From positions 2,348,501-2,412,500 of the forward strand of contig NZ_JADOVJ010000001.1 of assembly GCF_015752315.1 (NCBI RefSeq): 64,000 bases of DNA, read 5' to 3'. Below are positions 1 to 64,000 of the stretch, one piece after another (within the stretch, counting starts at the first letter, position 1; every line of letters begins with the position of its first letter). The stretch comes from Nocardioides luteus (GTDB lineage: Bacteria; Actinomycetota; Actinomycetes; Propionibacteriales; Nocardioidaceae). A program made the position numbers and the translations under genes. The notes below the pieces were generated by a model, which saw nothing but the letters and a program-made list of their open reading frames with translations, did no database searches and was not told where the DNA came from.

Positions 1-1
1 C

Positions 2-217
2 GACCTGAAGATCTTCGAGGCCAAGTCGGTGCCCCCTCAGACCACCCGCGCCCGGCTCCGTGGCGAGTTCATCAAGAAGGCCCAGGAGCGCCGCCGCGAC
101 TTCACCGTGGACTGGGTCCACCTCAAGCTCAACGACCAGGCCCAGCGCACCGTGCTGTGCAAGGACCCGCTGAGGGCGTACGACGAGCGCGTCCAGCGGC
201 TCATCGACGGCATGTGA
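2..217 (+). CDS. pafA: Pup--protein ligase PafA, C-terminal fragment
   Basis: This is the last 71 codons of a gene whose start lies left of the window. The C-terminal stretch contains [20 protein letters not shown] and ends in [10 protein letters not shown], which I recognise as the conserved tail of PafA, the ligase that attaches the small protein Pup to lysines of proteasome substrates. The catalytic core is outside the window, so activity cannot be judged. The downstream pafB-pafC pair matches the usual actinobacterial Pup-proteasome neighbourhood and supports the call. Confidence 0.93.
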
Positions 218-220
218 GGC

Positions 221-252
221 GTTGCCCCGGGGTGGCTTCGCCACGGGGCAAC
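221..252 (+). terminator. Stem-loop after pafA
   Basis: The arms GTTGCCCCG...TGGC and GCCACGGGGCAAC pair almost completely, with a GGG bulge on the left arm and a TTC loop. It begins 4 nt after the pafA stop. There is no U-tract, which is common for intrinsic terminators in GC-rich actinobacteria. A TATGGT box at 264-269 just after it may be the promoter of the next gene. Confidence 0.55.
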
Positions 253-315
253 CACCGTACGGATATGGTGTGCTCCGCTGTCGTCCGTTCCTTTCACGTC
301 ATGAAGGTTTGCACT

Positions 316-1293
316 GTGTCCACTGCTCCTCGGCCTCGCCTGCGCCATGCGCTGGGCGCGCTGACTGTGTTCCTGCTTCTCCCGGCTCTGGTCGCCTGTG
401 GCGAGAAGGTGACGGGCTACGGCGACGAGACCGTCTCCGGCTTCGACGGGGCCACGGTCTCGGCCGACGTCAAGAAGGCACCGACGCTGAAGTGGAAGTC
501 GGCGATCTCCTACCCGAAGGACCCCAAGGTCAAGACGCTGACCGAGGGCGACGGCGAGGCGATCCCGAAGGACCGCGGCGTGTTCGCCAAGATCTACATC
601 GGCAACGCCACCACCCTGGACAAGGAGTGGGCCTACGAGAGCCAGGCCGCCGAGGGTGAGGAGCTCCCGGCGGACAAGCCGTGGAGCACGATCCTGAAGG
701 GCGCCAAGGTCGGCGACCGGATCGAGGCGATCGTGGGCTCGGCCGACCTGCTCGGTGAGGGCGGCAACCCGCAGATGGGCATCGGCAACCACGACACGCT
801 GCTGGTCGTCGTCGACGTGGTCAAGGCCGCCGCCGACAAGACGCCGCACGACGTGGCCGCCACCGAGCTGCCCAAGGTCGTCGAGAAGAACGGCAAGCCG
901 ACCGGGTTCGACTTCACCGGCATCGCCAAGCCGAAGGCCGACGACGTGCTCAAGCGGGTCATCGTCACCGAGGGCGACGGCGAGGAGATCACCACCGACC
1001 AGACGGTCACGGCCAACTACCTCGGCATGACCTACGGCGCCAAGAAGCCCTTCGACGAGAGCTTCAGCAAGGAGGCCGTGCCGTTCGCCCTCAACCAGGT
1101 GGTCGCGGGCTGGACCAACGGCCTGGAGGGCGTCAAGGTCGGCAGCCGTGTTCTGCTGCAGATCCCGCCGGAGCTGGGCTACGGTTCACAGGAGAAGCCG
1201 GGCCAGGGCGGCACGCCGGGGATCCCGGCCAACAGCACGCTCTACTTCGTCATCGACGTCGTCAAGGCCGAAGCCACGCCGGCGCCGCAGTAG
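316..1293 (+). CDS. FKBP-type peptidyl-prolyl isomerase lipoprotein, tandem domains
   Basis: A 325-residue exported lipoprotein that probably assists folding of secreted proteins by proline cis-trans isomerisation. The N-terminus has basic residues, a hydrophobic stretch and a lipobox (LPALVAC), so it should be lipid-anchored outside the membrane. Two FKBP-like domains follow. The first (about residues 50-170) is divergent and lacks the full FKBP signature. The second (about 190-320) is canonical, with GWTNGLEGVKVGSRVLLQIP followed by PELGYG. I chose GTG at 316 because GAAGG at 303-307 sits 8 nt upstream; an in-frame ATG at 301 has no ribosome site. It lies between pafA and pafB, a frequent arrangement in actinobacteria. 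Confidence 0.9.
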   Translation: MSTAPRPRLRHALGALTVFLLLPALVACGEKVTGYGDETVSGFDGATVSADVKKAPTLKWKSAISYPKDPKVKTLTEGDGEAIPKDRGVFAKIYIGNATTLDKEWAYESQAAEGEELPADKPWSTILKGAKVGDRIEAIVGSADLLGEGGNPQMGIGNHDTLLVVVDVVKAAADKTPHDVAATELPKVVEKNGKPTGFDFTGIAKPKADDVLKRVIVTEGDGEEITTDQTVTANYLGMTYGAKKPFDESFSKEAVPFALNQVVAGWTNGLEGVKVGSRVLLQIPPELGYGSQEKPGQGGTPGIPANSTLYFVIDVVKAEATPAPQ

Positions 1294-1319
1294 AAAGTCT
1301 CTAGGGGGAGAAGCACACC

Positions 1320-2303
1320 GTGGCGGCGGGTAAGACCGAGCGGTTGATGAACCTGCTCATCATGCTGCTCGTGCAGCGTGACAACGTGTCGAAGGAGCGG
1401 ATCCGCGAGGTCCTCTACCCGTCGTCGCACGGTGAGGCGTTCGAGAAGATGTTCGAGCGCGACAAGGAGGAGCTGCGCAGCCTCGGTGTGCCGATCGAGA
1501 CCGGGGTGATCGACTCCTTCTTCGAGGACGAGATCGGCTACCGGATCAGCCCCGAGCAGTTCGCGCTCCCGCCGATCACCCTCGAGGCCGACGAGCTCGC
1601 CGTGGTGGCCCTGGCCACCAGGGTGTGGGAGAACGCCTCGATGGCGGAGGCGACCACGGAGGCCGTACGCAAGCTCAACGCCGCCGGGCTCGAGACCGAC
1701 GTCTCGGCGCTGGAGATCGTGCAGCCGCGGCTGGCCGCGGAGGAGGGCTCCTTCGACGTCTTCGTGGCCGCGACCCAGGACCGGCAGATCGTCGAGTTCG
1801 ACTACCGGGGATCCCGCGCGGCCGAGCCTTCCCACCGGCGGCTGCAACCGTGGGGCGTGGTGCGCTACTCGGGCCGTTGGTACGCCGTGGGCCACGACGT
1901 CGACCGCGACGACACCCGCATCTTCCGGCTCTCCCGCGTCCTGGGGGAGGCCCGGGCGGTCGGCGAGTTCGATGCCTTCGAGGTGCCGGCCGAGGTGGAC
2001 GTACGCGATATCGCACGAACCCTGGCACCGGCCCCGCCCACGGGCAAGGCCGTCCTGCTGCTGCGGCAGGGAAGCGGCTACACCCTCCGGCGGGCCGCCG
2101 ACTCCGTCGAGCCCGGGGTGGCCGGCCCCGACGGCAGCGACGGCTGGGACCGGGTGGTGCTGACCCGGGTGCCCGCCGACCTCGTCGGCGCGGTGCTGGG
2201 CCACGGCCCCGACGCCTACGTCGAGGAGCCGGAGGAGCTGCGCCGCGAGGTCGCGACCCGGCTCGAGCGGCTGGTCGCACGCCTGGACGGAGCCACCCGA
2301 TGA
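1320..2303 (+). CDS. pafB: PafB, WYL-domain transcriptional regulator
   Basis: A 327-residue protein with an N-terminal winged helix (first 60 or so residues), a central WYL domain carrying RWYAVG, and a C-terminal WCX-like region. PafB with PafC forms the mycobacterial activator of the LexA-independent DNA damage response; the gene name comes only from its link to pafA. The GTG start is preceded by a strong purine-rich site (AGGGGGAG) 26 bp after the FKBP stop. Its stop overlaps the pafC start (ATGA), so the two partners should be made together. Confidence 0.92.
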   Translation: MAAGKTERLMNLLIMLLVQRDNVSKERIREVLYPSSHGEAFEKMFERDKEELRSLGVPIETGVIDSFFEDEIGYRISPEQFALPPITLEADELAVVALATRVWENASMAEATTEAVRKLNAAGLETDVSALEIVQPRLAAEEGSFDVFVAATQDRQIVEFDYRGSRAAEPSHRRLQPWGVVRYSGRWYAVGHDVDRDDTRIFRLSRVLGEARAVGEFDAFEVPAEVDVRDIARTLAPAPPTGKAVLLLRQGSGYTLRRAADSVEPGVAGPDGSDGWDRVVLTRVPADLVGAVLGHGPDAYVEEPEELRREVATRLERLVARLDGATR

Positions 2304-3334
2304 GCGCGCACACCGGTGCCAAGGGGCAGGTCGGGCGGCTGCTGACGCTGGTGCCCTACCTCTACTCCCAGGCCGACGACGTACGCCTCGACAAGGCTGC
2401 CGCCGACCTCGGTGTCGAGGAGAAGCAGCTGGTCAAGGACCTGCAGGTGCTCTTCATGTGCGGCCTGCCGGGTGGCTACCCCGACGACCTGATCGACGTC
2501 GACATCGACGCGTTGACCGAGCCCGACGGCGACCGGGTCATCCGGATCTCCAACGCCGACTACCTCGACCGCCAGCTGCGGCTCACCCCGATCGAGGCGA
2601 CCGCCGTGATCGTCGCGCTGCGCGCGCTGCGGGGCGGGGCGGTGAGTGCGGAGACCAAGGAGGTCGTCGACCGTACGCTGGCCAAGCTCGAGCAGGCCGC
2701 CGCCGAGGGCGCCGCGGGGAGCGTGGACCCCGGCGAGGAGCCGATCGACACCTCGCTCGTCCAGATCCATGCCGCGATCGCGACCGCGATCGACCAGGGC
2801 CGCCAGGTCCGCATCGACTACTGGGTCCCCGCGCGGGACGAGGAGTCGTCTCGCGTCGTCGACCCGCGTGCGCTGGTCTCCATCCATGACGTCGAGTATC
2901 TCGACGCCTGGTGCCACCGGGCGGAGGCGCCGCGCAGCTTCCGGCTCGACCGGATCCGGGGCGCCGAGGTGCTCGACACGCCCATCGCGGTGTCTCCGGA
3001 GGCCGAAGAAGGTGCGGATCTCGACCGCGAGGGCGTGTCGTTGCTGCGTACGGATTCCGGCACCGTCGTCCGGGTGCGGCTGGCGCCCGAGGCGCGCTGG
3101 GTCGGCGAATACTACGCGGTGATCGACCCGATGGAGCTGCCCGGCGGCGGGCTCGAGGTGGGGCTGCGGGTCTACGACCAGCGCTGGCTGACCCGGCTGC
3201 TGCTACGACTTGCTCCCTATGCTGAAATCGTCGAGGCCGAGGACAGTCGGCAGACACAGCCACGCACAGAGTTCACTGAATCGTTTGCCGCGACTGCACG
3301 GCAGGCCCTCGGCCTGTACCGTTCGGACGCGTAG
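2300..3334 (+). CDS. pafC: PafC, WYL-domain transcriptional regulator
   Basis: A 344-residue partner of PafB with the same organisation: N-terminal helix-turn-helix, central WYL domain (reading IDYWVPARDEESSRVVDPRA before the ligand-binding strand region) and a C-terminal WCX region. Starting at the ATG that overlaps the pafB stop gives MSAHTGAKGQVGRLLTLVPYL, a normal PafC beginning. Together PafB and PafC are expected to activate repair genes after DNA damage. A TAGACT box spans the stop codon (3332-3337) and could give tatA its own promoter. Confidence 0.92.
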   Translation: MSAHTGAKGQVGRLLTLVPYLYSQADDVRLDKAAADLGVEEKQLVKDLQVLFMCGLPGGYPDDLIDVDIDALTEPDGDRVIRISNADYLDRQLRLTPIEATAVIVALRALRGGAVSAETKEVVDRTLAKLEQAAAEGAAGSVDPGEEPIDTSLVQIHAAIATAIDQGRQVRIDYWVPARDEESSRVVDPRALVSIHDVEYLDAWCHRAEAPRSFRLDRIRGAEVLDTPIAVSPEAEEGADLDREGVSLLRTDSGTVVRVRLAPEARWVGEYYAVIDPMELPGGGLEVGLRVYDQRWLTRLLLRLAPYAEIVEAEDSRQTQPRTEFTESFAATARQALGLYRSDA

Positions 3335-3373
3335 ACTTCAAGCGTTCCCCCTAAGACGTAGATGAGGTAGTTC

Positions 3374-3667
3374 ATGTTCACTCCATTGATCGGTATGCCG
3401 CAGGGAGCCGAGTGGCTCATCATCCTGGCGATCGTGATCCTCGTCTTCGGTGCTGCCAAGCTTCCCGAGCTCGCCCGCGGCACCGGTCAGGCGCTGCGTA
3501 TCTTCAAGACCGAGACCAAGGGTCTTCGCGACGAGGACGAGAAGGAGAAGGGCGAGAAGGTCGAGAAGCCGGCCGAGCTGACCGCCTCCGAGAAGGAGCG
3601 CATCGCCGAGCTCGAGCGTCGTGAGGCCGAGATCAAGGCCGAGCGCGAGCGCCTCTCCGGCAACTGA
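3374..3667 (+). CDS. tatA: Sec-independent translocase subunit TatA
   Basis: A 97-residue membrane protein with one N-terminal membrane helix (about residues 12-27), the conserved FG hinge in FGAAKLPELARG, an amphipathic helix, and a long charged, coiled-coil-prone tail rich in Glu, Lys and Arg. TatA oligomers form the pore that exports folded proteins carrying twin-arginine signals; the PaoA-like subunit at 53.6 kb in this window has such a signal. GAGG lies 7 nt before the ATG. It is followed directly by tatC, and no tatB is seen here, as usual for this locus in actinobacteria. Confidence 0.95.
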   Translation: MFTPLIGMPQGAEWLIILAIVILVFGAAKLPELARGTGQALRIFKTETKGLRDEDEKEKGEKVEKPAELTASEKERIAELERREAEIKAERERLSGN

Positions 3668-3675
3668 GGCCGACA

Positions 3676-4521
3676 TTGTCCATCGCCGGTGTTGTCGCGG
3701 TTCTCCGCGGCACCCCCAAGCACGCCATCGGCGACGACGGCCGGATGGCGCTCTCCGATCACCTGCGTGAGCTCCGTGCGCGGGTGATCAAGGCATCGCT
3801 GGCCCTGGTCGTCGGGTTCATCGTGTCGCTGTTCTTCTTCGAGCAGCTCTTCGACCTGGTCATGGAGCCCTACCTCAAGGCCGTCAAGATGATGGACCAG
3901 GAGGGCGGCGCCGCCTCGCTGAGCTCCGTCAACGGCGCTGCGGGCGGCTTCATGCTCTACCTGAAGCTGTGCGGCCTGGCCGCGCTGATCGGCACCGCGC
4001 CGATCTGGCTCTACCAGATCTGGGCCTTCCTGATGCCGGGTCTGCACGCGCACGAGAAGCGGATGTCCCGGATCTTCGTGGCCGTCGCCGGTCCGCTCTT
4101 CCTGGTCGGCGTCGTCCTGGGCTACGTGACCCTGCCCAAGGGCCTGGAGATCCTGTTCGCCTTCGTCCCCGACGGCCTGACCAACATCGTCGAGTTCAGC
4201 GAATACCTCAGCTTCCTGAGCCGTACGCTCCTGGTCTTCGGTATCGCCTTCGAGATCCCGGTCTTCTGCATCCTGCTCAACCGGATCGGGGTCCTGCCCG
4301 GCGCCGCGCTCGGGAAGTACCGCGCCTGGATCATCGTCGGCTCCTTCGTCTTCGCCGCGGTGGCGACGCCGTCGGGCGACCCGTTCACGATGAGCATCAT
4401 GGCCATCCCGATGGTCCTGCTCTTCGGGATCTCCGAGGTCATCACCCGGTCCCACGACAAGCGCAAGGCCGCCAAGCGTCAGGACATGCTCGGAGATCCT
4501 GACGTCCCGTCGGTGATCTGA
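3676..4521 (+). CDS. tatC: Sec-independent translocase subunit TatC
   Basis: A 281-residue polytopic membrane protein with six predicted membrane helices, the twin-arginine signal receptor of the Tat system. The N-terminal cytosolic motif SDHLRELRARV and the FLMPGLHAHEKR loop are typical. The start is a TTG only 8 bp after the tatA stop, with GAGG at 3666-3669; no ATG or GTG in frame precedes the conserved region closely, so TTG is the best choice. The C-terminal tail is charged and cytosolic. Confidence 0.95.
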   Translation: MSIAGVVAVLRGTPKHAIGDDGRMALSDHLRELRARVIKASLALVVGFIVSLFFFEQLFDLVMEPYLKAVKMMDQEGGAASLSSVNGAAGGFMLYLKLCGLAALIGTAPIWLYQIWAFLMPGLHAHEKRMSRIFVAVAGPLFLVGVVLGYVTLPKGLEILFAFVPDGLTNIVEFSEYLSFLSRTLLVFGIAFEIPVFCILLNRIGVLPGAALGKYRAWIIVGSFVFAAVATPSGDPFTMSIMAIPMVLLFGISEVITRSHDKRKAAKRQDMLGDPDVPSVI

Positions 4522-4525
4522 CCAC

Positions 4526-4531
4526 TAGTCT
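4526..4531 (+). promoter_or_regulatory. Leaderless promoter -10 box, lipid kinase
   Basis: TAGTCT ends 6 nt before the GTG start at 4538, so the transcript should begin at or next to the start codon. There is no ribosome-binding site in this gap. Confidence 0.6.
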
Positions 4532-4537
4532 TCACCC

Positions 4538-5422
4538 GTGACGCGCCAGATCGCTCTGCTCGCCAACCCCACCGCCGGTCGCGGCAACGCCGACCAGATC
4601 CTCGACGCGGTCACCGCCCGCCTCGCGGCCTCGGGTGCCGAGGTGGAGCACCTCATCAGTGACGACGCCGACCACGCCCTCGAGCTGGCGCGCAAGGCGG
4701 CTGCCGACGGGGTCGACACGGTCGTGACCCTCGGCGGCGACGGGATGGTCCACGTCGCGGTCCAGGCGCTGGCCGGCACCGAGGTGAGCCTCGGCGTCGT
4801 CCCGCTCGGCACCGGTAACGACTTCGCCCGGGCGCTCGGGATCCCGACCGGCGATCCGCTGGCCGCGGCCGACGTGGTCGTACGCGACGACCCCCGCCGC
4901 ATCGACCTCGGCCGCAGCGTGGACTCCTGGTTCGCGACCGTCCTCGCGGCCGGCTTCGACGCGGCGGTCAACGAGCGGGCCAACGCGATGCGGTGGCCGC
5001 ACGGCGACCTGCGCTACACGCTCGCCGCCCTCTCGGTGATCCGCAGCTGGACGCCGGTGCCCTACCGGCTCGAGATCGACGGTGTGGTGCGCGAGCAGGA
5101 GGCGATGCTGCTGGCGATCGCCAACACGGAGTCCTACGGCGGTGGCCTGCGGATCGCGGCGGGGTGCGACCCGGCCGACGGCCTGCTGGACGCCATCCTC
5201 ATCAAGCCGGTCTCACGGCTGGAGTTCCTGCGCGTCTTCCCGGGCGTACGTCAGGCCAAGCACCTCACCCACCCGGCCTTCGAGCGCATCCGGGCCCGTC
5301 GGATCACCGCCTCTGCGCCGGGCGTGATCGCCTACAGCGACGGGGAACGGCTCGGGCCGCTGCCGCTCGAGGTCGAGTGCGTGCCGTCCGCTCTCGGCGT
5401 ACTGGTGCCGCCGCGCGACTGA
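4538..5422 (+). CDS. Diacylglycerol/lipid kinase family protein
   Basis: A 294-residue enzyme of the DagK/YegS lipid kinase family. It carries the nucleotide-binding motif GGDG (residues 66-69) followed by MVHVAVQAL, and PLGTGNDFAR (89-98), both hallmarks of the family. It probably phosphorylates diacylglycerol or a related lipid at the membrane using ATP; the exact lipid cannot be read from the sequence. The GTG start is supported by a leaderless -10 box. It sits between tatC and helY and is transcribed with them. Confidence 0.88.
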   Translation: MTRQIALLANPTAGRGNADQILDAVTARLAASGAEVEHLISDDADHALELARKAAADGVDTVVTLGGDGMVHVAVQALAGTEVSLGVVPLGTGNDFARALGIPTGDPLAAADVVVRDDPRRIDLGRSVDSWFATVLAAGFDAAVNERANAMRWPHGDLRYTLAALSVIRSWTPVPYRLEIDGVVREQEAMLLAIANTESYGGGLRIAAGCDPADGLLDAILIKPVSRLEFLRVFPGVRQAKHLTHPAFERIRARRITASAPGVIAYSDGERLGPLPLEVECVPSALGVLVPPRD

Positions 5423-5452
5423 GCCCTGCGGCTCGCTGTCGGTGGCGCTCGA

Positions 5453-5458
5453 TAGGCT
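5453..5458 (+). promoter_or_regulatory. Leaderless promoter -10 box, helY
   Basis: TAGGCT ends 7 nt before the ATG at 5466, which fits a leaderless transcript and favours that ATG over the in-frame GTG at 5442. Confidence 0.6.
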
Positions 5459-5465
5459 CGGCACC

Positions 5466-8246
5466 ATGGACGCCTCGCCAGCGGAGAAGTACGCCGCTTT
5501 CAAGCGTGACAAGGACTACCCCGTCTTCCGGGACTTTGCCGCGCTCTACGATTTCGGGCTCGATGAATTCCAGATCCAGGCGTGCAAGGAGATCGAGGAC
5601 GGCAAAGGCGTCCTGGTCGCCGCGCCCACCGGTTCGGGCAAGACGATCGTCGGCGAGTTCGCCATCCACCTCGCGCTCGCCACGGGCCGCAAGGCGTTCT
5701 ACACCACGCCGATCAAGGCGCTCTCCAACCAGAAGTACAACGACCTGGTCAAGCGCTACGGCCCCGACCAGGTCGGCCTGCTGACCGGCGACAACGTGGT
5801 CAACGGCGAGGCGCCGGTCGTGGTGATGACCACCGAGGTGCTGCGCAACATGCTCTACGCGGGGTCGCACACCCTGATGGGGCTCGGGTTCGTGGTCATG
5901 GACGAGGTCCACTACCTCGCCGACCGCTCCCGCGGCGCGGTCTGGGAGGAGGTCATCATCCACCTTCCCGAGTCGGTCGCCGTGGTGTCCCTGTCGGCGA
6001 CTGTGTCCAACGCCGAGGAGTTCGGCGAGTGGCTCACCACGGTGCGTGGTGAGACGACCACGATCATCGAGGAGAAGCGGCCGGTGCCGCTCTACCAGCA
6101 CGTGATGGCCGGGCGCCGGATCATGGACCTGTTCGCCTCCTCCGACGTCGACGCGGCCGCCGGGTTTGTCAAGGAGGGCGCCCCGGTCAACGGCGAGCTG
6201 ATGAAGCTGGCCCGCGACGACTGGGCGGCCGGACGGATGACGGACCGGCGTACGCCCAAGGACCGGCGCAAGGGCAACGGCAACCGTCGCGTCGGCAACG
6301 GGCGACGCGTCTGGATCCCGTCGCGCGTCGAGGTGATCAACGCCCTGCAGCGCGACAATCTGCTGCCCGCGATCAACTTCGTCTTCTCCCGGGTCGGTTG
6401 CGATGCCGCGGTCCAGCAGTGCATCCAGGCCAACCTGCGGCTGACCACGCCGGACGAGCGTGACGAGATCTTCGCCTACGTCGAGGAGGCCTGCGCCGAC
6501 CTGCCCGACGAGGACCGGCACGTGCTCGGCTACCACGACTGGGTCGACGGGCTCACCCGTGGCGTCGCGGCCCACCACGCCGGCCTCCTGCCGGCGTTCA
6601 AGCAGGTCGTCGAGGAGCTGTTCCTGCGCGGCCTGGTGAAGGCCGTCTTCGCCACCGAGACGCTCGCACTCGGCATCAACATGCCCGCCCGCACGGTGGT
6701 CATCGAGAAGCTGTCGAAGTGGAACGGCGAGGCCCACGTCAACCTCTCACCGGGGGAGTACACCCAGCTCGTCGGCCGCGCCGGCCGCCGCGGCCTCGAC
6801 GTCGAGGGCCACGGGGTCGTGCTCTGGCAGCAGGGGCTCAACCCCCGCGAGCTCGCCGGCCTCGCCTCCACACGTACGTATCCGCTGCGGTCCAGCTTCC
6901 GGCCCTCCTACAACATGGCGGTCAACCTGGTGCACCAGTTCGGCCGGGCGCGCTCGCGCGAGCTGCTGGAGCAGTCGTTCGCGCAGTTCCAGGCCGACAA
7001 GGCGGTCGTCGGGCTGGCCCGCCAGGTACGCAAGGCCGAGGACGCCCTCGAGGGCTACCAGGAGGCCGCGACCTGCGACCGCGGCGACTTCATGGAGTAC
7101 GCCGCGATCCGCCGCAAGATCTCCGACATCGAGAAGTCCTCCTCCCGCGAGCGTCGCGCCGACCGCCGCGAGGAGATCATCGAGTCGCTCTCCAAGCTGA
7201 AGATCGGTGACGTGATCGACGTGCCGACGGGCAAGTTCGCCGGCTACGCCGTGATCGTCGACCCGGGCTTCGACCCCGACGGCCCGCGCCCCTACGTCGT
7301 CACCCAGGACCGGCAGGCCCGGCGGCTGGCGATGATGGACTTCAACGTCCCGATCGCCGCCCAGACCCGGCTGCGGGTGCCGAAGTCGTTCAACGGCCGC
7401 AACCCGCAGATGCGTCGCGACATGGCCTCCCGGCTGCGGGAGAAGACCCGCGACCTGCGTCCGGTGCCCTACGAGGCCTCACCGACCGCCCGCAAGGAGC
7501 GCAAGAGCTCGGTGGAGACCCAGATCTCCGAGCTGCGCCGCGAGCTGAAGATGCATCCGTGCCACGACTGCCCCGACCGCGAGGACCACGCCCGCTGGGC
7601 CGAGCGCTGGTTCAAGCTCTCGCGCGACACCGACACGCTGCGGCGCCGGGTGGAGGCGCGCACCAACACGGTCGCGCGCACCTTCGACCGGGTCTGCGAC
7701 GTGCTCGGCGCGCTCGACTACCTCGAGGGCGAGACGGTCACCGAGCGTGGCACCCACCTGATGCGGCTCTACTCCGAGATGGACCTGGTCGCCGCCGAGG
7801 CGCTCCGCGAGGGCCTGTGGGACGACCTGACCCCCTCCGAGCTCGCGGCCGCCCTCTCGGTGCTGGTCTACGAGGCCCGTCGCGCCGACGACGCCACCCC
7901 GCCTCGCCTCCCCGGCGGCCGGGTCAAGGACGTCATCGCCGAGACCGTGCGCCTGTGGGGACACCTCGACGCCCTCGAGCGCGACCACAAGCTCGACTTC
8001 CTCCGCCAGCCCGACCTCGGCTTCGCCTGGGCCGCCTACCGCTGGGCCGAGGGCGACGAGCTCGACGACGTCCTCAGCGAGGTCGAGCTCGCCGCCGGCG
8101 ATTTCGTCCGCTGGGTCAAGCAGCTCATCGACCTCTGCGGCCAGGTGGCCGACGCCGCCGGGGACGTTCCGCTGCGGCGTACGGCGCGACAGACCATGGA
8201 TCTGCTCAAGCGGGGCGTCGTCGCCTATTCCTCTGTGGTGGAGTAG
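5466..8246 (+). CDS. helY: Ski2/Mtr4-like DEVH-box RNA helicase HelY
   Basis: A 926-residue superfamily 2 helicase of the Ski2/Mtr4 type. Motif I APTGSGKT is at residues 53-60, motif II reads DEVH, motif III SAT, and motif VI QLVGRAGRRGLD. A long C-terminal region with a DSHCT-like domain follows. It is expected to unwind structured RNA for processing or decay in the cytosol. Its place directly after tatA-tatC matches the mycobacterial gene order (pafA to helY). The ATG at 5466 is favoured by the leaderless promoter and gives a normal N-terminus. Confidence 0.93.
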   Translation: MDASPAEKYAAFKRDKDYPVFRDFAALYDFGLDEFQIQACKEIEDGKGVLVAAPTGSGKTIVGEFAIHLALATGRKAFYTTPIKALSNQKYNDLVKRYGPDQVGLLTGDNVVNGEAPVVVMTTEVLRNMLYAGSHTLMGLGFVVMDEVHYLADRSRGAVWEEVIIHLPESVAVVSLSATVSNAEEFGEWLTTVRGETTTIIEEKRPVPLYQHVMAGRRIMDLFASSDVDAAAGFVKEGAPVNGELMKLARDDWAAGRMTDRRTPKDRRKGNGNRRVGNGRRVWIPSRVEVINALQRDNLLPAINFVFSRVGCDAAVQQCIQANLRLTTPDERDEIFAYVEEACADLPDEDRHVLGYHDWVDGLTRGVAAHHAGLLPAFKQVVEELFLRGLVKAVFATETLALGINMPARTVVIEKLSKWNGEAHVNLSPGEYTQLVGRAGRRGLDVEGHGVVLWQQGLNPRELAGLASTRTYPLRSSFRPSYNMAVNLVHQFGRARSRELLEQSFAQFQADKAVVGLARQVRKAEDALEGYQEAATCDRGDFMEYAAIRRKISDIEKSSSRERRADRREEIIESLSKLKIGDVIDVPTGKFAGYAVIVDPGFDPDGPRPYVVTQDRQARRLAMMDFNVPIAAQTRLRVPKSFNGRNPQMRRDMASRLREKTRDLRPVPYEASPTARKERKSSVETQISELRRELKMHPCHDCPDREDHARWAERWFKLSRDTDTLRRRVEARTNTVARTFDRVCDVLGALDYLEGETVTERGTHLMRLYSEMDLVAAEALREGLWDDLTPSELAAALSVLVYEARRADDATPPRLPGGRVKDVIAETVRLWGHLDALERDHKLDFLRQPDLGFAWAAYRWAEGDELDDVLSEVELAAGDFVRWVKQLIDLCGQVADAAGDVPLRRTARQTMDLLKRGVVAYSSVVE

Positions 8247-8258
8247 CAGTCGACAACC

Positions 8259-8699
8259 GTGGCCCAGCCGTTCATGACCCACAGGAGACCGCTGTGGGAG
8301 AGGGTCGTGGCAACCTCTCTCGGCGTACCGGGTGGGGTCAGTATTTGGTTCCTCTTGTCGGATCTGGTGATCGTTTCAGTTCCGTTGGTACTGATCCTCG
8401 GGGTAGCGCTGGTTCGCAATTGGCAGGTGCGCCTCGTCGCCGACGACGAAGGAATCCTCGTCGTGAACTGGATCAGGACGCATCACGTTTCGTGGAACGG
8501 CCTGGCTAAGGTGTGGAGCGACGACAGCGGACTCTGGTTACGAGCCGACGATGGACGAGTGATCGACGTTGGCGTGCTTTCGACTGTTGAAGGCAGCCTG
8601 GACTTCGTCCAGGAGCGGCAACGGCGTGAATCGCGAAGCGCCGCTCGGAGACTGAACGAGATCCTGCGCAGGAAGCAACGGGCTCGTCGGAAGGCCTGA
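8259..8699 (+). CDS. Small membrane protein with PH-like domain, function unknown
   Basis: A 146-residue protein with two hydrophobic segments near the N-terminus (about residues 18-55), then a small beta-rich region (ADDEGILVVNW, then the HHVSWNGLAKVW stretch) resembling bacterial PH-like domains, then a strongly basic C-terminal helix rich in Arg and Lys. I cannot assign a function. The start is uncertain: GTG 8259, ATG 8274 and GTG 8307 are all in frame and none has a convincing ribosome site. A 7-bp inverted repeat with an AGGAG loop lies at 8278-8298. The base usage is less GC-biased at third positions than in neighbouring genes, so it may be a later arrival. Confidence 0.6.
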   Translation: MAQPFMTHRRPLWERVVATSLGVPGGVSIWFLLSDLVIVSVPLVLILGVALVRNWQVRLVADDEGILVVNWIRTHHVSWNGLAKVWSDDSGLWLRADDGRVIDVGVLSTVEGSLDFVQERQRRESRSAARRLNEILRRKQRARRKA

Positions 8700-8731
8700 C
8701 CTCGTAGTGGCCCCTGCGGAAAGCGCAATTC

Positions 8732-8761
8732 GCTGCGCCTAGCAAGCGCCAGAGGCGCAGC
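8732..8761 (+). terminator. Perfect 9-bp hairpin before ferrochelatase gene
   Basis: GCTGCGCCT (8732-8740) pairs with AGGCGCAGC (8753-8761) around a 12-nt loop. The loop contains AGCAAGCGC, which recurs in the hairpin at 11.4 kb. It probably ends transcription from the helY side. Confidence 0.55.
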
Positions 8762-8820
8762 ACTCCTCAGGGCGGCCGCGGGCAATAGCGCTCAGTTCGT
8801 CCGACGCAGGCGAAGTCAAA

Positions 8821-8826
8821 TACCAT
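8821..8826 (+). promoter_or_regulatory. Leaderless promoter -10 box, ferrochelatase
   Basis: TACCAT ends 6 nt before the GTG at 8833. The ATG that overlaps this box is out of frame, so the box helps fix the start. Confidence 0.55.
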
Positions 8827-8832
8827 GCTCTT

Positions 8833-9954
8833 GTGGATGTCTCTCCCTACGATGCCTTGCTGTTCGTCTCTTTCGGGGGGCCGGAGAAGACCGAGGACGT
8901 GGTGCCGTTCCTGGAGAACGTGACCCGGGGGCGGGGGATCCCGCGGGAGCGGCTGGTCGAGGTCGGGCAGCACTACTTCGACCGCGGCGGGAAGTCGCCG
9001 ATCAACGACCAGAACCGTGCCTTCCTGGCGGCGCTGCGCAGCGACCTGGCCGAGCACGGGATCGACCTGCCGGTCTACTGGGGCAACCGCAACTGGGACC
9101 CCTACCTGAGCGACACGGTGGCGCAGATGCGGGCCGACGGGATCAAGCGGGCCGCGGTCTTCGCGACGAGCGCCTACTCGTCCTACTCCTCCTGCCGGCA
9201 GTACCGCGAGAACCTCTTCGAGGCGTGCGACACGACCGGTGGTGTGGAGAGCGCGCCGGTGCTGGACAAGCTGCGGCGCTACTACAACCACCCGGGTTTC
9301 GTGGCGCCGGTCGTCGACGGTGTGATCGCCTCGATCGAGGACCTTCCCGAGGCGGAGCGCGACGGTGCCCGGATCCTGTTCGTGACCCACTCGATCCCGA
9401 CCTCGATGAACGACAACGCCGGCCCCGAGGGCAACGCGTACGTCGCCCAGCACCTCGACGTCGCCGGCGTGATCGCCGAGCAGGTGGCCCAGCGGCGCGG
9501 GGTCACCCACGAGTGGGACCTCGTCTACTGCAGCCGCTCCGGCGCCCCGCACATCCCGTGGCTCGAGCCCGACGTGAACGACCACCTCGAGGAGCTCGCG
9601 AGCAAGGCCCCGGAAGACGGGGGGAGCAGCGCCGTGGTGATGTGCCCGGTCGGCTTCGTCTCCGACCACATGGAGGTCGTCTACGACCTCGACACCGAGG
9701 CTCTGGCGACCGCCGAGAAGCTCGGCATCCATGCCCGTCGCAGCCCGACCGCGGGGGAGGACCCGCGCTTCGTGGCCGCCGTACGCGACCTGCTCCTCGA
9801 GCGCGCCGCTGCGGAGCGCGGAGAGGCCCCTGAGCGGCTCACCGTCGGCGACCTGGGGGCCGGCCCCGACCGCTGCCCGGTGGGCTGCTGCTTCAACCAG
9901 CGCTCGCAGCTGCCGACCCTGTCCGGCGAGGACTCGCCCCAGTACTCCGGGTGA
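8833..9954 (+). CDS. hemH: (Coproporphyrin) ferrochelatase
   Basis: A 373-residue ferrochelatase, inserting ferrous iron into coproporphyrin III in the actinobacterial haem pathway. It starts with [20 protein letters not shown], typical of the family. The likely catalytic pair is His186 (in LFVTHSIP) and Glu281 (in SDHMEVVYD). Cysteines at 348, 352 and 353 (CPVGCC) and upstream cysteines could hold the [2Fe-2S] cluster reported for some actinobacterial ferrochelatases; this is inference. The gene is preceded by a terminator-like hairpin and a leaderless promoter, so it should be independently expressed. Confidence 0.93.
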
Positions 9955-9966
9955 TCACCCGCGGCA

Positions 9967-9972
9967 TAGGGT
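9967..9972 (+). promoter_or_regulatory. Leaderless promoter -10 box, inositol monophosphatase
   Basis: TAGGGT ends 7 nt before the ATG at 9980, again with no ribosome site in between. Confidence 0.6.
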
Positions 9973-9979
9973 CGGCTCC

Positions 9980-10837
9980 ATGACAGATCATTCCGCCCCG
10001 AAGGCCGGAGACCTCCTCGCGCTCGCCGTGGCGACCGCCCGCGCGGCCGCCGACCTCGTCCGCGAGCGGGCTGCCGGCGTGGTCGAGGTGGCGGCCACCA
10101 AGTCCACCGCGACCGACGTCGTCACCGAGGCCGACCGCGACACCGAGGCCCTGATCCGGCGGCTGATCTCCCAGGAGCGTCCCGAGGACGGCTTCTTCGG
10201 TGAGGAGGGCGCCAGCGAAGGGCAGAGCACGGCCGGCACCAGCGGCGTGCGCTGGATCGTGGACCCGATCGACGGCACGGTCAACTTCCTCTACGGCCTG
10301 CCCCGCTACGCCGTCTCGATCGCCGCGGAGTACGCCGGCGAGGTCGTCGCCGGAGCCGTCGTGGACGTGTCCGCAGGAACCCTCTACGCCGCCTTCCGGC
10401 AGCCCGACGGCTCGGTGGCCGGGGTCAGGAACGGCGAGCCGGTCGAGGTGCGCCCGCCGGCCGAGCTCGGCCAGCGTCTGATCGCCACCGGCTTCTCCTA
10501 CGACGCCGGTCTTCGCCGGATCCAGGCCGAGGCGCTGGTGCGGTTCCTGCCGGTCGTACGTGACGTTCGTCGCATCGGCTCGGCGGCCCTGGACATCTGC
10601 GGGGTGGCCGAGGGAACCCTCGACGGCTATCTCGAGGAGGGCCTGCATCTGTGGGACCACGCGGCGGCCTGTCTGGTGGCCGAGGCGGCCGGGGCGCGAT
10701 GGGAGGCGACGACCGGCGTAGGAGGCCGGCGATTCGTCGTCGTCGCGCCGGCTCACGGCTACGATGAACTGCGGAAAGCGGCTGTTCAGGCCGGTTTTCT
10801 GCCAGTTGACTCGCTCCCGGGTGTCGTACCCGACTGA
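9980..10837 (+). CDS. Inositol monophosphatase family protein (SuhB-like)
   Basis: A 285-residue magnesium-dependent phosphatase. It has the metal-binding motif WIVDPIDGTVNF and the second family motif WDHAAACLVAEAAG. The acidic EEG motif (FFGEEGA) lies upstream of them. Members hydrolyse inositol phosphates or related sugar phosphates; the substrate cannot be fixed from sequence. It is the first gene of a run that matches the mycobacterial suhB-dut region. The N-terminus is set by the leaderless promoter at 9967. Confidence 0.88.
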   Translation: MTDHSAPKAGDLLALAVATARAAADLVRERAAGVVEVAATKSTATDVVTEADRDTEALIRRLISQERPEDGFFGEEGASEGQSTAGTSGVRWIVDPIDGTVNFLYGLPRYAVSIAAEYAGEVVAGAVVDVSAGTLYAAFRQPDGSVAGVRNGEPVEVRPPAELGQRLIATGFSYDAGLRRIQAEALVRFLPVVRDVRRIGSAALDICGVAEGTLDGYLEEGLHLWDHAAACLVAEAAGARWEATTGVGGRRFVVVAPAHGYDELRKAAVQAGFLPVDSLPGVVPD

Positions 10838-11103
10838 AAGCCGCTGGTTGATGTAGATCTATGACCGGCCGGTGGCCGGGAAGGTCCCGGAACCCCGTCG
10901 GCCACGGCCGCGTTCACCCACCCGAAACTCGTTGATCATCTATCCCCGTGATAGGGAATACCGCCAGATGACAGAACGTTCCGGCGACGCGGTTCCGATT
11001 GAGTGTGCGAAATGCACGTGAATAGTGCACAATCACGGGCCGTGCCGCTGCCCTCGGGGGCGCGCGGGGGGACTGAAGATGAGTGAGAAGGGGAGTGGCG
11101 CAG

Positions 11104-11394
11104 ATGGCGACGGACTACGACGCACCGCGTAAAAATGAAGAGGACCAGTCCGAGGAGAGCATCGAAGAGCTCAAGGCTCGTCGTCATGACAAGAACTCGG
11201 GCAAGGTCGACGAGGACGAGGCCGAGGCGGCCGAGTCGTTCGAGCTCCCGGGAGCCGACCTCAGCCATGAGGAGCTCGCGGTTGAGGTCAAGCCGAAGCA
11301 GGAGGACGAGTTCACCTGTATGAGCTGCTTCCTGGTCCACCACCGCAGCCAGCTGGCTGACGAGAAGAAGATGATTTGCTTTGACTGCGCGTAG
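11104..11394 (+). CDS. DUF4193 family protein
   Basis: A 96-residue acidic protein. The first 75 residues are rich in Glu and Asp and probably disordered. The C-terminus carries two cysteine pairs (CMSC and CFDC) about 20 residues apart, likely a small zinc ribbon. Its role is unknown; it is conserved across actinobacteria near dut and suhB, as here. GAGAAGGGGAG at 11085-11094 is a strong ribosome site 9 nt before the ATG. The stop codon lies within a hairpin (next entry). A weak -35/-10 pair (TTGAGT 10999, TAGTGC 11023) may drive it. Confidence 0.85.
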   Translation: MATDYDAPRKNEEDQSEESIEELKARRHDKNSGKVDEDEAEAAESFELPGADLSHEELAVEVKPKQEDEFTCMSCFLVHHRSQLADEKKMICFDCA

Positions 11395-11404
11395 CGCAGT
11401 CAAA
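11380..11404 (+). terminator. Hairpin that contains the DUF4193 stop codon
   Basis: TTTGACTGCGC (11380-11390) and GCGCAGTCAAA (11394-11404) are perfect 11-bp arms with a 3-nt loop. The TAG stop at 11392-11394 spans loop and stem. The downstream arm ends in an A run. Confidence 0.7.
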
Positions 11405-11408
11405 AACG

Positions 11409-11470
11409 CCGAGTCGGCGCGTTTGTATAGCTTGCGCTAGCAAGCGCTTTGTACAAACGCGCCGCCTCGG
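11409..11470. repeat. Long nested hairpin after DUF4193
   Basis: CCGAG/CTCGG, then perfect 12-bp arms GGCGCGTTTGTA (11416-11427) and TACAAACGCGCC (11452-11463), then an inner hairpin GCTTGC/GCAAGC. A 2x2 internal loop separates the outer parts. With the flanking hairpins it makes three stem-loops in about 150 bp between convergent genes. Confidence 0.75.
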
Positions 11471-11503
11471 CGAAAGCCCGGTGTAAGCCGGAACGAGAAG
11501 TAG

Positions 11504-11531
11504 AAGGCCGCACGGAATCCCGTGCGGCCTT
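11504..11531. terminator. Bidirectional terminator between convergent genes
   Basis: AAGGCCGCACGG and CCGTGCGGCCTT are perfect 12-bp arms with a 4-nt AATC loop, A-rich on the left and T-rich on the right, so it can act in both directions. Confidence 0.8.
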
Positions 11532-11540
11532 CCTGCTATC

Positions 11541-11846
11541 TCAGGACGCGTCCTTCTCCAGCTGCTTCGGCAACCGACCGACCGACCTCACGTAGTAGTT
11601 GGCCGCGCGGCGCTGGGCGAACATCCGCGCGAGCGCGACGGTGGCGCCGGTGGCAGCCGACCAGAGCACGGCCTCCACGAGGCGTACGTCGGGGTCGGCT
11701 GGGTTGGCCGGTGGAGTGCGTCCGGTGGACGCCTTCCAGCCGGAGGAGAGGACCTTGTTGGTGACCTTGGCGGCCCCGATTCCGCTGACGAGGGCCATGA
11801 TCGCCCAGACCTTGTCGCCCTTGTCAGCTTTGTTGGACTTGGACAT
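11541..11846 (-). CDS. DUF4235 family membrane protein
   Basis: A 101-residue small protein with one or two hydrophobic segments (about residues 12-30 and 60-78) and charged ends; the start MSKSNKADKGDKVWAIMALV and the region AVLWSAATGATVALARMFAQ fit DUF4235. The function is unknown. It is convergent with the DUF4193 gene, separated by three hairpins, and is followed by the DUF3093 gene's region on the same strand. An RNA-level link to its neighbours is not evident. Confidence 0.75.
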   Translation of the reverse strand: MSKSNKADKGDKVWAIMALVSGIGAAKVTNKVLSSGWKASTGRTPPANPADPDVRLVEAVLWSAATGATVALARMFAQRRAANYYVRSVGRLPKQLEKDAS

Positions 11847-11881
11847 GTCTCGAGCCTAGGCCATCGGCTCGAGGATGGGTC

Positions 11882-12340
11882 TCAGAGACTCGCTCGGAGC
11901 GCGTTGACCGTCTTCGCGAGCGCCACCGGGTGGCGGGTGAAGAGCAGCCAGTAGGGCGTCGGGTCGGCCGGGTCCTCGATGGTGACCCGAACGGCGCGCT
12001 TGAGATAGGGGCGCAGGAGCAGGTAGGCCCTCGCGTCGGCGTCGCGGCCCGCCAAATGGTGGGAGTCGATCTCGTCGAGCGCGACCGCCTCGCCGAGGAA
12101 GCGCGCCTCGATGCGGGCGGGCCCGGCGCGCAGGACCCCGTCGGCGATCGTGATCCTGGCGTTGCCGTAGACGATCATGGCCAGCGCGAACAGGCCGACG
12201 ATCGCGGCCGTGATGCCCCAGGCGAGGGCGGCCGGAACCCACAGGATGACCGCGATCCACAGGGTCGCCAGGAACATGACGCCCTGGACCCACCACCTCA
12301 GCGGCACGGTCAGTCGCTCGTCGTACGCCGGGGTGCTCAC
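11882..12340 (-). CDS. DUF3093 family membrane protein
   Basis: A 152-residue protein with two adjacent membrane helices near the N-terminus (after [14 protein letters not shown]) and a C-terminal beta-rich domain containing [19 protein letters not shown] and [12 protein letters not shown]. The family is conserved and uncharacterised. I start it at the GTG at 12340; a longer open frame exists but would overlap the divergent dut gene. A 15-bp palindrome (CTCACGAATCGTGAG, 12336-12350) covers this start codon. Divergence from dut matches mycobacteria. Confidence 0.8.
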
Positions 12341-12400
12341 GAATCGTGAGTTTTTCACGCCGGTCAAGGGAGTCACGAATCGGGTGAGCCCTGGAGCATC

Positions 12401-12406
12401 TAAGGT
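12401..12406 (+). promoter_or_regulatory. Leaderless promoter -10 box, dut
   Basis: TAAGGT ends 7 nt before the GTG at 12414 and fixes the dut start. Confidence 0.6.
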
Positions 12407-12413
12407 GCGGGTT

Positions 12414-12866
12414 GTGTCTGATCTCGAAGTAGCCCTGGTGCGTCTCGACGCGGAGCTGCCGCCACCTGCGTACGCCCATCCGGGAGATGCCGGAGCCGAC
12501 CTGCGCACGACCGTGGACGTGACCCTCAAACCGGGGGAGCGCGCCCTGGTGCCGACCGGGATCGCGATGGCGCTGCCCGCGGGCTACGTGGGCCTGGTGC
12601 ACCCGCGCTCCGGGCTGGCCGCCAAGCACGGGCTCTCGATCGTCAACGCCCCCGGCACCGTCGACGCGGGCTACCGCGGCGAGGTGAAGGTGGCGCTGAT
12701 CAACCTCGACCCTGTCGAGCCCATCGAGCTGCGCCGTGGCGACCGGGTCGCCCAGCTGGTGATCCAGCGCGTCGAGCAGGCACGTTTCGTCGAGGTCTCC
12801 GAGTTGCCCGACTCCGTCCGTGGGGATGGGGGATACGGTTCTACAGGGGGTTTCTCCAACCGCTGA
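12414..12866 (+). CDS. dut: Deoxyuridine 5'-triphosphate nucleotidohydrolase
   Basis: A 150-residue trimeric dUTPase that converts dUTP to dUMP and pyrophosphate, keeping uracil out of DNA and supplying thymidylate synthesis. All five family motifs are visible: AGADLRT (I), PRSGLA (II), [13 protein letters not shown] (III), [10 protein letters not shown] (IV) and the P-loop-like [10 protein letters not shown] (V) at the C-terminus. The length is normal. The GTG start follows a leaderless -10 box. It heads a rightward group with DUF3710, OB-fold and DUF3159 genes. Confidence 0.96.
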
Positions 12867-12918
12867 GCGATCAGTGTTAGATAAGTCTCCTCAGAGATCC
12901 ACCGCAACCTGAAAGCAG

Positions 12919-13581
12919 ATGGTCGTGAAGTTCCGTCGCAAGTCCACGCCCTCCCACCGGGGAGAGCCGTCTGCATCGGTCGGCGAGCGGCCCGTGGCCG
13001 ACGAGCGGCCGGTGCCGGCCGCTCCCGAGGTCGGCCCGTTCGACATCGACTCGGCCCCGGACGGGCTGATCACCGGTGATTGGGTGGACCTCGGCTCGAT
13101 GATGCTCGCCCCCGCCCCGGGCAAGGAGCTGCGCCTCCAGGTGGACGAGAAGTCCGGCCAGATCGCGGCCGTGATGCTGACCGCGGACGACGGCGCCATG
13201 GAGCTGCGTGCCTTCGCCGCGCCCCGCAACGGCGACCTGTGGACCGAGTCGCTGCCGATGCTGCGCGAGGACGTCCAGCAGCGTGGCGGCGCGACCGCCG
13301 ACCTGCAGGGCCCGTGGGGCACCGAGCTGATCACCCAGATGAAGGTGAAGCTGCCCGACGGCCAGCCGGCCGTCCAGCAGACCCGCATCATCGGCGTCAA
13401 CGGCCCGCGCTGGATGCTCCGCGCGACCATGCTCGGCCGCCCGGCGATGGAGCCGACCGCCGGCAAGGAGTGGGAGCGGCTCCTCGAGCACGTCGTCGTG
13501 CGCCGTGGTGCCGAGGCCAGGCCGAAGGGCGAGGCGCTCGAGGTCAAGCTGCCGCCCAACGCGCGCCGCGTCGAGAAGTGA
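12919..13581 (+). CDS. DUF3710 family protein
   Basis: A 220-residue soluble protein. After about 40 variable residues comes a conserved core with FDIDSAPDGLITGDWVDLGS, then WTESLPMLREDVQQ and GTELITQMKV, and a tail ending in basic residues. This is the DUF3710 family, found next to dut in many actinobacteria. The function is unknown. It is 52 bp after dut and 7 bp before the OB-fold gene, so it should be in one transcript. Confidence 0.85.
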   Translation: MVVKFRRKSTPSHRGEPSASVGERPVADERPVPAAPEVGPFDIDSAPDGLITGDWVDLGSMMLAPAPGKELRLQVDEKSGQIAAVMLTADDGAMELRAFAAPRNGDLWTESLPMLREDVQQRGGATADLQGPWGTELITQMKVKLPDGQPAVQQTRIIGVNGPRWMLRATMLGRPAMEPTAGKEWERLLEHVVVRRGAEARPKGEALEVKLPPNARRVEK

Positions 13582-13588
13582 GCCGGTA

Positions 13589-13960
13589 GTGGCCAAGGGG
13601 CGCCTGCGCGCGAAGCTCAGCGAGTGGGCCAACACGGCCTCGATCGACGCGAGCGAGATCCGAGCGGCGTACGTCGCCAAGGATGTCGCCTCCATCGCCG
13701 ACGCGCCGGACCGTGAGCCGGTGCGCCTGCGGGGAACGTTGCGTACGATCACGCTGCGGCCTCGCGGAGGCGTCCCGGCGCTGGAGGCCGAGCTGTTCGA
13801 CGGCTCCGGCACCCTGACGCTCATCTGGCTGGGCCGCCGGCGCATCGCCGGCATCAACCCGGGCCGGTCGCTGCAGGTGCAGGGCCGCATCGGCCGTACC
13901 GATGGCCAGCGCATCATGTTCAATCCACGCTACGAGCTGATTCCGGACCCCAACGAGTGA
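13589..13960 (+). CDS. OB-fold nucleic acid-binding protein
   Basis: A 123-residue protein with a single OB-fold: the strands around RLRGTLRTITLRP, ALEAELFDGSGTLTLIWLGR and GRSLQVQGRIG are typical. It may bind single-stranded nucleic acid, but no partner is known. I chose GTG 13589, which gives a compact protein. Its stop overlaps the start of the DUF3159 gene as GTGA, which suggests translational coupling. Confidence 0.82.
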   Translation: MAKGRLRAKLSEWANTASIDASEIRAAYVAKDVASIADAPDREPVRLRGTLRTITLRPRGGVPALEAELFDGSGTLTLIWLGRRRIAGINPGRSLQVQGRIGRTDGQRIMFNPRYELIPDPNE

Positions 13961-14739
13961 GCCAACCACACGTGAGCCCCACCTCAGAGACCCCCGCCGG
14001 CGACGGCTCTGCCGAGGACCGTGCCGGCGAGCACCACGACCACAACCATCCGACGGTCGACACCGTCGAGGCGGTCGTACGCCGCCAGATGTCCGCCGGG
14101 CTGGGCGGTGTGCGCGGGATGCTCGAGGCCGGCGTGCCCGGGCTCGTCTTCACGATCGCCTGGCTGGTGGTCAAGGACCTCAAGGTCGCGCTGATCGCCT
14201 CGGCGGCGACCGCGGCCGTGTTCCTGCTGGTGCGACTGGTGCAGCGCTCGAGCCTGCAGTACGTCGGCAACGCCATCTTCGGCATCCTGATCGGCTTCGC
14301 CGTGGTGCGGCTGGCCCAGTCGATGGGCGGATCGGCCGAGGAGCAGGCGCTCGCCTACTTCCTGCCCGGCATCCTGATCAGCCTCGGCTACACGGTCGTC
14401 GTGGGTGGCCTGTGCCTGATCGGCTGGCCGATCTTCGGCTTCTTCATCGGTGTCGCCAGCGGCGACCCGCTCGAGTGGCACCAGGACAAGCAGATCGTGA
14501 AGCTCTGCTCGCGGCTGACCTGGCTCTTCCTGGCTCCCGGTGCGATCGGTGCGGCCATCCAGGGTCCGATCTGGTTCCTCGCCTGGAGCGGCGCCATCGA
14601 CCGCGACTGGGCGATCCTCGCCCTCGGCATCCTCCGCACCGGTCTCGGCTGGGCGCTGCGGATCGCCTGCTACGGCACCATGATCTGGCTCCTCGCCCGC
14701 AACCACACCCCGGTCCAGGGCCGCCCCCAGGACGCCTGA
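13957..14739 (+). CDS. DUF3159 family integral membrane protein
   Basis: A 260-residue membrane protein of the DUF3159 family. The first 45 residues are polar and include a short His-rich run (EHHDHNH). About six membrane helices follow, in three hydrophobic pairs. The function is unknown. It is the last gene of the conserved dut group; in mycobacteria the next genes are two TrkA proteins, which here lie 27.8 kb further right. It starts with a GTG that overlaps the preceding stop. Confidence 0.85.
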   Translation: MSQPHVSPTSETPAGDGSAEDRAGEHHDHNHPTVDTVEAVVRRQMSAGLGGVRGMLEAGVPGLVFTIAWLVVKDLKVALIASAATAAVFLLVRLVQRSSLQYVGNAIFGILIGFAVVRLAQSMGGSAEEQALAYFLPGILISLGYTVVVGGLCLIGWPIFGFFIGVASGDPLEWHQDKQIVKLCSRLTWLFLAPGAIGAAIQGPIWFLAWSGAIDRDWAILALGILRTGLGWALRIACYGTMIWLLARNHTPVQGRPQDA

Positions 14740-14744
14740 GCCGG

Positions 14745-15284
14745 ATGGAGGTCCGGGTGGTGAGGCCGACGCGCGGAAGCGTGTGGCTCTCCCTGCTCGC
14801 CACCCTCGAGATCATGACCGGCGCGGCCCTGGCCCACCTGGCCGCGGGCGGCGCGCTGCCGAACGCCGGCTGGCTGGCCGCGGCGTCCCTGGCCGTCTTC
14901 GGCTCCGGTGTCGTGGTGCTGCAGCGCCGGGTCGGGCTCCTCACCGGTGCTGTCCTGGCCGGCGTGTCCCAGCTGGGGCTCCACGAGGTCTTCGCGGCCT
15001 TCTCCGCGGCCCCCGGCGCCGAGCACCATCACCCGGTCGGCACCTCGCTCGGCTCCACCGACGGTGCCGCGATGCTCCTCGCCCACGCCTGCGCCGCCGT
15101 CCTCTCCGTCGTCGTCTGGGCGCTGCACCGCAGGGCCCTCGCCGTGGCCGTACGCAGCCTGCCGACGCCGCGGGTCGCGGTCGCCGGCCGCCTGCTCGCC
15201 GAGTCGTCACAGTTCGTTCCGCGACCGGCCCTGTGGGCCCATGTCTCTCCGCGCAGGGGACCGCCGAGGCCGGCAGGCCTCTGA
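14745..15284 (+). CDS. Small polytopic membrane protein, function unknown
   Basis: A 179-residue protein with about four or five membrane helices and a loop containing AEHHHP, which could bind metal. The C-terminal 30 residues are basic and polar. I do not recognise a named family. It begins 5 bp after the DUF3159 stop and lies before a PepSY-type membrane protein and zur, so a metal-related role is possible but not shown. ATG 14745 has a GGA-containing upstream; a GTG at 14760 is an alternative. Confidence 0.6.
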   Translation: MEVRVVRPTRGSVWLSLLATLEIMTGAALAHLAAGGALPNAGWLAAASLAVFGSGVVVLQRRVGLLTGAVLAGVSQLGLHEVFAAFSAAPGAEHHHPVGTSLGSTDGAAMLLAHACAAVLSVVVWALHRRALAVAVRSLPTPRVAVAGRLLAESSQFVPRPALWAHVSPRRGPPRPAGL

Positions 15285-15300
15285 GATCCCTCTGCGAGCA

Positions 15301-15321
15301 CCACCGGGTGAGTCCCGGTGG
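15301..15321 (+). terminator. Perfect 8-bp hairpin before the PepSY gene
   Basis: CCACCGGG and CCCGGTGG pair around a TGAGT loop. It is followed by CTGTCTTG, so it can end the upstream transcript or attenuate the PepSY gene 40 bp later. Confidence 0.5.
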
Positions 15322-15361
15322 CTGTCTTGCGTACCCGAAAATTCGCGAGAGAGAACCTTCC

Positions 15362-16798
15362 ATGTCCGTTCCGGCCCAGTTCCAGACCGCACCTCCAGCA
15401 GAGCCACAGATCGAGCCGCCGGGCCCCGGGCCCGGCTGGTGGTCGACGATCCGCCCGCTCGTGCTGCGGCTGCACTTCTACGCCGGGGTGCTCGTCGCCC
15501 CGTTCATCCTGGTCGCCTCGGTGACCGGGCTGCTCTACACGATCGCCCCGCAGGTCGAGCAGATCGCCTATCACGACCTGACCCACGTCACCCCGGCCGG
15601 CGAGACGGTGCCGCTGGCCGAACAGGTCGCTGCGGCCCGCGCCGGCCACCCCGACGGTGACATCCTCCGCATCGACGTGCCGCCCGCCGCCGACCGCAGC
15701 ACCCGGGTGGTCTTCACCGACGAGACCGTGCCCGACGACTACGCGATGTCGGTCTTCGTGAACCCCTACACCGCCGCCGTCGAGGGCCAGGTACGCAGCT
15801 ACGGGCAGTGGCTCGGCTTCCGCGCCTGGCTCGACGAGCTGCACCGCAACCTCCACCTGGGAGCGGTCGGACGCCACTACAGCGAGCTCGCTGCGAGCTG
15901 GCTGTGGGTGGTCGCCCTCGGCGGGCTGCTGCTGTGGATCGGCAGGCGACGCCGTGACCGGCGGGCCCGCCGGCTGGTCACGCCCGACCCGGCGGCCACC
16001 GGACGCTCCCGGGTGATGTCGTGGCATGCGGTGATCGGCGTCTGGGTCCTGCTCGGCGTACTCGCGCTGTCGGTCTCCGGGCTGACCTGGTCACGCTACG
16101 CCGGCGCGAACATCGGCGAGGTGCGTACGGCCCTGTCCTGGACCGAGCCGACGCCGGCGGCGTCGTTGCAGACCGGCGGTTCCGCGGCCGAGCACGCGGA
16201 TCACGGCTCCGCCGGGGGTGCCGCGGGTGCCGTTGACCCGGATGCCGTCCTCACGGCGGGAGTCGGTGTCGACGGGGTGCTCGCCGCCGCTCGCGAGGCA
16301 GGTCTGGGTGATCCGCTCTACCTCGTGCCGCCGGCCGACGGGTCCAGCGCCTGGACCGCGGCGGAGAACAAGCGCGACTGGCCGACCGCCTACGACGCGA
16401 TCAGCGTCGACCCCGCCACCGGCACGACGCTGGACCGGGTCGACTTCGCCGACTGGCCGGTCATGGCCAAGCTGACCGACTGGGTCATCGGCGCCCACAT
16501 GGGCATCCTGTTCGGCATCGTCAACCAGCTGGCGCTCGCGGCGCTGGCGATCGGCCTGATCGTGATGACGGTGCTCGGCTACCGGATGTGGTGGCTGCGG
16601 CGCCCGCGCGGCGCGGGTGGGCTCCGCTTCGGCCGGCCGGCGCCGCGTGGGGCGTGGCGTCGACTGCCCTGGCCCGCGCTCGTGGCTCTCGTCGGGATCG
16701 TCGGCGTGGTCGGCTGGTTCGTTCCGATGGTGGGCGTGACCCTCGTCGGGTTCCTGCTCGTCGATGCCGCGCTCGGCGCGGTCCGCAGGCGGGGCTGA
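15362..16798 (+). CDS. PepSY-associated membrane protein (PepSY_TM family)
   Basis: A 478-residue membrane protein with the PepSY_TM layout: an N-terminal helix after VLRLHFYAGVLVAPF, an outside PepSY segment, a second helix pair around ASWLWVVALGGLLLWIGRRRR, a further outside segment with a His-containing linker (AEHADHG), and C-terminal helices. Relatives include metal-regulated proteins with suspected membrane reductase or metal-uptake roles. GAGAGAACC precedes the ATG. It runs tail to tail with zur (one base between the stops), which supports a metal link without proving it. Confidence 0.8.
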   Translation: MSVPAQFQTAPPAEPQIEPPGPGPGWWSTIRPLVLRLHFYAGVLVAPFILVASVTGLLYTIAPQVEQIAYHDLTHVTPAGETVPLAEQVAAARAGHPDGDILRIDVPPAADRSTRVVFTDETVPDDYAMSVFVNPYTAAVEGQVRSYGQWLGFRAWLDELHRNLHLGAVGRHYSELAASWLWVVALGGLLLWIGRRRRDRRARRLVTPDPAATGRSRVMSWHAVIGVWVLLGVLALSVSGLTWSRYAGANIGEVRTALSWTEPTPAASLQTGGSAAEHADHGSAGGAAGAVDPDAVLTAGVGVDGVLAAAREAGLGDPLYLVPPADGSSAWTAAENKRDWPTAYDAISVDPATGTTLDRVDFADWPVMAKLTDWVIGAHMGILFGIVNQLALAALAIGLIVMTVLGYRMWWLRRPRGAGGLRFGRPAPRGAWRRLPWPALVALVGIVGVVGWFVPMVGVTLVGFLLVDAALGAVRRRG

Positions 16799-16799
16799 C

Positions 16800-17213
16800 T
16801 CAGGCGGAGGCGCAGACGGCGCAGAGGCCGAAGATCTCCACGGTGTGGTTGACGTCGGTGAAGCCGTTCTGCGCCGCCACCTTGTCGGCCCAGGTCTCCA
16901 CGGCCGGGCCCTCGATCTCCACGGCCTTGCCGCAGCTGCGGCACACCAGGTGGTGGTGATGGGTCGTGGAGGCGTCGCCGCACAGCCGGTAGGTGGACTC
17001 ACCGTCGGGCTTGTGGATCACGTCGGCGAGGCCGTCGTCGACGAAGATCTGCAGGTGGCGGTAGACCGTGGAGAGGCCGATCTTCTCGCCGTTGGCTCGC
17101 AGCGTGGCGTAGACGTCCTGGGCGCTGCGGAAGGTGTCCTCGGCGGCGAGAGCCTCCTTCACCGCGGCGCCCTGGTTGGTTGCGCGCCGCTTGACCTGCT
17201 GGGTTGGTGCCAT
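16800..17213 (-). CDS. zur: Zinc uptake regulator Zur (Fur family)
   Basis: A 137-residue Fur-family repressor. The N-terminal winged helix contains [20 protein letters not shown] followed by VYRHLQ; the C-terminal half has the HHHH metal region, CRSC and CAVC, the two cysteine pairs that hold structural zinc. In zinc-replete cells Zur binds AT-rich palindromes and blocks zinc-uptake genes and zinc-free ribosomal protein genes. I call it Zur rather than Fur because it is divergent from rpmB-rpsN paralogues lacking zinc sites and because four Zur-like palindromes lie nearby. Confidence 0.9.
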
Positions 17214-17279
17214 GGCGCCATGTTAGTCGGTATCGGTATGGATCCCGTGTTCAGTGCGGCGGGGCGTCGTATGGCATAC

Positions 17280-17292
17280 TGGGAATGATTCC
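17280..17292 (+). promoter_or_regulatory. Zur-type palindrome upstream of rpmB
   Basis: TGGGAATGATTCC contains the 11-bp palindrome GGAATGATTCC. It directly follows a possible -10 (CATACT, 17275-17280) and lies 20 bp before the rpmB ATG, a good place to block initiation. The 12-mer TGGGAATGATTC recurs (reverse strand) at the RiPP site at 33.03 kb. Confidence 0.7.
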
Positions 17293-17312
17293 GAATAACA
17301 CGAAAGGCTCTC

Positions 17313-17549
17313 ATGTCACGCACGTGTCAGGTCACCGGCGCCCGCCCCGGCTTCGGCAACAACCGCCCTTGGTCCAAGAAGGCGACCCGGCGACGCTGGG
17401 AGGTGAACCTGCAGAAGAAGACCTACTACGTCCCCAGCCTGGGCCGGAAGGTCACCCTGCGGCTCAGCACCAACGCGATCAAGCAGATCGACGTACGCGG
17501 CATCGACGCCGTCGTCGCCGAGATGCGCGCTCGGGGGGAGAAGGTCTGA
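17313..17549 (+). CDS. rpmB: 50S ribosomal protein L28, zinc-independent paralogue
   Basis: A 78-residue L28 protein ([21 protein letters not shown] and [14 protein letters not shown]). It has a single cysteine and lacks the two CxxC pairs of the zinc-binding form, so it is the C-minus paralogue that replaces the zinc form during zinc starvation. It is preceded by a Zur-type palindrome and overlaps the next gene by one base (TGATGG), indicating coupling with rpsN. Confidence 0.93.
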
Positions 17550-17854
17550 TGGCCAAGAAGTCGAAGATCGCGGCCGAGGCCAAGCGCCGCGAGATCGTGG
17601 CGAGGTACGCCGAGCGCCGAGCCGCCCTCAAGGAGGAGATCCGCGCCGCGGAGCCGGGCTCGGCCCAGCAGGCGGAGGCCGTCCGAGCCCTGTCGCGTCT
17701 CCCGCGCGACTCCTCACCGGTACGCCTGCGCAACCGCGACCAGGTCGACGGCCGGCCGCGGGGATATCTGCGCAAGGCGGGCGTGTCGCGGATCCGGTTC
17801 CGCGAGCTCGCGCACAAGGGGCATCTGCCGGGGATCACCAAGTCGAGCTGGTGA
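17549..17854 (+). CDS. rpsN: 30S ribosomal protein S14, zinc-independent paralogue
   Basis: A 101-residue S14 of the long, cysteine-free type ([20 protein letters not shown] near the C-terminus is diagnostic). The zinc-binding S14 is about 61 residues with a CxxC-CxxC site; this form needs no zinc. It is co-transcribed with rpmB under the Zur-type palindrome and should free zinc from the ribosome when the metal is scarce. Confidence 0.93.
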
Positions 17855-17939
17855 CGCGCGGGCAAAAGCCTAACCGGAACCATTCCGAGTCGGCGAGGCG
17901 CTACCGGGCCGTCATCGAGCTGTGCTAAACAGACGCCCC

Positions 17940-18926
17940 ATGAGTACGAAGACCCCGGTGCGGGCGGCCGAGAAGCCTGGGTTCAGGCTGGGGCAGACAG
18001 AGGTCGTCGCGATCGTCCTGCTGGTCATCCTGCTCTCCCAGCGCTGGCTGCTGCCGCTGCTGGACCATGACCTGTTCAACACCTGGGGCACGATCTTCGT
18101 CGCCATCGTGGTGCAGTCGGCTCCGTTCCTGCTCGGCGGCGTGCTGCTCAGCGCCGTCATCTCGACGTTCCTCTCGGAGAAGGCGCTGAGCAAGATCGTG
18201 CCCAGGAGCCCGGCGCTCGGTGTCCCGGTCGCCGGCCTGGCCGGGATCGGGCTGCCGGGCTGCGAGTGTGCCGCGGTGCCGGTGACCAACTCGCTGATCC
18301 GCCGAGGCGTCGCGCCGGCGGTCGCGCTGACCTTCCTGCTGGCCGCTCCGGCGGTCAACCCGGCCGTGCTCGTCTCGACCGCGGTGGCCTTCCCCGGCCA
18401 GCCGGTGATGGTGCTGGCCCGGTTCCTGGCCTCGCTGATCACCGCGGTGGCGGTCGGCTGGATCATGCTCGCCCGCGGCAAGCTGCTGCTCGAGCGGCTC
18501 ACCAACCTCGGCCGTGACGAGCACGCCCACGAGCGGTCGTTCCTCGGCAACGTCAGTCACGACTTCCTGCACGCCTCCGGCTTCCTGGTGCTGGGCGCCA
18601 TGCTGGCCGCGGCGGTCAACACCTTCGTACCCCGCTCGGTGGTCAACACCGTCGCGGGTCAGGCCGTGCTGGGGATCGCGACGCTGGCGCTGTTCGCGTT
18701 CATCGTGGCGCTCTGCTCGGAGTCCGACGCCTTCGTCGCCGCCTCGTTCACCGCCTTCTCCGACACCGCGAAGCTCGTCTTCCTCGTCGTCGGCCCGGCG
18801 ATGGACATCAAGCTCGCCTCCATGGAGGCTGGCCAGTTCGGCATGGGCTTCGCCCTGCGCTTCGTACCCTTGGTGATCATCACGGCGGTCGCCTCCGCCG
18901 TCGGCATCGGATGGTGGCTGCTGTGA
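17940..18926 (+). CDS. DUF318-type permease
   Basis: A 328-residue membrane protein with about eight helices and the conserved GIGLPGCECAAVPV motif, in which Cys-x-Cys sits between membrane segments, plus LCSESDAFVAASF. This is the YraQ/DUF318 permease family, whose substrate is unsettled. The ATG at 17940 gives MSTKTPVRAAEK. A weak palindrome GGAACCATTCC (17876-17886) lies upstream. Its stop overlaps the next gene, a His-rich TIGR03943 protein, the usual partner. The zur-rpmB-rpsN context suggests zinc or another divalent metal; this is inference. Confidence 0.82.
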   Translation: MSTKTPVRAAEKPGFRLGQTEVVAIVLLVILLSQRWLLPLLDHDLFNTWGTIFVAIVVQSAPFLLGGVLLSAVISTFLSEKALSKIVPRSPALGVPVAGLAGIGLPGCECAAVPVTNSLIRRGVAPAVALTFLLAAPAVNPAVLVSTAVAFPGQPVMVLARFLASLITAVAVGWIMLARGKLLLERLTNLGRDEHAHERSFLGNVSHDFLHASGFLVLGAMLAAAVNTFVPRSVVNTVAGQAVLGIATLALFAFIVALCSESDAFVAASFTAFSDTAKLVFLVVGPAMDIKLASMEAGQFGMGFALRFVPLVIITAVASAVGIGWWLL

Positions 18927-19633
18927 CTCGTACGACCCAGGCCCTGGTGGTCGGCTTCCTCGGCGCCGTCCTGCTGCGGCTCTCCCTCGGCGACGGCTAT
19001 CTGAGGTACGTCACCAGCTGGATGAAGTGGCCGCTGGTCGCCACCGGCGTGGTCCTGCTCGGGCTGACGTTGTGGATGCTGCTGCGCCCCGCGCCGGAGG
19101 AGGACGGCGACGACCACGACGGGCACGAGGGGCACGGTCACAAGGTTCCGGCGATGACCTGGCTCGCGATCGTGCCCGGCGTGATCGTCTTCGTGGCCAG
19201 CCCGCCGTCGCTGGGTGCCTACCTCGCCGAGCGTCGTGCCGACGACCCGGTCGCGGCCGCTCCCGACGCCGAGATCCTGCCGCTGCCGGCCTCGGACGGG
19301 CCGGTCGACGTCGAGGTCGCCGAGTTCATGTGGCGAGCCGGGGTCGAGGACGGTGCAACGATCAAGGACCGCGACGTACGCCTCACCGGCTTCGTCAGCA
19401 CCGACGAGAACGGCAACTGGTACGTAACCCGCATCGCCATCGCCTGCTGCGCTGCCGACGCGAGCGCCTCCCGGGTTCGGGTGGAGGACTACGACGACGC
19501 CCCGGAGCGCGACTCCTGGGTCGCGGTCACCGGCCGCTGGGTCGAGGGCACCGCGCCGGGCGGCAAGTCGGAGACCGCCATCGAGGCCTCCTCGGTCGAG
19601 CCGCGCGAGGCGCCGGCCAACACCTACCAGTGA
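18923..19633 (+). CDS. TIGR03943 family membrane protein with His-rich loop
   Basis: A 236-residue partner of the DUF318 permease. Two membrane helices are followed by an acidic, His-rich loop (EDGDDHDGHEGHGHK, about residues 60-74), another membrane helix, and a C-terminal domain with ITRIAIACCAADA-like sequence (here VTRIAIACCAADAS). The loop looks like a metal-capture segment. I start at GTG 18923, which overlaps the permease stop (GTGA). The pair probably moves or senses a divalent metal at the membrane. Confidence 0.82.
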   Translation: MTRTTQALVVGFLGAVLLRLSLGDGYLRYVTSWMKWPLVATGVVLLGLTLWMLLRPAPEEDGDDHDGHEGHGHKVPAMTWLAIVPGVIVFVASPPSLGAYLAERRADDPVAAAPDAEILPLPASDGPVDVEVAEFMWRAGVEDGATIKDRDVRLTGFVSTDENGNWYVTRIAIACCAADASASRVRVEDYDDAPERDSWVAVTGRWVEGTAPGGKSETAIEASSVEPREAPANTYQ

Positions 19634-20169
19634 GACGCATGGGCGACCCGAGACGCTCCGGCAACCCGGCCCGGCGGGCCGAAGCTCTGCGCGAGCCCAC
19701 CTGGCGCGACCGCCTGCCCCACCCGCCGCGTGCGCTCATCATCGGTGCGCTGATCGCCGTCGCGATCGGCGTCGTCGTGCTGACCCGCGACCTCGGCGAT
19801 TCCGACGCCCCGGCGGCGTCCGGCCCCTCCGGCGCGGGGTCCTCGGCTGCGCCGGTCGCCGCGGGACCGGTCGCGTCCCTGGAGGAGTTCTGCGGTGCCG
19901 TACAGACCATGGCGAACGCCCACGCCGCACAGATGTCCACCCCGAACGACGAGAACGAGACCGCGCTGGGCCTGGCGGCCACGGACCTGCAGTCGATGGG
20001 TGTCCCGGAGGCCACCCCGGCCGCTGCCGTCGAGGGTGTGCGGATGATGATCGAGGACGCGCTGCGCACCGGGCGCGGCGAGGACCCGCTCGAGCGCAGC
20101 GAGGCGCAGAACATGGCCTACGAGCGGCTCGGCGAGTTCCTCACCGAGAGCTGCGGCACGGCGGGCTAG
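19630..20169 (+). CDS. Membrane-anchored protein of unknown function
   Basis: About 179 residues: a basic cytosolic N-terminus, one membrane helix (LIIGALIAVAIGVVVL), a low-complexity Ala/Ser/Gly/Pro linker, and an exported helical domain with two cysteines (EEFCGAVQTM and TESCGTAG) that could form a disulfide. I do not recognise a family. The GTG at 19630 overlaps the preceding stop as GTGA; ATG 19639 is the alternative. It ends in a strong hairpin, closing the rpsN-to-here strand block. Confidence 0.6.
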   Translation: MRRMGDPRRSGNPARRAEALREPTWRDRLPHPPRALIIGALIAVAIGVVVLTRDLGDSDAPAASGPSGAGSSAAPVAAGPVASLEEFCGAVQTMANAHAAQMSTPNDENETALGLAATDLQSMGVPEATPAAAVEGVRMMIEDALRTGRGEDPLERSEAQNMAYERLGEFLTESCGTAG

Positions 20170-20195
20170 GGATACCCGGTCAACCGGGTATCCCT
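20168..20195. terminator. Bidirectional terminator
   Basis: AGGGATACCCGG and CCGGGTATCCCT are perfect 12-bp arms with a TCAA loop. The upstream stop codon TAG overlaps the left arm. It separates convergent genes. Confidence 0.8.
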
Positions 20196-20220
20196 GGGGC
20201 TGGTGTGACTCGCTGCCCCA

Positions 20221-21780
20221 TCAGGAGCTCAGGCGGCGGAGCAGGACGACCGCGTCCTCGAGCGTCGCCGGCTCTCCGGACGGGCTGGTCACGGCACGGT
20301 GCCGGTGCTCGAGGACGACCGTCTCCCACTCGTCCTCGGGCAGTTCGAGCTCCGCCAGCTCCTCCTTGGCGTCGAGGAAGCGGTGCTCGTGGGCGGAGGC
20401 GTCCGCCCACGGCGGCGCCGCGGCGTGCGAGGTGATCAGCAGGTGGCCGCCGGCGTTCACCAGAGCAGCCGCCCGGCGCAGGATGTCGGTGCGGGGCAGC
20501 TCGACGGGGGAGTGGAAGAAGCTCGCGGTGACCAGGTCGTAGCCCCGGTCCAGGACGGCCGGGTCGGAGAGGTCGGAGACGACGAACCTGGCCTGTTCCT
20601 CGGCCAGTCCGGCGGTCCGCGCGGCCTCCTTGCCGCGGCTGACGGCGTTGTCGGAGATGTCGATGCCGGTGGCCCGCCAGCCGTGCTGCGCCAGCCAGAT
20701 GACGTCGGCGCCCTCGCCGGAGCCGAGGTCGAGCGCGGTCCCGGGCTCGAGGCCGGCGGCGATGTCACCGAGCACGGTGTTGACCTTGCCGGACCAGATC
20801 CGGTCGCTGCCGGCGTACCTCTCCTGCCAGAAGTCCACCGGAGCGGGCCCGGCGACGGCGCGGTCGAAGTCGTCGGTCACCAGGGTCGCGTTCACGAAGC
20901 TGCCGGCCATCGTGCCCGCGCTCATGCTGATCGGGACGTTGGCCATCGGGTTGGAGACGTTGCCGACCGCCCAGATCCGGTCGCTGCTGGTCTTGCCGGT
21001 CGCGTCGACGGCGAGGAAGCTGCCGACCGGGGTGTCGGTGCGCTCGAGGCCGAGGTGGGTGAGGAAGCCGTCGTGCGGGCGCAGCGTGCCGGCGGTGAAG
21101 ATGGCGCCGACCTCGGTGGTGGACCCGTCGGCGGTGCGCACCGCGGTGACCTGGTCGCCCTCGCCGAGGACCTCCACGACGGGCTCCGGGACGAGCGTGA
21201 CCCCACGTGCCCGCAGCCGCCGCTCGTCGGCCTCCTCGATCTCGCCGAGTCCGGCGGTGAAGACGACGACGTCGTCGCTCCACTGACGGATCAGCTGTGC
21301 CTGGTGCATGCCGAGCGGTGAGGTGGTCAGCACGCCGATCCGCCGGTCGCGCACCTCCCAGCCGTGGCAGTAGGGGCAGTGCAGCACGGTGGCGCCCCAG
21401 CGCTCGGCGAGGCCGGGGATGTCGGGGAGCTCGTCGGTGACCCCGGTCGCGACGATCGCGACGCGGGCGGTCAGCCGCTCGCCGTCCTCGAGGATGACGC
21501 TCACGCCGTCGTCGGTCTCGTCGAGGCGGGCGACGCGGCCCGGCCGGATCCCCACGTCGTACGCAGCCAGCTCCTCGCGCCCCGTGCGCAGCAGCTCGGC
21601 GGGGTCGATGCCCTCGTGGCCGAGGACGCCGTGCATGTGGGTCGTGAAACGGTTGCGGGGGAGGCCGGAGTCGACCACGAGGGTCCGGCGGCGGGAGCGG
21701 CCCAGCATGAGGGCCGCGGAGAGTCCGGCGGCACCGCCGCCGATGACGATCACGTCGAGGTGTTCTGGGTGTGTGTTCAT
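20221..21780 (-). CDS. Fused thioredoxin-reductase-like flavoprotein and SAM methyltransferase
   Basis: A 519-residue bifunctional protein. The N-terminal 300 residues are a thioredoxin-reductase-like oxidoreductase: FAD motif VIGGGAAGLSAALMLG, redox pair in HCPYCHGWEV, and SDRIWAVGNVSNPMA near its end. The C-terminal 200 residues are a class I methyltransferase with motif I LDLGSGEGADVIWLA. Such fusions occur in actinobacteria, but the substrate is unknown; thiol or metalloid detoxification is a guess. It is divergent from an XRE-cupin regulator that likely controls it. Confidence 0.85.
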   Translation of the reverse strand: MNTHPEHLDVIVIGGGAAGLSAALMLGRSRRRTLVVDSGLPRNRFTTHMHGVLGHEGIDPAELLRTGREELAAYDVGIRPGRVARLDETDDGVSVILEDGERLTARVAIVATGVTDELPDIPGLAERWGATVLHCPYCHGWEVRDRRIGVLTTSPLGMHQAQLIRQWSDDVVVFTAGLGEIEEADERRLRARGVTLVPEPVVEVLGEGDQVTAVRTADGSTTEVGAIFTAGTLRPHDGFLTHLGLERTDTPVGSFLAVDATGKTSSDRIWAVGNVSNPMANVPISMSAGTMAGSFVNATLVTDDFDRAVAGPAPVDFWQERYAGSDRIWSGKVNTVLGDIAAGLEPGTALDLGSGEGADVIWLAQHGWRATGIDISDNAVSRGKEAARTAGLAEEQARFVVSDLSDPAVLDRGYDLVTASFFHSPVELPRTDILRRAAALVNAGGHLLITSHAAAPPWADASAHEHRFLDAKEELAELELPEDEWETVVLEHRHRAVTSPSGEPATLEDAVVLLRRLSS

Positions 21781-21805
21781 GTCATCCAGTTCAGTGGCAC
21801 AATGA

Positions 21806-21826
21806 AAGAACGGCAAGGGTTCTTGC
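21806..21826. promoter_or_regulatory. Nested inverted repeats, candidate operator
   Basis: AAGAAC (21806-21811) pairs with GTTCTT (21819-21824), and within it GCAAG (21813-21817) pairs with CTTGC (21822-21826). They lie in the 73-bp gap between the divergent flavoprotein-methyltransferase and XRE-cupin genes, the natural place for the regulator to bind. Confidence 0.5.
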
Positions 21827-21853
21827 TGAAATGGCAAATGCGAGGTGGAGCAC

Positions 21854-22411
21854 ATGATCGACGAGCTCAAGCAGGTCGGACCGCGGATCCGGGCGATCCG
21901 GCACAGCAAGGGATGGACGCTCGAGCAGCTGGCCGCGATGGCGGAGATGTCGCCGAGCACGCTGTCCCGGCTCGAGTCGGGCAAGCGGCAGGCGAGCCTG
22001 GAGCTGCTGATCCCGCTGACCCGCCACCTCGGCGTCGGCCTCGACAGCCTGGTGACGCCGTCGGTCCCGGACCCGCGGGTGCGCCGCCCGGTGATCCGCC
22101 GCGACGGCATGGAGATCGCGCCGCTGACTCCCGAGGGATCGCCGGTCAACACCTTCAAGATCACCTACGAGCCGGTGACCGAGGTGCCGGAGCCGCGGGT
22201 CCACGACGGCTACGAGTGGCTCTACGTCATCTCCGGCAAGCTGCGGCTGCTGCTGGGCGACCGCGACTTGGTGCTGACCCGCGGCGAGGCCGCCGAGTTC
22301 GACACCAGAGTTCCGCACGCGATCTTCGCGACCGGGTCTCGCCCGGCGCAGGTGCTGAGCATCTTCAACAGCGACGGCGTACGCATGCACACCCACACCG
22401 CCGAGGGGTGA
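21854..22411 (+). CDS. XRE-family regulator with cupin domain
   Basis: A 185-residue regulator. The N-terminal helix-turn-helix (RAIRHSKGWTLEQLAAMAEM then SPSTLSRLESGKR) is followed by a C-terminal cupin with YEWLYVISGKLRLLLGDRDL and a metal-binding-like FDTRVPHAIFA. It probably senses a small molecule and controls the divergent flavoprotein-methyltransferase. I prefer ATG 21854, which has GAGG 8 nt upstream, over GTG 21845. Confidence 0.85.
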   Translation: MIDELKQVGPRIRAIRHSKGWTLEQLAAMAEMSPSTLSRLESGKRQASLELLIPLTRHLGVGLDSLVTPSVPDPRVRRPVIRRDGMEIAPLTPEGSPVNTFKITYEPVTEVPEPRVHDGYEWLYVISGKLRLLLGDRDLVLTRGEAAEFDTRVPHAIFATGSRPAQVLSIFNSDGVRMHTHTAEG

Positions 22412-22447
22412 GTCTCACCTCGATGTGAATAACGGGCAGGTTGTGGG

Positions 22448-22467
22448 TAAGATGAGAATCGTTATCA
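22448..22467 (+). promoter_or_regulatory. -10 box and Zur-type palindrome of the L31 operon
   Basis: TAAGAT (22448-22453) is a good -10 and abuts TGAGAATCGTTATCA (22453-22467), a 7-1-7 Fur/Zur-type palindrome matching TGATAATnATTATCA at 12 of the 14 defined positions. Bound Zur would cover the transcription start. The L31 ATG follows at 22490 with GGGAGG before it. Confidence 0.82.
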
Positions 22468-22489
22468 TTAACCACAACGGGAGGTCCCC

Positions 22490-22753
22490 ATGAAGCAAGG
22501 CATCCATCCCGTCTCCGGGCCGGTCGTCTTCCGCGACCGCTCGGCGGACAAGCTCTTCCTGATGCGGTCGACGCTCGTCGAGCGTCTCGCCGACGACCAT
22601 GAGCGGGTCACCTGGGAGAACGGCGAGACCTATCCGGTCGTCGACGTCGACGTCTCCAGCGCCAGCCACCCGTTCTGGACCGGCCGCGGCCGCGTGGTCG
22701 ACACCGAGGGCCGGGTCGAGCGCTTCAAGCGCCGCTACGGGCGCGATCGATGA
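22490..22753 (+). CDS. rpmE: 50S ribosomal protein L31 type B, zinc-independent
   Basis: An 87-residue L31 of type B (MKQGIHPVSGPVVFRDRSAD; SSASHPFWTGR), which lacks the CxxC zinc site of type A and carries an insertion. It replaces the zinc form under zinc limitation. It heads a five-gene operon (L31, CobW-like, L32, S18, L36) and overlaps the CobW-like start by four bases. Confidence 0.94.
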   Translation: MKQGIHPVSGPVVFRDRSADKLFLMRSTLVERLADDHERVTWENGETYPVVDVDVSSASHPFWTGRGRVVDTEGRVERFKRRYGRDR

Positions 22754-23868
22754 GTACGCCGCGTCCGCGGTCGCCCCGCAACCTGTCGCGCCCCAAGGTG
22801 CCGGTGATCCTGGTGAGCGGTGTCGAGGAGGGCGCGATGCTCTCGGCGACCATCTCGCTCCAGTTCGGCCTGCCCGACGCGGTCACGGTCCGCCATGTCA
22901 TCGACCCCGAGCGCCAGCTGCTCACCCGTGTCGTCAGCGACGTCACCGGGGTGATCGAGCACGAGGAGATCAACCTCGCCCACGCCTGCGTCGCCTGCGC
23001 CATCCGCGAGGACATCGTGCCGACGCTCGAGCGCCTCGCCGCCCAGAGCCGCTGGGGGAGCATCGTGGCCTGCCTTCCGGTCGCCGCCGAGGCGGTCCAG
23101 GTCTGCCGGGTGCTCGCCTGGGCGCCCCGGACGGCCCCGCACATCGGCATCTCCGCCGTCGTCGCGGCGCTCGAGGGCACGACGGTGGCTGAGGACCTGC
23201 TCGGTCCCGACCTCCTCGACGAGCGCGGTCTCGCCACCTCCGAGGACGACCGCCGTGGCGTCGCCGAGGTCGCCAGCGCGATCGTGGAGTACGCCGACGT
23301 CGTCTGCCTCACGGAGACCCCCGAGCCCGAGGAGGAGTCGCTGGTGGCGACCCTCGCCCGGCCGCGTACGCCGGTGGTGACCGACCCCTCGCTCCTCGAC
23401 GCCGCCGGCCTGGTCGCCGGTGTGCACCGCCACCACGCGGTGGAGGCCTGGGTCGCGGAGGTGCGCCGCAACGAGCTGCCGCCGTTGCCCGAGGGCGGTG
23501 CATGGCGGCTCGACCTGCGCTCCGACCGTCCGATCCATCCGATCCGGTTCCAGGACGAGCTGGAGATCCTGGGTGGCGGCCCGCGTCGCTCGCGCGGCTG
23601 CTTCTGGGTGCCGACCCGGCCCGACGACATCTGCGTGTGGGACGGAGCCGGCGGCCAGGCGAGCGTGGGCTCGACCCAGAAGTGGGGTCGTACCGATCGG
23701 CTCACCCGGATCGTCGTGGTCGGCATCGACGAGGAGGCCGACGAGATCCCGCGCGCCTTCGAGCGCGCCCTGCTCACCGACCAGGAGATCGCCCAGCGCG
23801 GTCAGATCTGGGAGGAGTCCTGGGACGGGCTCGAGGACTGGCTCGGCCCCATCGGCCGCGCCGCCTGA
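22750..23868 (+). CDS. CobW-like protein with degenerate Walker A
   Basis: A 372-residue member of the COG0523/CobW family, GTP-dependent zinc metallochaperones induced by zinc starvation. The metal motif region [18 protein letters not shown] (Cys80, Cys83) and the C-terminal CobW domain ([20 protein letters not shown]) are present. The P-loop is not: where GxxGxGK[ST] is expected (residues 24-33) there is [10 protein letters not shown], with no lysine. Either it works without normal GTP binding or it is a scaffold. The Zur-type promoter and zinc-free ribosomal neighbours tie it to zinc. Confidence 0.85.
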
Positions 23869-23902
23869 CCCGGACCCGCATCAACCACCGAAGGAGGCCG
23901 CC

Positions 23903-24079
23903 ATGGCCGTACCGAAGCGCAAGATGTCGCGCAGCAACACCCGCCACCGCCGCTCGAGCTGGAAGGCGACCCCGGTCGCGCTCGTGCCGGTGACCGTCGA
24001 CGGAGAGACCCACGACGTGCCCCGTCGCCTGGTCCGCGCCGTCCAGCGCGGCTACGTCGACCCCGCCAAGCTCCGCTGA
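23903..24079 (+). CDS. rpmF: 50S ribosomal protein L32, zinc-independent paralogue
   Basis: A 58-residue L32 ([20 protein letters not shown]). The zinc-binding form has four cysteines in its C-terminal half; this one has none. AAGGAGG lies 6 nt before the ATG. It is the third gene of the Zur-type L31 operon. Confidence 0.93.
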
Positions 24080-24104
24080 GACTCCGCTGGAAGGAAACGA
24101 TCAG

Positions 24105-24341
24105 ATGCCCAAGCGACCACCGTCCCCCGTCCGCAAGCGGCGCAAGCCGCTGCTGGCACCAGACGTGACCTACGTCGACTACAAGGACGTGCAGCTGCTG
24201 CGTACGTTCATCTCCGACCGCGGCAAGATCCGCTCCCGCCGCGTCACCGGACTCACCCCGCAGCAGCAGCGCGCCGTCACCAAGGCGATCAAGAACGCCC
24301 GCGAGGTCGCGCTGCTGCCCTACACGAGCACGAAGGGATAG
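24105..24341 (+). CDS. rpsR: 30S ribosomal protein S18, zinc-independent paralogue
   Basis: A 78-residue S18 ([39 protein letters not shown]). It lacks the cysteines of the zinc form. GGAAGGAAA precedes the ATG. It is the fourth gene of the L31 operon. Confidence 0.94.
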
Positions 24342-24346
24342 TCCCC

Positions 24347-24469
24347 ATGAAGGTCGTCAACTCCATCCGGTCGCTGAAGAACCAGCCCGGGTCCCAGGTC
24401 GTACGCCGCCGCGGCCGGGTCTACGTCATCAACAAGCTGAACCCACGGCTGAAGGCCCGGCAGGGCTGA
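24347..24469 (+). CDS. rpmJ: 50S ribosomal protein L36, zinc-independent paralogue
   Basis: A 40-residue L36 reading [20 protein letters not shown] and then a basic tail with [16 protein letters not shown]. The usual 37-residue form has three Cys and one His that bind zinc; this one has no cysteine and is the longer alternative type. It starts 5 bp after the S18 stop. It is the last gene of the operon, followed by a strong terminator. Confidence 0.9.
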
Positions 24470-24480
24470 TCAGACGCGCC

Positions 24481-24517
24481 GACGGCGCCGAGTCCCTTGT
24501 CGGGGCTCGGCGCCGTC
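24481..24517 (+). terminator. Terminator of the L31-L36 operon
   Basis: GACGGCGCCGAG and CTCGGCGCCGTC are perfect 12-bp arms with a 13-nt loop, 11 bp after the rpmJ stop. Confidence 0.8.
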
Positions 24518-24567
24518 GTGCATCGGGAGCCATGATCACCAGAGGGCGTCACGGAGTGCCGCCAGTG

Positions 24568-24738
24568 TCAGCGCTCCTCGCGGAACTCGACGTGGCGCCG
24601 CACCACCGGGTCGTACTTGCGGAGCACGATCCGGTCGGGAGTGTTTCGGCGGTTCTTCATGCCGATGTAGGTGTAGCCCGTGCCTGCGGTGGAACGGAGC
24701 TTGATCTTGGGGCGTACGTCCGATGACCTGCTAGCCAT
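24568..24738 (-). CDS. rpmG: 50S ribosomal protein L33, zinc-independent paralogue
   Basis: A 56-residue L33 ([20 protein letters not shown] then [20 protein letters not shown]) with no cysteine, whereas the zinc form has four. AGAGG lies 6 nt before the ATG. It is transcribed alone, leftward, from a promoter region holding its own Zur-type palindrome 20 bp upstream. With the L28, S14, L31, L32, S18 and L36 genes it completes a seven-member zinc-sparing set. Confidence 0.92.
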
Positions 24739-24757
24739 GCTCAACCTCTAATCCTCA

Positions 24758-24772
24758 TGAGAACGATTATCA
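24758..24772 (-). promoter_or_regulatory. Zur-type palindrome upstream of rpmG
   Basis: On the + strand the site reads TGAGAACGATTATCA, again the 7-1-7 Fur/Zur pattern. It ends 20 bp before the rpmG start codon in its own direction, overlapping the likely promoter. Confidence 0.8.
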
Positions 24773-24809
24773 CTTACATGATAGTGCGAGGCTGGTGATA
24801 GGAAAACGC

Positions 24810-24844
24810 GAGAAGGGCCGGATCGAATCGATCCGGCCCTTCTC
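24810..24844 (-). terminator. Long perfect hairpin after the HU gene
   Basis: GAGAAGGGCCGGATCGA and its exact complement form 17-bp arms around one base. In the leftward direction it is followed by GCGTTTTCC, a short U-rich tail, so it is a good intrinsic terminator. Confidence 0.85.
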
Positions 24845-24858
24845 AGGTGTCCAGGGAC

Positions 24859-25137
24859 TCAGCCCTTGGCGACCCGCTCCTTGAATGCGGAGCCGGCCTT
24901 GAACGCCGGGCCCTTCGAGGCCGGGATCTTGATCTCGGCGCCGGTCTGCGGGTTGCGGCCGGTGCGAGCCGAGCGCTCGCGCGACTCGAACGTACCGAAG
25001 CCGGGCAGCGTGACCTTGTCGCCGTCAGCGACGGCCGCGCTGATCGCCTCGATGGCGGCACCCAGGGCGGCGGAGGCCTGCGTCTGGGTGATCTCGGCCT
25101 GCTTGGCGATTTCGCTCACCAGGTCGGTGCGGTTCAT
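24859..25137 (-). CDS. hup: DNA-binding protein HU
   Basis: A 92-residue HU protein: MNRTDLVSEIAKQAEITQTQ start, the beta-arm region GFGTFESRERSARTGRNPQT, and a short tail AFKAGSAFKERVAKG. HU bends and compacts DNA as a dimer. This is the short form without the long Lys/Ala tail seen in some actinobacterial HU proteins. AAAGGAG lies 6 nt before the ATG. No Zur-type site is evident, so it appears to be a bystander within the zinc block. Confidence 0.93.
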   Translation of the reverse strand: MNRTDLVSEIAKQAEITQTQASAALGAAIEAISAAVADGDKVTLPGFGTFESRERSARTGRNPQTGAEIKIPASKGPAFKAGSAFKERVAKG

Positions 25138-25220
25138 GCGATCTCCTTTAATCGTTGATCCGAGCCGCAAAGGTTGACGAGATGCGGCTCGTCGCCAGCG
25201 TAGGCCAGACCTGGGGATCT

Positions 25221-26909
25221 TCAACGTTCACGCGCCGCGTGTCCCGCGTGGTTACGGGCTCTGCGGGGGTTTCCGGGGTCTGCAGAGGGCTCGGGCGGCA
25301 CGATGTCGACGACCCGGTCCATCGCGCCCAGGGTCCGGTGGCGGTGGGAGACCACCAGCATCGTGGCCGGGACCGTGCCGAGCAGGTCGGTGACCAGCCG
25401 GGCGGAGGCCTCGTCCAGGTCGGCGGTCGGCTCGTCCAGGATGAGGATCCGCGGGCGGTGCAGGACGGCACGCGCCAGCCGTAGCCGGGCCCGCTGCCCG
25501 CCGCTGAGGCGGAGGCCGCCCTCGCCGATGTGGCTCCCCGGCGTGACCGTACCCGCGAGCCCGAGGCGGGCGAGCAGGTCCTCGATCTCGGCGTCGGTCG
25601 TCGACGGGGCGGCGACGGCCTCGCGCACGGTGCCGCTGAAGAGTGCGCCGTCCTGTTCGACGACGGCCAGCGCGGCCCGCAGGTCGACGTCGTCGACCGC
25701 CGAGATCGCCACCTGGCGCGAGTCGGAGTCCGACAGCGCGACGGTCCCGGTGTCCGGGTCCCAGAGCCGGCCGGCGAGGGCCACCACGGTGGACTTCCCC
25801 GCTCCGGAGGCTCCGCGGAGGCCCACGTGCTCGCCGGGAGCGATGGTCAGGTCGAAGCCGTCGAGCACCCGGCGGTCGTCGTAGCCGAAGCCCACCTCGC
25901 TCATCACGAGGCCGAGCGGTCCCTCGGGCGGAGCGGCCACCGGGGTGTCACGGGTGAGCGCGGCCGGGCGGGCGAGCTCCTTGCCGACGCGAGCGGCGGC
26001 AGCACGCAGGGCGGGCAGCCGGGCGCAGGTGGCGGCCGCTTCGGCGACCGGTGCGACCGTCGCGAGCGCGAGGACGACGAGGGCGGCGACCTGCTCGGCG
26101 GCGACGTCACGGCCGATGACGCCGACCAGCACGCCCACGCCGACGAGCGTCACCGCGGCCTCGCGCGCGCCGGCGAGAACGCGATGGGTGGTCTCGAGCC
26201 TGCCCGCCGCCCGGGCGGCCGCGGCGCCGGTCTCCCTGATCTGACGGCGCACCGGTCCGTGGATGCCGTAGCCCAGCACCTCGCGCAGACCGCCGAGCAC
26301 GTCGACGACACGGTCGGAGAGGGCGCCGGTCGCCTCGACCACCTCGCCTCCGAGCGTCTCCAAACGGCGCCCGCCGAGCGGAACGGTCGAGAGCACGAGC
26401 GCGAGCCCGGTGAGGGTGACCAGCGCGAGCACCGGCTCCACGACGGCGAGGAGGACCAAGCCGAGGAGCGCGTTGACGGCCGCGGCCACGAGCTGGGCCA
26501 CGGTGTGGGCGTAGAAGAACTCCAGACGCTCGGTGTCGCTCATCGCGGTCGATGCGGCCCGGCCGACGTTCTCGCGACGTCTGGTCGGCAGCGCGACCGC
26601 ATAGCGGTCGAAGAGCGCCATCCGGAGCCGGGCGAGCACCCGGAACGCGAGCGCGTGGGAGGCGTCCATCTCGCCCCAGGTCAACACTGCCCGGAGAACC
26701 ACGAGACCGGCCAGCAGTGCCCAGAGCCAGCCCGGGGGCGCGCTGCGGAGCACGACGGCATGGCCGACGGCGGCGGCCAGCAGCACCGAGATCGCCCCCA
26801 GGCACACCTGGCTGACGGCGACGAGCACGATGGTGGCGGCGATGGCGCGGCGCTCGCTGCCCAGGTGTCCGAGCAGGCCGGTGAGGGGCCGCGCGGTCGT
26901 GGCGGTCAT
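25221..26909 (-). CDS. ABC exporter half-transporter 2 of the RiPP operon (CydC-like)
   Basis: A 562-residue half-transporter: six membrane helices in the first 310 residues and a C-terminal ATPase with Walker A GASGAGKST, signature LSGGQRARLRLARA and Walker B ILILDEPTADLD. It resembles the CydDC group. It pairs with the upstream half-transporter (ATGA overlap) and is the last gene of the leftward RiPP operon, so the pair most likely exports the modified peptide. A CydDC role in cytochrome bd assembly is unlikely since no cydAB is nearby. Confidence 0.85.
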   Translation of the reverse strand: MTATTARPLTGLLGHLGSERRAIAATIVLVAVSQVCLGAISVLLAAAVGHAVVLRSAPPGWLWALLAGLVVLRAVLTWGEMDASHALAFRVLARLRMALFDRYAVALPTRRRENVGRAASTAMSDTERLEFFYAHTVAQLVAAAVNALLGLVLLAVVEPVLALVTLTGLALVLSTVPLGGRRLETLGGEVVEATGALSDRVVDVLGGLREVLGYGIHGPVRRQIRETGAAAARAAGRLETTHRVLAGAREAAVTLVGVGVLVGVIGRDVAAEQVAALVVLALATVAPVAEAAATCARLPALRAAAARVGKELARPAALTRDTPVAAPPEGPLGLVMSEVGFGYDDRRVLDGFDLTIAPGEHVGLRGASGAGKSTVVALAGRLWDPDTGTVALSDSDSRQVAISAVDDVDLRAALAVVEQDGALFSGTVREAVAAPSTTDAEIEDLLARLGLAGTVTPGSHIGEGGLRLSGGQRARLRLARAVLHRPRILILDEPTADLDEASARLVTDLLGTVPATMLVVSHRHRTLGAMDRVVDIVPPEPSADPGNPRRARNHAGHAARER

Positions 26910-28564
26910 ACGTGGCTCCCGTCGAGCAGCGGGGTGAGGTGCCCGTCAGCGAGCTCGAGGACGCGCTCGACCCCGTCGAGCGACTCCTCGCGGTGGGCGA
27001 CCACGACCACGATGCGGTCGGCGGAGAGCCGTGCGAGCGTGGCGGTGACGGTGCGTGCCGCGGCCGGGTCGAGGGCGCTGGTCGGCTCGTCGGCGAGCAG
27101 GATCGGCCGGTCCGAGAGGACGGCCCGGGCCAGCGCGATCCGCTGGCGCTGACCGCCGGACAGGCTCGCTCCGGCGCTGGCGATCGGGGTGTCGAGGCCC
27201 GCGGGGAGGCGGCGTACCTCCTCCTCGATGCCGGCCGCCGCGCATGCCTCCCACAGGTCCGGATCGCTCGCGTCGGGGCGGGAGACGCGGAGGTTCTCGC
27301 GGACGGTTCCCTCGAAGAGCACCGGCCGCTGCGAGACCACCGCGACATCGGAGGTACGCACCGGGCGGTCGCCGAGGAGGACCCGGCCGCTGGTGGGGGA
27401 GAGGTGGGTGAGGACCAGGTCGAGGAGGGTGGTCTTCCCGGCGCCGCTCGGGCCGACGACGGCGGTGACCGCGCCGGGCTCGAAGGCGGCATGGACGCCG
27501 TCGAGGATCGCCGGTCCGTCGGGGTAGGCGAACGAGACGTCGTCGAGGACGAGCGCCGCTCCGGGGGATGGCTGCCGGTCGTCCTCGGCCGGGCCGCTCG
27601 TCCCGGTGCCGTGGTCCCGGCCGACGCCGAGCCTTCGCAGCGCCGGGACGGCGGAGGTGCCGAGATAGCCCGCGTGCCAGGCGCCGGCGAGGTCCCGGAT
27701 GGGCCGGAAGACCTCGCTGACGAGCATGAGTGCCAGGTAGAGCTCGGCGGGCGGCACCCCGCTCCCGTTCACGCTGGCCACGAGGGCGAGGCCGGCGGCC
27801 GCGAGGGTGCCACCCTGGACGGCGAGGTCGATGAGCGCGGTGTCGAGCAGCGACGTACGCATCACCCGCACCGTCGCGCGGTGCAGGTCGTGGCTCCGCC
27901 GGGCCATCCGGGCACGCGTCGTCCCGACCTGGCCGAGCAGGCGCAGCGTCGACATCCCGCGGAGGGCCTCGAGCAGGTCGGAGCCCAGGCCCTCGTAGGT
28001 GTCCCAGTGGTCGTCGGAGCGCCGGCGCATGAGCCGCTTCCACAGCAGCGGAGCCAGCAGCGCGGCGGCGGCCGCCAGACCGGCAGCGAGGCCGGTGAGC
28101 GGGTGGACGAGAACCAGCAGGACGGTCACGACCGGGATCAGCACGAGGGCCTCGGCCAGGGCCGGCAGGTAGCGGGTGACGTACGCGTCGACCCCGTCGA
28201 CCCCGTCGACGAGCGCCGTGCGGACACCGCCGTCGCGCCGGCCGGGGTCGTGCAGGGCCGTTGGCACCAGGACGCCGCGCAGCGCCTCGTCGCGCACGGC
28301 GAGGCGTACGTCCTCTCCCAGCCGTGCCGCGGCGCGCGCCTGCATCCACGACAGGAGCCAGCGTGCGGCCACGATCCCCGCGATCCACACCGCTGCCGCC
28401 ACCGCGCGGTCCTCGTCGCCGTCGACCACGGCGAACAGTCCTTGCGCCAGGGCGTAGGCCTGAGGGAGGTGGGTGGCGGTCACCAGGACCTGCAGTCCGA
28501 CGGTGGTCGCGGCGGGTCCGGGATGTCGCAGCGCGGTGCGCAGCAGCAGGGTGTCGACCATCAT
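26906..28564 (-). CDS. ABC exporter half-transporter 1 of the RiPP operon (CydD-like)
   Basis: A 552-residue half-transporter with an exporter-type membrane domain and a C-terminal ATPase (Walker A GPSGAGKT, signature LSGGQRQRIALARA, Walker B ILLADEPTSALD). The start ATG overlaps the stop of the SagB-like gene (ATGA), and its own stop overlaps the next half-transporter. It should form a heterodimer in the membrane to export the peptide product. No N-terminal C39 peptidase domain is present, so leader removal must be done elsewhere. Confidence 0.85.
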   Translation of the reverse strand: MMVDTLLLRTALRHPGPAATTVGLQVLVTATHLPQAYALAQGLFAVVDGDEDRAVAAAVWIAGIVAARWLLSWMQARAAARLGEDVRLAVRDEALRGVLVPTALHDPGRRDGGVRTALVDGVDGVDAYVTRYLPALAEALVLIPVVTVLLVLVHPLTGLAAGLAAAAALLAPLLWKRLMRRRSDDHWDTYEGLGSDLLEALRGMSTLRLLGQVGTTRARMARRSHDLHRATVRVMRTSLLDTALIDLAVQGGTLAAAGLALVASVNGSGVPPAELYLALMLVSEVFRPIRDLAGAWHAGYLGTSAVPALRRLGVGRDHGTGTSGPAEDDRQPSPGAALVLDDVSFAYPDGPAILDGVHAAFEPGAVTAVVGPSGAGKTTLLDLVLTHLSPTSGRVLLGDRPVRTSDVAVVSQRPVLFEGTVRENLRVSRPDASDPDLWEACAAAGIEEEVRRLPAGLDTPIASAGASLSGGQRQRIALARAVLSDRPILLADEPTSALDPAAARTVTATLARLSADRIVVVVAHREESLDGVERVLELADGHLTPLLDGSHV

Positions 28565-29550
28565 CCGTCGGCTCCGTTCTCGAGGATGGCGAGGGCATGG
28601 ACCAGCGGCGGTGAGCCCGCCGGCGGTGTGCAGAACCCGGAGACGGCGCGGACGCCGTGGCCTCGGGCGTTCAGGGCGTAGGTGTGCCGGGCGGCCTCGC
28701 GGTGGAGCTGCCACAGCCGGGCGTAGCCGACGCCGTCGAGACGTTCGGGACGCTCCCAGGAGACGACACGGTCGGCGCCGAGCACCCAGGACTGACCGCT
28801 CTGCCGGGCCACTTCGGCGACGTCCGGCGAGGCGGCGCCCCGGGAGCAGCGGCGGTCGAAGCGATCGAGCGCCGGGCTGCGCCGCGAGCTCATCGCGGAG
28901 CACGCGACCTCGTCGAGGTGAGGTGCGAGCGGAAGCCTGATCCGGGCCAGGGCGATCTCGGGTGCGAGGCCACGCTCGAGCCACCACGCCGTCTGGGTCG
29001 CGCGGGGCAGGCCGAGAGTGTGGTGGGCGAGCGCGAGATCTGACCAGTCCTCGGGCAGGTGTGCCCCCGGGACCAGCAGCAGCAGCGCCTCGAGCGCGTA
29101 CGCCGCGTCGGCGACCCACAGCGGCCAGGCCCGGTGACGGTAGCGGCCGAAGGTGCGGCCGGGCTGAACGGTGACGACGATCTCGGCTGGGCCCGGCGGG
29201 ATCGGGCTGCCCGGATCGAGCCGGCGCACCATATGCTCGGTCTCCGGATGGTAGACGTAGCGCCCCGGCCGGAGGTGGCCGCCACGGCCGGGAGGCACCA
29301 CCAGGTGCCACTGCACCGGGTAGCAGCCGCCCGCCGAGGGCACCGCCCGGCGCGGGACGGATGTCAGGGTCCCGTCGGGGCGCGGATGATGGCCACGCGC
29401 CCGCCACAGCCGGTGGACGGCCGTCGCTGCCGCGCCGCCGACCTCGACCGGCTCGCCTGGCCAGCGGTTCGCGCGCGGCCCCGGCGGCAGCGGAGCGCCC
29501 GGGAGGTCGGGGGAGAAGGCGCTCTCGAGGAGCGCCAGGCTCGAGGTCAT
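28561..29550 (-). CDS. SagB-like azoline dehydrogenase (nitroreductase fold)
   Basis: A 329-residue protein of the SagB/ThcOx nitroreductase-like family. The stretch VPSAGGCYPVQWHLVV matches the FMN-binding PSgGalYP motif, and FGRYRHRAWPLWVADAAYAL is the second typical region. SagB enzymes use FMN to oxidise azolines, made by YcaO enzymes, to aromatic azoles. It is directly downstream of YcaO (13 bp) and overlaps the exporter. The sequence is divergent from streptolysin SagB, so redox competence is inferred. Confidence 0.75.
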   Translation of the reverse strand: MTSSLALLESAFSPDLPGAPLPPGPRANRWPGEPVEVGGAAATAVHRLWRARGHHPRPDGTLTSVPRRAVPSAGGCYPVQWHLVVPPGRGGHLRPGRYVYHPETEHMVRRLDPGSPIPPGPAEIVVTVQPGRTFGRYRHRAWPLWVADAAYALEALLLLVPGAHLPEDWSDLALAHHTLGLPRATQTAWWLERGLAPEIALARIRLPLAPHLDEVACSAMSSRRSPALDRFDRRCSRGAASPDVAEVARQSGQSWVLGADRVVSWERPERLDGVGYARLWQLHREAARHTYALNARGHGVRAVSGFCTPPAGSPPLVHALAILENGADG

Positions 29551-29563
29551 GGTCGGCTGCCGC

Positions 29564-30967
29564 TCACATGTGCGGCGGCGGGCACAGGGCCAGCGGCTCG
29601 TCGGGGTCGGCCGGGGCCCAGCCCCGTTGTCGCGCGGCCTCGCCGAAGCGCGGCATTCCGAGGTAGCGGAACGCGGCGGGGGCGTTCGGCACCAGGCCGG
29701 TGACGAAGGTGCGGACGACCCGCAGCGGCGTCTGCGCCACGTCGCGCGTGGTGAGGTCGCGGGTGATGACCCGGTGACCGCCTTCGTGGAGCCGGCGGCG
29801 CACCTCGGCGACGTCGGTGGCCGGCACCTCGAAGACGGGCACCGTGCCGAGGGCCGGTGCGGTGAACCGCTCCGCGAGCCGGTGCACCCGGGGATCGAGC
29901 CAGACCTGGACGTGGGCGCCGAGGTCGCGGACGTTCGCGAAGTCCGGTCCCGCGGCGTCGAGGTAGCGGCGGTCCTCACGATGGTCGAGGTAGAGGCCGG
30001 GAGCCATCAGCCCGGCGCGTACGGCCTGGAAGACCCAGCCGTCGGCGTCGCGGCAGCCGAGGGTGTAGATCCAGGTGTGGACCGCCTCGAGAACGGCCTT
30101 GCGTACGGCCCGCACCGGGTCGGTGGAGGCCGAGAAGCCCGCCGCGTAGACACCCGTCTCCCGGTCGCGCACGAGGGCGGCCATGGCAGGGGCCAGCTCG
30201 GTGGGCATCTGGACGACGTGGACGTCGAGGGGCGCTCCCTCCAGGTCGGCGCTCAGGCCTGAGACCGACGCGGTGTCGATCCCGCGCGCCGGTCCGCCGT
30301 GGTGCCACCACACCTCGAGGGCGTCGCGCTCGACGACCTCGAGAAGCCCGCGGTCGTGGGCGTCGGCGGCGCCCTGCCCGGTGGCGATGCCGGCGTAGTT
30401 GAGGTGGAAGACGCGGTCCAGGTGGGCGAACCGGCGCTGGCGCCAGTTGAGGCCGACGAGGGCGTGCGGCATCCACACGTCGGCCGCGTCCTCGGCGTAG
30501 CCGGTGACCGGCTGCTCGCGGCAGCGGCTCCACAGCGTCGGCACCTGGTCGTCGAGCACGCGATAGGGGAAGTCGGGGCGGGCGAGCTGATCGGCGCTCC
30601 ACGAGGGGAGGTCATCGAGCTCGATGACAGGTTCGCCCTGGTCCCTCAGCTCGGCGGCGGACCCGAGGCGGAACTCGGCCGGGTCGAGCCCGTCCGGGAT
30701 GAAGTTGCCGCAGTAGCGCTCGACCCCCTCCGCGATCGCGGCGATCCGGGCCCCGGCGACGTCTCCGAAGGTGGTGCCGAGCGAGACCCGGTCGGCCGGC
30801 CAGTCGCCGAGCCAGCGTGCGTCGGAGACCTCGGCCGTCAGCGAGGTGTAGCGCAGCGGCGCCCGCTCGGGGCGGAGCACCTCGCGCACCCGCCGGATCA
30901 GCCCGGTCTCCTTGTCCACCAGCCGCTCGACGTCCAGCGGCGGCATCGCTGTCGGTGACCCGGTCAT
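29564..30967 (-). CDS. YcaO-domain cyclodehydratase
   Basis: A 467-residue TOMM-type YcaO enzyme, which uses ATP to activate backbone amides and cyclise Ser, Thr or Cys side chains into azolines. ATP-binding signatures are visible: ARIAAIAEGVERYCG, GLLEVVERDA and VRKAVLEAVHTW. The C-terminus is proline-rich (ALCPPPHM), as in azoline-forming members where this end reaches the active site. It overlaps the upstream hydrolase by 4 bp. The precursor peptide encoded at the operon head has Ser but no Cys, so oxazoles are the predicted product. Confidence 0.88.
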   Translation of the reverse strand: MTGSPTAMPPLDVERLVDKETGLIRRVREVLRPERAPLRYTSLTAEVSDARWLGDWPADRVSLGTTFGDVAGARIAAIAEGVERYCGNFIPDGLDPAEFRLGSAAELRDQGEPVIELDDLPSWSADQLARPDFPYRVLDDQVPTLWSRCREQPVTGYAEDAADVWMPHALVGLNWRQRRFAHLDRVFHLNYAGIATGQGAADAHDRGLLEVVERDALEVWWHHGGPARGIDTASVSGLSADLEGAPLDVHVVQMPTELAPAMAALVRDRETGVYAAGFSASTDPVRAVRKAVLEAVHTWIYTLGCRDADGWVFQAVRAGLMAPGLYLDHREDRRYLDAAGPDFANVRDLGAHVQVWLDPRVHRLAERFTAPALGTVPVFEVPATDVAEVRRRLHEGGHRVITRDLTTRDVAQTPLRVVRTFVTGLVPNAPAAFRYLGMPRFGEAARQRGWAPADPDEPLALCPPPHM

Positions 30968-31944
30968 GCGTGTCCTCTCTCGGTTGCGGGCGTCGTCGTG
31001 GTCACGAGTGGCCGCTCGGACCAGGCCCGGGAGGCGACATCGAGCCGGAGCTCCTGGCCGGGTGCGGGCTCGCCGTCGGTGAGCCAGCGCAGGATGGTGC
31101 GGCCGGGGGAGCCGGCAGCGTCGTACGCCGCCCGGAGCGCGGGCTCAGTGGTGCCGAGGTCGTGGCCCCAGGGGCCGCTGACCAGGGCGCTCTGCGCTCC
31201 GCTGCGGGAGCCCCACCCGGCCGCCAGCCGGCGGGCGTACGCGTCGAACGGGTCGGCATCGCCGGTGACCACCAGGAGCGGCGCGGTGGCGTCGCCGAAG
31301 TGGTCGGCCAGGTCGAGCGCCGGGGTGGTCCAGAGGTCGCCGAAGGCGTCCAGGCGCGTCGGCTCCCAGCCGAGACCGGCCGCGGCAGCCATCGGGCCCT
31401 CGCGGTCCGCGACGGCGGTCGCGGCCCGGAGGACCTCGGGCGCCAGCGCGGGCTCGGCCCGGCGGCCGAAGCCGTGGATCGCCCACCAGCCGAGCCGGTC
31501 CAGGTGCTGCGGGGTCCCGTCGACGGAGTACGCGGTCTCGTGAGGGCCGAGCGCCGGCACCAGAGCGACCACCCGGCTCATCCGGCGGTCCACGCGCGCG
31601 GTCTCGAGGGCGGTGTGGGCGGCGTAGGAGGCGCCGTAGGCCACCACAGGGGTTCGCGGACAGCGCTGATGCAGGGCGTCGATGGTGTCGACGCCGTCGA
31701 GGGCCTCGGCGGCGTAGGGCCGCCAGCCGCCGCCGGAGGTGTAGCGGCCGCGTACGTCCTGGACCAGGCAGTCGAAGCCGCGACGGGCCAGCGACCGGGC
31801 GAGCGGCAGGTGGGCCTGGGCGTCGTACGGCGTGCGCACGAGCACCACGGCCCGGGCGGCGCCGATCGCGCGGGCCAGCCAGCCGCCGAGGACGACGCCG
31901 TCACGGGTGCCGACCGGGAAGGGAACGACCTCGGGATCGGTCAC
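30964..31944 (-). CDS. CocE/NonD-type alpha/beta hydrolase (S15-like peptidase)
   Basis: A 326-residue serine hydrolase of the X-Pro dipeptidyl-peptidase/CocE family. Ser is in VAYGASYAAH, Asp in VTGDADPFDAY and His in GPWGHDLG, a complete triad. VVLVRTPYDAQAHLPLAR and CLVQDVRGRYTSGG are typical of the fold. Its GTG start overlaps the upstream stop (GTGA) and its stop overlaps YcaO. It may remove the leader or trim the peptide; an esterase role cannot be excluded. Confidence 0.8.
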   Translation of the reverse strand: MTDPEVVPFPVGTRDGVVLGGWLARAIGAARAVVLVRTPYDAQAHLPLARSLARRGFDCLVQDVRGRYTSGGGWRPYAAEALDGVDTIDALHQRCPRTPVVAYGASYAAHTALETARVDRRMSRVVALVPALGPHETAYSVDGTPQHLDRLGWWAIHGFGRRAEPALAPEVLRAATAVADREGPMAAAAGLGWEPTRLDAFGDLWTTPALDLADHFGDATAPLLVVTGDADPFDAYARRLAAGWGSRSGAQSALVSGPWGHDLGTTEPALRAAYDAAGSPGRTILRWLTDGEPAPGQELRLDVASRAWSERPLVTTTTPATERGHA

Positions 31945-32729
31945 CGGGTGGGTCCCTGCGGGCGAGGCGCCGGCTCGTCGAACCCGAGGACCGTGTGGGT
32001 ACGTTCGCGCAGACCGTCCCCGATGACGCGCAGCAGGCGCCGGTGCTCGGCGACGGCGGGATCCTCGGCCGCCCAGTCCTCCAGGATCGACAGGCAGCGC
32101 GCGACCGTGAGCGTCAGGGTCGCCCGGGCCAGCGGCCGGGGGTCGTGGCGGCTGCTGGAGAGCCACGAGGAGAGCTCGGGGGCGGCGGGGGACGCGGCCA
32201 GCCGGCGGCGGCTGACCTGGTCGGGGGTGGCCTCGCTGCCGTCGACGGCGAGCGGGAAGATCAGCATCCGGCTGCCCTCGCGCCGGCCGCGCAGGAGCAC
32301 CGTTCCACCGCTGACGAGCTGCTCCAGGCGCTCGTCGGGCTCGGAGCGCTGCGGAGCCTCGCGTACGTCCACGACGGCATCAGCACGCGGAGTCCGCCCG
32401 CTTCCGTGGTCGCTCCCGTCGGTGCGTCGGACGTCGGCACCCGAGCGCGCCAGCTCGGCGGCCAGCGTGCGGCTGAGCCGGTCGCGGCCGAGGACGAGCA
32501 CTTCGCGCCGGCCCTGGGGCCACCGCGAGGCGCGGACCCGCTCCTCGCGTTCGAGCGCGGCGCGGCGTACGCGCAGGAGGTAGCGGTAGGTCGGGACCCG
32601 GCCGGGTCCGGGCAGGTCGTGCAGCCGGAGGAAGTCGCCCGAGCCGGTACGCAGCGCCGGCATGTCGGGGGAGAGGCGGACCTCGCCGCGGGCGGCGGGG
32701 AGTGGACGCCAGTCGTGTCTGGGGTACAT
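31941..32729 (-). CDS. Putative leader-binding/E1-like partner of YcaO
   Basis: A 262-residue protein I place by context and weak sequence features. The N-terminus (VRLSPDMPALRTGSGDFLRL) resembles the winged-helix RRE region of TOMM leader-peptide-binding proteins. A Rossmann-like segment follows (REVLVLGRDRLSRTLAAELA then RSGADVRRTDG), as in the E1-like or Ocin-ThiF-like partners. It is the first gene after the precursor, with AGGAG before its ATG, and is shorter than full E1-like partners. It should present the precursor to YcaO. Confidence 0.6.
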   Translation of the reverse strand: MYPRHDWRPLPAARGEVRLSPDMPALRTGSGDFLRLHDLPGPGRVPTYRYLLRVRRAALEREERVRASRWPQGRREVLVLGRDRLSRTLAAELARSGADVRRTDGSDHGSGRTPRADAVVDVREAPQRSEPDERLEQLVSGGTVLLRGRREGSRMLIFPLAVDGSEATPDQVSRRRLAASPAAPELSSWLSSSRHDPRPLARATLTLTVARCLSILEDWAAEDPAVAEHRRLLRVIGDGLRERTHTVLGFDEPAPRPQGPTR

Positions 32730-32772
32730 CGGGGCTCCTGGCTGCTCGGTGGTCGATGGTGGGGGAAGGGCC

Positions 32773-32804
32773 GGGGGCGCCGGGCTCGTCAGCCCGGCGC
32801 CCCC
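32773..32804 (-). terminator. Strong stem-loop between precursor and maturation genes
   Basis: GGGGGCGCCGGGCT and AGCCCGGCGCCCCC are perfect 14-bp arms with a CGTC loop. Placed after a peptide gene and before the enzymes, it is likely a partial terminator or mRNA stabiliser that yields more peptide than enzyme. Confidence 0.75.
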
Positions 32805-32860
32805 GCGATCAGACGGTGGCCAGCTCGCCCGAACGGCACGTGGTGCTCACCCGTCTGCGA

Positions 32861-32959
32861 TCAGTCGAAGGGGTTCTCGACCAGCGCGTTCGAGTGGGAC
32901 GCGGACAGGTGCGCCAGCTGCTCGGTGTCCTCGATCTCGCTCACGATGTCGTTGTTCAT
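32861..32959 (-). CDS. Putative RiPP precursor peptide, 32 residues
   Basis: The peptide begins MNNDIVSEIEDTEQLAHLSA and continues SHSNALVENPFD. AGAGGAG lies 6 nt before the ATG and a Zur-type palindrome is about 75 bp upstream. The first 15 residues are acidic, like a leader. The second half has His17, Ser19, Ser21, His22 and Ser23 (HLSASHS), spaced so that up to three oxazoles could alternate with His side chains. There is no Cys or core Thr. A longer in-frame extension upstream runs through the promoter and is rejected. It is not similar to any precursor I can name. Confidence 0.72.
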   Translation of the reverse strand: MNNDIVSEIEDTEQLAHLSASHSNALVENPFD

Positions 32960-33033
32960 CGGTATCTCCTCTGTCGGATCGTTCGACCCGGCGTCGCCGG
33001 GGCCCGCTGGTGCGGACAGCGGCAAAACGTATA

Positions 33034-33048
33034 TGAGAATCATTCCCA
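33034..33048. promoter_or_regulatory. Zur-type palindrome between the divergent RiPP and import operons
   Basis: TGAGAATCATTCCCA matches the 7-1-7 Fur/Zur pattern and shares TGGGAATGATTC (reverse strand) with the rpmB site. It lies 20 bp before the first base of the rightward gene (-35 region) and overlaps the likely leftward promoter (CATATACG), so one site could repress both operons. Confidence 0.75.
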
Positions 33049-33055
33049 ATACCAG

Positions 33056-33061
33056 TAGTGT
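33056..33061 (+). promoter_or_regulatory. Leaderless promoter -10 box, import operon
   Basis: TAGTGT ends 7 nt before the ATG at 33069. The Zur-type palindrome sits 7 bp upstream of it. Confidence 0.65.
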
Positions 33062-33068
33062 TCCGACC

Positions 33069-34271
33069 ATGAACCCCACACTGGTCCTCGCAGACCACCG
33101 CGCCGGCCGCTGGCGGACCTTCGATCCTGGCGCCCTGCCCGGCCCCTGGTCGAGCGCCACGCTGGCCGAGCACGCCGGCGTCCTGACGCTCCCGGCGGGC
33201 GCCCCCGGGGGCGCGCGGGCGGTGTTCGCCGACGACGCCCTCGGCACGCTGGTGGTGCTCGACGGCGCAGGTCAGGCCCGCAGAGTGCCGATCGCGATCC
33301 CCGCCGAGCACCTCGCCTGCGACCCGACCGGTCGCTACGTCGTGGTCACGACCGGCCTCGGCGCCTCGTGGGAGCCGTGGAGCGATCTGGTCACGGTCGT
33401 CGACCTGGCCGACGCGAGCGGCACCACCGCGGTGCGGGTGCGGGTCCGCACCGGCGAGCCCGGCGTCGTGATCGTTCCGGATACCGGAACAGGCGAGCCC
33501 ATGGTCGTGCTGCGGCACCGCGAGCCCGGCGAGGCGGAGGTGATCGCGCTGAGCGACCTGCTCCGGGCCGACCCCCACTGCCCGGTCGTACGCGGCGAAC
33601 GCCTGAAGCTGGCCGGAGATCTCGGCCACGGCGACGCCGTCGACCACCGGTCCGGCGTCGTCCACCTGTCCACCGAGGCGGGCATCGAGCGGCTGCGGGT
33701 CACCGGGGGACGACCCGAGCGCCTCGAGACCTGGCCGTGGCCGGTTCCGGGACGGGCGTACTTCCTGCGGCTCGACCCGGCCGCGGGAATCGTCGCCGCC
33801 GTCCGTGGGGCCGACGCGGACGCGGCGCAGTGGCACACCTGGACGAACCACCTGGTGCGCTGGAGCCTGGACGGCTCCGCCGAGGTGACCCGGACCGGCG
33901 ACGGCCTGGTGTTCCGGCCGGACGCGCTCGACGGAACGGTCGCCTGGACGATCGTGCACCCCGACGGCGACCGGCTGGCGATGCTCGCTGACGGCCGGCT
34001 CAGCGAGGTAGAGCTGCCGCCGATGAGCGCCGCTCCGCGGCCCGGGGTCGCGCCCTGGGACCCGGTGGGCGACCGGTCGGCGCAGCGGCGCGCCCTCGCG
34101 CTGGTCTCGGCCGACCTGGCCGCGGTCACCCGCGGAGGCGACGGCCAGCTCCATCTCGTCCGTGGCTCAGGCATCGAGTCGACCCTGGACCTGGGATCAC
34201 CCTTCGACGAGGGAGGCCACCTGGCCGTTATCAGGGCGCCCGAGGCACAGGTCGACGGGGTCGGACGGTGA
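33069..34271 (+). CDS. Beta-propeller-like protein, first gene of the import operon
   Basis: A 400-residue protein made of repeated four-strand blade-like units (for example YVVVTTGLGASWEPWSDLVT, GVVHLSTEAGIERLRVTGG, GDRLAMLADGRLSEVELPP). It has no signal peptide and no hydrolase domain. It resembles the propeller part of prolyl oligopeptidases, as does the N-terminal half of the next gene, with which it overlaps (GTGA). It may bind the imported peptide or partner the peptidase. The function is inferred from context only. Confidence 0.6.
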   Translation: MNPTLVLADHRAGRWRTFDPGALPGPWSSATLAEHAGVLTLPAGAPGGARAVFADDALGTLVVLDGAGQARRVPIAIPAEHLACDPTGRYVVVTTGLGASWEPWSDLVTVVDLADASGTTAVRVRVRTGEPGVVIVPDTGTGEPMVVLRHREPGEAEVIALSDLLRADPHCPVVRGERLKLAGDLGHGDAVDHRSGVVHLSTEAGIERLRVTGGRPERLETWPWPVPGRAYFLRLDPAAGIVAAVRGADADAAQWHTWTNHLVRWSLDGSAEVTRTGDGLVFRPDALDGTVAWTIVHPDGDRLAMLADGRLSEVELPPMSAAPRPGVAPWDPVGDRSAQRRALALVSADLAAVTRGGDGQLHLVRGSGIESTLDLGSPFDEGGHLAVIRAPEAQVDGVGR

Positions 34272-35953
34272 CCCGCGCGAGCGTTCACGACGCGCTGCGT
34301 CGTGCGGAACGGGCAGGCCGCCCGGGGCTGCCGATGGGCCGGTTCCGGCTCTCACGGTGCCCTGGTGACCTGCTGCCGGTCCTGGTGAACGAGGACAGCG
34401 GGGTCGTGTTCGACCCGGGCGCACGGATCCAAGCCGCGGCACCGTCACCGGACGGGCGCCTGGTCGCCGTCGAGGTCAGCGACGACGGCTCCGAGAACGG
34501 GCGCGTGCTGCTGGCGGACACGGCGTCGCGAAAGGTGACGGAGGTCGAGGGGGTGGCCGTCAGGCACGCGCGGATGGCCTGGGACGACGAGGGCCTGGTC
34601 CTCGTCGACGCCGCCGGTCGCTGCCTGCGGGTCCAGCCCGGAGAGCCGGCGCGGACGCTGTTCGTCGCCGACGCCGGCGAGCGCACGACGCCGATCGGCG
34701 TCGGTGACGGTGTCGGCGTGGTCGTCGCCCGGACCGGAGGGGAGCGGACCCGGCTGGTCGGCACCGACGGCGCGGAGATCCTCGAGCTTCCCCGGGTCCG
34801 CAGCATCACCGCGGCCGGCGACACGGTGCTGGCGGTGACCGGCGAGGAGCTGGTGAGCTTCCGGCTGCCCGGACCGGCACCGGCACGATGCCGGCTCGAG
34901 ACGCTGCCCGGGCTGCCCGTACACGCCCAGGCCGTTCCCGGCGGCGGCCTGGTCCACCTCGTCCGGGACGGCCACTCGGTCCTGGTCCGCCTCACCGCCG
35001 ACGGCGAGGTCCTCGTGCCGACAGAGACCGTGGCGATCTCGGAGCAGCAGGCGGTGCGTACCGTCTCGGGTCTGGTCTGGGCGCGGGACCGCGCCTGGGT
35101 GCGGACCGAGTCGCCGGCCGGGGCACCGCGGGTGCTGCCGGCCGAGGAGGCCGCGCGCTCGACGAACCACGGCCCGCCGTCCCGGCTGACCACGGTGACC
35201 GCGGACGACGGCGCCGAGATCGAGCTCGTCCTGACCGGAGAGCCGGGCGGCGCGACCCTCCTCGAGGTCTACGGAGGCTTCGGCGTGGTCGACCTGCCTC
35301 GCTTCGAGCCCTCGGTCGCCGCCTGGTGCGAGCTCGGCGGGCTGCACGTGACCGCCCGGCTGCGCGGTGGCGGCGGAGCCGGCACCCCGTGGCACACCGC
35401 CGGACAGGGCGCGGGCAAGGCACGTACGGTCGCCGACGCCGTCACCGTCGCCCGCGAGCTGGTACGCCTCGGCTTCACCCGCCCGCACCGGCTGGTGCTC
35501 GCCGGGGCCTCGCTCGGCGGGCTGGTCGCCGTCTCCGCGGCGCTCGCCGAGCCGGGCCTCGTCGCCGGGGTCGCCTGCACGGCCGCACCCCTCGACCCGC
35601 ACCGCTTCACCGAGCACCCCGGCGCGCGGCACTGGAGCGAGGAGTTCGGCGACCCTGGCGACGCCGCGGTGCGAGCCGCGATGGACGACTACTCGCCGTT
35701 CGCGCGCGCCGTCCGCTATCCCAGCCGGAAGTGGCCGCGCTTCCTGCTGACCACGTTCGCGGAGGACTCCCGGGTCGCCCCCGCACCCACCGACCGCCTC
35801 GCCGAGGTGCTCACGGCGCGCGGCGCCGACGTCGTACGTAGCCACCGCCCGCGGATGGGGCACGGCGGCAACCACCTCGACTCCGTGCACGACTTCGCCG
35901 CCGCCGTCCTCGACTTCGCCCTCGACTCAGCTCACCAACCCACAGGAGCGTGA
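34268..35953 (+). CDS. Prolyl-oligopeptidase family (S9) serine peptidase
   Basis: A 561-residue cytosolic protein. The first 310 residues are beta-rich and propeller-like; the last 240 are an alpha/beta hydrolase with the family motif LEVYGGFG, nucleophile Ser in AGASLGGLVA, Asp in FAEDSRVAP and His in RMGHGGNHLD. Such enzymes cut short peptides, often after proline; the predicted precursor has a single Pro near its C-terminus. The position between a propeller gene and a metallophore importer suggests it opens the imported peptide to release metal, or processes the leader. Confidence 0.82.
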   Translation: MTRASVHDALRRAERAGRPGLPMGRFRLSRCPGDLLPVLVNEDSGVVFDPGARIQAAAPSPDGRLVAVEVSDDGSENGRVLLADTASRKVTEVEGVAVRHARMAWDDEGLVLVDAAGRCLRVQPGEPARTLFVADAGERTTPIGVGDGVGVVVARTGGERTRLVGTDGAEILELPRVRSITAAGDTVLAVTGEELVSFRLPGPAPARCRLETLPGLPVHAQAVPGGGLVHLVRDGHSVLVRLTADGEVLVPTETVAISEQQAVRTVSGLVWARDRAWVRTESPAGAPRVLPAEEAARSTNHGPPSRLTTVTADDGAEIELVLTGEPGGATLLEVYGGFGVVDLPRFEPSVAAWCELGGLHVTARLRGGGGAGTPWHTAGQGAGKARTVADAVTVARELVRLGFTRPHRLVLAGASLGGLVAVSAALAEPGLVAGVACTAAPLDPHRFTEHPGARHWSEEFGDPGDAAVRAAMDDYSPFARAVRYPSRKWPRFLLTTFAEDSRVAPAPTDRLAEVLTARGADVVRSHRPRMGHGGNHLDSVHDFAAAVLDFALDSAHQPTGA

Positions 35954-37082
35954 TGACCCCCACCGACATCGCCGTGACCACGGACCAGGCGCCGGCAGAG
36001 AAGCCCCGGACCCCCGGCCAGGTCCCCGCCGTCATCGCCCGGCGCAGATGGCGCGCCCGGCTGCTGACCATCGGCCTCGCCGCCGCCCTCGCCGTGGTCG
36101 TCGCGCTGTCCGCGTCGTCGGGCACCGTGAACCTGACTGCGCTCGACGCCGCCCGTCTGGTCACCGGTCACCTGCTGCCCGGGATGCCGTGGATGAGCGA
36201 CGGCACCTACACCGTGCTCCAGGACCAGGTGGTGTGGCAGTTCAGGCTGCCCCGCGCGCTGCTCGCCGCACTGGCCGGGGCGGCACTGAGCCTGGCCGGG
36301 GTGTTCATCCAGGCAGTCGTACGCAACCCGCTGGCCGAGCCGGCGATCATCGGCGTCTCCTCGGGCGCGGGCGTGGGCGCGGTCTCCGTCGTGGTCCTGG
36401 GCGCGGCGGCGGTCGGTGCCTGGGTCGGGACCGCGGCGTTCCTGGGCGCCGCGGTCGCGACCGCGGCCGTGTTCGCGGTGGCGTACAAGAACGGCAGCAT
36501 CGCCCCGCAGCGACTGGTGCTGACCGGGGTCGCGCTGGGCACCTTCTTCAGCGCGATCACGAGCTATCTCACGCTCACGACCGAGGCGCAGAACGTGTTC
36601 AGCGTGATGTTCTTCCTGCTGGGCTCCGTCTCCGCCGCCACGATGACCGACCTGGCCGGACCGCTGGTGGCCCTCGTGGTCGCTCTCGGCGTCTCGGTGA
36701 CCACCGGACGCGCCGTCAACGCGCTGCAGGTGGGTGACGAGACGGCCACCGCGCTGGGCGTCCGGGTCAACCGGCTGCGGTCGGTCCTGCTGCTCGCCGC
36801 CGCGCTGCTCACCGGCACCGTGGTCGCCGTCGCGGGCGGGATCGGCTTCGTCGGCCTGGTGGTCCCGCACATCGCCCGGGTGCTGGTCGGCTCCGACCAC
36901 CGGCGCATCGTCCCGGTCGCGGTGCTCGGCGGCGCCCTGTTCCTGTGCGGCGCCGACCTGATCGCCCGGACGGTCTCGGCGCCCGCCGAGGTGCCGCTGG
37001 GCATCATCACCGCGCTGATCGGGGTGCCGTTCTTCCTGTGGCTGATGCGCGGCCGGGCCGCCGACGAGCAGGGGATGGCGCG

Positions 37083-37086
<4 letters not shown>
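35953..37086 (+). CDS. FecCD-type metallophore ABC permease
   Basis: A 377-residue permease of the FecCD/BtuC type with about ten membrane helices. FRLPRALLAALAGAALSLAG, VFIQAVVRNPLAEP and GGIGFVGLVVPHIARVLVG are signatures of the family. It imports metal chelates or B12-like compounds with the next two gene products. AGGAG lies 4 nt before the ATG, which overlaps the preceding stop (TGATG). As it is single, it should form a homodimer. Confidence 0.9.
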
Positions 37087-37870
<784 letters not shown>

Positions 37871-37874
<4 letters not shown>

Positions 37875-38884
37875 ACACCACCCCACTGCTGCGCACCGTC
37901 CCGGTCGCGGCGCTCATGCTCCTGGCCGTGACCGGGTGCGGCGGCACCGGCGTCACGAACGACGCGGCGGCTGCCGGTGAGGCCGCCGAGGGCTACCCGG
38001 TGACCGTGGAGAACTGCGGACGCCAGGTCACGGTCGAGTCCGCTCCCGAGCGGATCGTCGGGCTCAGCCCGGCCCAGACCGAGCTGCTCGTGCGCCTCGG
38101 GGTCGCGGACCGGCTCGTCGGCCAGGCGCAGACGGCCATGCACGAGCTCCCCGAGGACGTCGCCGCGAAGGCGAGCGACGTGCCGGAGCTGAGCACGGAC
38201 GCACCACCGGCCCGCGAGCAGCTGCTCGACGTGCAGCCCGACGCCGTCGTCGCTCCGACCGAGTACGAGTTCACCGCCGAGCAGGGCTTCGCCACGATCG
38301 ACCAGCTCACCGACGCGGGCGTGACCACGTACGTCGCCGCCGGCGGCTGCCCCGAGCGCCGCGCCACGGGCGAGGTCACGGACCTGTTCACCGACCTGGA
38401 GGCGCTCGGCAGCATCCTCGGGGTCCCGGCGGCCGCCGACGAGCTGGTCGCCGAGACCCGCGCCGACCTCGAGGCCGTCGAGAAGGCCGTGGCGGACCGC
38501 CCGCGGCCCACCGTGGCGCAGCTCTACGTCGAGGGCAAGACGCTCTCCGCGATCGGCGCGGGGGTGGAGTACGACATGATCGAGCGCGCGGGCGGCGAGA
38601 ACGTCTTCAGCCCGGACGAGAAGCTCTTCGAGCAGTTCTTCTCCGCGGTCGTCTCGCCGGAGGAGATCGCCGCGCGCAACCCGGACGTCATCGTCTTCGC
38701 CGTGCGCGAGCAGGCCGAGGCCGAGCGGGTCGAGACGTACCTGCGCCGGACCTTCCCCGACCTCACCGCCGTCAAGGAGGACCGCTTCGTCGCGCTGCGC
38801 ACCCCGGACACGTTCCCGGGCACGCTCGGCAACGTCGCCGCGGTGCGGACGATCGCGGAGAGGCTGCACCCCGACGCCTTCTGA
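37871..38884 (+). CDS. Metallophore-binding lipoprotein (FecB/BtuF-type)
   Basis: A 337-residue exported binding protein. The signal peptide ends in the lipobox LAVTGCGG, so it is anchored outside the membrane. Typical class III features are PERIVGLSPAQTELLVRLGV near the start and a central helix leading to the second lobe (RPTVAQLYVEGKTLSAIGAG). It should capture the metal-loaded ligand for the permease. The ligand may be the modified peptide; a siderophore or cobalamin is possible on sequence alone. Confidence 0.9.
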
Positions 38885-38895
38885 GTCGGGTGGGG

Positions 38896-38938
38896 CGCCG
38901 GCCACCGGACCGTCCTCGGGGCGGCCCGGCGGCCGGCG
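38896..38938. terminator. GC-rich inverted repeat between convergent operons
   Basis: CGCCGGCC and GGCCGGCG pair around a 27-nt loop that can itself fold. It sits in the 61-bp gap between convergent genes and may stop transcription both ways. Confidence 0.4.
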
Positions 38939-38945
38939 TCGGTGT

Positions 38946-40688
38946 CTACTCTCCGGCGAGAAGGCGCCAGCCCTCGGCCTGCGTACGCTCGCGCCAGAAG
39001 TCGAGGTAGCGGCCGCCGTGCGCCAGGAGCTCCGCGTGGGAGCCTCGTTCGACGATCCGGCCGCCGTCGAGGACGACGATCTGGTCGGCGGCGACGACGG
39101 TCTGGAGGCGGTGGGCGATGACGATGACCGTACGGTCGGCCGACAGCGCGGTGAGCGCCTCCTGCACCGCGGCCTCGTTCTCGGCGTCCAGGGCGGCGGT
39201 CGCCTCGTCGAGGAGCACGACCGGGGCGTCCTTCAACAGCGCCCGGGCGATCGAGACCCGCTGCTTCTCGCCGCCGGAGAGCGTGGAGCCGGCCTCGCCG
39301 ATCCGGGTCTGCCAGCCGTGGGGGAGCCGCTCGACGATGTCGTCCACGCGCGCCAGCCGGGCGGCCTCCCGCAGCTCCTCCTCGCTGGCGTCGGGCCGCG
39401 ACATCATCACGTTGTCGCGCAGGGTGCCCTCGAAGAGGTAGACGTCCTGGAAGACGATCGAGACGCGCCGCATCAGCGCCTCCGTCCCGAGATCGCGTAC
39501 GTCGACCCCGCCCAGCATCACCGAGCCCGCCGTCACGTCGTGGAACCGGGCGACCAGACGCAGCAGGGTGCTCTTTCCCGAGCCTGAGGGCCCGACCACG
39601 GCGGTGAGCGAGCGAGGCGGAACCGTGAGGGACACCTGGTCGAGCACCTGGGTGGCGCCGTCGTAGGAGAAGGCGACCTCGCGCAGCTCGATGCCGCTGT
39701 CGGCCGGCTCGCCGGGCGTGGCCGGCTCGGGGAGCGGCTCGAGGGCGAGCACGTCGAGGACACGTCGCAACGAGCCCTCGGCGATGCGCAGCGCGCTGGA
39801 GAGCTCGCCGTAGTCGATCAGCGACTCGACGAACCGCACGGTGAGCACGAGCAGGCCGATCGCCGTGGCTGGTGCCAGCGTTCCGCCGAGGCTGAGGTGG
39901 ACGGCCAGCGCGATCACCAGGGTGAGCAGCGCCTGGATGGAGAGGAGCTGGATCCCCAGGCCGCCGAACCCGGTGACCAGGAGCCGTCGTGAGGCCCGCT
40001 TCTGCTGCTTCAGCGCCGCCTCGACCAGCTCGTTGCCGTGGACGGTGCGTCCGAAGACGCGCAGAGCCGGCTGGTTGAGCGCGAACTCCACCACCCGCGC
40101 CGAGCCCTCCGCCATCGCCGCGTCGTAGGCGCCCTCGCCGCGGCCTACGATCACGGCCAGCAGCCGGGTGGTGGCCAGGACCGCGACGACGCCCACGAGG
40201 AGCGCGAGCGCCAGGCGCCACTCCAGGAACGCCATCGCGACGACCACGGTGACCGGGCTGACGACGGCGGCGATCAGCGGCCGCAGCAGGTGCCCCGGCA
40301 CCGAGGCGATGTCGGTGGCGCCCTTGGAGGCCATCCGGGAGAGCTGTCCGGTGCGGTCCTGGGCGTACCAGCCCAGCGGCAGCCGCACGGTGTGGTCGCC
40401 GAGGCGGCCCAGGGTGATGTCGAGCAGGTCGCAGGCCAGGTCGTAGCCGTCCAGGTTGCCGACCGTCAGCGCGACGTGATGGGCCACGAAGAGCCCGGCG
40501 AGCACCCCGAGCCAGGTGGTCGCGGCGTCCCAGTCCTGGCGCAGCGCGGCGTCCAGGACGGGGACGACGCAGGCGAAGGCCAGACCCTGGAGCACGCCGG
40601 TGGCGACGAACATCGCCACGACCCGGGCGAGCTGGCGTCGATGAGCGTGGTCGAGAAGGTCCGCGAGCAGACGGACGATGATGATCAT
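38946..40688 (-). CDS. IrtB/YbtQ-like ABC half-transporter
   Basis: A 580-residue exporter-fold half-transporter: six membrane helices (DRTGQLSRMASKGATDIASV is typical of the siderophore-linked group) then an ATPase with Walker A GPSGSGKST, signature LSGGEKQRVSIARALL and Walker B VVLLDEATAALD. Mycobacterial IrtAB and Yersinia YbtPQ share this fold but import siderophores. It overlaps the upstream half-transporter by ATGA. Its placement next to the FecBCD importer suggests import or intracellular handling of the chelate. Confidence 0.8.
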   Translation of the reverse strand: MIIIVRLLADLLDHAHRRQLARVVAMFVATGVLQGLAFACVVPVLDAALRQDWDAATTWLGVLAGLFVAHHVALTVGNLDGYDLACDLLDITLGRLGDHTVRLPLGWYAQDRTGQLSRMASKGATDIASVPGHLLRPLIAAVVSPVTVVVAMAFLEWRLALALLVGVVAVLATTRLLAVIVGRGEGAYDAAMAEGSARVVEFALNQPALRVFGRTVHGNELVEAALKQQKRASRRLLVTGFGGLGIQLLSIQALLTLVIALAVHLSLGGTLAPATAIGLLVLTVRFVESLIDYGELSSALRIAEGSLRRVLDVLALEPLPEPATPGEPADSGIELREVAFSYDGATQVLDQVSLTVPPRSLTAVVGPSGSGKSTLLRLVARFHDVTAGSVMLGGVDVRDLGTEALMRRVSIVFQDVYLFEGTLRDNVMMSRPDASEEELREAARLARVDDIVERLPHGWQTRIGEAGSTLSGGEKQRVSIARALLKDAPVVLLDEATAALDAENEAAVQEALTALSADRTVIVIAHRLQTVVAADQIVVLDGGRIVERGSHAELLAHGGRYLDFWRERTQAEGWRLLAGE

Positions 40689-42454
40689 GCCGACTCCTCC
40701 CGGGCCCGGCCGTCCACCGGGTGGGCGCGCTGGTCGGCGGCCCAGAGCCGGGCGTAGCGCCCGCCCCGGGCGAGGAGCTCGTCGTGGGTGCCGAGCTCGG
40801 CGATCCGGCCCTCGTCGAGGACGACGATCTGGTCGGCCGCGGTGACCGTGGAGAGGCGGTGGGCGATCACCAGCAGCGTACGTCCGGCGACGAGGCGGGA
40901 CAGCGCCCGCTGGACGAGCGCCTCCGACTCGGGGTCGGCGGCCGCGGTGGCCTCGTCGAGCACCAGGATCGGGGTGTCGGAGAGGAGTGCTCGGGCGATC
41001 GCGACCCGCTGCCGCTCGCCACCGGAGAGCTGGCCGTCCTCGCCGACCACCGAGTCGTAGCCCCGCGGGAGCTCGTCGATGCGGCCGGCGATCTGCGCCG
41101 CCTCCGCCGCGCGCCGAACCTCCGAATCGGGCGCCTCCGGGTGGGCGAGCCGGATGTTGTCCCGGATCGAGGTACGCAGCAGCCCGGTGTCCTGGAAGAC
41201 GAAGGAGACCTGCTCGTAGAGCTGCGCGCTCGTCATCTCCCGCAGGTCGACCCCGGCGATTGTGATCCGGCCCGATGTGGGGTCGGCGAAGCGGGGCAGC
41301 AGCTTCGCGAGGGTCGACTTGCCCGAGCCGGAGTGGCCGACGAGCGCGGTCACCGTCCCCGGCTCGAGGACCAGGTCGATGTCGTGGAGCACGGGCGGTG
41401 CGCCGGGGGAGTAGGCGAAGGAGACGCCGTGGAGCTCGACGCGGGACGAGGCCGGGACCGGCGTCGGGGAGGACGGCTCCGGGAGCTCCGGCTCGGCCAG
41501 CAGCCGCTGGATCCGCCGGGCCGCCTCGGTCGCCTCGCGCAGCTCGCGCGCGGCGTAGCCGGCCACGGTGACCGGCGCGGTCATCGCCAGCCCGAGGACG
41601 AGGAACGGCACCAGGTCGGGCCCGGTGATCCACGAAGCCCGAAGCATCCAGACCCCGCCGCCGAGCACGAGGACCAGGGTCAGCGCCGGTGTCAGCGCGA
41701 GCTCCATGAGCAGCATCCCGAAGGCAGAGTGACGCATCCAGGCCCGGTTGAACCCGCCGAACCGGGTCGCGACCTCGGCCAGCCGCCGGTGGGCCTGACC
41801 GGTCGCGCCGAACGTCTTGATCTCGGCGATCCCGCCGGTGTTCTCGACCGTCGCCGCGGCCAGCTCGGCCAGGCCGGCGTCGTAGTCGCGGTAGAGCGCG
41901 CCCGCGCCCCGCATCGAGATCCGGAACCCGACCAGCCCGAGCGCGAGCGGCACCAGGGTCACCAGGGCTAGCGGTGGGGAGACCACGAAGAGATAGACGG
42001 CGACGACCGAGGGCAGCGTGATCGCCGCGGTGAGCTCCATGACCGAGTGGGCGACCAGATGGTGCAGAGCGGCGACGTCGTCCTGCACCGCCTTCTTCAC
42101 CGTGCCTGAGTTGCGCTCGGTGAACCACGCCAGCGGCACCCGGCCGAGGCGGGCGACCAGCAGGCGCCGCAGGTGGATGGAGAGGTCGAGGTCGGCGACG
42201 TGGGAGAGCCACGAGGAGCCGAGCACCGTCGCCAGGCGCACCAGCAGCGCCGCCACGCTGATCCAGACCACGACCCAGGCGCGGCCCGCGTCGACGGGCG
42301 ACCCCGAAGCCGCGGGCAGCAGGATCCGGGCGAGCTCGACGATCCCGATCAGCGGCACCAGCCCGGCGAGGGTCGAGACGACCATCAGCAGCAGGCTGCC
42401 GACCAGCCTTCCCCGGACAGGACGAAGCGTCTGGAGGAGGGGAGAGCGAGCCAA
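40685..42454 (-). CDS. IrtA/YbtP-like ABC half-transporter
   Basis: A 589-residue half-transporter with six membrane helices (RNSGTVKKAVQDDVAALHHL is the family signature) and an ATPase with Walker A GHSGSGKST, signature LSGGERQRVAIARALL and Walker B ILVLDEATAAAD. It pairs with the next gene. It lacks the siderophore-interacting reductase domain fused to IrtA of mycobacteria. The start is TTG with AGGA 6 nt upstream. No Zur-type site is seen in the 41-bp gap before it, so it may be read through from the TrkA genes. Confidence 0.8.
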   Translation of the reverse strand: MARSPLLQTLRPVRGRLVGSLLLMVVSTLAGLVPLIGIVELARILLPAASGSPVDAGRAWVVVWISVAALLVRLATVLGSSWLSHVADLDLSIHLRRLLVARLGRVPLAWFTERNSGTVKKAVQDDVAALHHLVAHSVMELTAAITLPSVVAVYLFVVSPPLALVTLVPLALGLVGFRISMRGAGALYRDYDAGLAELAAATVENTGGIAEIKTFGATGQAHRRLAEVATRFGGFNRAWMRHSAFGMLLMELALTPALTLVLVLGGGVWMLRASWITGPDLVPFLVLGLAMTAPVTVAGYAARELREATEAARRIQRLLAEPELPEPSSPTPVPASSRVELHGVSFAYSPGAPPVLHDIDLVLEPGTVTALVGHSGSGKSTLAKLLPRFADPTSGRITIAGVDLREMTSAQLYEQVSFVFQDTGLLRTSIRDNIRLAHPEAPDSEVRRAAEAAQIAGRIDELPRGYDSVVGEDGQLSGGERQRVAIARALLSDTPILVLDEATAAADPESEALVQRALSRLVAGRTLLVIAHRLSTVTAADQIVVLDEGRIAELGTHDELLARGGRYARLWAADQRAHPVDGRAREESA

Positions 42455-42495
42455 CTGGTGTCCTGCCGAGATCGAGGGGTTGCTGCGTACGGAAC

Positions 42496-43167
42496 CTAGC
42501 CGCCGTGGCTGGTCGGAGCGAGGAGCCGCTCGAGCTCGTCCTCCTTCTCGGTGGGCACGACGAAGAGGAGCTCGTCGCCCTGCTCGAGAGGCTGCTCGGG
42601 GGTGGGTACGTAGACCTGGCCGTCACGCAGCAGCGTGACCAGTGCGCAGTTCTCCGGGAACGGCACCAGGCCGGTGGGCTGGCCGACGTAGGGGGAGTCG
42701 GCGGGCAGGGTGATCTCGACCAGGTTGGCCTGGCCCTGCCGGAAGGTGAACAGGCGCACCAGGTCGCCGACGGTGACGGCCTCCTCGACCAGCGCGGACA
42801 TGATCCGCGGGGTGGAGACGTTGACGTCGACGCCCCAGGCCTCGGTGAAGAGCCACTCGTTGTTGGGGTGGTTGACCCGGCCGACGGTGCGCGGCACCCC
42901 GAACTCGGTCTTGGCCAGCAGCGAGCAGACCAGGTTGGCCTTGTCGTCACCGGTCGCGGCGATGACCACGTCGCAGTTGTCGAGCCTGGCCTCCTCGAGC
43001 GAGGAGAGCTCACAGGCGTCGGCGAGCAGCCACTCGGCGTCGGCCACCCGCTCGGGCTTGATCGAGCCCGGGTTCTTGTCGATGAGGAGCACCTCGTGGC
43101 CGTTGGTGATCAGCTCGCGGGCGATGGACCGTCCGACGGCCCCGGCTCCGGCGATAGCAACTCTCAT
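42496..43167 (-). CDS. TrkA-family potassium uptake regulatory protein (CeoC-like)
   Basis: A 223-residue protein with an N-terminal RCK/TrkA-N Rossmann domain (MRVAIAGAGAVGRSIARELI) and a C-terminal TrkA-C domain. It binds NAD(H) or nucleotides and gates a potassium channel from the cytosol. It begins 2 bp after the stop of its partner. The pair matches mycobacterial ceoB-ceoC. Confidence 0.9.
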   Translation of the reverse strand: MRVAIAGAGAVGRSIARELITNGHEVLLIDKNPGSIKPERVADAEWLLADACELSSLEEARLDNCDVVIAATGDDKANLVCSLLAKTEFGVPRTVGRVNHPNNEWLFTEAWGVDVNVSTPRIMSALVEEAVTVGDLVRLFTFRQGQANLVEITLPADSPYVGQPTGLVPFPENCALVTLLRDGQVYVPTPEQPLEQGDELLFVVPTEKEDELERLLAPTSHGG

Positions 43168-43169
43168 CG

Positions 43170-43832
43170 TCAGTCTTCCTCGGGGCCGTTCTTGATCGTC
43201 TTGTACGCCTGCGCGGTGTTCTCCTCGCGCATGACGATGTGGAGCACGTCGCCCTCCTGGATCACGCTCTCGCGGACCGGGAGGATGCCTTCGCCGAGCC
43301 GGTCGATCCAGGCGATTCGGCTGCCGGACTGGCGCTGGAACTTGATGGTCCGCTCGCCGACCCAGGAGTCGGGCATGATGACCTGGTCGATGCGGATGTT
43401 GCCCGACATGTCGCGGAAGTCGGGCTCGGCGCCGGCCGGGAGCAGCCGGCGGAGCACCTGGTCGGCGGTCCACTTCACCGTCGCCACGGTGCTGATCCCG
43501 AGGCGCTGGTAGACCTCGGCACGGCCGGGGTCGTAGATGCGGGCCACGACCTGCTGGATGCCGAACTCCTCGCGCGCGACCCGGGCGGAGATGATGTTGG
43601 AGTTGTCGCCGCTGGAGACCGCGGCGAACGCCTCGGCCCGCTTGATGCCGGCCTTGAGCAGGACCTCCCGGTCGAAGCCCATCCCGGCGACCTTGTCGCC
43701 GTTGAACCCCGGCCCGAGCCGCCGGAACGCGTCCGAGTTCTGGTCGATGACCGAGACCGTGTGGTTACGGTCCTCGAGGCTCCTGGCCAGGGTCGAGCCG
43801 ACGCGGCCACAGCCCATGATCACTACGTGCAC
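43170..43832 (-). CDS. TrkA-family potassium uptake regulatory protein (CeoB-like)
   Basis: A 220-residue TrkA-type protein: Rossmann motif VVIMGCGRVGSTLARSLE, Asp after the second strand (SVIDQNSDAF), and a C-terminal TrkA-C domain (QEGDVLHIVMREEN). It acts with the downstream gene in potassium uptake control. The GTG start at 43832 is divergent from the APC permease gene; the potassium channel itself may be that permease. Confidence 0.9.
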   Translation of the reverse strand: MHVVIMGCGRVGSTLARSLEDRNHTVSVIDQNSDAFRRLGPGFNGDKVAGMGFDREVLLKAGIKRAEAFAAVSSGDNSNIISARVAREEFGIQQVVARIYDPGRAEVYQRLGISTVATVKWTADQVLRRLLPAGAEPDFRDMSGNIRIDQVIMPDSWVGERTIKFQRQSGSRIAWIDRLGEGILPVRESVIQEGDVLHIVMREENTAQAYKTIKNGPEED

Positions 43833-43939
43833 CGTGTCATGATTGCATTCGCCGGGCCCGTGCGTCGCCTACGCCCTCGAAAGTGGCGTGTTCAGCCGTG
43901 CCGGACGATCCGGAAGCGCGCGGAAGCCGCGACGTGCCG

Positions 43940-43945
43940 TAGCGT
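43940..43945 (+). promoter_or_regulatory. Leaderless promoter -10 box, APC permease
   Basis: TAGCGT ends 8 nt before the GTG at 43954 and favours that start over upstream in-frame codons. Confidence 0.5.
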
Positions 43946-43953
43946 CTGCGGTT

Positions 43954-45969
43954 GTGGGTGTTGGTGATGTCTCCAAGCGAATCCTGATCGGTCGCAAGCT
44001 CCGGAGCTCGCAGTTGGGCGAGACGCTGCTTCCGAAGCGCATCGCGCTACCGGTTTTCGCGAGCGACGCGCTCTCCTCGGTGGCCTATGCGCCCGACGAG
44101 GTCTTCATCATGCTCGCGGTCGCCGGCGCCTCGGCGTACGCCTGGTCCTGGAAGATCGGCCTCGCGGTCGCGCTGGTGATGCTGACCGTGGTCGCCTCCT
44201 ACCGCCAGACCGTGCACGCCTACCCCAGCGGCGGTGGCGACTACGAGGTGGCGACCGTCAACCTCGGTCGCCGGGCCGGTGTGACGGTGGCCAGCGCGCT
44301 GCTGGTCGACTACGTGCTCACGGTGGCGGTGTCGATCTCCAACGCCGCCCAGTACGCCGCGAGCGCGATCCCCAGCCTGATCGGTCATGAGGTGCTGGTC
44401 GCCTCGATCGCGGTCGTGCTGCTGACCGCGATGAACCTGCGCGGCGTACGCGAGTCCGGCACGTTCTTCGCGATCCCGACCTACCTGTTCATGCTCGCGA
44501 TCCTCGGCATGGGCGTCTACGGGATGGTGCTGCTGCTGAGCGGCAACCTCCCGCAGGCAGAGAGTGCGAACCTCCAGATCCAGCCCGAGGAGGGCTGGGA
44601 GGGCACCCTCAACCAGGTGGCGCTGGTCTTCCTGCTCGCCCGGGCCTTCTCCTCGGGCTGTGCGGCCCTGACCGGTGTCGAGGCGATCTCCAACGGCGTA
44701 CCCGCCTTCCAGCGGCCGAAGAGCAAGAACGCCGCCACCACCCTGCTGCTGCTCGCGCTGATCGCGGTCACGATGATGATGAGCATCATCGTGCTCGCCA
44801 AGCAGATGAGCATCCGCTACGTCGACCCGCACGCTCTCGACAACCTCCGCACCGCCGCCGGGAACGCCGTGCCGGACAGCTACGAGCAGCACCCCGTGAT
44901 CTCGCAGATCGCCGCCGGGGTCTTCAACGACTTCCCGCCGGGCTTCTACTTCGTCATCACCGTCACCGGCATCATCCTGGTCCTGGCGGCCAACACCGCG
45001 TTCAACGGCTTCCCGGTGCTCGGCTCGATCCTGGCCAAGGACGGCTATGCGCCTCGGGCCCTCGGCGCGCGTGGTGACCGGCTCGCCTACAGCAACGGCA
45101 TCGTCTTCCTGGCCGTGCTGGCGATCGCCCTGATCGTCGTCTTCGAGGCGCAGACGACCAAGCTGATCCAGCTCTACATCGTCGGCGTCTTCGTCTCCTT
45201 CAACCTGAGCCAGCTGGGCATGATCCGCCACTGGACCCGCCACCTGGCCACCGAGCGCGACCCGATCGAGCGGCGCCGGATGCAGCGGTCGCGCGCGATC
45301 AACACCTTCGGTCTCGGGATGACCTCGGTCGTGCTGGTGATCGTGCTGATCACCAAGTTCCTCGCCGGCGCCTGGATCACGATCCTCGCGATGGGCTTCT
45401 TCTTCGTGGTCATGCTGGGCATCCGGCGCCACTACGACAACGTGGCCCGCGAGCTGGCCGCCGACGAGCAGGACAAGGTCATGCCGACCCGCGTCCACGC
45501 GATCGTCCTGGTGTCCAAGCTCCACAAGCCGACCTTGCGCGCGCTGGCCTTCGCCCAGGCGAGCCGGCCCAACGTGCTCGAGGCGGTGACCGTCTCGACC
45601 ACCGACTCCGACACCGCCGAGCTGCTCAAGCAGTGGGACGAGCGCAACCTGCCGATGCCGCTGAAGGTGCTCCACTCGCCCTACCGCGAGCTGATCCGCC
45701 CCGTCGTGGAGTACGCCTCGGCGATCCGCGACGCCAACCCGCGCGGCGTCGTGGCGGTCTACATCCCCGAGTACGTCGTCGGCCGCTGGTGGGAGCAGTT
45801 CCTCCACAACCAGACCGCGCTGCGGCTCAAGGGCCGGCTGCTGTTCACCCCAGGCGTCATGGTCATCTCGGTGCCCTACCAGCTCGCCTCCGGCAAGGAG
45901 CGCGCCGAGGAGATGCGCGAGGAGTACTGGCTCGCGCCGGGTCTGCGCCGCGGAAGCGGCCGGCGATGA
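43954..45969 (+). CDS. APC-superfamily permease, likely potassium or amino-acid transporter
   Basis: A 671-residue protein with about twelve membrane helices and a soluble C-terminal domain of about 160 residues. ALPVFASDALSSVAYAPDEV, SGGGDYEVATVNLGRR and FSSGCAALTGVEAISNGVPA are conserved. The TrkA pair is divergent next to it, and relatives of the KimA type import potassium; amino-acid transport is the older annotation. The start GTG 43954 is supported by the leaderless box. The last 4 bases overlap the RNA methyltransferase gene (ATGA). Confidence 0.85.
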   Translation: MGVGDVSKRILIGRKLRSSQLGETLLPKRIALPVFASDALSSVAYAPDEVFIMLAVAGASAYAWSWKIGLAVALVMLTVVASYRQTVHAYPSGGGDYEVATVNLGRRAGVTVASALLVDYVLTVAVSISNAAQYAASAIPSLIGHEVLVASIAVVLLTAMNLRGVRESGTFFAIPTYLFMLAILGMGVYGMVLLLSGNLPQAESANLQIQPEEGWEGTLNQVALVFLLARAFSSGCAALTGVEAISNGVPAFQRPKSKNAATTLLLLALIAVTMMMSIIVLAKQMSIRYVDPHALDNLRTAAGNAVPDSYEQHPVISQIAAGVFNDFPPGFYFVITVTGIILVLAANTAFNGFPVLGSILAKDGYAPRALGARGDRLAYSNGIVFLAVLAIALIVVFEAQTTKLIQLYIVGVFVSFNLSQLGMIRHWTRHLATERDPIERRRMQRSRAINTFGLGMTSVVLVIVLITKFLAGAWITILAMGFFFVVMLGIRRHYDNVARELAADEQDKVMPTRVHAIVLVSKLHKPTLRALAFAQASRPNVLEAVTVSTTDSDTAELLKQWDERNLPMPLKVLHSPYRELIRPVVEYASAIRDANPRGVVAVYIPEYVVGRWWEQFLHNQTALRLKGRLLFTPGVMVISVPYQLASGKERAEEMREEYWLAPGLRRGSGRR

Positions 45970-47165
45970 GCCGTCCCCGGCGGTCCGCCCCGCCGCGTGG
46001 GCGGCGGCCGCGGCCGAAGGCGTCGAAGGGCGAGTCGTACGTCGGTCGGCGGTTCGAGGTCGAGGTCGGCCCGGTCGCCCACGGCGGTCACTTCGTCGCC
46101 CGGGTGCCGGTCGACGACACCTCCCGCGTCGTCTTCGTACGCCACGCCCTGCCCGGCGAGCAGGTCGTCGTCGAGATCACCGAGGGCACCGCCGGCGACC
46201 GGTTCTGGCGCGGCGATGCGGTCTCGGTGCTCTCGGCCGCGCCGGAACGGGTCGTTCCGCCCTGTCCCTACGCCGGTCCCGGGCTCTGCGGCGGCTGTGA
46301 CTTCCAGCATGTCTCGCTCTCCGCTCAGCGCGACCTGAAGGCGACCGTGGTGCGCGAGCAGCTGGTCCGGCTGGGCGGCCTGTCCGCCGAGGACCCGCTG
46401 GTCGCCGATCTCGTCGTCGAAGCCGTTCCCGGTGACGAGGACGGCCTGCGGTGGCGCACCCGTCAGCGCTACGCCACCGCCCCGGGCGGTGGCCGCGGGA
46501 TGCGGCGCTACCGCTCCCACGACGTGATCCCGGTCGACGACTGCCTGATCGCCGCCGACGACGCCCGCGAGGCGGCACCCGGAACGGTCGTGGAGACGGT
46601 CGAGGTCGGAGGAGCGAAGCACTCCTTCGAGGTCGCCGCCGACGGCTTCTGGCAGGTCCACCCGGGCGCCCCGACGGCCTTGGTCTCGGCGGTGCTTTCC
46701 GCGTTGGAACCGATGCCGGGCCAGTCCGTGCTGGACCTCTACGCCGGCGTCGGGCTCTTCTCCGCCTTCCTCGCCGACGAGGTCGGTCCGTCCGGCCGGG
46801 TCGTCGCCGTCGAGGGCGACCAGACCGCCTCCGCGCTCTCGGTCGGCAACCTTCCCAGGGCCGAGGTCACCGCCGGCGACGTCGCCACCGTGCTGGCCGG
46901 CCTCGCCGAAGGCCCCTTCGACCTCGTCGTCCTCGACCCGCCCCGTGAGGGCGCGCGCCGGGCGGTCGTCGAGGCCGTCGCCGCGCGCTCGCCGCAGAAG
47001 GTCGCCTATGTCGCCTGCGACCCTGCCGCGCTGGCCCGCGACGTCGCGATCTTCGCCGAGCACGGCTACCGGCTGCGTACGCTGCGCGCCTTCGACCTGT
47101 TCCCGATGACGCATCACATCGAATGCGTCGCCTTGCTGACGAAAACCGGCTCTGAACAGCAGTGA
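45966..47165 (+). CDS. TRAM-domain class I RNA methyltransferase (RumA/TrmA-like)
   Basis: A 399-residue uridine-C5 RNA methyltransferase. An N-terminal TRAM domain (about residues 25-85) is followed by a cysteine cluster CPYAGPGLCGGC, with a later Cys in DDCLIAA, likely an iron-sulfur site. The SAM motif is VLDLYAGVGLFSAFLA and the nucleophile Cys is in VACDPAALARD. It modifies tRNA or rRNA. Its last 22 codons are duplicated, diverged, at 57.9 kb, which marks it as the insertion target of the next island. Confidence 0.93.
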   Translation: MSRPRRSAPPRGRRPRPKASKGESYVGRRFEVEVGPVAHGGHFVARVPVDDTSRVVFVRHALPGEQVVVEITEGTAGDRFWRGDAVSVLSAAPERVVPPCPYAGPGLCGGCDFQHVSLSAQRDLKATVVREQLVRLGGLSAEDPLVADLVVEAVPGDEDGLRWRTRQRYATAPGGGRGMRRYRSHDVIPVDDCLIAADDAREAAPGTVVETVEVGGAKHSFEVAADGFWQVHPGAPTALVSAVLSALEPMPGQSVLDLYAGVGLFSAFLADEVGPSGRVVAVEGDQTASALSVGNLPRAEVTAGDVATVLAGLAEGPFDLVVLDPPREGARRAVVEAVAARSPQKVAYVACDPAALARDVAIFAEHGYRLRTLRAFDLFPMTHHIECVALLTKTGSEQQ

Positions 47166-47188
47166 TGCGATTCGGGATTTCGCGGTCG
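47100..47188 (+). repeat. Left direct repeat (att-like), methyltransferase 3' end
   Basis: It starts TTCCCGATGACGCATCAC, spans the last 22 codons of the methyltransferase gene and about 23 bases after its stop. It aligns with 57925-58012 with about 13 mismatches. Shortly after, GGCTCGGTTTCCGCAAAGCG (47221-47240) recurs inverted at 58048-58067 with one change. Confidence 0.75.
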
Positions 47189-47827
47189 ATCTCCGAGAAC
47201 GGGCCTTAAGGCTCACTTTGGGCTCGGTTTCCGCAAAGCGAGCCGAGCTCAGGCGCCTGGGGAACCCCGCCCGCGTCAGCAGCCGCGACAAGTGTGGGAG
47301 CGCGCAGAACATCCCCGTTGACGAACGAGGAGCGCGTCCATGGGATCGGTCGGGGAGCCGTACGTGGTCCCCGGGGCCTCTCAGAGGCCGACGGGCCGCC
47401 GCTTGTCTCGGAGTCGGGTGCGAGGCGCTCGGTCGCCGCCCGGTAGTCGGGCACGACGAGTTTGCGGTTGATGTAGTGCCGCTCAGTTACCGACTTGGAG
47501 GTGTGGCAGAGCTGGTTCATCGCGGCCTCGGCGTCGTAAATCTCGTCGATCTGCGTCGGCGTCGGGTGGCAACCGGGTCGTCGGAACGATCCGCCAGGAG
47601 GAGGGACGTGTCGTGGTCGAGGGTGCAGCCCGCTGCGGTCCGGGCCGCCCCACACGTCCGCTGACCCGGCCCTGGTCCAGATCCTCAGCGGGACAGCGCC
47701 ATATCCAGGCCCTCCCGATCACAGGCGTCGAGATCACAACTCCGCCATAAGGGGGGATCGCCAGAGCATGGATACGTTCGCCCGCTTGGGATAGAACCAA
47801 GTCGGAACTCTCAGAAGGGGGAGCGTC
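47166..47827. other. Gene-poor stretch at the left end of the island
   Basis: This 660-bp stretch holds the remaining part of the left repeat, the integrase remnant at 47380-47560 and otherwise sequence with no convincing gene. A weak -10 like TAGAAC (47800 area) and GGGGGAG lead into the first MmyB-type regulator. Confidence 0.6.
47380..47560 (-). pseudogene. Tyrosine-recombinase integrase, C-terminal remnant
   Basis: About 60 codons on the minus strand encode AAMNQLCHTSKSVTERHYIN followed by RKLVVPDYRAATERLAPDSE. This matches the end of phage-type tyrosine integrases: the box II His in LCHT (normally LGHT) and the nucleophile Tyr in HYINRK. The N-terminal arm, the first Arg box and most of the catalytic domain are missing. 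It lies 200 bp inside the left repeat, where an integrase gene is expected. Confidence 0.7.
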
Positions 47828-48105
47828 GTGATCGATCGCACCGGGTTGGCGGGGTTTCTCCGCAATCGGCGTGAGGCGTTGCAGCCGGAGGACGTCGGCC
47901 TGCCGCGTGGGCAGCGGCGCCGGACCAGCGGGCTGCGGCGGGAGGAGGTCGCGGCGCTGTGCAACATGTCGGCGGACTACTACTCCCGCCTGGAGCGGGA
48001 GCGTGGCCCCCAGCCGTCGCCACAGATGCTTGCCTCGATCGCTCAGGGGCTGCACCTGTCGATCGACGAGCGTGACCACCTGTTCCGGCTGGCCGGGCAC
48101 AACCC
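47817..48105 (+). repeat. Near-identical repeat, copy 1 (regulator DNA-binding half)
   Basis: This 289-bp segment matches 56558-56846 with three mismatches by hand comparison. It covers the ribosome site and the first 93 codons of the first MmyB-type regulator. Beyond it the two genes differ much more. Confidence 0.85.
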
Positions 48106-48667
48106 ACCGGCCAGGGGCAGTTCCAGCGAGCACATCAGCCCTGGGCTGCTGCGGATCCTGGACCGCCTCGAGGACACTCCTGCGGAGATCGTCACCGAGC
48201 TGGGTGAGACCCTGCGGCAGACCCCGATGGGGGTCGCGCTCACGGGTGATACGACCCAGTACACCGGGCCGGCTCGGAGTATCGGCTACCGGTGGTTCAC
48301 CGATCCGCATGCCCGGGACATCTATGCGCCTGAGGAGCACGCATTTCTGACCCGGATGTACGCCGCCGGGCTGCGGGGTCTCGTCACGCTCCGGGGTCCC
48401 GATTCCCGAGCGTCCTACCTCGCGGACCTGCTGCTGGACCGCAGTGAGGAGTTCCGGCGGGTGTGGGAGGACCACGAGATCGGGATCCGCCCTCACGATG
48501 TCAAGCACTTCGTGCACCCCGAGGTAGGTGCGCTGGAGCTGAACTGCCAGCGTCTGGTCGACCCGGACCAGGCCCACTCCCTGATGGTCTACACCGCGGT
48601 TCCCGGCTCCGAGAGCTACGAGAAGCTGCAGATGCTGTCAGTCATCGGAGCACAGGCTCTGCGCTGA
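47828..48667 (+). CDS. MmyB-type helix-turn-helix regulator, copy 1
   Basis: A 279-residue regulator: N-terminal XRE-type helix-turn-helix (GLRREEVAALCNMSADYYSR then LERERG) and a C-terminal MmyB-like ligand domain (IGYRWFTDPHARDIY, ELNCQRLVDPDQAHS). Relatives near oxidoreductase genes usually repress them in response to small hydrophobic ligands. GGGGGAG is 4 nt before the GTG. Its first 94 residues are identical to those of the copy at 56.57 kb, while the rest is about 86 percent identical. Confidence 0.88.
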   Translation: MIDRTGLAGFLRNRREALQPEDVGLPRGQRRRTSGLRREEVAALCNMSADYYSRLERERGPQPSPQMLASIAQGLHLSIDERDHLFRLAGHNPPARGSSSEHISPGLLRILDRLEDTPAEIVTELGETLRQTPMGVALTGDTTQYTGPARSIGYRWFTDPHARDIYAPEEHAFLTRMYAAGLRGLVTLRGPDSRASYLADLLLDRSEEFRRVWEDHEIGIRPHDVKHFVHPEVGALELNCQRLVDPDQAHSLMVYTAVPGSESYEKLQMLSVIGAQALR

Positions 48668-48685
48668 ACCGGCGACCTGGAGAAC

Positions 48686-48718
48686 TACCCGATCGCCCAG
48701 AGGTTCGGCGATCGGGTA
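48686..48718 (+). terminator. Terminator after regulator copy 1
   Basis: TACCCGATCGCC and GGCGATCGGGTA are perfect 12-bp arms with a 9-nt loop, 18 bp after the stop. Confidence 0.75.
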
Positions 48719-48801
48719 TGGCCCCGCATTCCAGCAGGGAGACCGGTCCGGGGAGCTCGTCACCGCTCACGCCGTTCGTTCCTCCGTCGGCGCTTTCATG
48801 G

Positions 48802-49194
48802 TCAGCCGCCCAGCTGCTCCCTGGCAGCGTCGGTGTCCTGCAGGTTCGTCATGTTGATGAACCGTCCGTCACGGACCCGGTAGAGGGCGTACTCGGTGAC
48901 CTCGAACGAGGCGCCGGTGGGAGCGACGCCGAGCCATTCCTTGACCGGGGTGCCGGTGTTGGTCAGGCGTGCGGCGACCTCGTGGCCGCTTACCCTGAAG
49001 TCGTCGAGGCGCCATTTCAGGTCCGGCACGGCGTCCATCTGGGCACTCAGTGCGGCGTGGACCTGGTCGCGGGTGACGACGTCCCCGAAGTGGGTGAGCT
49101 CGTCGGCGACGAACTCGTCGAGGCGGTGGAGCTCGTGGGCGTTGAGCGCTTCGATGTAGCGCTCGTAGAACTCGCGGAGCTCGGCGTATGTCAT
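48802..49194 (-). CDS. SnoaL-like/NTF2-fold protein
   Basis: A 130-residue protein of the SnoaL-like group: RYIEALNAHELHRLDEFVAD at the N-terminus and the beta-sheet region EWLGVAPTGASFEVTEYALY. Such small cone-shaped proteins are cyclases, isomerases or ligand binders; no function can be assigned. It is divergent from the AraC regulator, which may control it. Confidence 0.78.
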   Translation of the reverse strand: MTYAELREFYERYIEALNAHELHRLDEFVADELTHFGDVVTRDQVHAALSAQMDAVPDLKWRLDDFRVSGHEVAARLTNTGTPVKEWLGVAPTGASFEVTEYALYRVRDGRFINMTNLQDTDAAREQLGG

Positions 49195-49260
49195 GTCAGC
49201 TTTTCCTTTCGGTCTGCGGTCGAGTTGCAGGCACAGAACTAGCCTGACGGCGCGCGTTGC

Positions 49261-49266
49261 TAGAAT
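49261..49266 (+). promoter_or_regulatory. Leaderless promoter -10 box, AraC regulator
   Basis: TAGAAT ends 7 nt before the GTG at 49274 and fixes the start of the AraC gene. Confidence 0.6.
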
Positions 49267-49273
49267 CCATAAC

Positions 49274-50263
49274 GTGACGTCCGACGTTTTTTACGCATCG
49301 TCTACTTTCTCGGCTGATGCCGAGGCGAGCGACCCGGTCGCGGACGCGATCGGCCTGCTGCGACCTCGTACGGTGGTCTATCCGGCGCTGCGTGCCGGTG
49401 GGTCGTGGGGTGTGCGCTTCGAGGCGTTCCCGCACGTCAAGATCGGTGGCGTGGTGCGCGGCGAGACCTGGTTGGCGCTCGACGGGCGGGAGCCGGTGCA
49501 CCTGCGTGAAGGCGACTTCTACCTGCTGAGCAACCCGCCGGCCTACTCGCTGGGCAGCAGTCTGTCCGTGGAGCCGCTGCCGGCCGCAGCGCTGTGGGAG
49601 ACGGCCGTGGAGGGCGCTGTGAGCATCGGGTCGGTCGACGACGAAGACACCTACCTGTGCGGTGGGTACTTCTGGTTCGACGAGCTCAACGCACCGATCC
49701 TGCTCGACATCCTGCCGCCGCTGGTGCACATCCGCGCGGACGATCCCCGGATCCGTTCGCTGGCGTACGTGACCGAGCTGCTGTCGGGCGAGGTCGGGAA
49801 CTGCGCCATCGGGCGTTCTCTCATCCTCGACCATCTGGTCCAGATTCTCCTGGTCCAGGTGCTGCGTGCTCACGCCGAACAGGCGGATCGTCCTGTCGGG
49901 TGGCTGGGGGCGCTCGTCGACGACGGTATCGGCGCCGCGCTGCGTGCGATGCACGCGAACGTGGCCCGACGCTGGACCGTCGAGGAGCTCGCCGGGATCA
50001 GCCACCTGTCGCGCTCGGGCTTCGCGAAGTCGTTCAAACGACAGGTAGGGCTCGCTCCGCTCGAGTACCTGATCCAGTGGCGGATGAGCTTGGCACGCGA
50101 CGCTCTTCGGCGGAATGCGCAGACGATCTCCGAGCTCGCGTTCGCCACCGGGTACGAGTCCGAGAGCGCGTTCAGCACCGCGTTCCGGCGGGTGGTCGGA
50201 GCTTCCCCGAAGCAGTTCCGGGACCGTGCGCTGCGAGCTCCTGGGGCCGCCGGACCCGCCTGA
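49274..50263 (+). CDS. AraC-family regulator with cupin-type sensor domain
   Basis: A 329-residue regulator. The N-terminal 190 residues form a cupin-like ligand domain (GSWGVRFEAFPHVKIGGVVR, VHLREGDFYLLSNPPAY), and the C-terminal 100 a double helix-turn-helix (WTVEELAGISHLSRSGFAKS; ISELAFATGYESESAFSTAF). It is divergent from the SnoaL-like gene and convergent with the molybdenum hydroxylase operon, so either may be its target. Confidence 0.9.
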   Translation: MTSDVFYASSTFSADAEASDPVADAIGLLRPRTVVYPALRAGGSWGVRFEAFPHVKIGGVVRGETWLALDGREPVHLREGDFYLLSNPPAYSLGSSLSVEPLPAAALWETAVEGAVSIGSVDDEDTYLCGGYFWFDELNAPILLDILPPLVHIRADDPRIRSLAYVTELLSGEVGNCAIGRSLILDHLVQILLVQVLRAHAEQADRPVGWLGALVDDGIGAALRAMHANVARRWTVEELAGISHLSRSGFAKSFKRQVGLAPLEYLIQWRMSLARDALRRNAQTISELAFATGYESESAFSTAFRRVVGASPKQFRDRALRAPGAAGPA

Positions 50264-50301
50264 TGCGGCCCCGGCGGCCCCCGCGTCCGCTGCTGCGTCG
50301 G

Positions 50302-52563
50302 CTAGAGGTGCTTGATCAGCTTGTCGAGGGTGATGGGCACGTCGCGTACCCGGATACCGGTGGCGTTGTAGACGGCGTTGCCGATCGCGGCCGCCGAGCC
50401 GACGGTGCCGATCTCGCCGAGACCTCGGGCGCCCAGGCTCCGGGTGCCGACGTCCTCGCCGCCGTCGCCGAGCGGTCCGGTGAGGACAGGATCGGGACGG
50501 TCGAGCATGATCACGTCGATGTCAGGGACGTCCGCGTTCACGGGCACGAGGTAGTCGGCCAGGGTGCTGTTCGCCAGGCGTCCGGTGTCGAGCTCGAGGT
50601 GGTTCTCCTCCAGCAGGGCGTGCCCGATGCCGAAGATGACACCGCCGACGAGCTGGCTCCGGGCGGCCTTGGCATTGATCACGCGGCCGACGTCGGCGAC
50701 CGTCATGAACCGGGTGACGCGGGTCTCCCCGGTGAAGCGGTTGACCCGCACCTCACAGAAGTGGGCGCCGAAGCTGTGATGCACGTACCCCGGTTCGGCC
50801 GCCCCGGGTGACTCGGCGAGCGTGGTGATGCCCCGTGAGCCCACGACCCTGAGCAGACGGCCGAAGGTCATCGAGCGGCCGAGCCCGTGCAGGATCCCGC
50901 GCTCGTAGCCCAGGTCGTCCGTGCTCGCGCCGTGCCACGGTGACCTGTCGTCGGTCACGGCGAGCCGCTTGAGCTCGTCGATCGCATCGCGGGCAGCGTT
51001 CACGACCAGGGGTACGGTGGCGTGCGTGGCGCTGGAGCCGACGGCGGGAGCGCCCTGAGGCAGCGCGGTGTCGCCGATCTCCGGCGTCACCCGCTCCAGG
51101 GGTATCCCCAGGGCGTCGGCACCGGAGACCGCGACCATGGTCGCGCCGCCGGTGCCGAAGTCCGAGATCCCTGTCGAGACCACGGCGGTGTCGTCGTCCA
51201 GCAGCCGGACACGCACGCTCGCGGGACGGCGGTGTGCCGGGTAGATGGCGGTGGCCATCCCGGTGCCGTACAGCCAGTGGCCCTGGACGTGGGCACGGGG
51301 TGTGGCGCTGCGGGCGGACCAGCCGAATCGCCGCGCCCCGACGCGGTAGCACTCCTCGAGGTGCTTGCTCGACCAGGGCAGCCCGGAGACGGGGTGGGCG
51401 GTGGCGTAGTTGCGCAGCCGCAGCTCGACCGGGTCGACGCCGGTGGCGACGGCCAGCTCGTCCATGGCCGTCTCCAGGGCGAAGGACCCGGGGGCTTCGT
51501 TGGGTCCGCGCATCGCCCGGCTCCCGGGGACGTCGAGGACGGCCAGCTCCGCGTGGACGTGCAGGTTGGGGGTGCGGTACAGCGCGTCCGTGGTGTTGTG
51601 GGCCGGCGTCATGGGGAAGGTGACGGTGGTCGGGCGCTCGGAGACGCTCTGGTGGCTGACGGCGTTGAGGACGCCGTCGCGGGACGCGCCCAGCCGGACG
51701 TTCTGGGTGAGCCGGGGACGATGCCCGGTGAGGGTGAACATCTGCTCACGAGTGAGGACGAGCCGGACCGGACGGCCGATCTCCCGGGCCGCGGCGGCGG
51801 GGAGCGGGGTGTCGCTCCAGATGATGACGCGGGCGCCGAATGCGCCGCCCACGTACTTGGTGTTCAGCCGGACGTTCTGGGGCTGGACCCCGAGTCGCTG
51901 GGACATCCCGAGTGCGAACGCCGCGGGGACCTGCGCGCCGGCGTGGATCGTGACCCGGTCTCCGTCCCAGACGGCGAGGATCGCGTGGGGTTCCATGGCC
52001 ACGTGGTGCTGCGGGTGCTGGTGGAACTCGGCCTCCACGACGACGTCGCTGGCGGCGAGCGCCTCGTCGATCGATCCGACGCCGGGCGCCAGGACCTCCA
52101 GGCTGCTCGGCGTCCCGCTGAGGGTGGGGCCCGCCGGCTCGTGCGGCTCGTCCGCGAGCGAGGTACGCGGGGGCCGGATGTCGTAGGTCGTGGTGATCAG
52201 CGCGGCGGCGTCGCGTGCCTGCTCGGGAGTCTCGGCGACGACCATCGCGATGGCCTGGCCGTGGAATCGGACCTCCCTGTCAGCCAGCGGGACGTAGTTC
52301 TCCACGAAGCCCGCGAGCGGGCCGGTGATCGGGTGCAGGTCGAGGCGGGGCTCCGGCGCGGCGTAGACACGCAGGACACCGGGCGCTGCGAGCGCGGCCG
52401 CCGTGTCGATCCGGGTGATGGTGCCTCGCGCGATGGTGCTGGTGACGAGGTGGGCGTGGGCGAGGTCGGTGGCGCGGTAGTCACCGGAGTACTCGGCCGC
52501 GCCGGTGACCTTCAGCCGGCCGTCGACGCGGTCGGTCTCGCGGCCGACTGGGGAACTGGGCAT
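50302..52563 (-). CDS. Molybdenum hydroxylase, large molybdopterin subunit (PaoC-like)
   Basis: A 753-residue xanthine-oxidase-family large subunit. It binds the molybdenum cofactor: KYVGGAFGARVIIWSDTPLP is a cofactor-contact region, and GARGLGEIGTVG contains the catalytic Glu. The overall layout matches the periplasmic aldehyde oxidoreductase PaoC (YagR). The substrate is likely an aldehyde or N-heterocycle. It is the last of three genes, in the order FeS, FAD, Mo. Confidence 0.9.
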   Translation of the reverse strand: MPSSPVGRETDRVDGRLKVTGAAEYSGDYRATDLAHAHLVTSTIARGTITRIDTAAALAAPGVLRVYAAPEPRLDLHPITGPLAGFVENYVPLADREVRFHGQAIAMVVAETPEQARDAAALITTTYDIRPPRTSLADEPHEPAGPTLSGTPSSLEVLAPGVGSIDEALAASDVVVEAEFHQHPQHHVAMEPHAILAVWDGDRVTIHAGAQVPAAFALGMSQRLGVQPQNVRLNTKYVGGAFGARVIIWSDTPLPAAAAREIGRPVRLVLTREQMFTLTGHRPRLTQNVRLGASRDGVLNAVSHQSVSERPTTVTFPMTPAHNTTDALYRTPNLHVHAELAVLDVPGSRAMRGPNEAPGSFALETAMDELAVATGVDPVELRLRNYATAHPVSGLPWSSKHLEECYRVGARRFGWSARSATPRAHVQGHWLYGTGMATAIYPAHRRPASVRVRLLDDDTAVVSTGISDFGTGGATMVAVSGADALGIPLERVTPEIGDTALPQGAPAVGSSATHATVPLVVNAARDAIDELKRLAVTDDRSPWHGASTDDLGYERGILHGLGRSMTFGRLLRVVGSRGITTLAESPGAAEPGYVHHSFGAHFCEVRVNRFTGETRVTRFMTVADVGRVINAKAARSQLVGGVIFGIGHALLEENHLELDTGRLANSTLADYLVPVNADVPDIDVIMLDRPDPVLTGPLGDGGEDVGTRSLGARGLGEIGTVGSAAAIGNAVYNATGIRVRDVPITLDKLIKHL

Positions 52564-52647
52564 CGTGACTCCGTTATCTGCTGTGTGTGAGAACGCGCGG
52601 CGATGGGGCGGCGTGGGGGAGGGGGACGCCGGTGCTCGGGCCCGTCA

Positions 52648-53622
52648 TCAGCTCGCCATCAATTCGGTCAGGGCGCGCACGATCGTGCGGCGTAGCAGCG
52701 CGGGCTTGAACGCGTTGTGCTCGCGCGGTTCGGCGCCGTCCGCGGCGTGGGCGACGGCGGCCTCGAACGTGTCGGACGTCGCGGGCCGGCCGGTCAGGGC
52801 GCGTTCGACCGCGGGCAGCCGCCACGGCCGGGTGCCGACGCCGCCGGCCGCGACCCGGGCCTGGGTGATGGTCCGGCCCCGCAGTCGCAGGGCGACGGCG
52901 GCGGAGGTGAGGGCGAACTCGTAGGACTGCCGGTCGCGGATCTTGAGGTAGAGCGAGCGCGCGGCGAGGGGGGAGCGGGGCACGGTGATCCCGGTGATGA
53001 GCTCGCCCGGGCGGAGCACGTTCTCGACCTCGGGTGTGGTTCCGGGCAGGGTGTAGAAGGTGTCGAGGGGCACGCTGCGGGTGTCCCTCGCGGAGGCCAG
53101 GTGCACGACCGTGCTCAGTGCCACGAGCGGGACGGCTAGGTCGCTGGGGTGGGTGGCGATGCAGGTGTTGCTGGTGCCCAGGACGGCGTGGCCGCGGTTG
53201 ATGCCCTCCAGCGCGGAGCAGCCGGATCCCGGCTCGCGCTTGTTGCAGGGGGTGGTGATGTCGCGGAAGTAGCCGCAGCGGGTGCGCTGCAGCAGGTTGC
53301 CGCCGATGCTGGCCATGTTGCGCAGCTGTGCGGACGCGCTGAGCTCCAGGGCCTGCGCGATCATCGGGTAGTGCTGCCGCACGCCGCGATGGGCGGCGAC
53401 GTCGCTCATCCGCTCCAGCGCGCCGATGTGCAGCCCCTTGTTGTCCAGGGTGATGCCGGTCAGCGGGAGCCGGTTGATGTCCACGACCTGGTCGGGGCTC
53501 ATCACTTCGAGCTTCATCAGGTCGACCAGGGTGGTGCCGCCGGCCAGGTATGCGGTCTCCGGTCCGGCGCCCCGCAGGGCCTCGCGCACCGTACGCGCCT
53601 GGGTGTAGGTGTAGGGCCGCAT
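52648..53622 (-). CDS. Molybdenum hydroxylase, FAD subunit (PaoB-like)
   Basis: A 324-residue FAD-binding subunit. The FAD loop AGGTTLVDLMKLEV and ASIGGNLLQRTRCGYFRD are conserved. An insert with Cys in TRCGYF, TPCNKREPGSGC and NTCIATHPSD matches the extra [4Fe-4S] cluster loop of PaoB. It transfers electrons between FeS and FAD sites. The start ATG overlaps the preceding stop by one base (TGATG). Confidence 0.9.
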   Translation of the reverse strand: MRPYTYTQARTVREALRGAGPETAYLAGGTTLVDLMKLEVMSPDQVVDINRLPLTGITLDNKGLHIGALERMSDVAAHRGVRQHYPMIAQALELSASAQLRNMASIGGNLLQRTRCGYFRDITTPCNKREPGSGCSALEGINRGHAVLGTSNTCIATHPSDLAVPLVALSTVVHLASARDTRSVPLDTFYTLPGTTPEVENVLRPGELITGITVPRSPLAARSLYLKIRDRQSYEFALTSAAVALRLRGRTITQARVAAGGVGTRPWRLPAVERALTGRPATSDTFEAAVAHAADGAEPREHNAFKPALLRRTIVRALTELMAS

Positions 53623-54242
53623 CAGCGCATCACCTGCTGGGCATCCCGGATCGAGTCGACGATGCGGGGGTAGGCGCTGCAGCGGCAGATGTTGCCGGAC
53701 ATGCGTTCGCGGATCTCGTCGTCCGAGTCCGCCCCGCCCTCGTTGTCGACCATGGCGACGGCGGACATGATCTGGCCGGGGGTGCAGAACCCGCACTGCA
53801 GGCCGTCGTGCTCGATGAACGCCTGCTGCATCGGGTGCAGCCGGTCGCCGTCGGCCAGGCCCTCGATCGTGGTGACCTCGTGGCCGGTCGTGGTCGCGGC
53901 CAGGGTCAGGCAGGACAGCACCCGCCGTCCGTCGACATGTACGGTGCAGGCCCCGCACTGGCCTCGGTCGCAGCCCTTCTTCGTGCCCTTGAGGTCGAGC
54001 CGTTCGCGGAGCGTGTCGAGCAGGGTCGCGCGCGCGTCCACCTGCATCGTGACCGGGGTGCCGTTGACCGCGGCCCGTACCGTCACCTGGCTCACGCCAT
54101 CGGCGGTGGCCGCCGAGATGGCGCTCGCCTCGGCCTGTCCGGTCAGCAGCGGCGTCACGGCCACGGCGGCCAGACTGCCGCCCAGGAAGCTCCGCCGGGA
54201 CACACCCGACCGCGCACCTCCCGCATCAGGTTCTTGATTCAT
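53622..54242 (-). CDS. Molybdenum hydroxylase, 2Fe-2S subunit with Tat signal (PaoA-like)
   Basis: A 206-residue iron-sulfur subunit. The N-terminus has a twin-arginine signal (SRRSFLGGSLAAVAVTPLL), so the assembled enzyme should be exported by Tat. Two [2Fe-2S] sites are visible: the plant-ferredoxin-like CDRGQCGACTVHVDGRRVLSC and CGFCTPGQ with CRC. AGGAGAG precedes the ATG. First gene of the operon. No maturation chaperone (PaoD-like) gene is seen nearby. Confidence 0.92.
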   Translation of the reverse strand: MNQEPDAGGARSGVSRRSFLGGSLAAVAVTPLLTGQAEASAISAATADGVSQVTVRAAVNGTPVTMQVDARATLLDTLRERLDLKGTKKGCDRGQCGACTVHVDGRRVLSCLTLAATTTGHEVTTIEGLADGDRLHPMQQAFIEHDGLQCGFCTPGQIMSAVAMVDNEGGADSDDEIRERMSGNICRCSAYPRIVDSIRDAQQVMR

Positions 54243-54515
54243 CGGGTCTCTCCTGGCTGAGCGTCGATTCGGGCAGGGAAGGACAGCGCTGCGAGCATCC
54301 GTGTGCGGTCCGGATCTGGCGCTGATCCAAGGCTGGCCACTGGGAGCAGGAACATCCAGGCTCTCTCGATCCCAGGCTGAGGTGGAACGAATGCGGTCTC
54401 CGGCACGTAGACCGAGGCCGACCGGAGACGCCGGCAGGAGTGGGTCAGGCCCGGAGGGCGGCCACGGCCTGGTCGAACAGGTCCACAGGATCGCTGGTGC
54501 CGCCCGACGGCGGCC

Positions 54516-55373
54516 TCAGGACGGCTCAGTGAGTGCCTGTGTGCCGATCACGGCGAGCAGCTCGAGCAGGTCGGCAGTGTCGGTGCCCGGCGTCGGGGTG
54601 AACCAGAGCAGTCGTTGTCGGCCGTCCTCGCTGAACAGGTTGAGGCAGTTGACGTCGAGCACGCCGAGCTCGGGATGGTTGATGCGCTTACGGTCGCGTC
54701 GGCGAAAGGCCACGTCGTGCCTGCCCCAGAGGTCGGCGAACTCCGGGGAACCCTCCTGAAGCTCGGCGATCATGGAGCGTGCGTCGGTGTCCCTCCTTCC
54801 CCGGCGGGCGGCCCCCGCCCGGAGGTCGGCGACGAACGCCTGTGACTGGGCGTCGTGGTCGTCCTCGGGATAGATGGCGCGGGACGTCGGGTCCATGAAC
54901 CAGCGGTAGGCGAAGCTGGCGTGCCGGCCGGTGAAGTGCGAATGATCGCCCACCAGCGCGACGGCGAGCGGGTTCTGGGCCAGCGTCACGTGCAGATCGG
55001 TGATCACCTTCGCGGGCGTCGAGGCCAGGCGATCGAGCAAGTCCAGCATCCCGGGCTGTATATGCGACGCCGCACTGCCCGCAGGGGGTACGGGCCGCTC
55101 GGCCAGATGGAAGAGGTGACGCCACTCGTCATCGGTCAACCGCAGCGCCCGGCCGAGCGCGGCCAGCATCTGCTCGGATGGCTGGGAGCCGGCGCCGCGT
55201 TCGAGCTCGTTGTAGTAGTCCACCGAGGCGCCCGCCAGATGGGCGACCTCGTCGCGCCGCAGACCGGGCACACGGCGCCGTGGACCGGGCACCAGCCCAA
55301 CGTCCTCGGGCCGGATTCGTTCGCGGCGCGAGCGCAGAAACGCGCCCAGCTCGGCGTACCCGGCTCTTCTCAT
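54516..55373 (-). CDS. MmyB-type helix-turn-helix regulator, third member
   Basis: A 285-residue regulator with the same plan as the duplicated pair but much more divergent (FLRSRRERIRPEDVGLVPGP; LRRDEVAHLAGASVDYYNEL). The C-terminal domain keeps YRWFMDPTSRAIYPEDDHDA and LGVLDVNCLNLFSEDG. GATACT (reverse of 55380-55385) ends 6 nt before the ATG, so it may be leaderless. It is upstream of the molybdenum hydroxylase operon on the same strand (273 bp apart) and divergent from the kelch gene. Confidence 0.87.
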   Translation of the reverse strand: MRRAGYAELGAFLRSRRERIRPEDVGLVPGPRRRVPGLRRDEVAHLAGASVDYYNELERGAGSQPSEQMLAALGRALRLTDDEWRHLFHLAERPVPPAGSAASHIQPGMLDLLDRLASTPAKVITDLHVTLAQNPLAVALVGDHSHFTGRHASFAYRWFMDPTSRAIYPEDDHDAQSQAFVADLRAGAARRGRRDTDARSMIAELQEGSPEFADLWGRHDVAFRRRDRKRINHPELGVLDVNCLNLFSEDGRQRLLWFTPTPGTDTADLLELLAVIGTQALTEPS

Positions 55374-55484
55374 GTCACGAGTATCCCGTGAGCGGGGTCG
55401 CCATCACAGGGGGTGACATCCCCTGGTTCAGGCTTCCGAGGTCCTGGAACGTGAGGTTCCCGACGAACAGACGGAGGATCCATC

Positions 55485-56552
55485 GTGACAAGACAACTTC
55501 TCGCCCCCCGAACCCGCACGGCCGTGGCCGTGCTCGCCGTCGGCGCGACGCTGACCACGGCGTACATCGTTGCGCCGGCTTCGTCGTCCGAAGCCTCTTC
55601 CAGCCGGACGGACGTCTGGCAGGAGCGTGCTCCCATGGCGCTGGAGCGGCAGGAGCTCTACCCCGAGGTCGTCGACGACCGGATCTACGTCGCCGGAGGA
55701 CTGCTCAACCCCAACACCGGGGTGTCCGCACACTTCGATGCGTACGATCCCGTGGCCGACGCCTGGAATCGGCTGGCGACGATGCCGCAGGCCAGGCATC
55801 ACATCGGCCTCGCGGAAGCGAACGGTTCGCTGTACGCCGTCGGCGGGTTCAGCGGTGGGTTCCCCCGGTGGCGGGCAGAGTCGGACACCTTCGTCTACTC
55901 GCCGGAGCAGGACAGCTGGTCCACCGTCGCCGACCTGCCGGAACCGCGTGCCGAGTTCGTGATCGAGAGCGTGCGTGACCGGGTGTTCGTCATCGGTGGT
56001 CGGGTCCGTGAGACACCTGGCGCCACGACGTTCACGACCCATGTCGACAGCGACAGGAACGAGATGTTCGATCCGGCCACCGGCAGGTGGAAACGGCGTG
56101 CCCCGGCGCCGACGCTACGGAACAGCGCCGCGTCGGCCGTCGTGGACGACCGGATCTATGTGATCGGCGGCCGGGAGTTCTCGCTCGCCGAGGACGGATC
56201 CGCCGTCCAGGAGAACGTCGCGACCGTCGAGGCGTACGACCCGGCCACCGACGAGTGGGAGACGGTCGCGCCGCTCCCCGAGGCACGAGGTGGGCTGGCC
56301 GCGGCCGTGCACGATGGTTCGATCTACGTGTTCGGCGGCGAACAGCACAACCCGGCCCCGCTGGTCTACGACGACGTCTGGCGGTACGACCCGGAGGCCG
56401 ATGAGTGGACCGCCGCGGGGAACCTGCCCACTCCGCGGCACGGCCTCGGCGCCGCCACCGTCGGCGATGTCATCTACACCTTCGGCGGCGGCACCGAGGT
56501 GGGCGGCAACTTCGCAAGCGCTCGCAACGAGGCACTCACGCTGGCAGAGTGA
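55485..56552 (+). CDS. Secreted kelch-repeat protein
   Basis: A 355-residue exported protein: a signal peptide or anchor (VAVLAVGATLTTAYIVAPAS) and then about five or six kelch repeats, each with a GG pair and a distant W (VVDDRIYVAGGLLNP, NGSLYAVGGFSGG, VRDRVFVIGGRVRE, VVDDRIYVIGGREF, HDGSIYVFGGEQH, VGDVIYTFGGGTE). These form a beta-propeller. The activity is unknown; galactose-oxidase-like enzymes share the fold but the copper ligands are not evident. GGAGG precedes the GTG. The regulator copy 2 follows 16 bp later. Confidence 0.88.
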   Translation: MTRQLLAPRTRTAVAVLAVGATLTTAYIVAPASSSEASSSRTDVWQERAPMALERQELYPEVVDDRIYVAGGLLNPNTGVSAHFDAYDPVADAWNRLATMPQARHHIGLAEANGSLYAVGGFSGGFPRWRAESDTFVYSPEQDSWSTVADLPEPRAEFVIESVRDRVFVIGGRVRETPGATTFTTHVDSDRNEMFDPATGRWKRRAPAPTLRNSAASAVVDDRIYVIGGREFSLAEDGSAVQENVATVEAYDPATDEWETVAPLPEARGGLAAAVHDGSIYVFGGEQHNPAPLVYDDVWRYDPEADEWTAAGNLPTPRHGLGAATVGDVIYTFGGGTEVGGNFASARNEALTLAE

Positions 56553-56557
56553 GAGAC

Positions 56558-56846
56558 GGGGGAGCGTCGTGATCGATCGCACCGGGTTGGCGGGGTTTCT
56601 CCGCAATCGGCGTGAGGCGTTGCAGCCGGAGGACGTCGGCCTTCCGCGTGGGCAGCGGCGCCGGACCAGCGGGCTGCGGCGGGAGGAGGTCGCGGCGCTG
56701 TGCAACATGTCGGCGGACTACTACTCCCGCCTGGAGCGTGAGCGTGGCCCCCAGCCGTCGCCGCAGATGCTTGCCTCGATCGCTCAGGGGCTGCACCTGT
56801 CGATCGACGAGCGTGACCACCTGTTCCGGCTGGCCGGGCACAACCC
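56558..56846 (+). repeat. Near-identical repeat, copy 2 (regulator DNA-binding half)
   Basis: This is the counterpart of 47817-48105, shifted by 8741 bp, with three mismatches. It starts 5 bp after the kelch stop and ends inside the regulator gene at codon 93. Confidence 0.85.
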
Positions 56847-57408
56847 GCCACCCCGGGGCAGTTCCAGCGAACACATCAACCCTGGGCTGCTGCAGATCCT
56901 GGAACGGTTAGAGGACACCCCGGCAGAGATCGTCACGGAGCTCGGCGAGACCCTGCGGCAGACCCCGATGGGCGTGGCGCTCACCGGCGATCGGACCCAG
57001 TACACCGGGCCGGCCCGAAGCATCGGCTATCGCTGGTTCACCGACCCCACTGCGCGGGATCTCTACGCGCCGGAGGAACATGGGTACCTGACCCGGATGT
57101 ACGCCGCTGGGCTGCGGGGACTCGTCACCCTTCGTGGTCCGGAATCGCGGGCCGCGTACCTTGCCGGGCTGCTCCTGGACGGCAACGACGAGTTCCGGCG
57201 GGTGTGGGACGACCACGAGGTCGGGATCCACCCCCGCCAGGTGAAGCATTTCGTGCACCCCGAGGTGGGATCCCTGGAGCTGAACTGCCAGCGGCTGGTC
57301 GACCCGGACCAGGCGCATTTCCTGATGGTCTTCACCGCCGCGCCCGGCACCGAGAGCTACGAGAAGTTGCAGATCCTTTCCGTCACGGGCGCGCAATCGC
57401 TGCGCTGA
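56569..57408 (+). CDS. MmyB-type helix-turn-helix regulator, copy 2
   Basis: A 279-residue regulator equal in length to copy 1 at 47.8 kb. Residues 1-94 are identical to copy 1; after that changes are frequent, especially in the ligand domain (for example EEHGYLTRMYAAGLRG versus EEHAFLTRMYAAGLRG, and GIHPRQVKHF versus GIRPHDVKHF). It therefore should read the same DNA site but may respond to another ligand. It follows the kelch gene closely and is likely co-transcribed. Confidence 0.88.
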   Translation: MIDRTGLAGFLRNRREALQPEDVGLPRGQRRRTSGLRREEVAALCNMSADYYSRLERERGPQPSPQMLASIAQGLHLSIDERDHLFRLAGHNPPPRGSSSEHINPGLLQILERLEDTPAEIVTELGETLRQTPMGVALTGDRTQYTGPARSIGYRWFTDPTARDLYAPEEHGYLTRMYAAGLRGLVTLRGPESRAAYLAGLLLDGNDEFRRVWDDHEVGIHPRQVKHFVHPEVGSLELNCQRLVDPDQAHFLMVFTAAPGTESYEKLQILSVTGAQSLR

Positions 57409-58189
57409 ACCGTCGGAACCGAGCTGCGCGCATTCCGCCGACCCCTTGCCCCAGGAGGCGTCATGGTGGCGCTCGCCATCGACCCACAACGACCCATCCG
57501 CTCCGCGCCGGCCGTCACTATCGACGGGCTCGACAGAAGAACTCGGCTGATCGCATTCAGCAACGACCAGTTGAGTGCTGATCTAGGAGTGATGCCCAGG
57601 CACGTTGTGCGATCGGGTGCGGCGAGCCGTAGAAGGAATGGCGTCTAGCCGGCTCGGTGAGTTTCGTACAGCGGGTCGGTTCCGTCGCTTGGTGCGCCTG
57701 GGTAACGAGTCACTCCGAACCGACGACCAGAACCTCGTGTCTCTGGGGTCACGAAGAAGTCAACGAGCCTCGGATTGGGCTCGCTTTGGTTCGCAAAGGG
57801 CCGCAATCGGGTGCTGGTGCGAGCGGAGGCATGAGACGACATCACCGCAGGTCAGCAAAATGGTCTTGGCTCAAGAGAGCAGGCAATCGCAAAGGATCGC
57901 GATCACGCTCGCCACCATCAAGGCCTTCCCGATGACCCATCACGTCGATTGCGTCGCTTTGCTGACGAAAGCCGGCTCTGACCCGCGGTGATGCAGTTCG
58001 GGCTCTCGCGGCCGTCCCCTGAGCGCGAGCCTGAGGTCACCTCGGGCGCTTTGCGGAAACCGAGTCCAGCTCTGAAACCTGAGGAACCCCGCGCCCGGCC
58101 CATCGCTCCATGAGGTCGTACCGATTGAATCTTGTACAGCCCTGGCGTGAGACCATCCTTCACCCAAGGCGCTCGGCCGTCCGGCGCCG
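57409..58189. other. Degenerate stretch at the right end of the island
   Basis: About 780 bp without a convincing intact gene. An open frame of about 128 codons (57605-57991) ends with a copy of the methyltransferase C-terminus (AFPMTHHVDCVALLTKAG) but its first 100 codons resemble nothing I know. GGGCTCGCTTTGGTTCGCAAAG (57776 onward) echoes the element near the left repeat. Confidence 0.6.
57925..58012 (+). repeat. Right direct repeat (att-like), diverged methyltransferase 3' end
   Basis: It starts TTCCCGATGACCCATCACG and encodes FPMTHHVDCVALLTKAGS in frame with a TGA, matching FPMTHHIECVALLTKTGS of the intact gene. It has no methyltransferase body, so it is a relic left by integration or duplication. 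Confidence 0.75.
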
Positions 58190-61135
58190 ATGACGAATAC
58201 GGCGGTTACGGTGATGGCGCGACGTGAGCGGCTGGCAGCCTCGCCGGCTCTTGTGGGCCGAGCCGCCGAGCTCGAGCTCCTTGTCGGCGCTCTGGCTGAT
58301 CCGCCGACAGTGGCCTTCGTCGAGGGGGAGGCTGGGATCGGGAAGAGCCGGCTGGTCCGCGAGTGCTTGCAGTCCCCGGAGCTGTCCGGCCTGACGGTGC
58401 TCATGGTGACGTGCCCGCCCGTGATCGAGCCGTTCCCGTTGGGGCCGGTGGTCGATGGGCTGCGGCGGTTGCGCCCCCGGCCTGACGACCTCGAGCTGAG
58501 TCCGTTGGCTGGAGCCTTGCGGCCGTTGCTCCCGGAATGGGCAGACCGGCTGCCGCCCGCTCTGGAGCCGTCCGGCGATCCAGCTGCGACCCGACACCGG
58601 TTGCTGGGCGCGTTGTCCGAGCTGGTCGAGCGGCTCGGTGTCGATGTGCTGGTGGTGGAAGATGCTCATTGGGCGGACGCCGCGACGCTGGAGTGGCTCC
58701 TCATCCTCACGGCCTCCGAGGGCCTGGACATGTCGGTGGTGGTGACCTTCAGGTCGACTGAGGTGCCGGCCGGGTCGCTGCTGTTGCGGTTGACGTCACG
58801 GCCCCTGGGCGCCGCGCGGATCCGGGTCGAGCTCAACCCGTTGAACGTCGCGGACACCCGCAGGCTGGTGGGGTCGATGTTGGACACCGACGCGGTGTCG
58901 GAGCAGTTCGCGGCCTTCCTGCACGAACGCACCGACGGGCTTCCGCTGGCAGTCGAGGAGACGATCTGGATGCTTCGGGATCGGCGCGACATCGTCCGCC
59001 AGCACGACGCCTGGACCCGGAGGGCGCTCGGCGCGATGAACGTGCCACCGACGCTGCGTGACTCCGTCCTCGAGCGCGCCAGCAGGCTCCCGCCGGAGGG
59101 CAGAACGGTTCTGCAGGCGGCGGCGATCTTGGCCGAACCGACCGATGAGGCGCTGCTGTCCGACGTCGCCGACCTGGACGAGCCCGCTGCCAAGCTCGGC
59201 GTCGCCGCTGCGCTCGGCTCGGGCCTCCTGCGCGAGGTCGGCAGCGGGCGCCTGGCGTTTCGGCATGTCTTGGACGCACTCGCGATCGGAGCGTCGATCC
59301 CAGCCTCCGAGCGGTGGGCGTTGCACCGCCGCGCCGCGTACGGTCTCCAGCGACTCGAGCCGCAGCCCGTGGTGCGACTGGCTCACCACTTCCACGAGGC
59401 GGGGGAGACCGAGCAGTGGAGCCACTACGCCGAAGCTGCCGCGGCACTGGCGCTCGAGTCCGGTGATGAGCGCACGGCCGTGGCCCTGCTGCATGGGTTG
59501 CTCACCAGCGTTGCGCACCCACCCGTTCGACGGGCCCGTCTGGCTCGTCGGCTGGGTGAGGTGGCGGTCAACAGGCTCACCCCCTTGGGCGGGATGGAGA
59601 GTGCGGTCAGGGAGACCCTCAGCGGAGTCCTCGACGATCCCGACCTTCCTGAGGCCGAGCGGGGCGATGTTCGGCTGCTGCTGGGATGGATGCTGTTCCA
59701 GGTGGGCGAGTTCGAGGCGGGCCACGCTCAGTTCGAGATCGCTGTGGGCGAGCTGGGGCCCAGGCCCACGAGCGCGGCCAAGGCGATGTTGTTCCTTGCC
59801 GATCCGGAGTCGGAGCGCTCCTGGCCCGCGGAGCGACATCTGCAGTGGCTGGAGCGGGCGACACGTCTGATTCCGCTGATCGAGTCACCCGCGGAGAGGC
59901 AGGTGCTGGCGATCGACCGGGTGACGGGTCTGCTCAGCCTGGGAGAGGAAGCCGGATGGCAGGCCGCGGCGGAGATACCACGCTCCGCGGCCACCTTGGA
60001 CGAACGGCGCCAGCTGGTGAGGGTCTTGTTCAACGTCGCCCACCGTGCCGTCCACTGGGGCCGGTACGCCGAGGCTCGCCGCCGGTTGGAGGGGGCTGCA
60101 GAGTCTGCTCGCGACGCCGGATTCGAGCGGGTGGCGGAGTACGCGAGGTTCCATCTGGCGCTGCTCGACTGGTACGTGGGCGCGTGGGACGGCCTGGCCG
60201 AGACCGTGTCCGGGATGGGCGCGAGCGAGGAGACGCATCCGCTCCTTCGTCTCGCGGCCCGTTCGGTCCAGGCGATGCAGGAGGTCGCTGTCGGCAACCG
60301 AGACGCCGCCGAGCGGCGTGCGCGTGACGTGTTGGAGCATGCCACCGGAACCCTGGACGATCCGACGATCCTGGCCGCCGTGGCGCTGGGCAGGCTGCTC
60401 CTGGCCGACGGTGCCGTGCACGAGGCCGTACAGGTGACGGCCGCGCCCATGGAGGCGATCGAGCGGAAGGGGATCTGGCTGCAGGCAAGCGACCTGGCGC
60501 CTGTTCACATCGATGCCCTTGTCGGTGCCGGCGAGCTGAGCCGGGCCGCTGACGTGGTCGAATCCTTCGCGACCTGGACGGCGGCCCGTGATGTCCCGAC
60601 CGCTGATGCTGCCTTGCTGACGTGTCGCGCGATCCTGGCCGCCGCCGGCGGCGATCTGCTCGCGGCAGCGGGTCTGTACGCGGATGCGGCAGCCGCCTGG
60701 GCGGACCTGCCACGCCCGTACGACGAGCTGTTGGCTCTCGAACGGCACGGACGATGCCTGTTGGCGACGGGGGAGCAGGACAACGCAGTGCGGGTGCTGT
60801 CCGACGTTCAGCAACGCCTCTCCACGTTGGGAGCCCGATGGGACGCCGATCGGGTGGCCCGCGCACTGCGACAGCTCGGCGTCGAGGTCGCGCGCACCTG
60901 GCGTCGTGGACGGCGCGGATACGGTGAGCAGCTCTCGCCTCGTGAGGTGGAGGTGATCCAGCTGGTCGCACGGGGGATGACGAACAAGCAGGTCGCGGAC
61001 ACGCTGTTCATCAGCCCACGCACCGTCCACCGGCACGTGTCGACGGCGATGCGGAAGCTGGATGTGTCCTCGCGTACGGCGCTCGCCATGGCAGCAGCCG
61101 AGGCCGGCGTGCTGTCGGCCGACTCCGAGCAGTGA
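58190..61135 (+). CDS. LuxR-family regulator with AAA/NB-ARC-type ATPase (LAL-like)
   Basis: A 981-residue regulator of the large ATP-binding LuxR type. The N-terminus has VGRAAELELL and Walker A GEAGIGKS (residues 46-53), Walker B VLVVEDAHWAD; the middle is helical and TPR-like; the C-terminus is a LuxR helix-turn-helix (LSPREVEVIQLVARGMTNKQ then VADTLFISPRTVHRHV). Such proteins often activate nearby secondary metabolism or secreted enzymes. It precedes a possible short peptide gene and a subtilase. ATG 58190 or the in-frame ATG 58214 could be used. Confidence 0.9.
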   Translation: MTNTAVTVMARRERLAASPALVGRAAELELLVGALADPPTVAFVEGEAGIGKSRLVRECLQSPELSGLTVLMVTCPPVIEPFPLGPVVDGLRRLRPRPDDLELSPLAGALRPLLPEWADRLPPALEPSGDPAATRHRLLGALSELVERLGVDVLVVEDAHWADAATLEWLLILTASEGLDMSVVVTFRSTEVPAGSLLLRLTSRPLGAARIRVELNPLNVADTRRLVGSMLDTDAVSEQFAAFLHERTDGLPLAVEETIWMLRDRRDIVRQHDAWTRRALGAMNVPPTLRDSVLERASRLPPEGRTVLQAAAILAEPTDEALLSDVADLDEPAAKLGVAAALGSGLLREVGSGRLAFRHVLDALAIGASIPASERWALHRRAAYGLQRLEPQPVVRLAHHFHEAGETEQWSHYAEAAAALALESGDERTAVALLHGLLTSVAHPPVRRARLARRLGEVAVNRLTPLGGMESAVRETLSGVLDDPDLPEAERGDVRLLLGWMLFQVGEFEAGHAQFEIAVGELGPRPTSAAKAMLFLADPESERSWPAERHLQWLERATRLIPLIESPAERQVLAIDRVTGLLSLGEEAGWQAAAEIPRSAATLDERRQLVRVLFNVAHRAVHWGRYAEARRRLEGAAESARDAGFERVAEYARFHLALLDWYVGAWDGLAETVSGMGASEETHPLLRLAARSVQAMQEVAVGNRDAAERRARDVLEHATGTLDDPTILAAVALGRLLLADGAVHEAVQVTAAPMEAIERKGIWLQASDLAPVHIDALVGAGELSRAADVVESFATWTAARDVPTADAALLTCRAILAAAGGDLLAAAGLYADAAAAWADLPRPYDELLALERHGRCLLATGEQDNAVRVLSDVQQRLSTLGARWDADRVARALRQLGVEVARTWRRGRRGYGEQLSPREVEVIQLVARGMTNKQVADTLFISPRTVHRHVSTAMRKLDVSSRTALAMAAAEAGVLSADSEQ

Positions 61136-61208
61136 GCATCGGCGCCATCTGCGGTCGATAAAGAATGGTCCATGTGGACACTCGCGACCGTGAGCGGCGG
61201 GGTGGATC

Positions 61209-61385
61209 GTGGCACACATGAACGACGAGCAGCGGCCATCGGTCGAACGGCGGGAGCCACAGACGTCTCCCGAGCCGGCACCTGAATCCACGGCAACGGC
61301 GTCGTCGCAGCTCGTCGAGGTCTCGGAGGCCGAACCCGGCTGGGACCAGGGTTCGGCTCCGGCTGATCACTACGAACCCCTGTAG
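61209..61385 (+). CDS. Possible short acidic peptide
   Basis: An open frame of 58 codons from GTG 61209 (or 55 from ATG 61218). The product begins MNDEQRPSVERREPQTSPEP and ends EAEPGWDQGSAPADHYEPL. GGCGGGG lies 6 nt before the GTG. It is Pro-, Glu- and Ser-rich with one Trp and one Tyr near the C-terminus. It sits between a large LuxR activator and a subtilase, which would suit a secreted or processed peptide. There is no modification enzyme in view, so this stays tentative. Confidence 0.4.
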   Translation: MAHMNDEQRPSVERREPQTSPEPAPESTATASSQLVEVSEAEPGWDQGSAPADHYEPL

Positions 61386-61520
61386 TCCCCTCGTTGCTCG
61401 ACGCCCCACCCTGCCTTGGTGCCCTCGACGTGCTCGACCAAGCGCCGGTCCGGGTTCGGTCGACCTCTGTGGCCCGCCCTGGCAAGTACGCCACCCGGCG
61501 AAGTGAAAGCAAGGAGAACC

Positions 61521-64000
61521 ATGCGAATCGTCCATATCCCGGCGACATTGGCGCTGGCCAGTGTCGCGGCGTGGGCTGCGCTACCAGGTGGCGTCGCCCT
61601 CGGGCAGACCCACGAGCTCGGCGCTGCCCCGGCCGCCGCCGCGAGACCGGCCCCGAAGGCCGACACGAAAGTGCGCACCGTCACCCTCGTCACCGGTGAC
61701 ACCGTGCGGGTCAGCAGCCGCAACGGGCAGCCCGTGGTGGACGTGGAGCCCGCCGCAGGCCGCGAAAAGGTCCCGTTCGTCACCGCGAGCGCGGGCGACG
61801 ACATCCGGGTGATCCCCGCCGACGCCGCTGGCCTCCTCGCCAGTGGCCGACTCGACGAGCGTCTGTTCGACGTCTCGACGCTCCTCGACTTCGGATACGA
61901 CGACACCCGCCGAACTCTTCCGCTCCTGATCCAAGGCAGCGCCCGGCTCACGGGTACCCGGTCGATGCAGCGGCTCGACGGTGTGACGGCGTACCAGCAG
62001 GATCGGGACAGGCCCACCGAGCTCTGGAAGAGTCTCACCGACGCGGGCGAGCTGCGTTCCGGCGTCACCAGGGTCTGGCTGGACGGACTGCGAAAGCCGA
62101 CGCTGGACGTGAGCGTGCCCATGATCGGCGCTCCTGCAGCCTGGCAGGCCGGGCTGACCGGGACGGGTGTGAAGGTTGCCGTGATCGACACCGGTGTCGA
62201 CCAGCAGCATCCGGATCTGGTGGACAACATCGCCGAAGCGGTCGACTTCACCGGCTCCGGGGATCTCAACGACTACGTGGGACATGGCACGCATGTCGCC
62301 TCGACGATCGCCGGGACGGGCGCCGCGTCCGTCGGTAGCCACCGAGGTGTCGCCCCTGACGCCACGCTGCTCAGCGCGAAGGTGTGCGTCCTGGAGGGCT
62401 GCTCCGAGTCGGCGATTCTCGCGGGCATGCAGTGGGCGGCCGAGCAGGGTGCAGATGTCGCCAACCTGAGTCTGGGTGGCGAGGACACCCCGGGGGTGGA
62501 CCCGCTCGAGGCTGCCGTCCACGACCTGACCGCTCAGTACGGGACCCTCTTCGTGATCGCGGCGGGCAACAGCGGCCCCGGCGAGGGCACCATCAACTCG
62601 CCGGGTAGTGCCGAGGAGGCCCTCACGGTGGGGGCGGTGTCGAAGACGGCGGAGCTCGCGGAGTTCTCCAGTCGTGGGCCGACGACGACCGGCGCGTCCG
62701 TCAAACCAGACATCACCGCACCGGGTGTGGGCATCGCGGCGGCACTCTCCTCGACCAGCGACCTCACGCCGTTGCCCGACAACGGGGCGTACACCCGACT
62801 CAACGGCACGTCGATGGCCACGCCGCACGTGGCCGGTGCCGCTGCCCTGTTGGCCCAGGAGCATCCGCACTGGAGTGCCGGGCGGCTCAAGGCCACGCTG
62901 ATGTCGGCGGCGGCGCCGAGCGACGCGCTCGGGCCGTACGAGCAGGGTGCGGGTCTGGTCGACGTCGCGCGCGCGATCGGCCAGGAGGTCACCGCCGATC
63001 CGGTCAGCCTCGGCTTCGATCGCGGGACGACCAGCCAGGATCGGACCGTCACCTACGTCAACAGCGGCGCGACGGACGTGACCCTGGACCTGACGCTGCA
63101 CTCGAACGCGCCGGACGGGCTGTTCACGTTGAGTGCCTCGACGGTGACAGTGCCGGCTGCCGGAAGCGCGGCGGTGACAGTGACGGTCGCGCCGGGGGAG
63201 GACCTGCCGGACGAGCCCTTCGGAGGAGAGCTCACGGCCTCATCCGGCACGGTACGTGTCGAGACGCCGATCGCGCTGGACAAGGCACGACACACGTTGA
63301 CCGTGCGCACCCCTGCCGCCAACGGCGACGACCCACGATGGGTGACCATGCTGACCGACATCGACCGGCAGACGATCACGGCGATCGCGCACACCGGCGA
63401 GAGCGCCATGGTGCGACTGCCGGCGGGGCGCTACGTCGCTCAGTCGTACCTGCTCACCGGCCCTGAGGACGACGTGGCGATCACTTCATTGGTCGACCCG
63501 GCGGTGACGCTCGATACTGATCGCACCGTCACGGTGGATGCACGTTCGGCGAAGCCGGTGGCGATCACGGTGCCGGACAGGTCGGCCGTTCCACGGCACA
63601 CCGAGCTCGGCTGGACCATCCGCACGCAGGCGCCACAGATCTGGGGCTCCAACGACCCCTACAACGTCCTGATGAACATGGATCTCGCCAGTCTCCGAAC
63701 CGGTTCGGCAAGGGGCAGCAAGAAGGCAACGGGCTTCGTCTCCTACATCTCGGGAACCTGGGCCCAGTCGCAGATCAACAGTCAGGCGGTCTATCAGGTC
63801 TACTTCTACGAGCGCGGCCGGATGATGGCCGGAAAGACCGAGGCCCTCCGCGCCGCCGACTTCGCCACCGTGCAGTCTCGGATCGGGGCGGACGTTCCCG
63901 ACGTACCGGTCGATCGGGTCGCGGTGCCCCGGGCACCGGGCAACTCGCCGGTCTGGACCAGCATGGACGGCAGGACCAGGCCGCTCACGCTCAGGTACGA
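61521..64000 (+). CDS. Secreted subtilisin-like serine protease (S8), truncated by the window end
   Basis: 826 codons visible, with no stop before the edge. A signal peptide (about residues 1-28, LALASVAAWAALPGGVALG) is followed by a propeptide, then the S8 catalytic domain with Asp223 in VIDTGVD, His255 in GHGTHVA and Ser431 in NGTSMATPHV. Beyond residue 480 come beta-sandwich-like extensions. It is a large extracellular or cell-wall subtilase. AAGGAG lies 5 nt before the ATG. Confidence 0.93.
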   Translation, partial: MRIVHIPATLALASVAAWAALPGGVALGQTHELGAAPAAAARPAPKADTKVRTVTLVTGDTVRVSSRNGQPVVDVEPAAGREKVPFVTASAGDDIRVIPADAAGLLASGRLDERLFDVSTLLDFGYDDTRRTLPLLIQGSARLTGTRSMQRLDGVTAYQQDRDRPTELWKSLTDAGELRSGVTRVWLDGLRKPTLDVSVPMIGAPAAWQAGLTGTGVKVAVIDTGVDQQHPDLVDNIAEAVDFTGSGDLNDYVGHGTHVASTIAGTGAASVGSHRGVAPDATLLSAKVCVLEGCSESAILAGMQWAAEQGADVANLSLGGEDTPGVDPLEAAVHDLTAQYGTLFVIAAGNSGPGEGTINSPGSAEEALTVGAVSKTAELAEFSSRGPTTTGASVKPDITAPGVGIAAALSSTSDLTPLPDNGAYTRLNGTSMATPHVAGAAALLAQEHPHWSAGRLKATLMSAAAPSDALGPYEQGAGLVDVARAIGQEVTADPVSLGFDRGTTSQDRTVTYVNSGATDVTLDLTLHSNAPDGLFTLSASTVTVPAAGSAAVTVTVAPGEDLPDEPFGGELTASSGTVRVETPIALDKARHTLTVRTPAANGDDPRWVTMLTDIDRQTITAIAHTGESAMVRLPAGRYVAQSYLLTGPEDDVAITSLVDPAVTLDTDRTVTVDARSAKPVAITVPDRSAVPRHTELGWTIRTQAPQIWGSNDPYNVLMNMDLASLRTGSARGSKKATGFVSYISGTWAQSQINSQAVYQVYFYERGRMMAGKTEALRAADFATVQSRIGADVPDVPVDRVAVPRAPGNSPVWTSMDGRTRPLTLRY

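Follow-up and report, generated by a model that had tools for sequence, protein, structure and literature searches.

Which signal governs a ribosomal peptide cluster that carries its own exporter and importer and lies next to a zur regulon, and does its product serve zinc acquisition? The question is raised by a locus within a stretch of 64,000 nucleotides from Nocardioides luteus, referred to here as the window, in which two divergent operons, one running leftward from the precursor gene amiA and the other rightward from a propeller gene, are separated by a palindrome. The genes listed in a preliminary description of both operons are real.

All genes of the leftward operon lie on the minus strand. 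The ATG of amiA (32861..32959) is preceded by GAGGAG, and the gene encodes the 32-residue peptide MNNDIVSEIEDTEQLAHLSASHSNALVENPFD, with HLSASH as its predicted core. The amiB-like gene (31941..32729) would encode an E1-like or leader-binding partner of YcaO, based on its position and on 29-38% identity to amiB-position proteins from other genera. A family profile search with the window's AmiB gave no match; TIGR03882 was matched weakly by AmiB in 2 of 14 relatives (best E 0.002) and not by the window's own protein, and an AmiB profile run against the PDB returned insignificant matches only (best E 0.014). The product of amiC (30964..31944) is a CocE/S15-type hydrolase (PF02129, 59.6 bits, cut-off 23; TIGR00976, 65.6 bits, slightly below the cut-off of 66.3), and that of amiD (29564..30967) is a YcaO cyclodehydratase (PF02624, 136.7 bits, cut-off 25.7; TIGR03604, 188.7 bits, under the cut-off of 219.25). 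AmiD shares 49-66% identity with 11 relatives, has a predicted structure with a pLDDT of 78.7, and is the sole match in a genome search for YcaO. The assignment of amiE (28561..29550) to the SagB-like dehydrogenases of TIGR03605 is weak, because its score of 21.8 bits falls short of the cut-off of 78.4; the start codons of amiC and amiE were picked by eye. The operon is completed by two ABC exporter halves, amiT1 (26906..28564), nearest to CydD (339.5 bits, below the cut-off of 435), and amiT2 (25221..26909), nearest to CydC (202.2 bits, below the cut-off of 329.05).

The precursor scores above the cut-off of the streptamidine-family model NF040714 (67.3 versus 40 bits) and the gene set fits the published ami cluster (PMC8442711), so that, judged by its sequence, the peptide is a member of the already known streptamidine (ami) family. 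The reference cluster is that of Streptomyces albidoflavus J1074 (MIBiG BGC0002115; PMC8442711), a strain lying outside the loci compared here; it has in common with the window the precursor family, AmiB-E, AmiT1/T2 and a FecBCDE-like importer, whereas the window has a single permease gene, an additional S9 peptidase and a divergent layout, and its core reads HLSASH instead of HLSATH. The preliminary description had proposed a new TOMM system: the YcaO protein (PF02624) supports part of this, but the family is a published one and the product published for it is an amidine without azole. As proposed for streptamidine, AmiB and AmiD would cyclise the core and AmiC would remove the leader. The predicted product has a computed [M+H]+ of 633.3103, and its six-membered amidine would follow the ring found in streptamidine (PMC8442711).

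The rightward operon, on the plus strand, opens with a beta-propeller gene (33069..34271), possibly the published amiX by its position, followed by a gene for an S9 prolyl-oligopeptidase-type peptidase (34268..35953; PF00326, 86.2 bits, cut-off 22.6); a signal peptide is evident in neither product. The importer is encoded by genes for a FecCD-type permease (35950..37086; FhuB, BtuC and F420-0 permease models, all under cut-off), a FecE-type ATPase (37083..37874; TIGR03873, 284.7 bits, below the cut-off of 372.4) and a FecB-type substrate-binding lipoprotein with a lipobox-like LAVTGC (37871..38884; TIGR03868, 145.4 bits, cut-off 392.4). Its nearest NCBIfam models are those of iron, B12 and F420-0 transporters, all scoring below cut-off, and the solved PDB relatives of FecB gave no help on the ligand. 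The fold of the propeller is nearest to that of the zinc chaperone AztD. Membership of the AztD sequence family was dropped, as neither NF038015 (no match in any of 14 relatives, E up to 10) nor hhalign against the genome's own AztD (probability 0.5%) supports it. A propeller-based search of 394 genomes for importer-only genomes, with at most four candidates scored in each listed genome, found none besides ami carriers; the propeller gene occurred only together with ami.

An IrtAB-like pair, which had been counted as part of the system, is real and adjoins the ami locus, but proved to be background. Orthologues of irtA with no less than 91% identity occur in 6 of 98 genomes of the genus, the window's included; the ami precursor accompanies irtA in three (G000, G408, G431) and is absent from G394, G404 and G443. 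In these last three genomes, irtAB is a neighbour of HU and the genes for alternative ribosomal proteins, and ami is missing from the interval; G431 and G408 have the window's arrangement, in which ami separates HU from irtAB. Because three close relatives carry the pair without ami, it is placed outside the ami unit; the boxes at 40673 and 40679 fall within its coding region.

The palindrome between the operons, taken in the preliminary description for a Zur-type site, lies at exactly 33034..33048 and reads TGAGAATCATTCCCA. It agrees, above chance in controls, with the motif tGaNNatSatNNtCa, obtained by ChIP-chip in S. coelicolor (PMC5472717), at 10 of its 11 specified positions, and matches the strict motif exactly. 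A sigma-70 promoter was sought around this box and none was found. The neighbouring zur regulon is also borne out. The zur gene (16800..17213, minus strand) has 3mwm (E=8.6e-44) and 2o03 (E=5e-39), the latter labelled 'probable Zinc uptake regulation protein FurB', as best solved relatives, and close to it are alternative ribosomal protein genes for L28, S14, L31, L32, S18, L36 and L33, named by eye. A Zur-like box with one mismatch to the strict motif separates zur from the L28-S14 genes (17280..17294), and matching boxes stand ahead of L31-MRF/CobW-L32-S18-L36 (22453..22467) and of L33 on the minus strand (24758..24772). In the whole 5.8 Mb genome, the strict motif has eight exact sites. Five belong to zinc-uptake genes (one between aztA and aztB, two at znuA) or to genes for alternative ribosomal proteins (the L31 operon and L33); the others lie at ami, at a methionine aminopeptidase gene and at one further place. 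In a genome so rich in GC, the loose consensus as published lacks specificity: it has 122 sites at one mismatch or fewer, versus 14 in the control. The genome encodes four Fur-family proteins, one of which has as its nearest structure 3eyy, which we take to be Nur.

The same gene set, which it had been suggested to seek in other actinobacteria, was indeed found there. The main set comprised the best 80 of 212 relatives, of which 70 were scored; ten (L061, L064, L065, L068, L070, L073, L074, L092, L106 and L128) were left out, the search pattern having found no amiA. Several of these ten end at contig ends, and L061, L065 and L073 even so show a 10/11 box 555-599 bp ahead of the amiB match. In 67 of these 70, amiA is preceded by the published Streptomyces Zur box with nine or more of its 11 positions matched, compared with 2.9% of dinucleotide shuffles and 9.6% of GC-matched windows; the rates for random and GC-matched windows are upper bounds, because such windows still hold genuine second boxes. 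De novo motif search recovers the Zur motif, AaATGAtAATCATTtTCAtTA. A further set of 18 loci (26 minus 8 duplicates of main-set loci; three from one genome, G081) gave 15 with a box, leaving three promoters in each set below 9/11. As Streptomyces accounts for 30 of the 70 scored loci, a separate count was made on 38 dissimilar promoters, of which 36 have the box; 22 of 23 genera have at least one positive locus. Where the importer has a promoter of its own, it also carries Zur boxes (26/26 and 7/11 loci), which places a dedicated importer under the same predicted control and unites it with the exporter in a single predicted regulon. One decayed ami cluster (G384) retains exporter, importer and a perfect Zur box. 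The motif-B relatives (NF040715), present in 7 of 394 genomes, have weak boxes in the three of the seven scored (best 8, 7 and 9 of 11). DtxR and Nur boxes, as represented by the consensuses used, were not enriched at amiA promoters, and iron (DtxR) or nickel (Nur) control was dropped on this ground. The generic Fur box was enriched too (14.2 versus 9.8 of 19 positions), because it overlaps the Zur box. Zur control of the ami cluster, predicted from these promoters, is well supported by sequence, and we infer that Zur would bind and repress at the ami box.

Because the Zur-box match occurs at the ami promoter and at nearly all related promoters examined, the peptide likely serves zinc acquisition, and the reading that we rather favour is that of a Zur-repressed RiPP cluster whose peptide is made, exported, binds zinc and is re-imported. 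Zinc-loaded Zur would repress both operons; upon zinc starvation, the small His-containing peptide would be made, exported by AmiT1/T2 and capture zinc outside the cell. FecB/CD/E would bring the zinc-peptide back in, and the S9 peptidase and the AztD-fold propeller would aid zinc release in the cytoplasm. Of the preliminary description, the ribosomal peptide, YcaO, the exporter and importer, and the Zur box, conserved across the family, are supported; the peptide is a candidate metallophore, and the published chemistry counts against it: purified streptamidine showed no binding to any of the seven metals assayed, zinc among them, and an amiD mutant under metal starvation behaved as wild type (PMC8442711). 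The importer models (iron, B12, F420-0), the six promoters below 9/11, the weak motif-B boxes, the missing sigma-70 promoter and the unspecific loose consensus also count against the favoured reading. Evenly balanced, in our view, is the wider proposal that the streptamidine family, widespread in Actinobacteria, is a Zur-controlled, genetically encoded zincophore system equipped with an exporter and an importer of its own, a cytoplasmic peptidase and an AztD-like propeller that receives zinc. Its metal binding would have been missed since the hexapeptide that was published derives from the working ligand, as a part or breakdown product of it, or holds zinc only with a partner.

Ami clusters are reported in over 230 species and no role was assigned to streptamidine; its authors guessed metal import and also suggested signalling or development (PMC8442711). 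The latter suggestion, joined to Zur control, gives a distinctly less probable reading, in which the peptide is a zinc-starvation signal, exported and re-imported by the FecBCD-type transporter and acting in or between cells without zinc cargo. It would accommodate the negative metal results, as well as the loss of streptamidine production upon importer-gene deletion (PMC8442711), which would not be expected if uptake were the sole role; nevertheless, the importer looks like carriers of siderophores and B12, not like oligopeptide permeases, and the propeller comes closest in fold to a zinc chaperone. That the Zur-controlled peptide harms competitors in zinc-poor places, the importer serving other uptake or immunity, is improbable: the amidine-bearing klebsazolicin and bottromycin are antibacterial, but antibacterial or antifungal activity was not found for streptamidine (PMC8442711). 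No immunity gene was recognised in the cluster either. Slightly less probable still is a product carrying iron or cobalt under another Fur-family regulator, as the importer's relatives (Fe or B12), the four Fur-family proteins (one nearest 3eyy) and the generic Fur box might suggest, since DtxR and Nur boxes, by the consensuses used, are not enriched and, within this genome, the ami motif is also found at aztAB, at znuA and at genes for alternative ribosomal proteins.

What appears new here is the regulator, namely the predicted Zur box on ami promoters, the peptide class being already published. The streptamidine paper (PMC8442711) does not use the word 'Zur' in its main text, and a largely open-access literature search returned nothing joining YcaO with 'zinc uptake regulator', or metallophore, RiPP, zinc and amidine. 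The conserved box names a likely signal, zinc starvation, and with it the growth condition under which the working product should be sought, as well as the mutants worth comparing. Should the product carry zinc, the zincophores would come to include ribosomal peptides.

Methanobactin is a ribosomal peptide metal carrier, but for copper and made by other enzymes, and coelibactin is a non-ribosomal peptide, unlike the ami peptide. Coelibactin of Streptomyces resembles the ami product in being a secondary metabolite under Zur control, predicted in the case of ami, for which a role in zinc has been proposed; in PMC5472717, it is described as Zur-repressed and its cluster is termed an 'enterobactin-type zincophore'. 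The zinc transporter AztABCD with its chaperone AztD, stated to be Zur-controlled in PMC6689063, similarly combines a propeller fold with an ABC importer, and an aztABCD set is also present in the genome of the window, with a Zur box between aztA and aztB. AztD is extracytoplasmic, whereas the ami propeller lacks an evident signal peptide and does not match AztD in sequence, and the ami importer is of the FecBCD type, that of AztABCD being of the AztABC type.

The genes under study form two divergent operons. The leftward one (starting at 32959, − strand) carries the gene of a 32-residue peptide followed by six protein genes, and the rightward one (starting at 33069, + strand) comprises the genes of a propeller, an S9 peptidase, and an importer of FecBCD type. 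In a profile search, the peptide was identified as a precursor of the streptamidine family (NF040714, 67.3 bits vs. a curated cut-off of 40). This family was described by Russell et al. (2021, PMC8442711), who reported a major type of more than 90 clusters containing amiA-E, the exporter genes amiT1/T2, and a FecBCDE-like importer. Elsewhere in the window, an ORF at 20221-22164 (− strand) reads, by eye, as a fusion of a thioredoxin-reductase-type oxidoreductase with a SAM methyltransferase.

The preliminary description had placed a Zur-type palindrome between the two operons, and this was borne out: the site at 33034-33048 matches 10 of the 11 specified positions of the S. coelicolor ChIP-chip Zur motif, tGaNNatSatNNtCa (PMC5472717). 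The comparison relied on the best 80 of 212 relatives found by AmiD, the YcaO protein. The precursor gene amiA could be placed in 70 loci, and 67 of these carry a box of at least 9/11 within 250 bp upstream of it (11/11 in 29, 10/11 in 23, and 9/11 in 15), centred 126-180 nt ahead of the amiA core match. Control rates for such a box were 2.9% in dinucleotide shuffles, 3.3% in random same-locus windows, and 9.6% in GC-matched windows, both window controls still holding genuine second boxes. The three promoters below 9/11 were those of L060 (8), L082 (7), and L113 (8). After thinning to dissimilar promoters, 36/38 were positive, and at least one positive locus was found in 22 of the 23 genera of the 70-locus set (named from record titles), the sole negative genus, Jiangella, being represented by a single locus. 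A de novo motif search on the 38 promoters, given no Zur input, returned AaATGAtAATCATTtTCAtTA (width 21); at width 15, the motif reached 565 bits, vs. 73-76 in five shuffled sets. The exact streptamidine core, HLSATH, occurs in 21 of the 70 loci, 20 of them box-positive. Among 18 further loci, 15 were positive; the misses were L042 (8), L043 (8), and L048 (7), the first two carrying 11/11 and 10/11 boxes ahead of the propeller gene. The motif-B relatives (NF040715 precursors, L131-L137) have no His-Ser core in their precursors, and the palindromes in their promoters, for example TGAAAACCATTTCCA, look like degenerate Zur boxes.

An importer with its own promoter usually carries its own box, as seen in 26/26 Streptomyces-type loci (box between the propeller and fec genes) and in 7/11 loci with the fec operon beyond the exporter genes.

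In the 5.82 Mb genome of the window, a stricter Zur motif has eight exact sites. Besides that of ami (33034-33048), one lies between divergent aztA and aztB (near 196532), within a complete AztABCD system (L199:4367-9238), of which all four proteins, including the chaperone AztD, exceed NCBIfam cut-offs. Two tandem sites, 22 bp apart, mark the start of the znuA-like gene of a znuA/znuB-like pair (near 1428413, L198:4575-7423). Others precede an L31-MRF-L32-S18-L36 operon and L33 (ribosomal protein names assigned by eye; MRF/CobW protein, 138 bits vs. a cut-off of 375). Another lies 10 bp upstream of the start of a type I methionine aminopeptidase gene (near 2015368, L200:2180-2959, − strand; TIGR00500, 243 bits, cut-off 171), a possible candidate for a zinc-regulated enzyme judging from this site, and the last has no obvious meaning. 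Allowing up to one mismatch, the strict motif gives 19 sites vs. 12 for a reversed control pattern, so only exact sites are telling; zur and L28-S14 flank a one-mismatch site. The published consensus, which is looser, gives 122 sites at up to one mismatch vs. 14 for its control, and is unspecific in this GC-rich genome. The nearest solved relatives of the zur gene in the window are 3mwm (S. coelicolor Zur) and 2o03, whose title reads 'probable Zinc uptake regulation protein FurB'.

The adjoining IrtAB-like pair, previously counted as part of the metallophore system, does not belong to it: three close relatives (G394, G404, and G443) carry the pair without ami, directly after HU and beside alternative ribosomal protein genes. 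The entire ami block stands between HU and the pair in the window, G431, and G408. As both arrangements occur in close relatives, the ami block was either acquired within a zinc neighbourhood or deleted from it, with IrtAB as background. Several alternative ribosomal protein genes also lie near L031, L032, and Streptomyces L120 and L124, and any of eight query genes was in reach in 17/107 loci, mostly only one or two genes. Among 394 class genomes, 16 have the propeller, and each of these is one of the 19 with a precursor; G146, G156, and G384 have the precursor without the propeller.

The ami unit can also move, since the linear plasmid pNit (533 kb) of Rhodococcus rhodochrous carries the cluster (L182:2936-16773), with a 10/11 box 87 nt ahead of the annotated amiA start. 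Three nearly identical ami copies (L046, L047, L048) are present in one 3.5 Mb genome, G081, two near contig ends; the promoter of the third scores only 7/11. A second Nocardioides subtype (L039, L049, L178-L181; precursor ...HSAGHSNALVENPFDE or similar) has YcaO and hydrolase matches, and tblastn searches for amiB, amiE, and the propeller found nothing in these six loci. In all six, the box ahead of amiA scores 10/11 or 11/11, and one locus (L179, G452) has a ribosomal operon with a box nearby. The decayed G384 locus (L050) keeps the importer, exporter, and a perfect box beside a broken precursor and a propeller fragment, with no tblastn match to amiB-E or S9. What remains in this single case would suit a cell that depends on product made by its neighbours.

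Sequence comparison argues for the family, the unit, the box, and an importer marked by the same box, and ami is very probably under Zur control. That its product carries zinc is somewhat favoured. The reading to which we commit is a Zur-repressed zinc-acquisition RiPP: Zur would bind the ami box and repress, the HLSASH core would be cyclised into a product capturing zinc, and the zinc-loaded product would be re-imported and its zinc released in the cytoplasm.

Metal import was also the role guessed for streptamidine by Russell et al., whose main text does not contain the word 'Zur' (PMC8442711). The main weakness of the zinc-acquisition reading is that, according to the same paper, the one purified product bound none of the metals Fe, Co, Cu, Mg, Mn, Ni, and Zn, and an amiD mutant showed no phenotype in metal starvation. 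A weak zinc complex might not survive acidic LC-MS, and a mutant could look normal because of other zinc importers; the loss of streptamidine production reported on importer deletion (PMC8442711) is not explained by this reading. The authors point out that the purified product shows no oxidation although the dehydrogenase is essential, and that an oxidised part may have been removed (PMC8442711). The published product contains a six-membered amidine ring and derives from the core HLSATH (PMC8442711), whereas the core predicted in the window is HLSASH.
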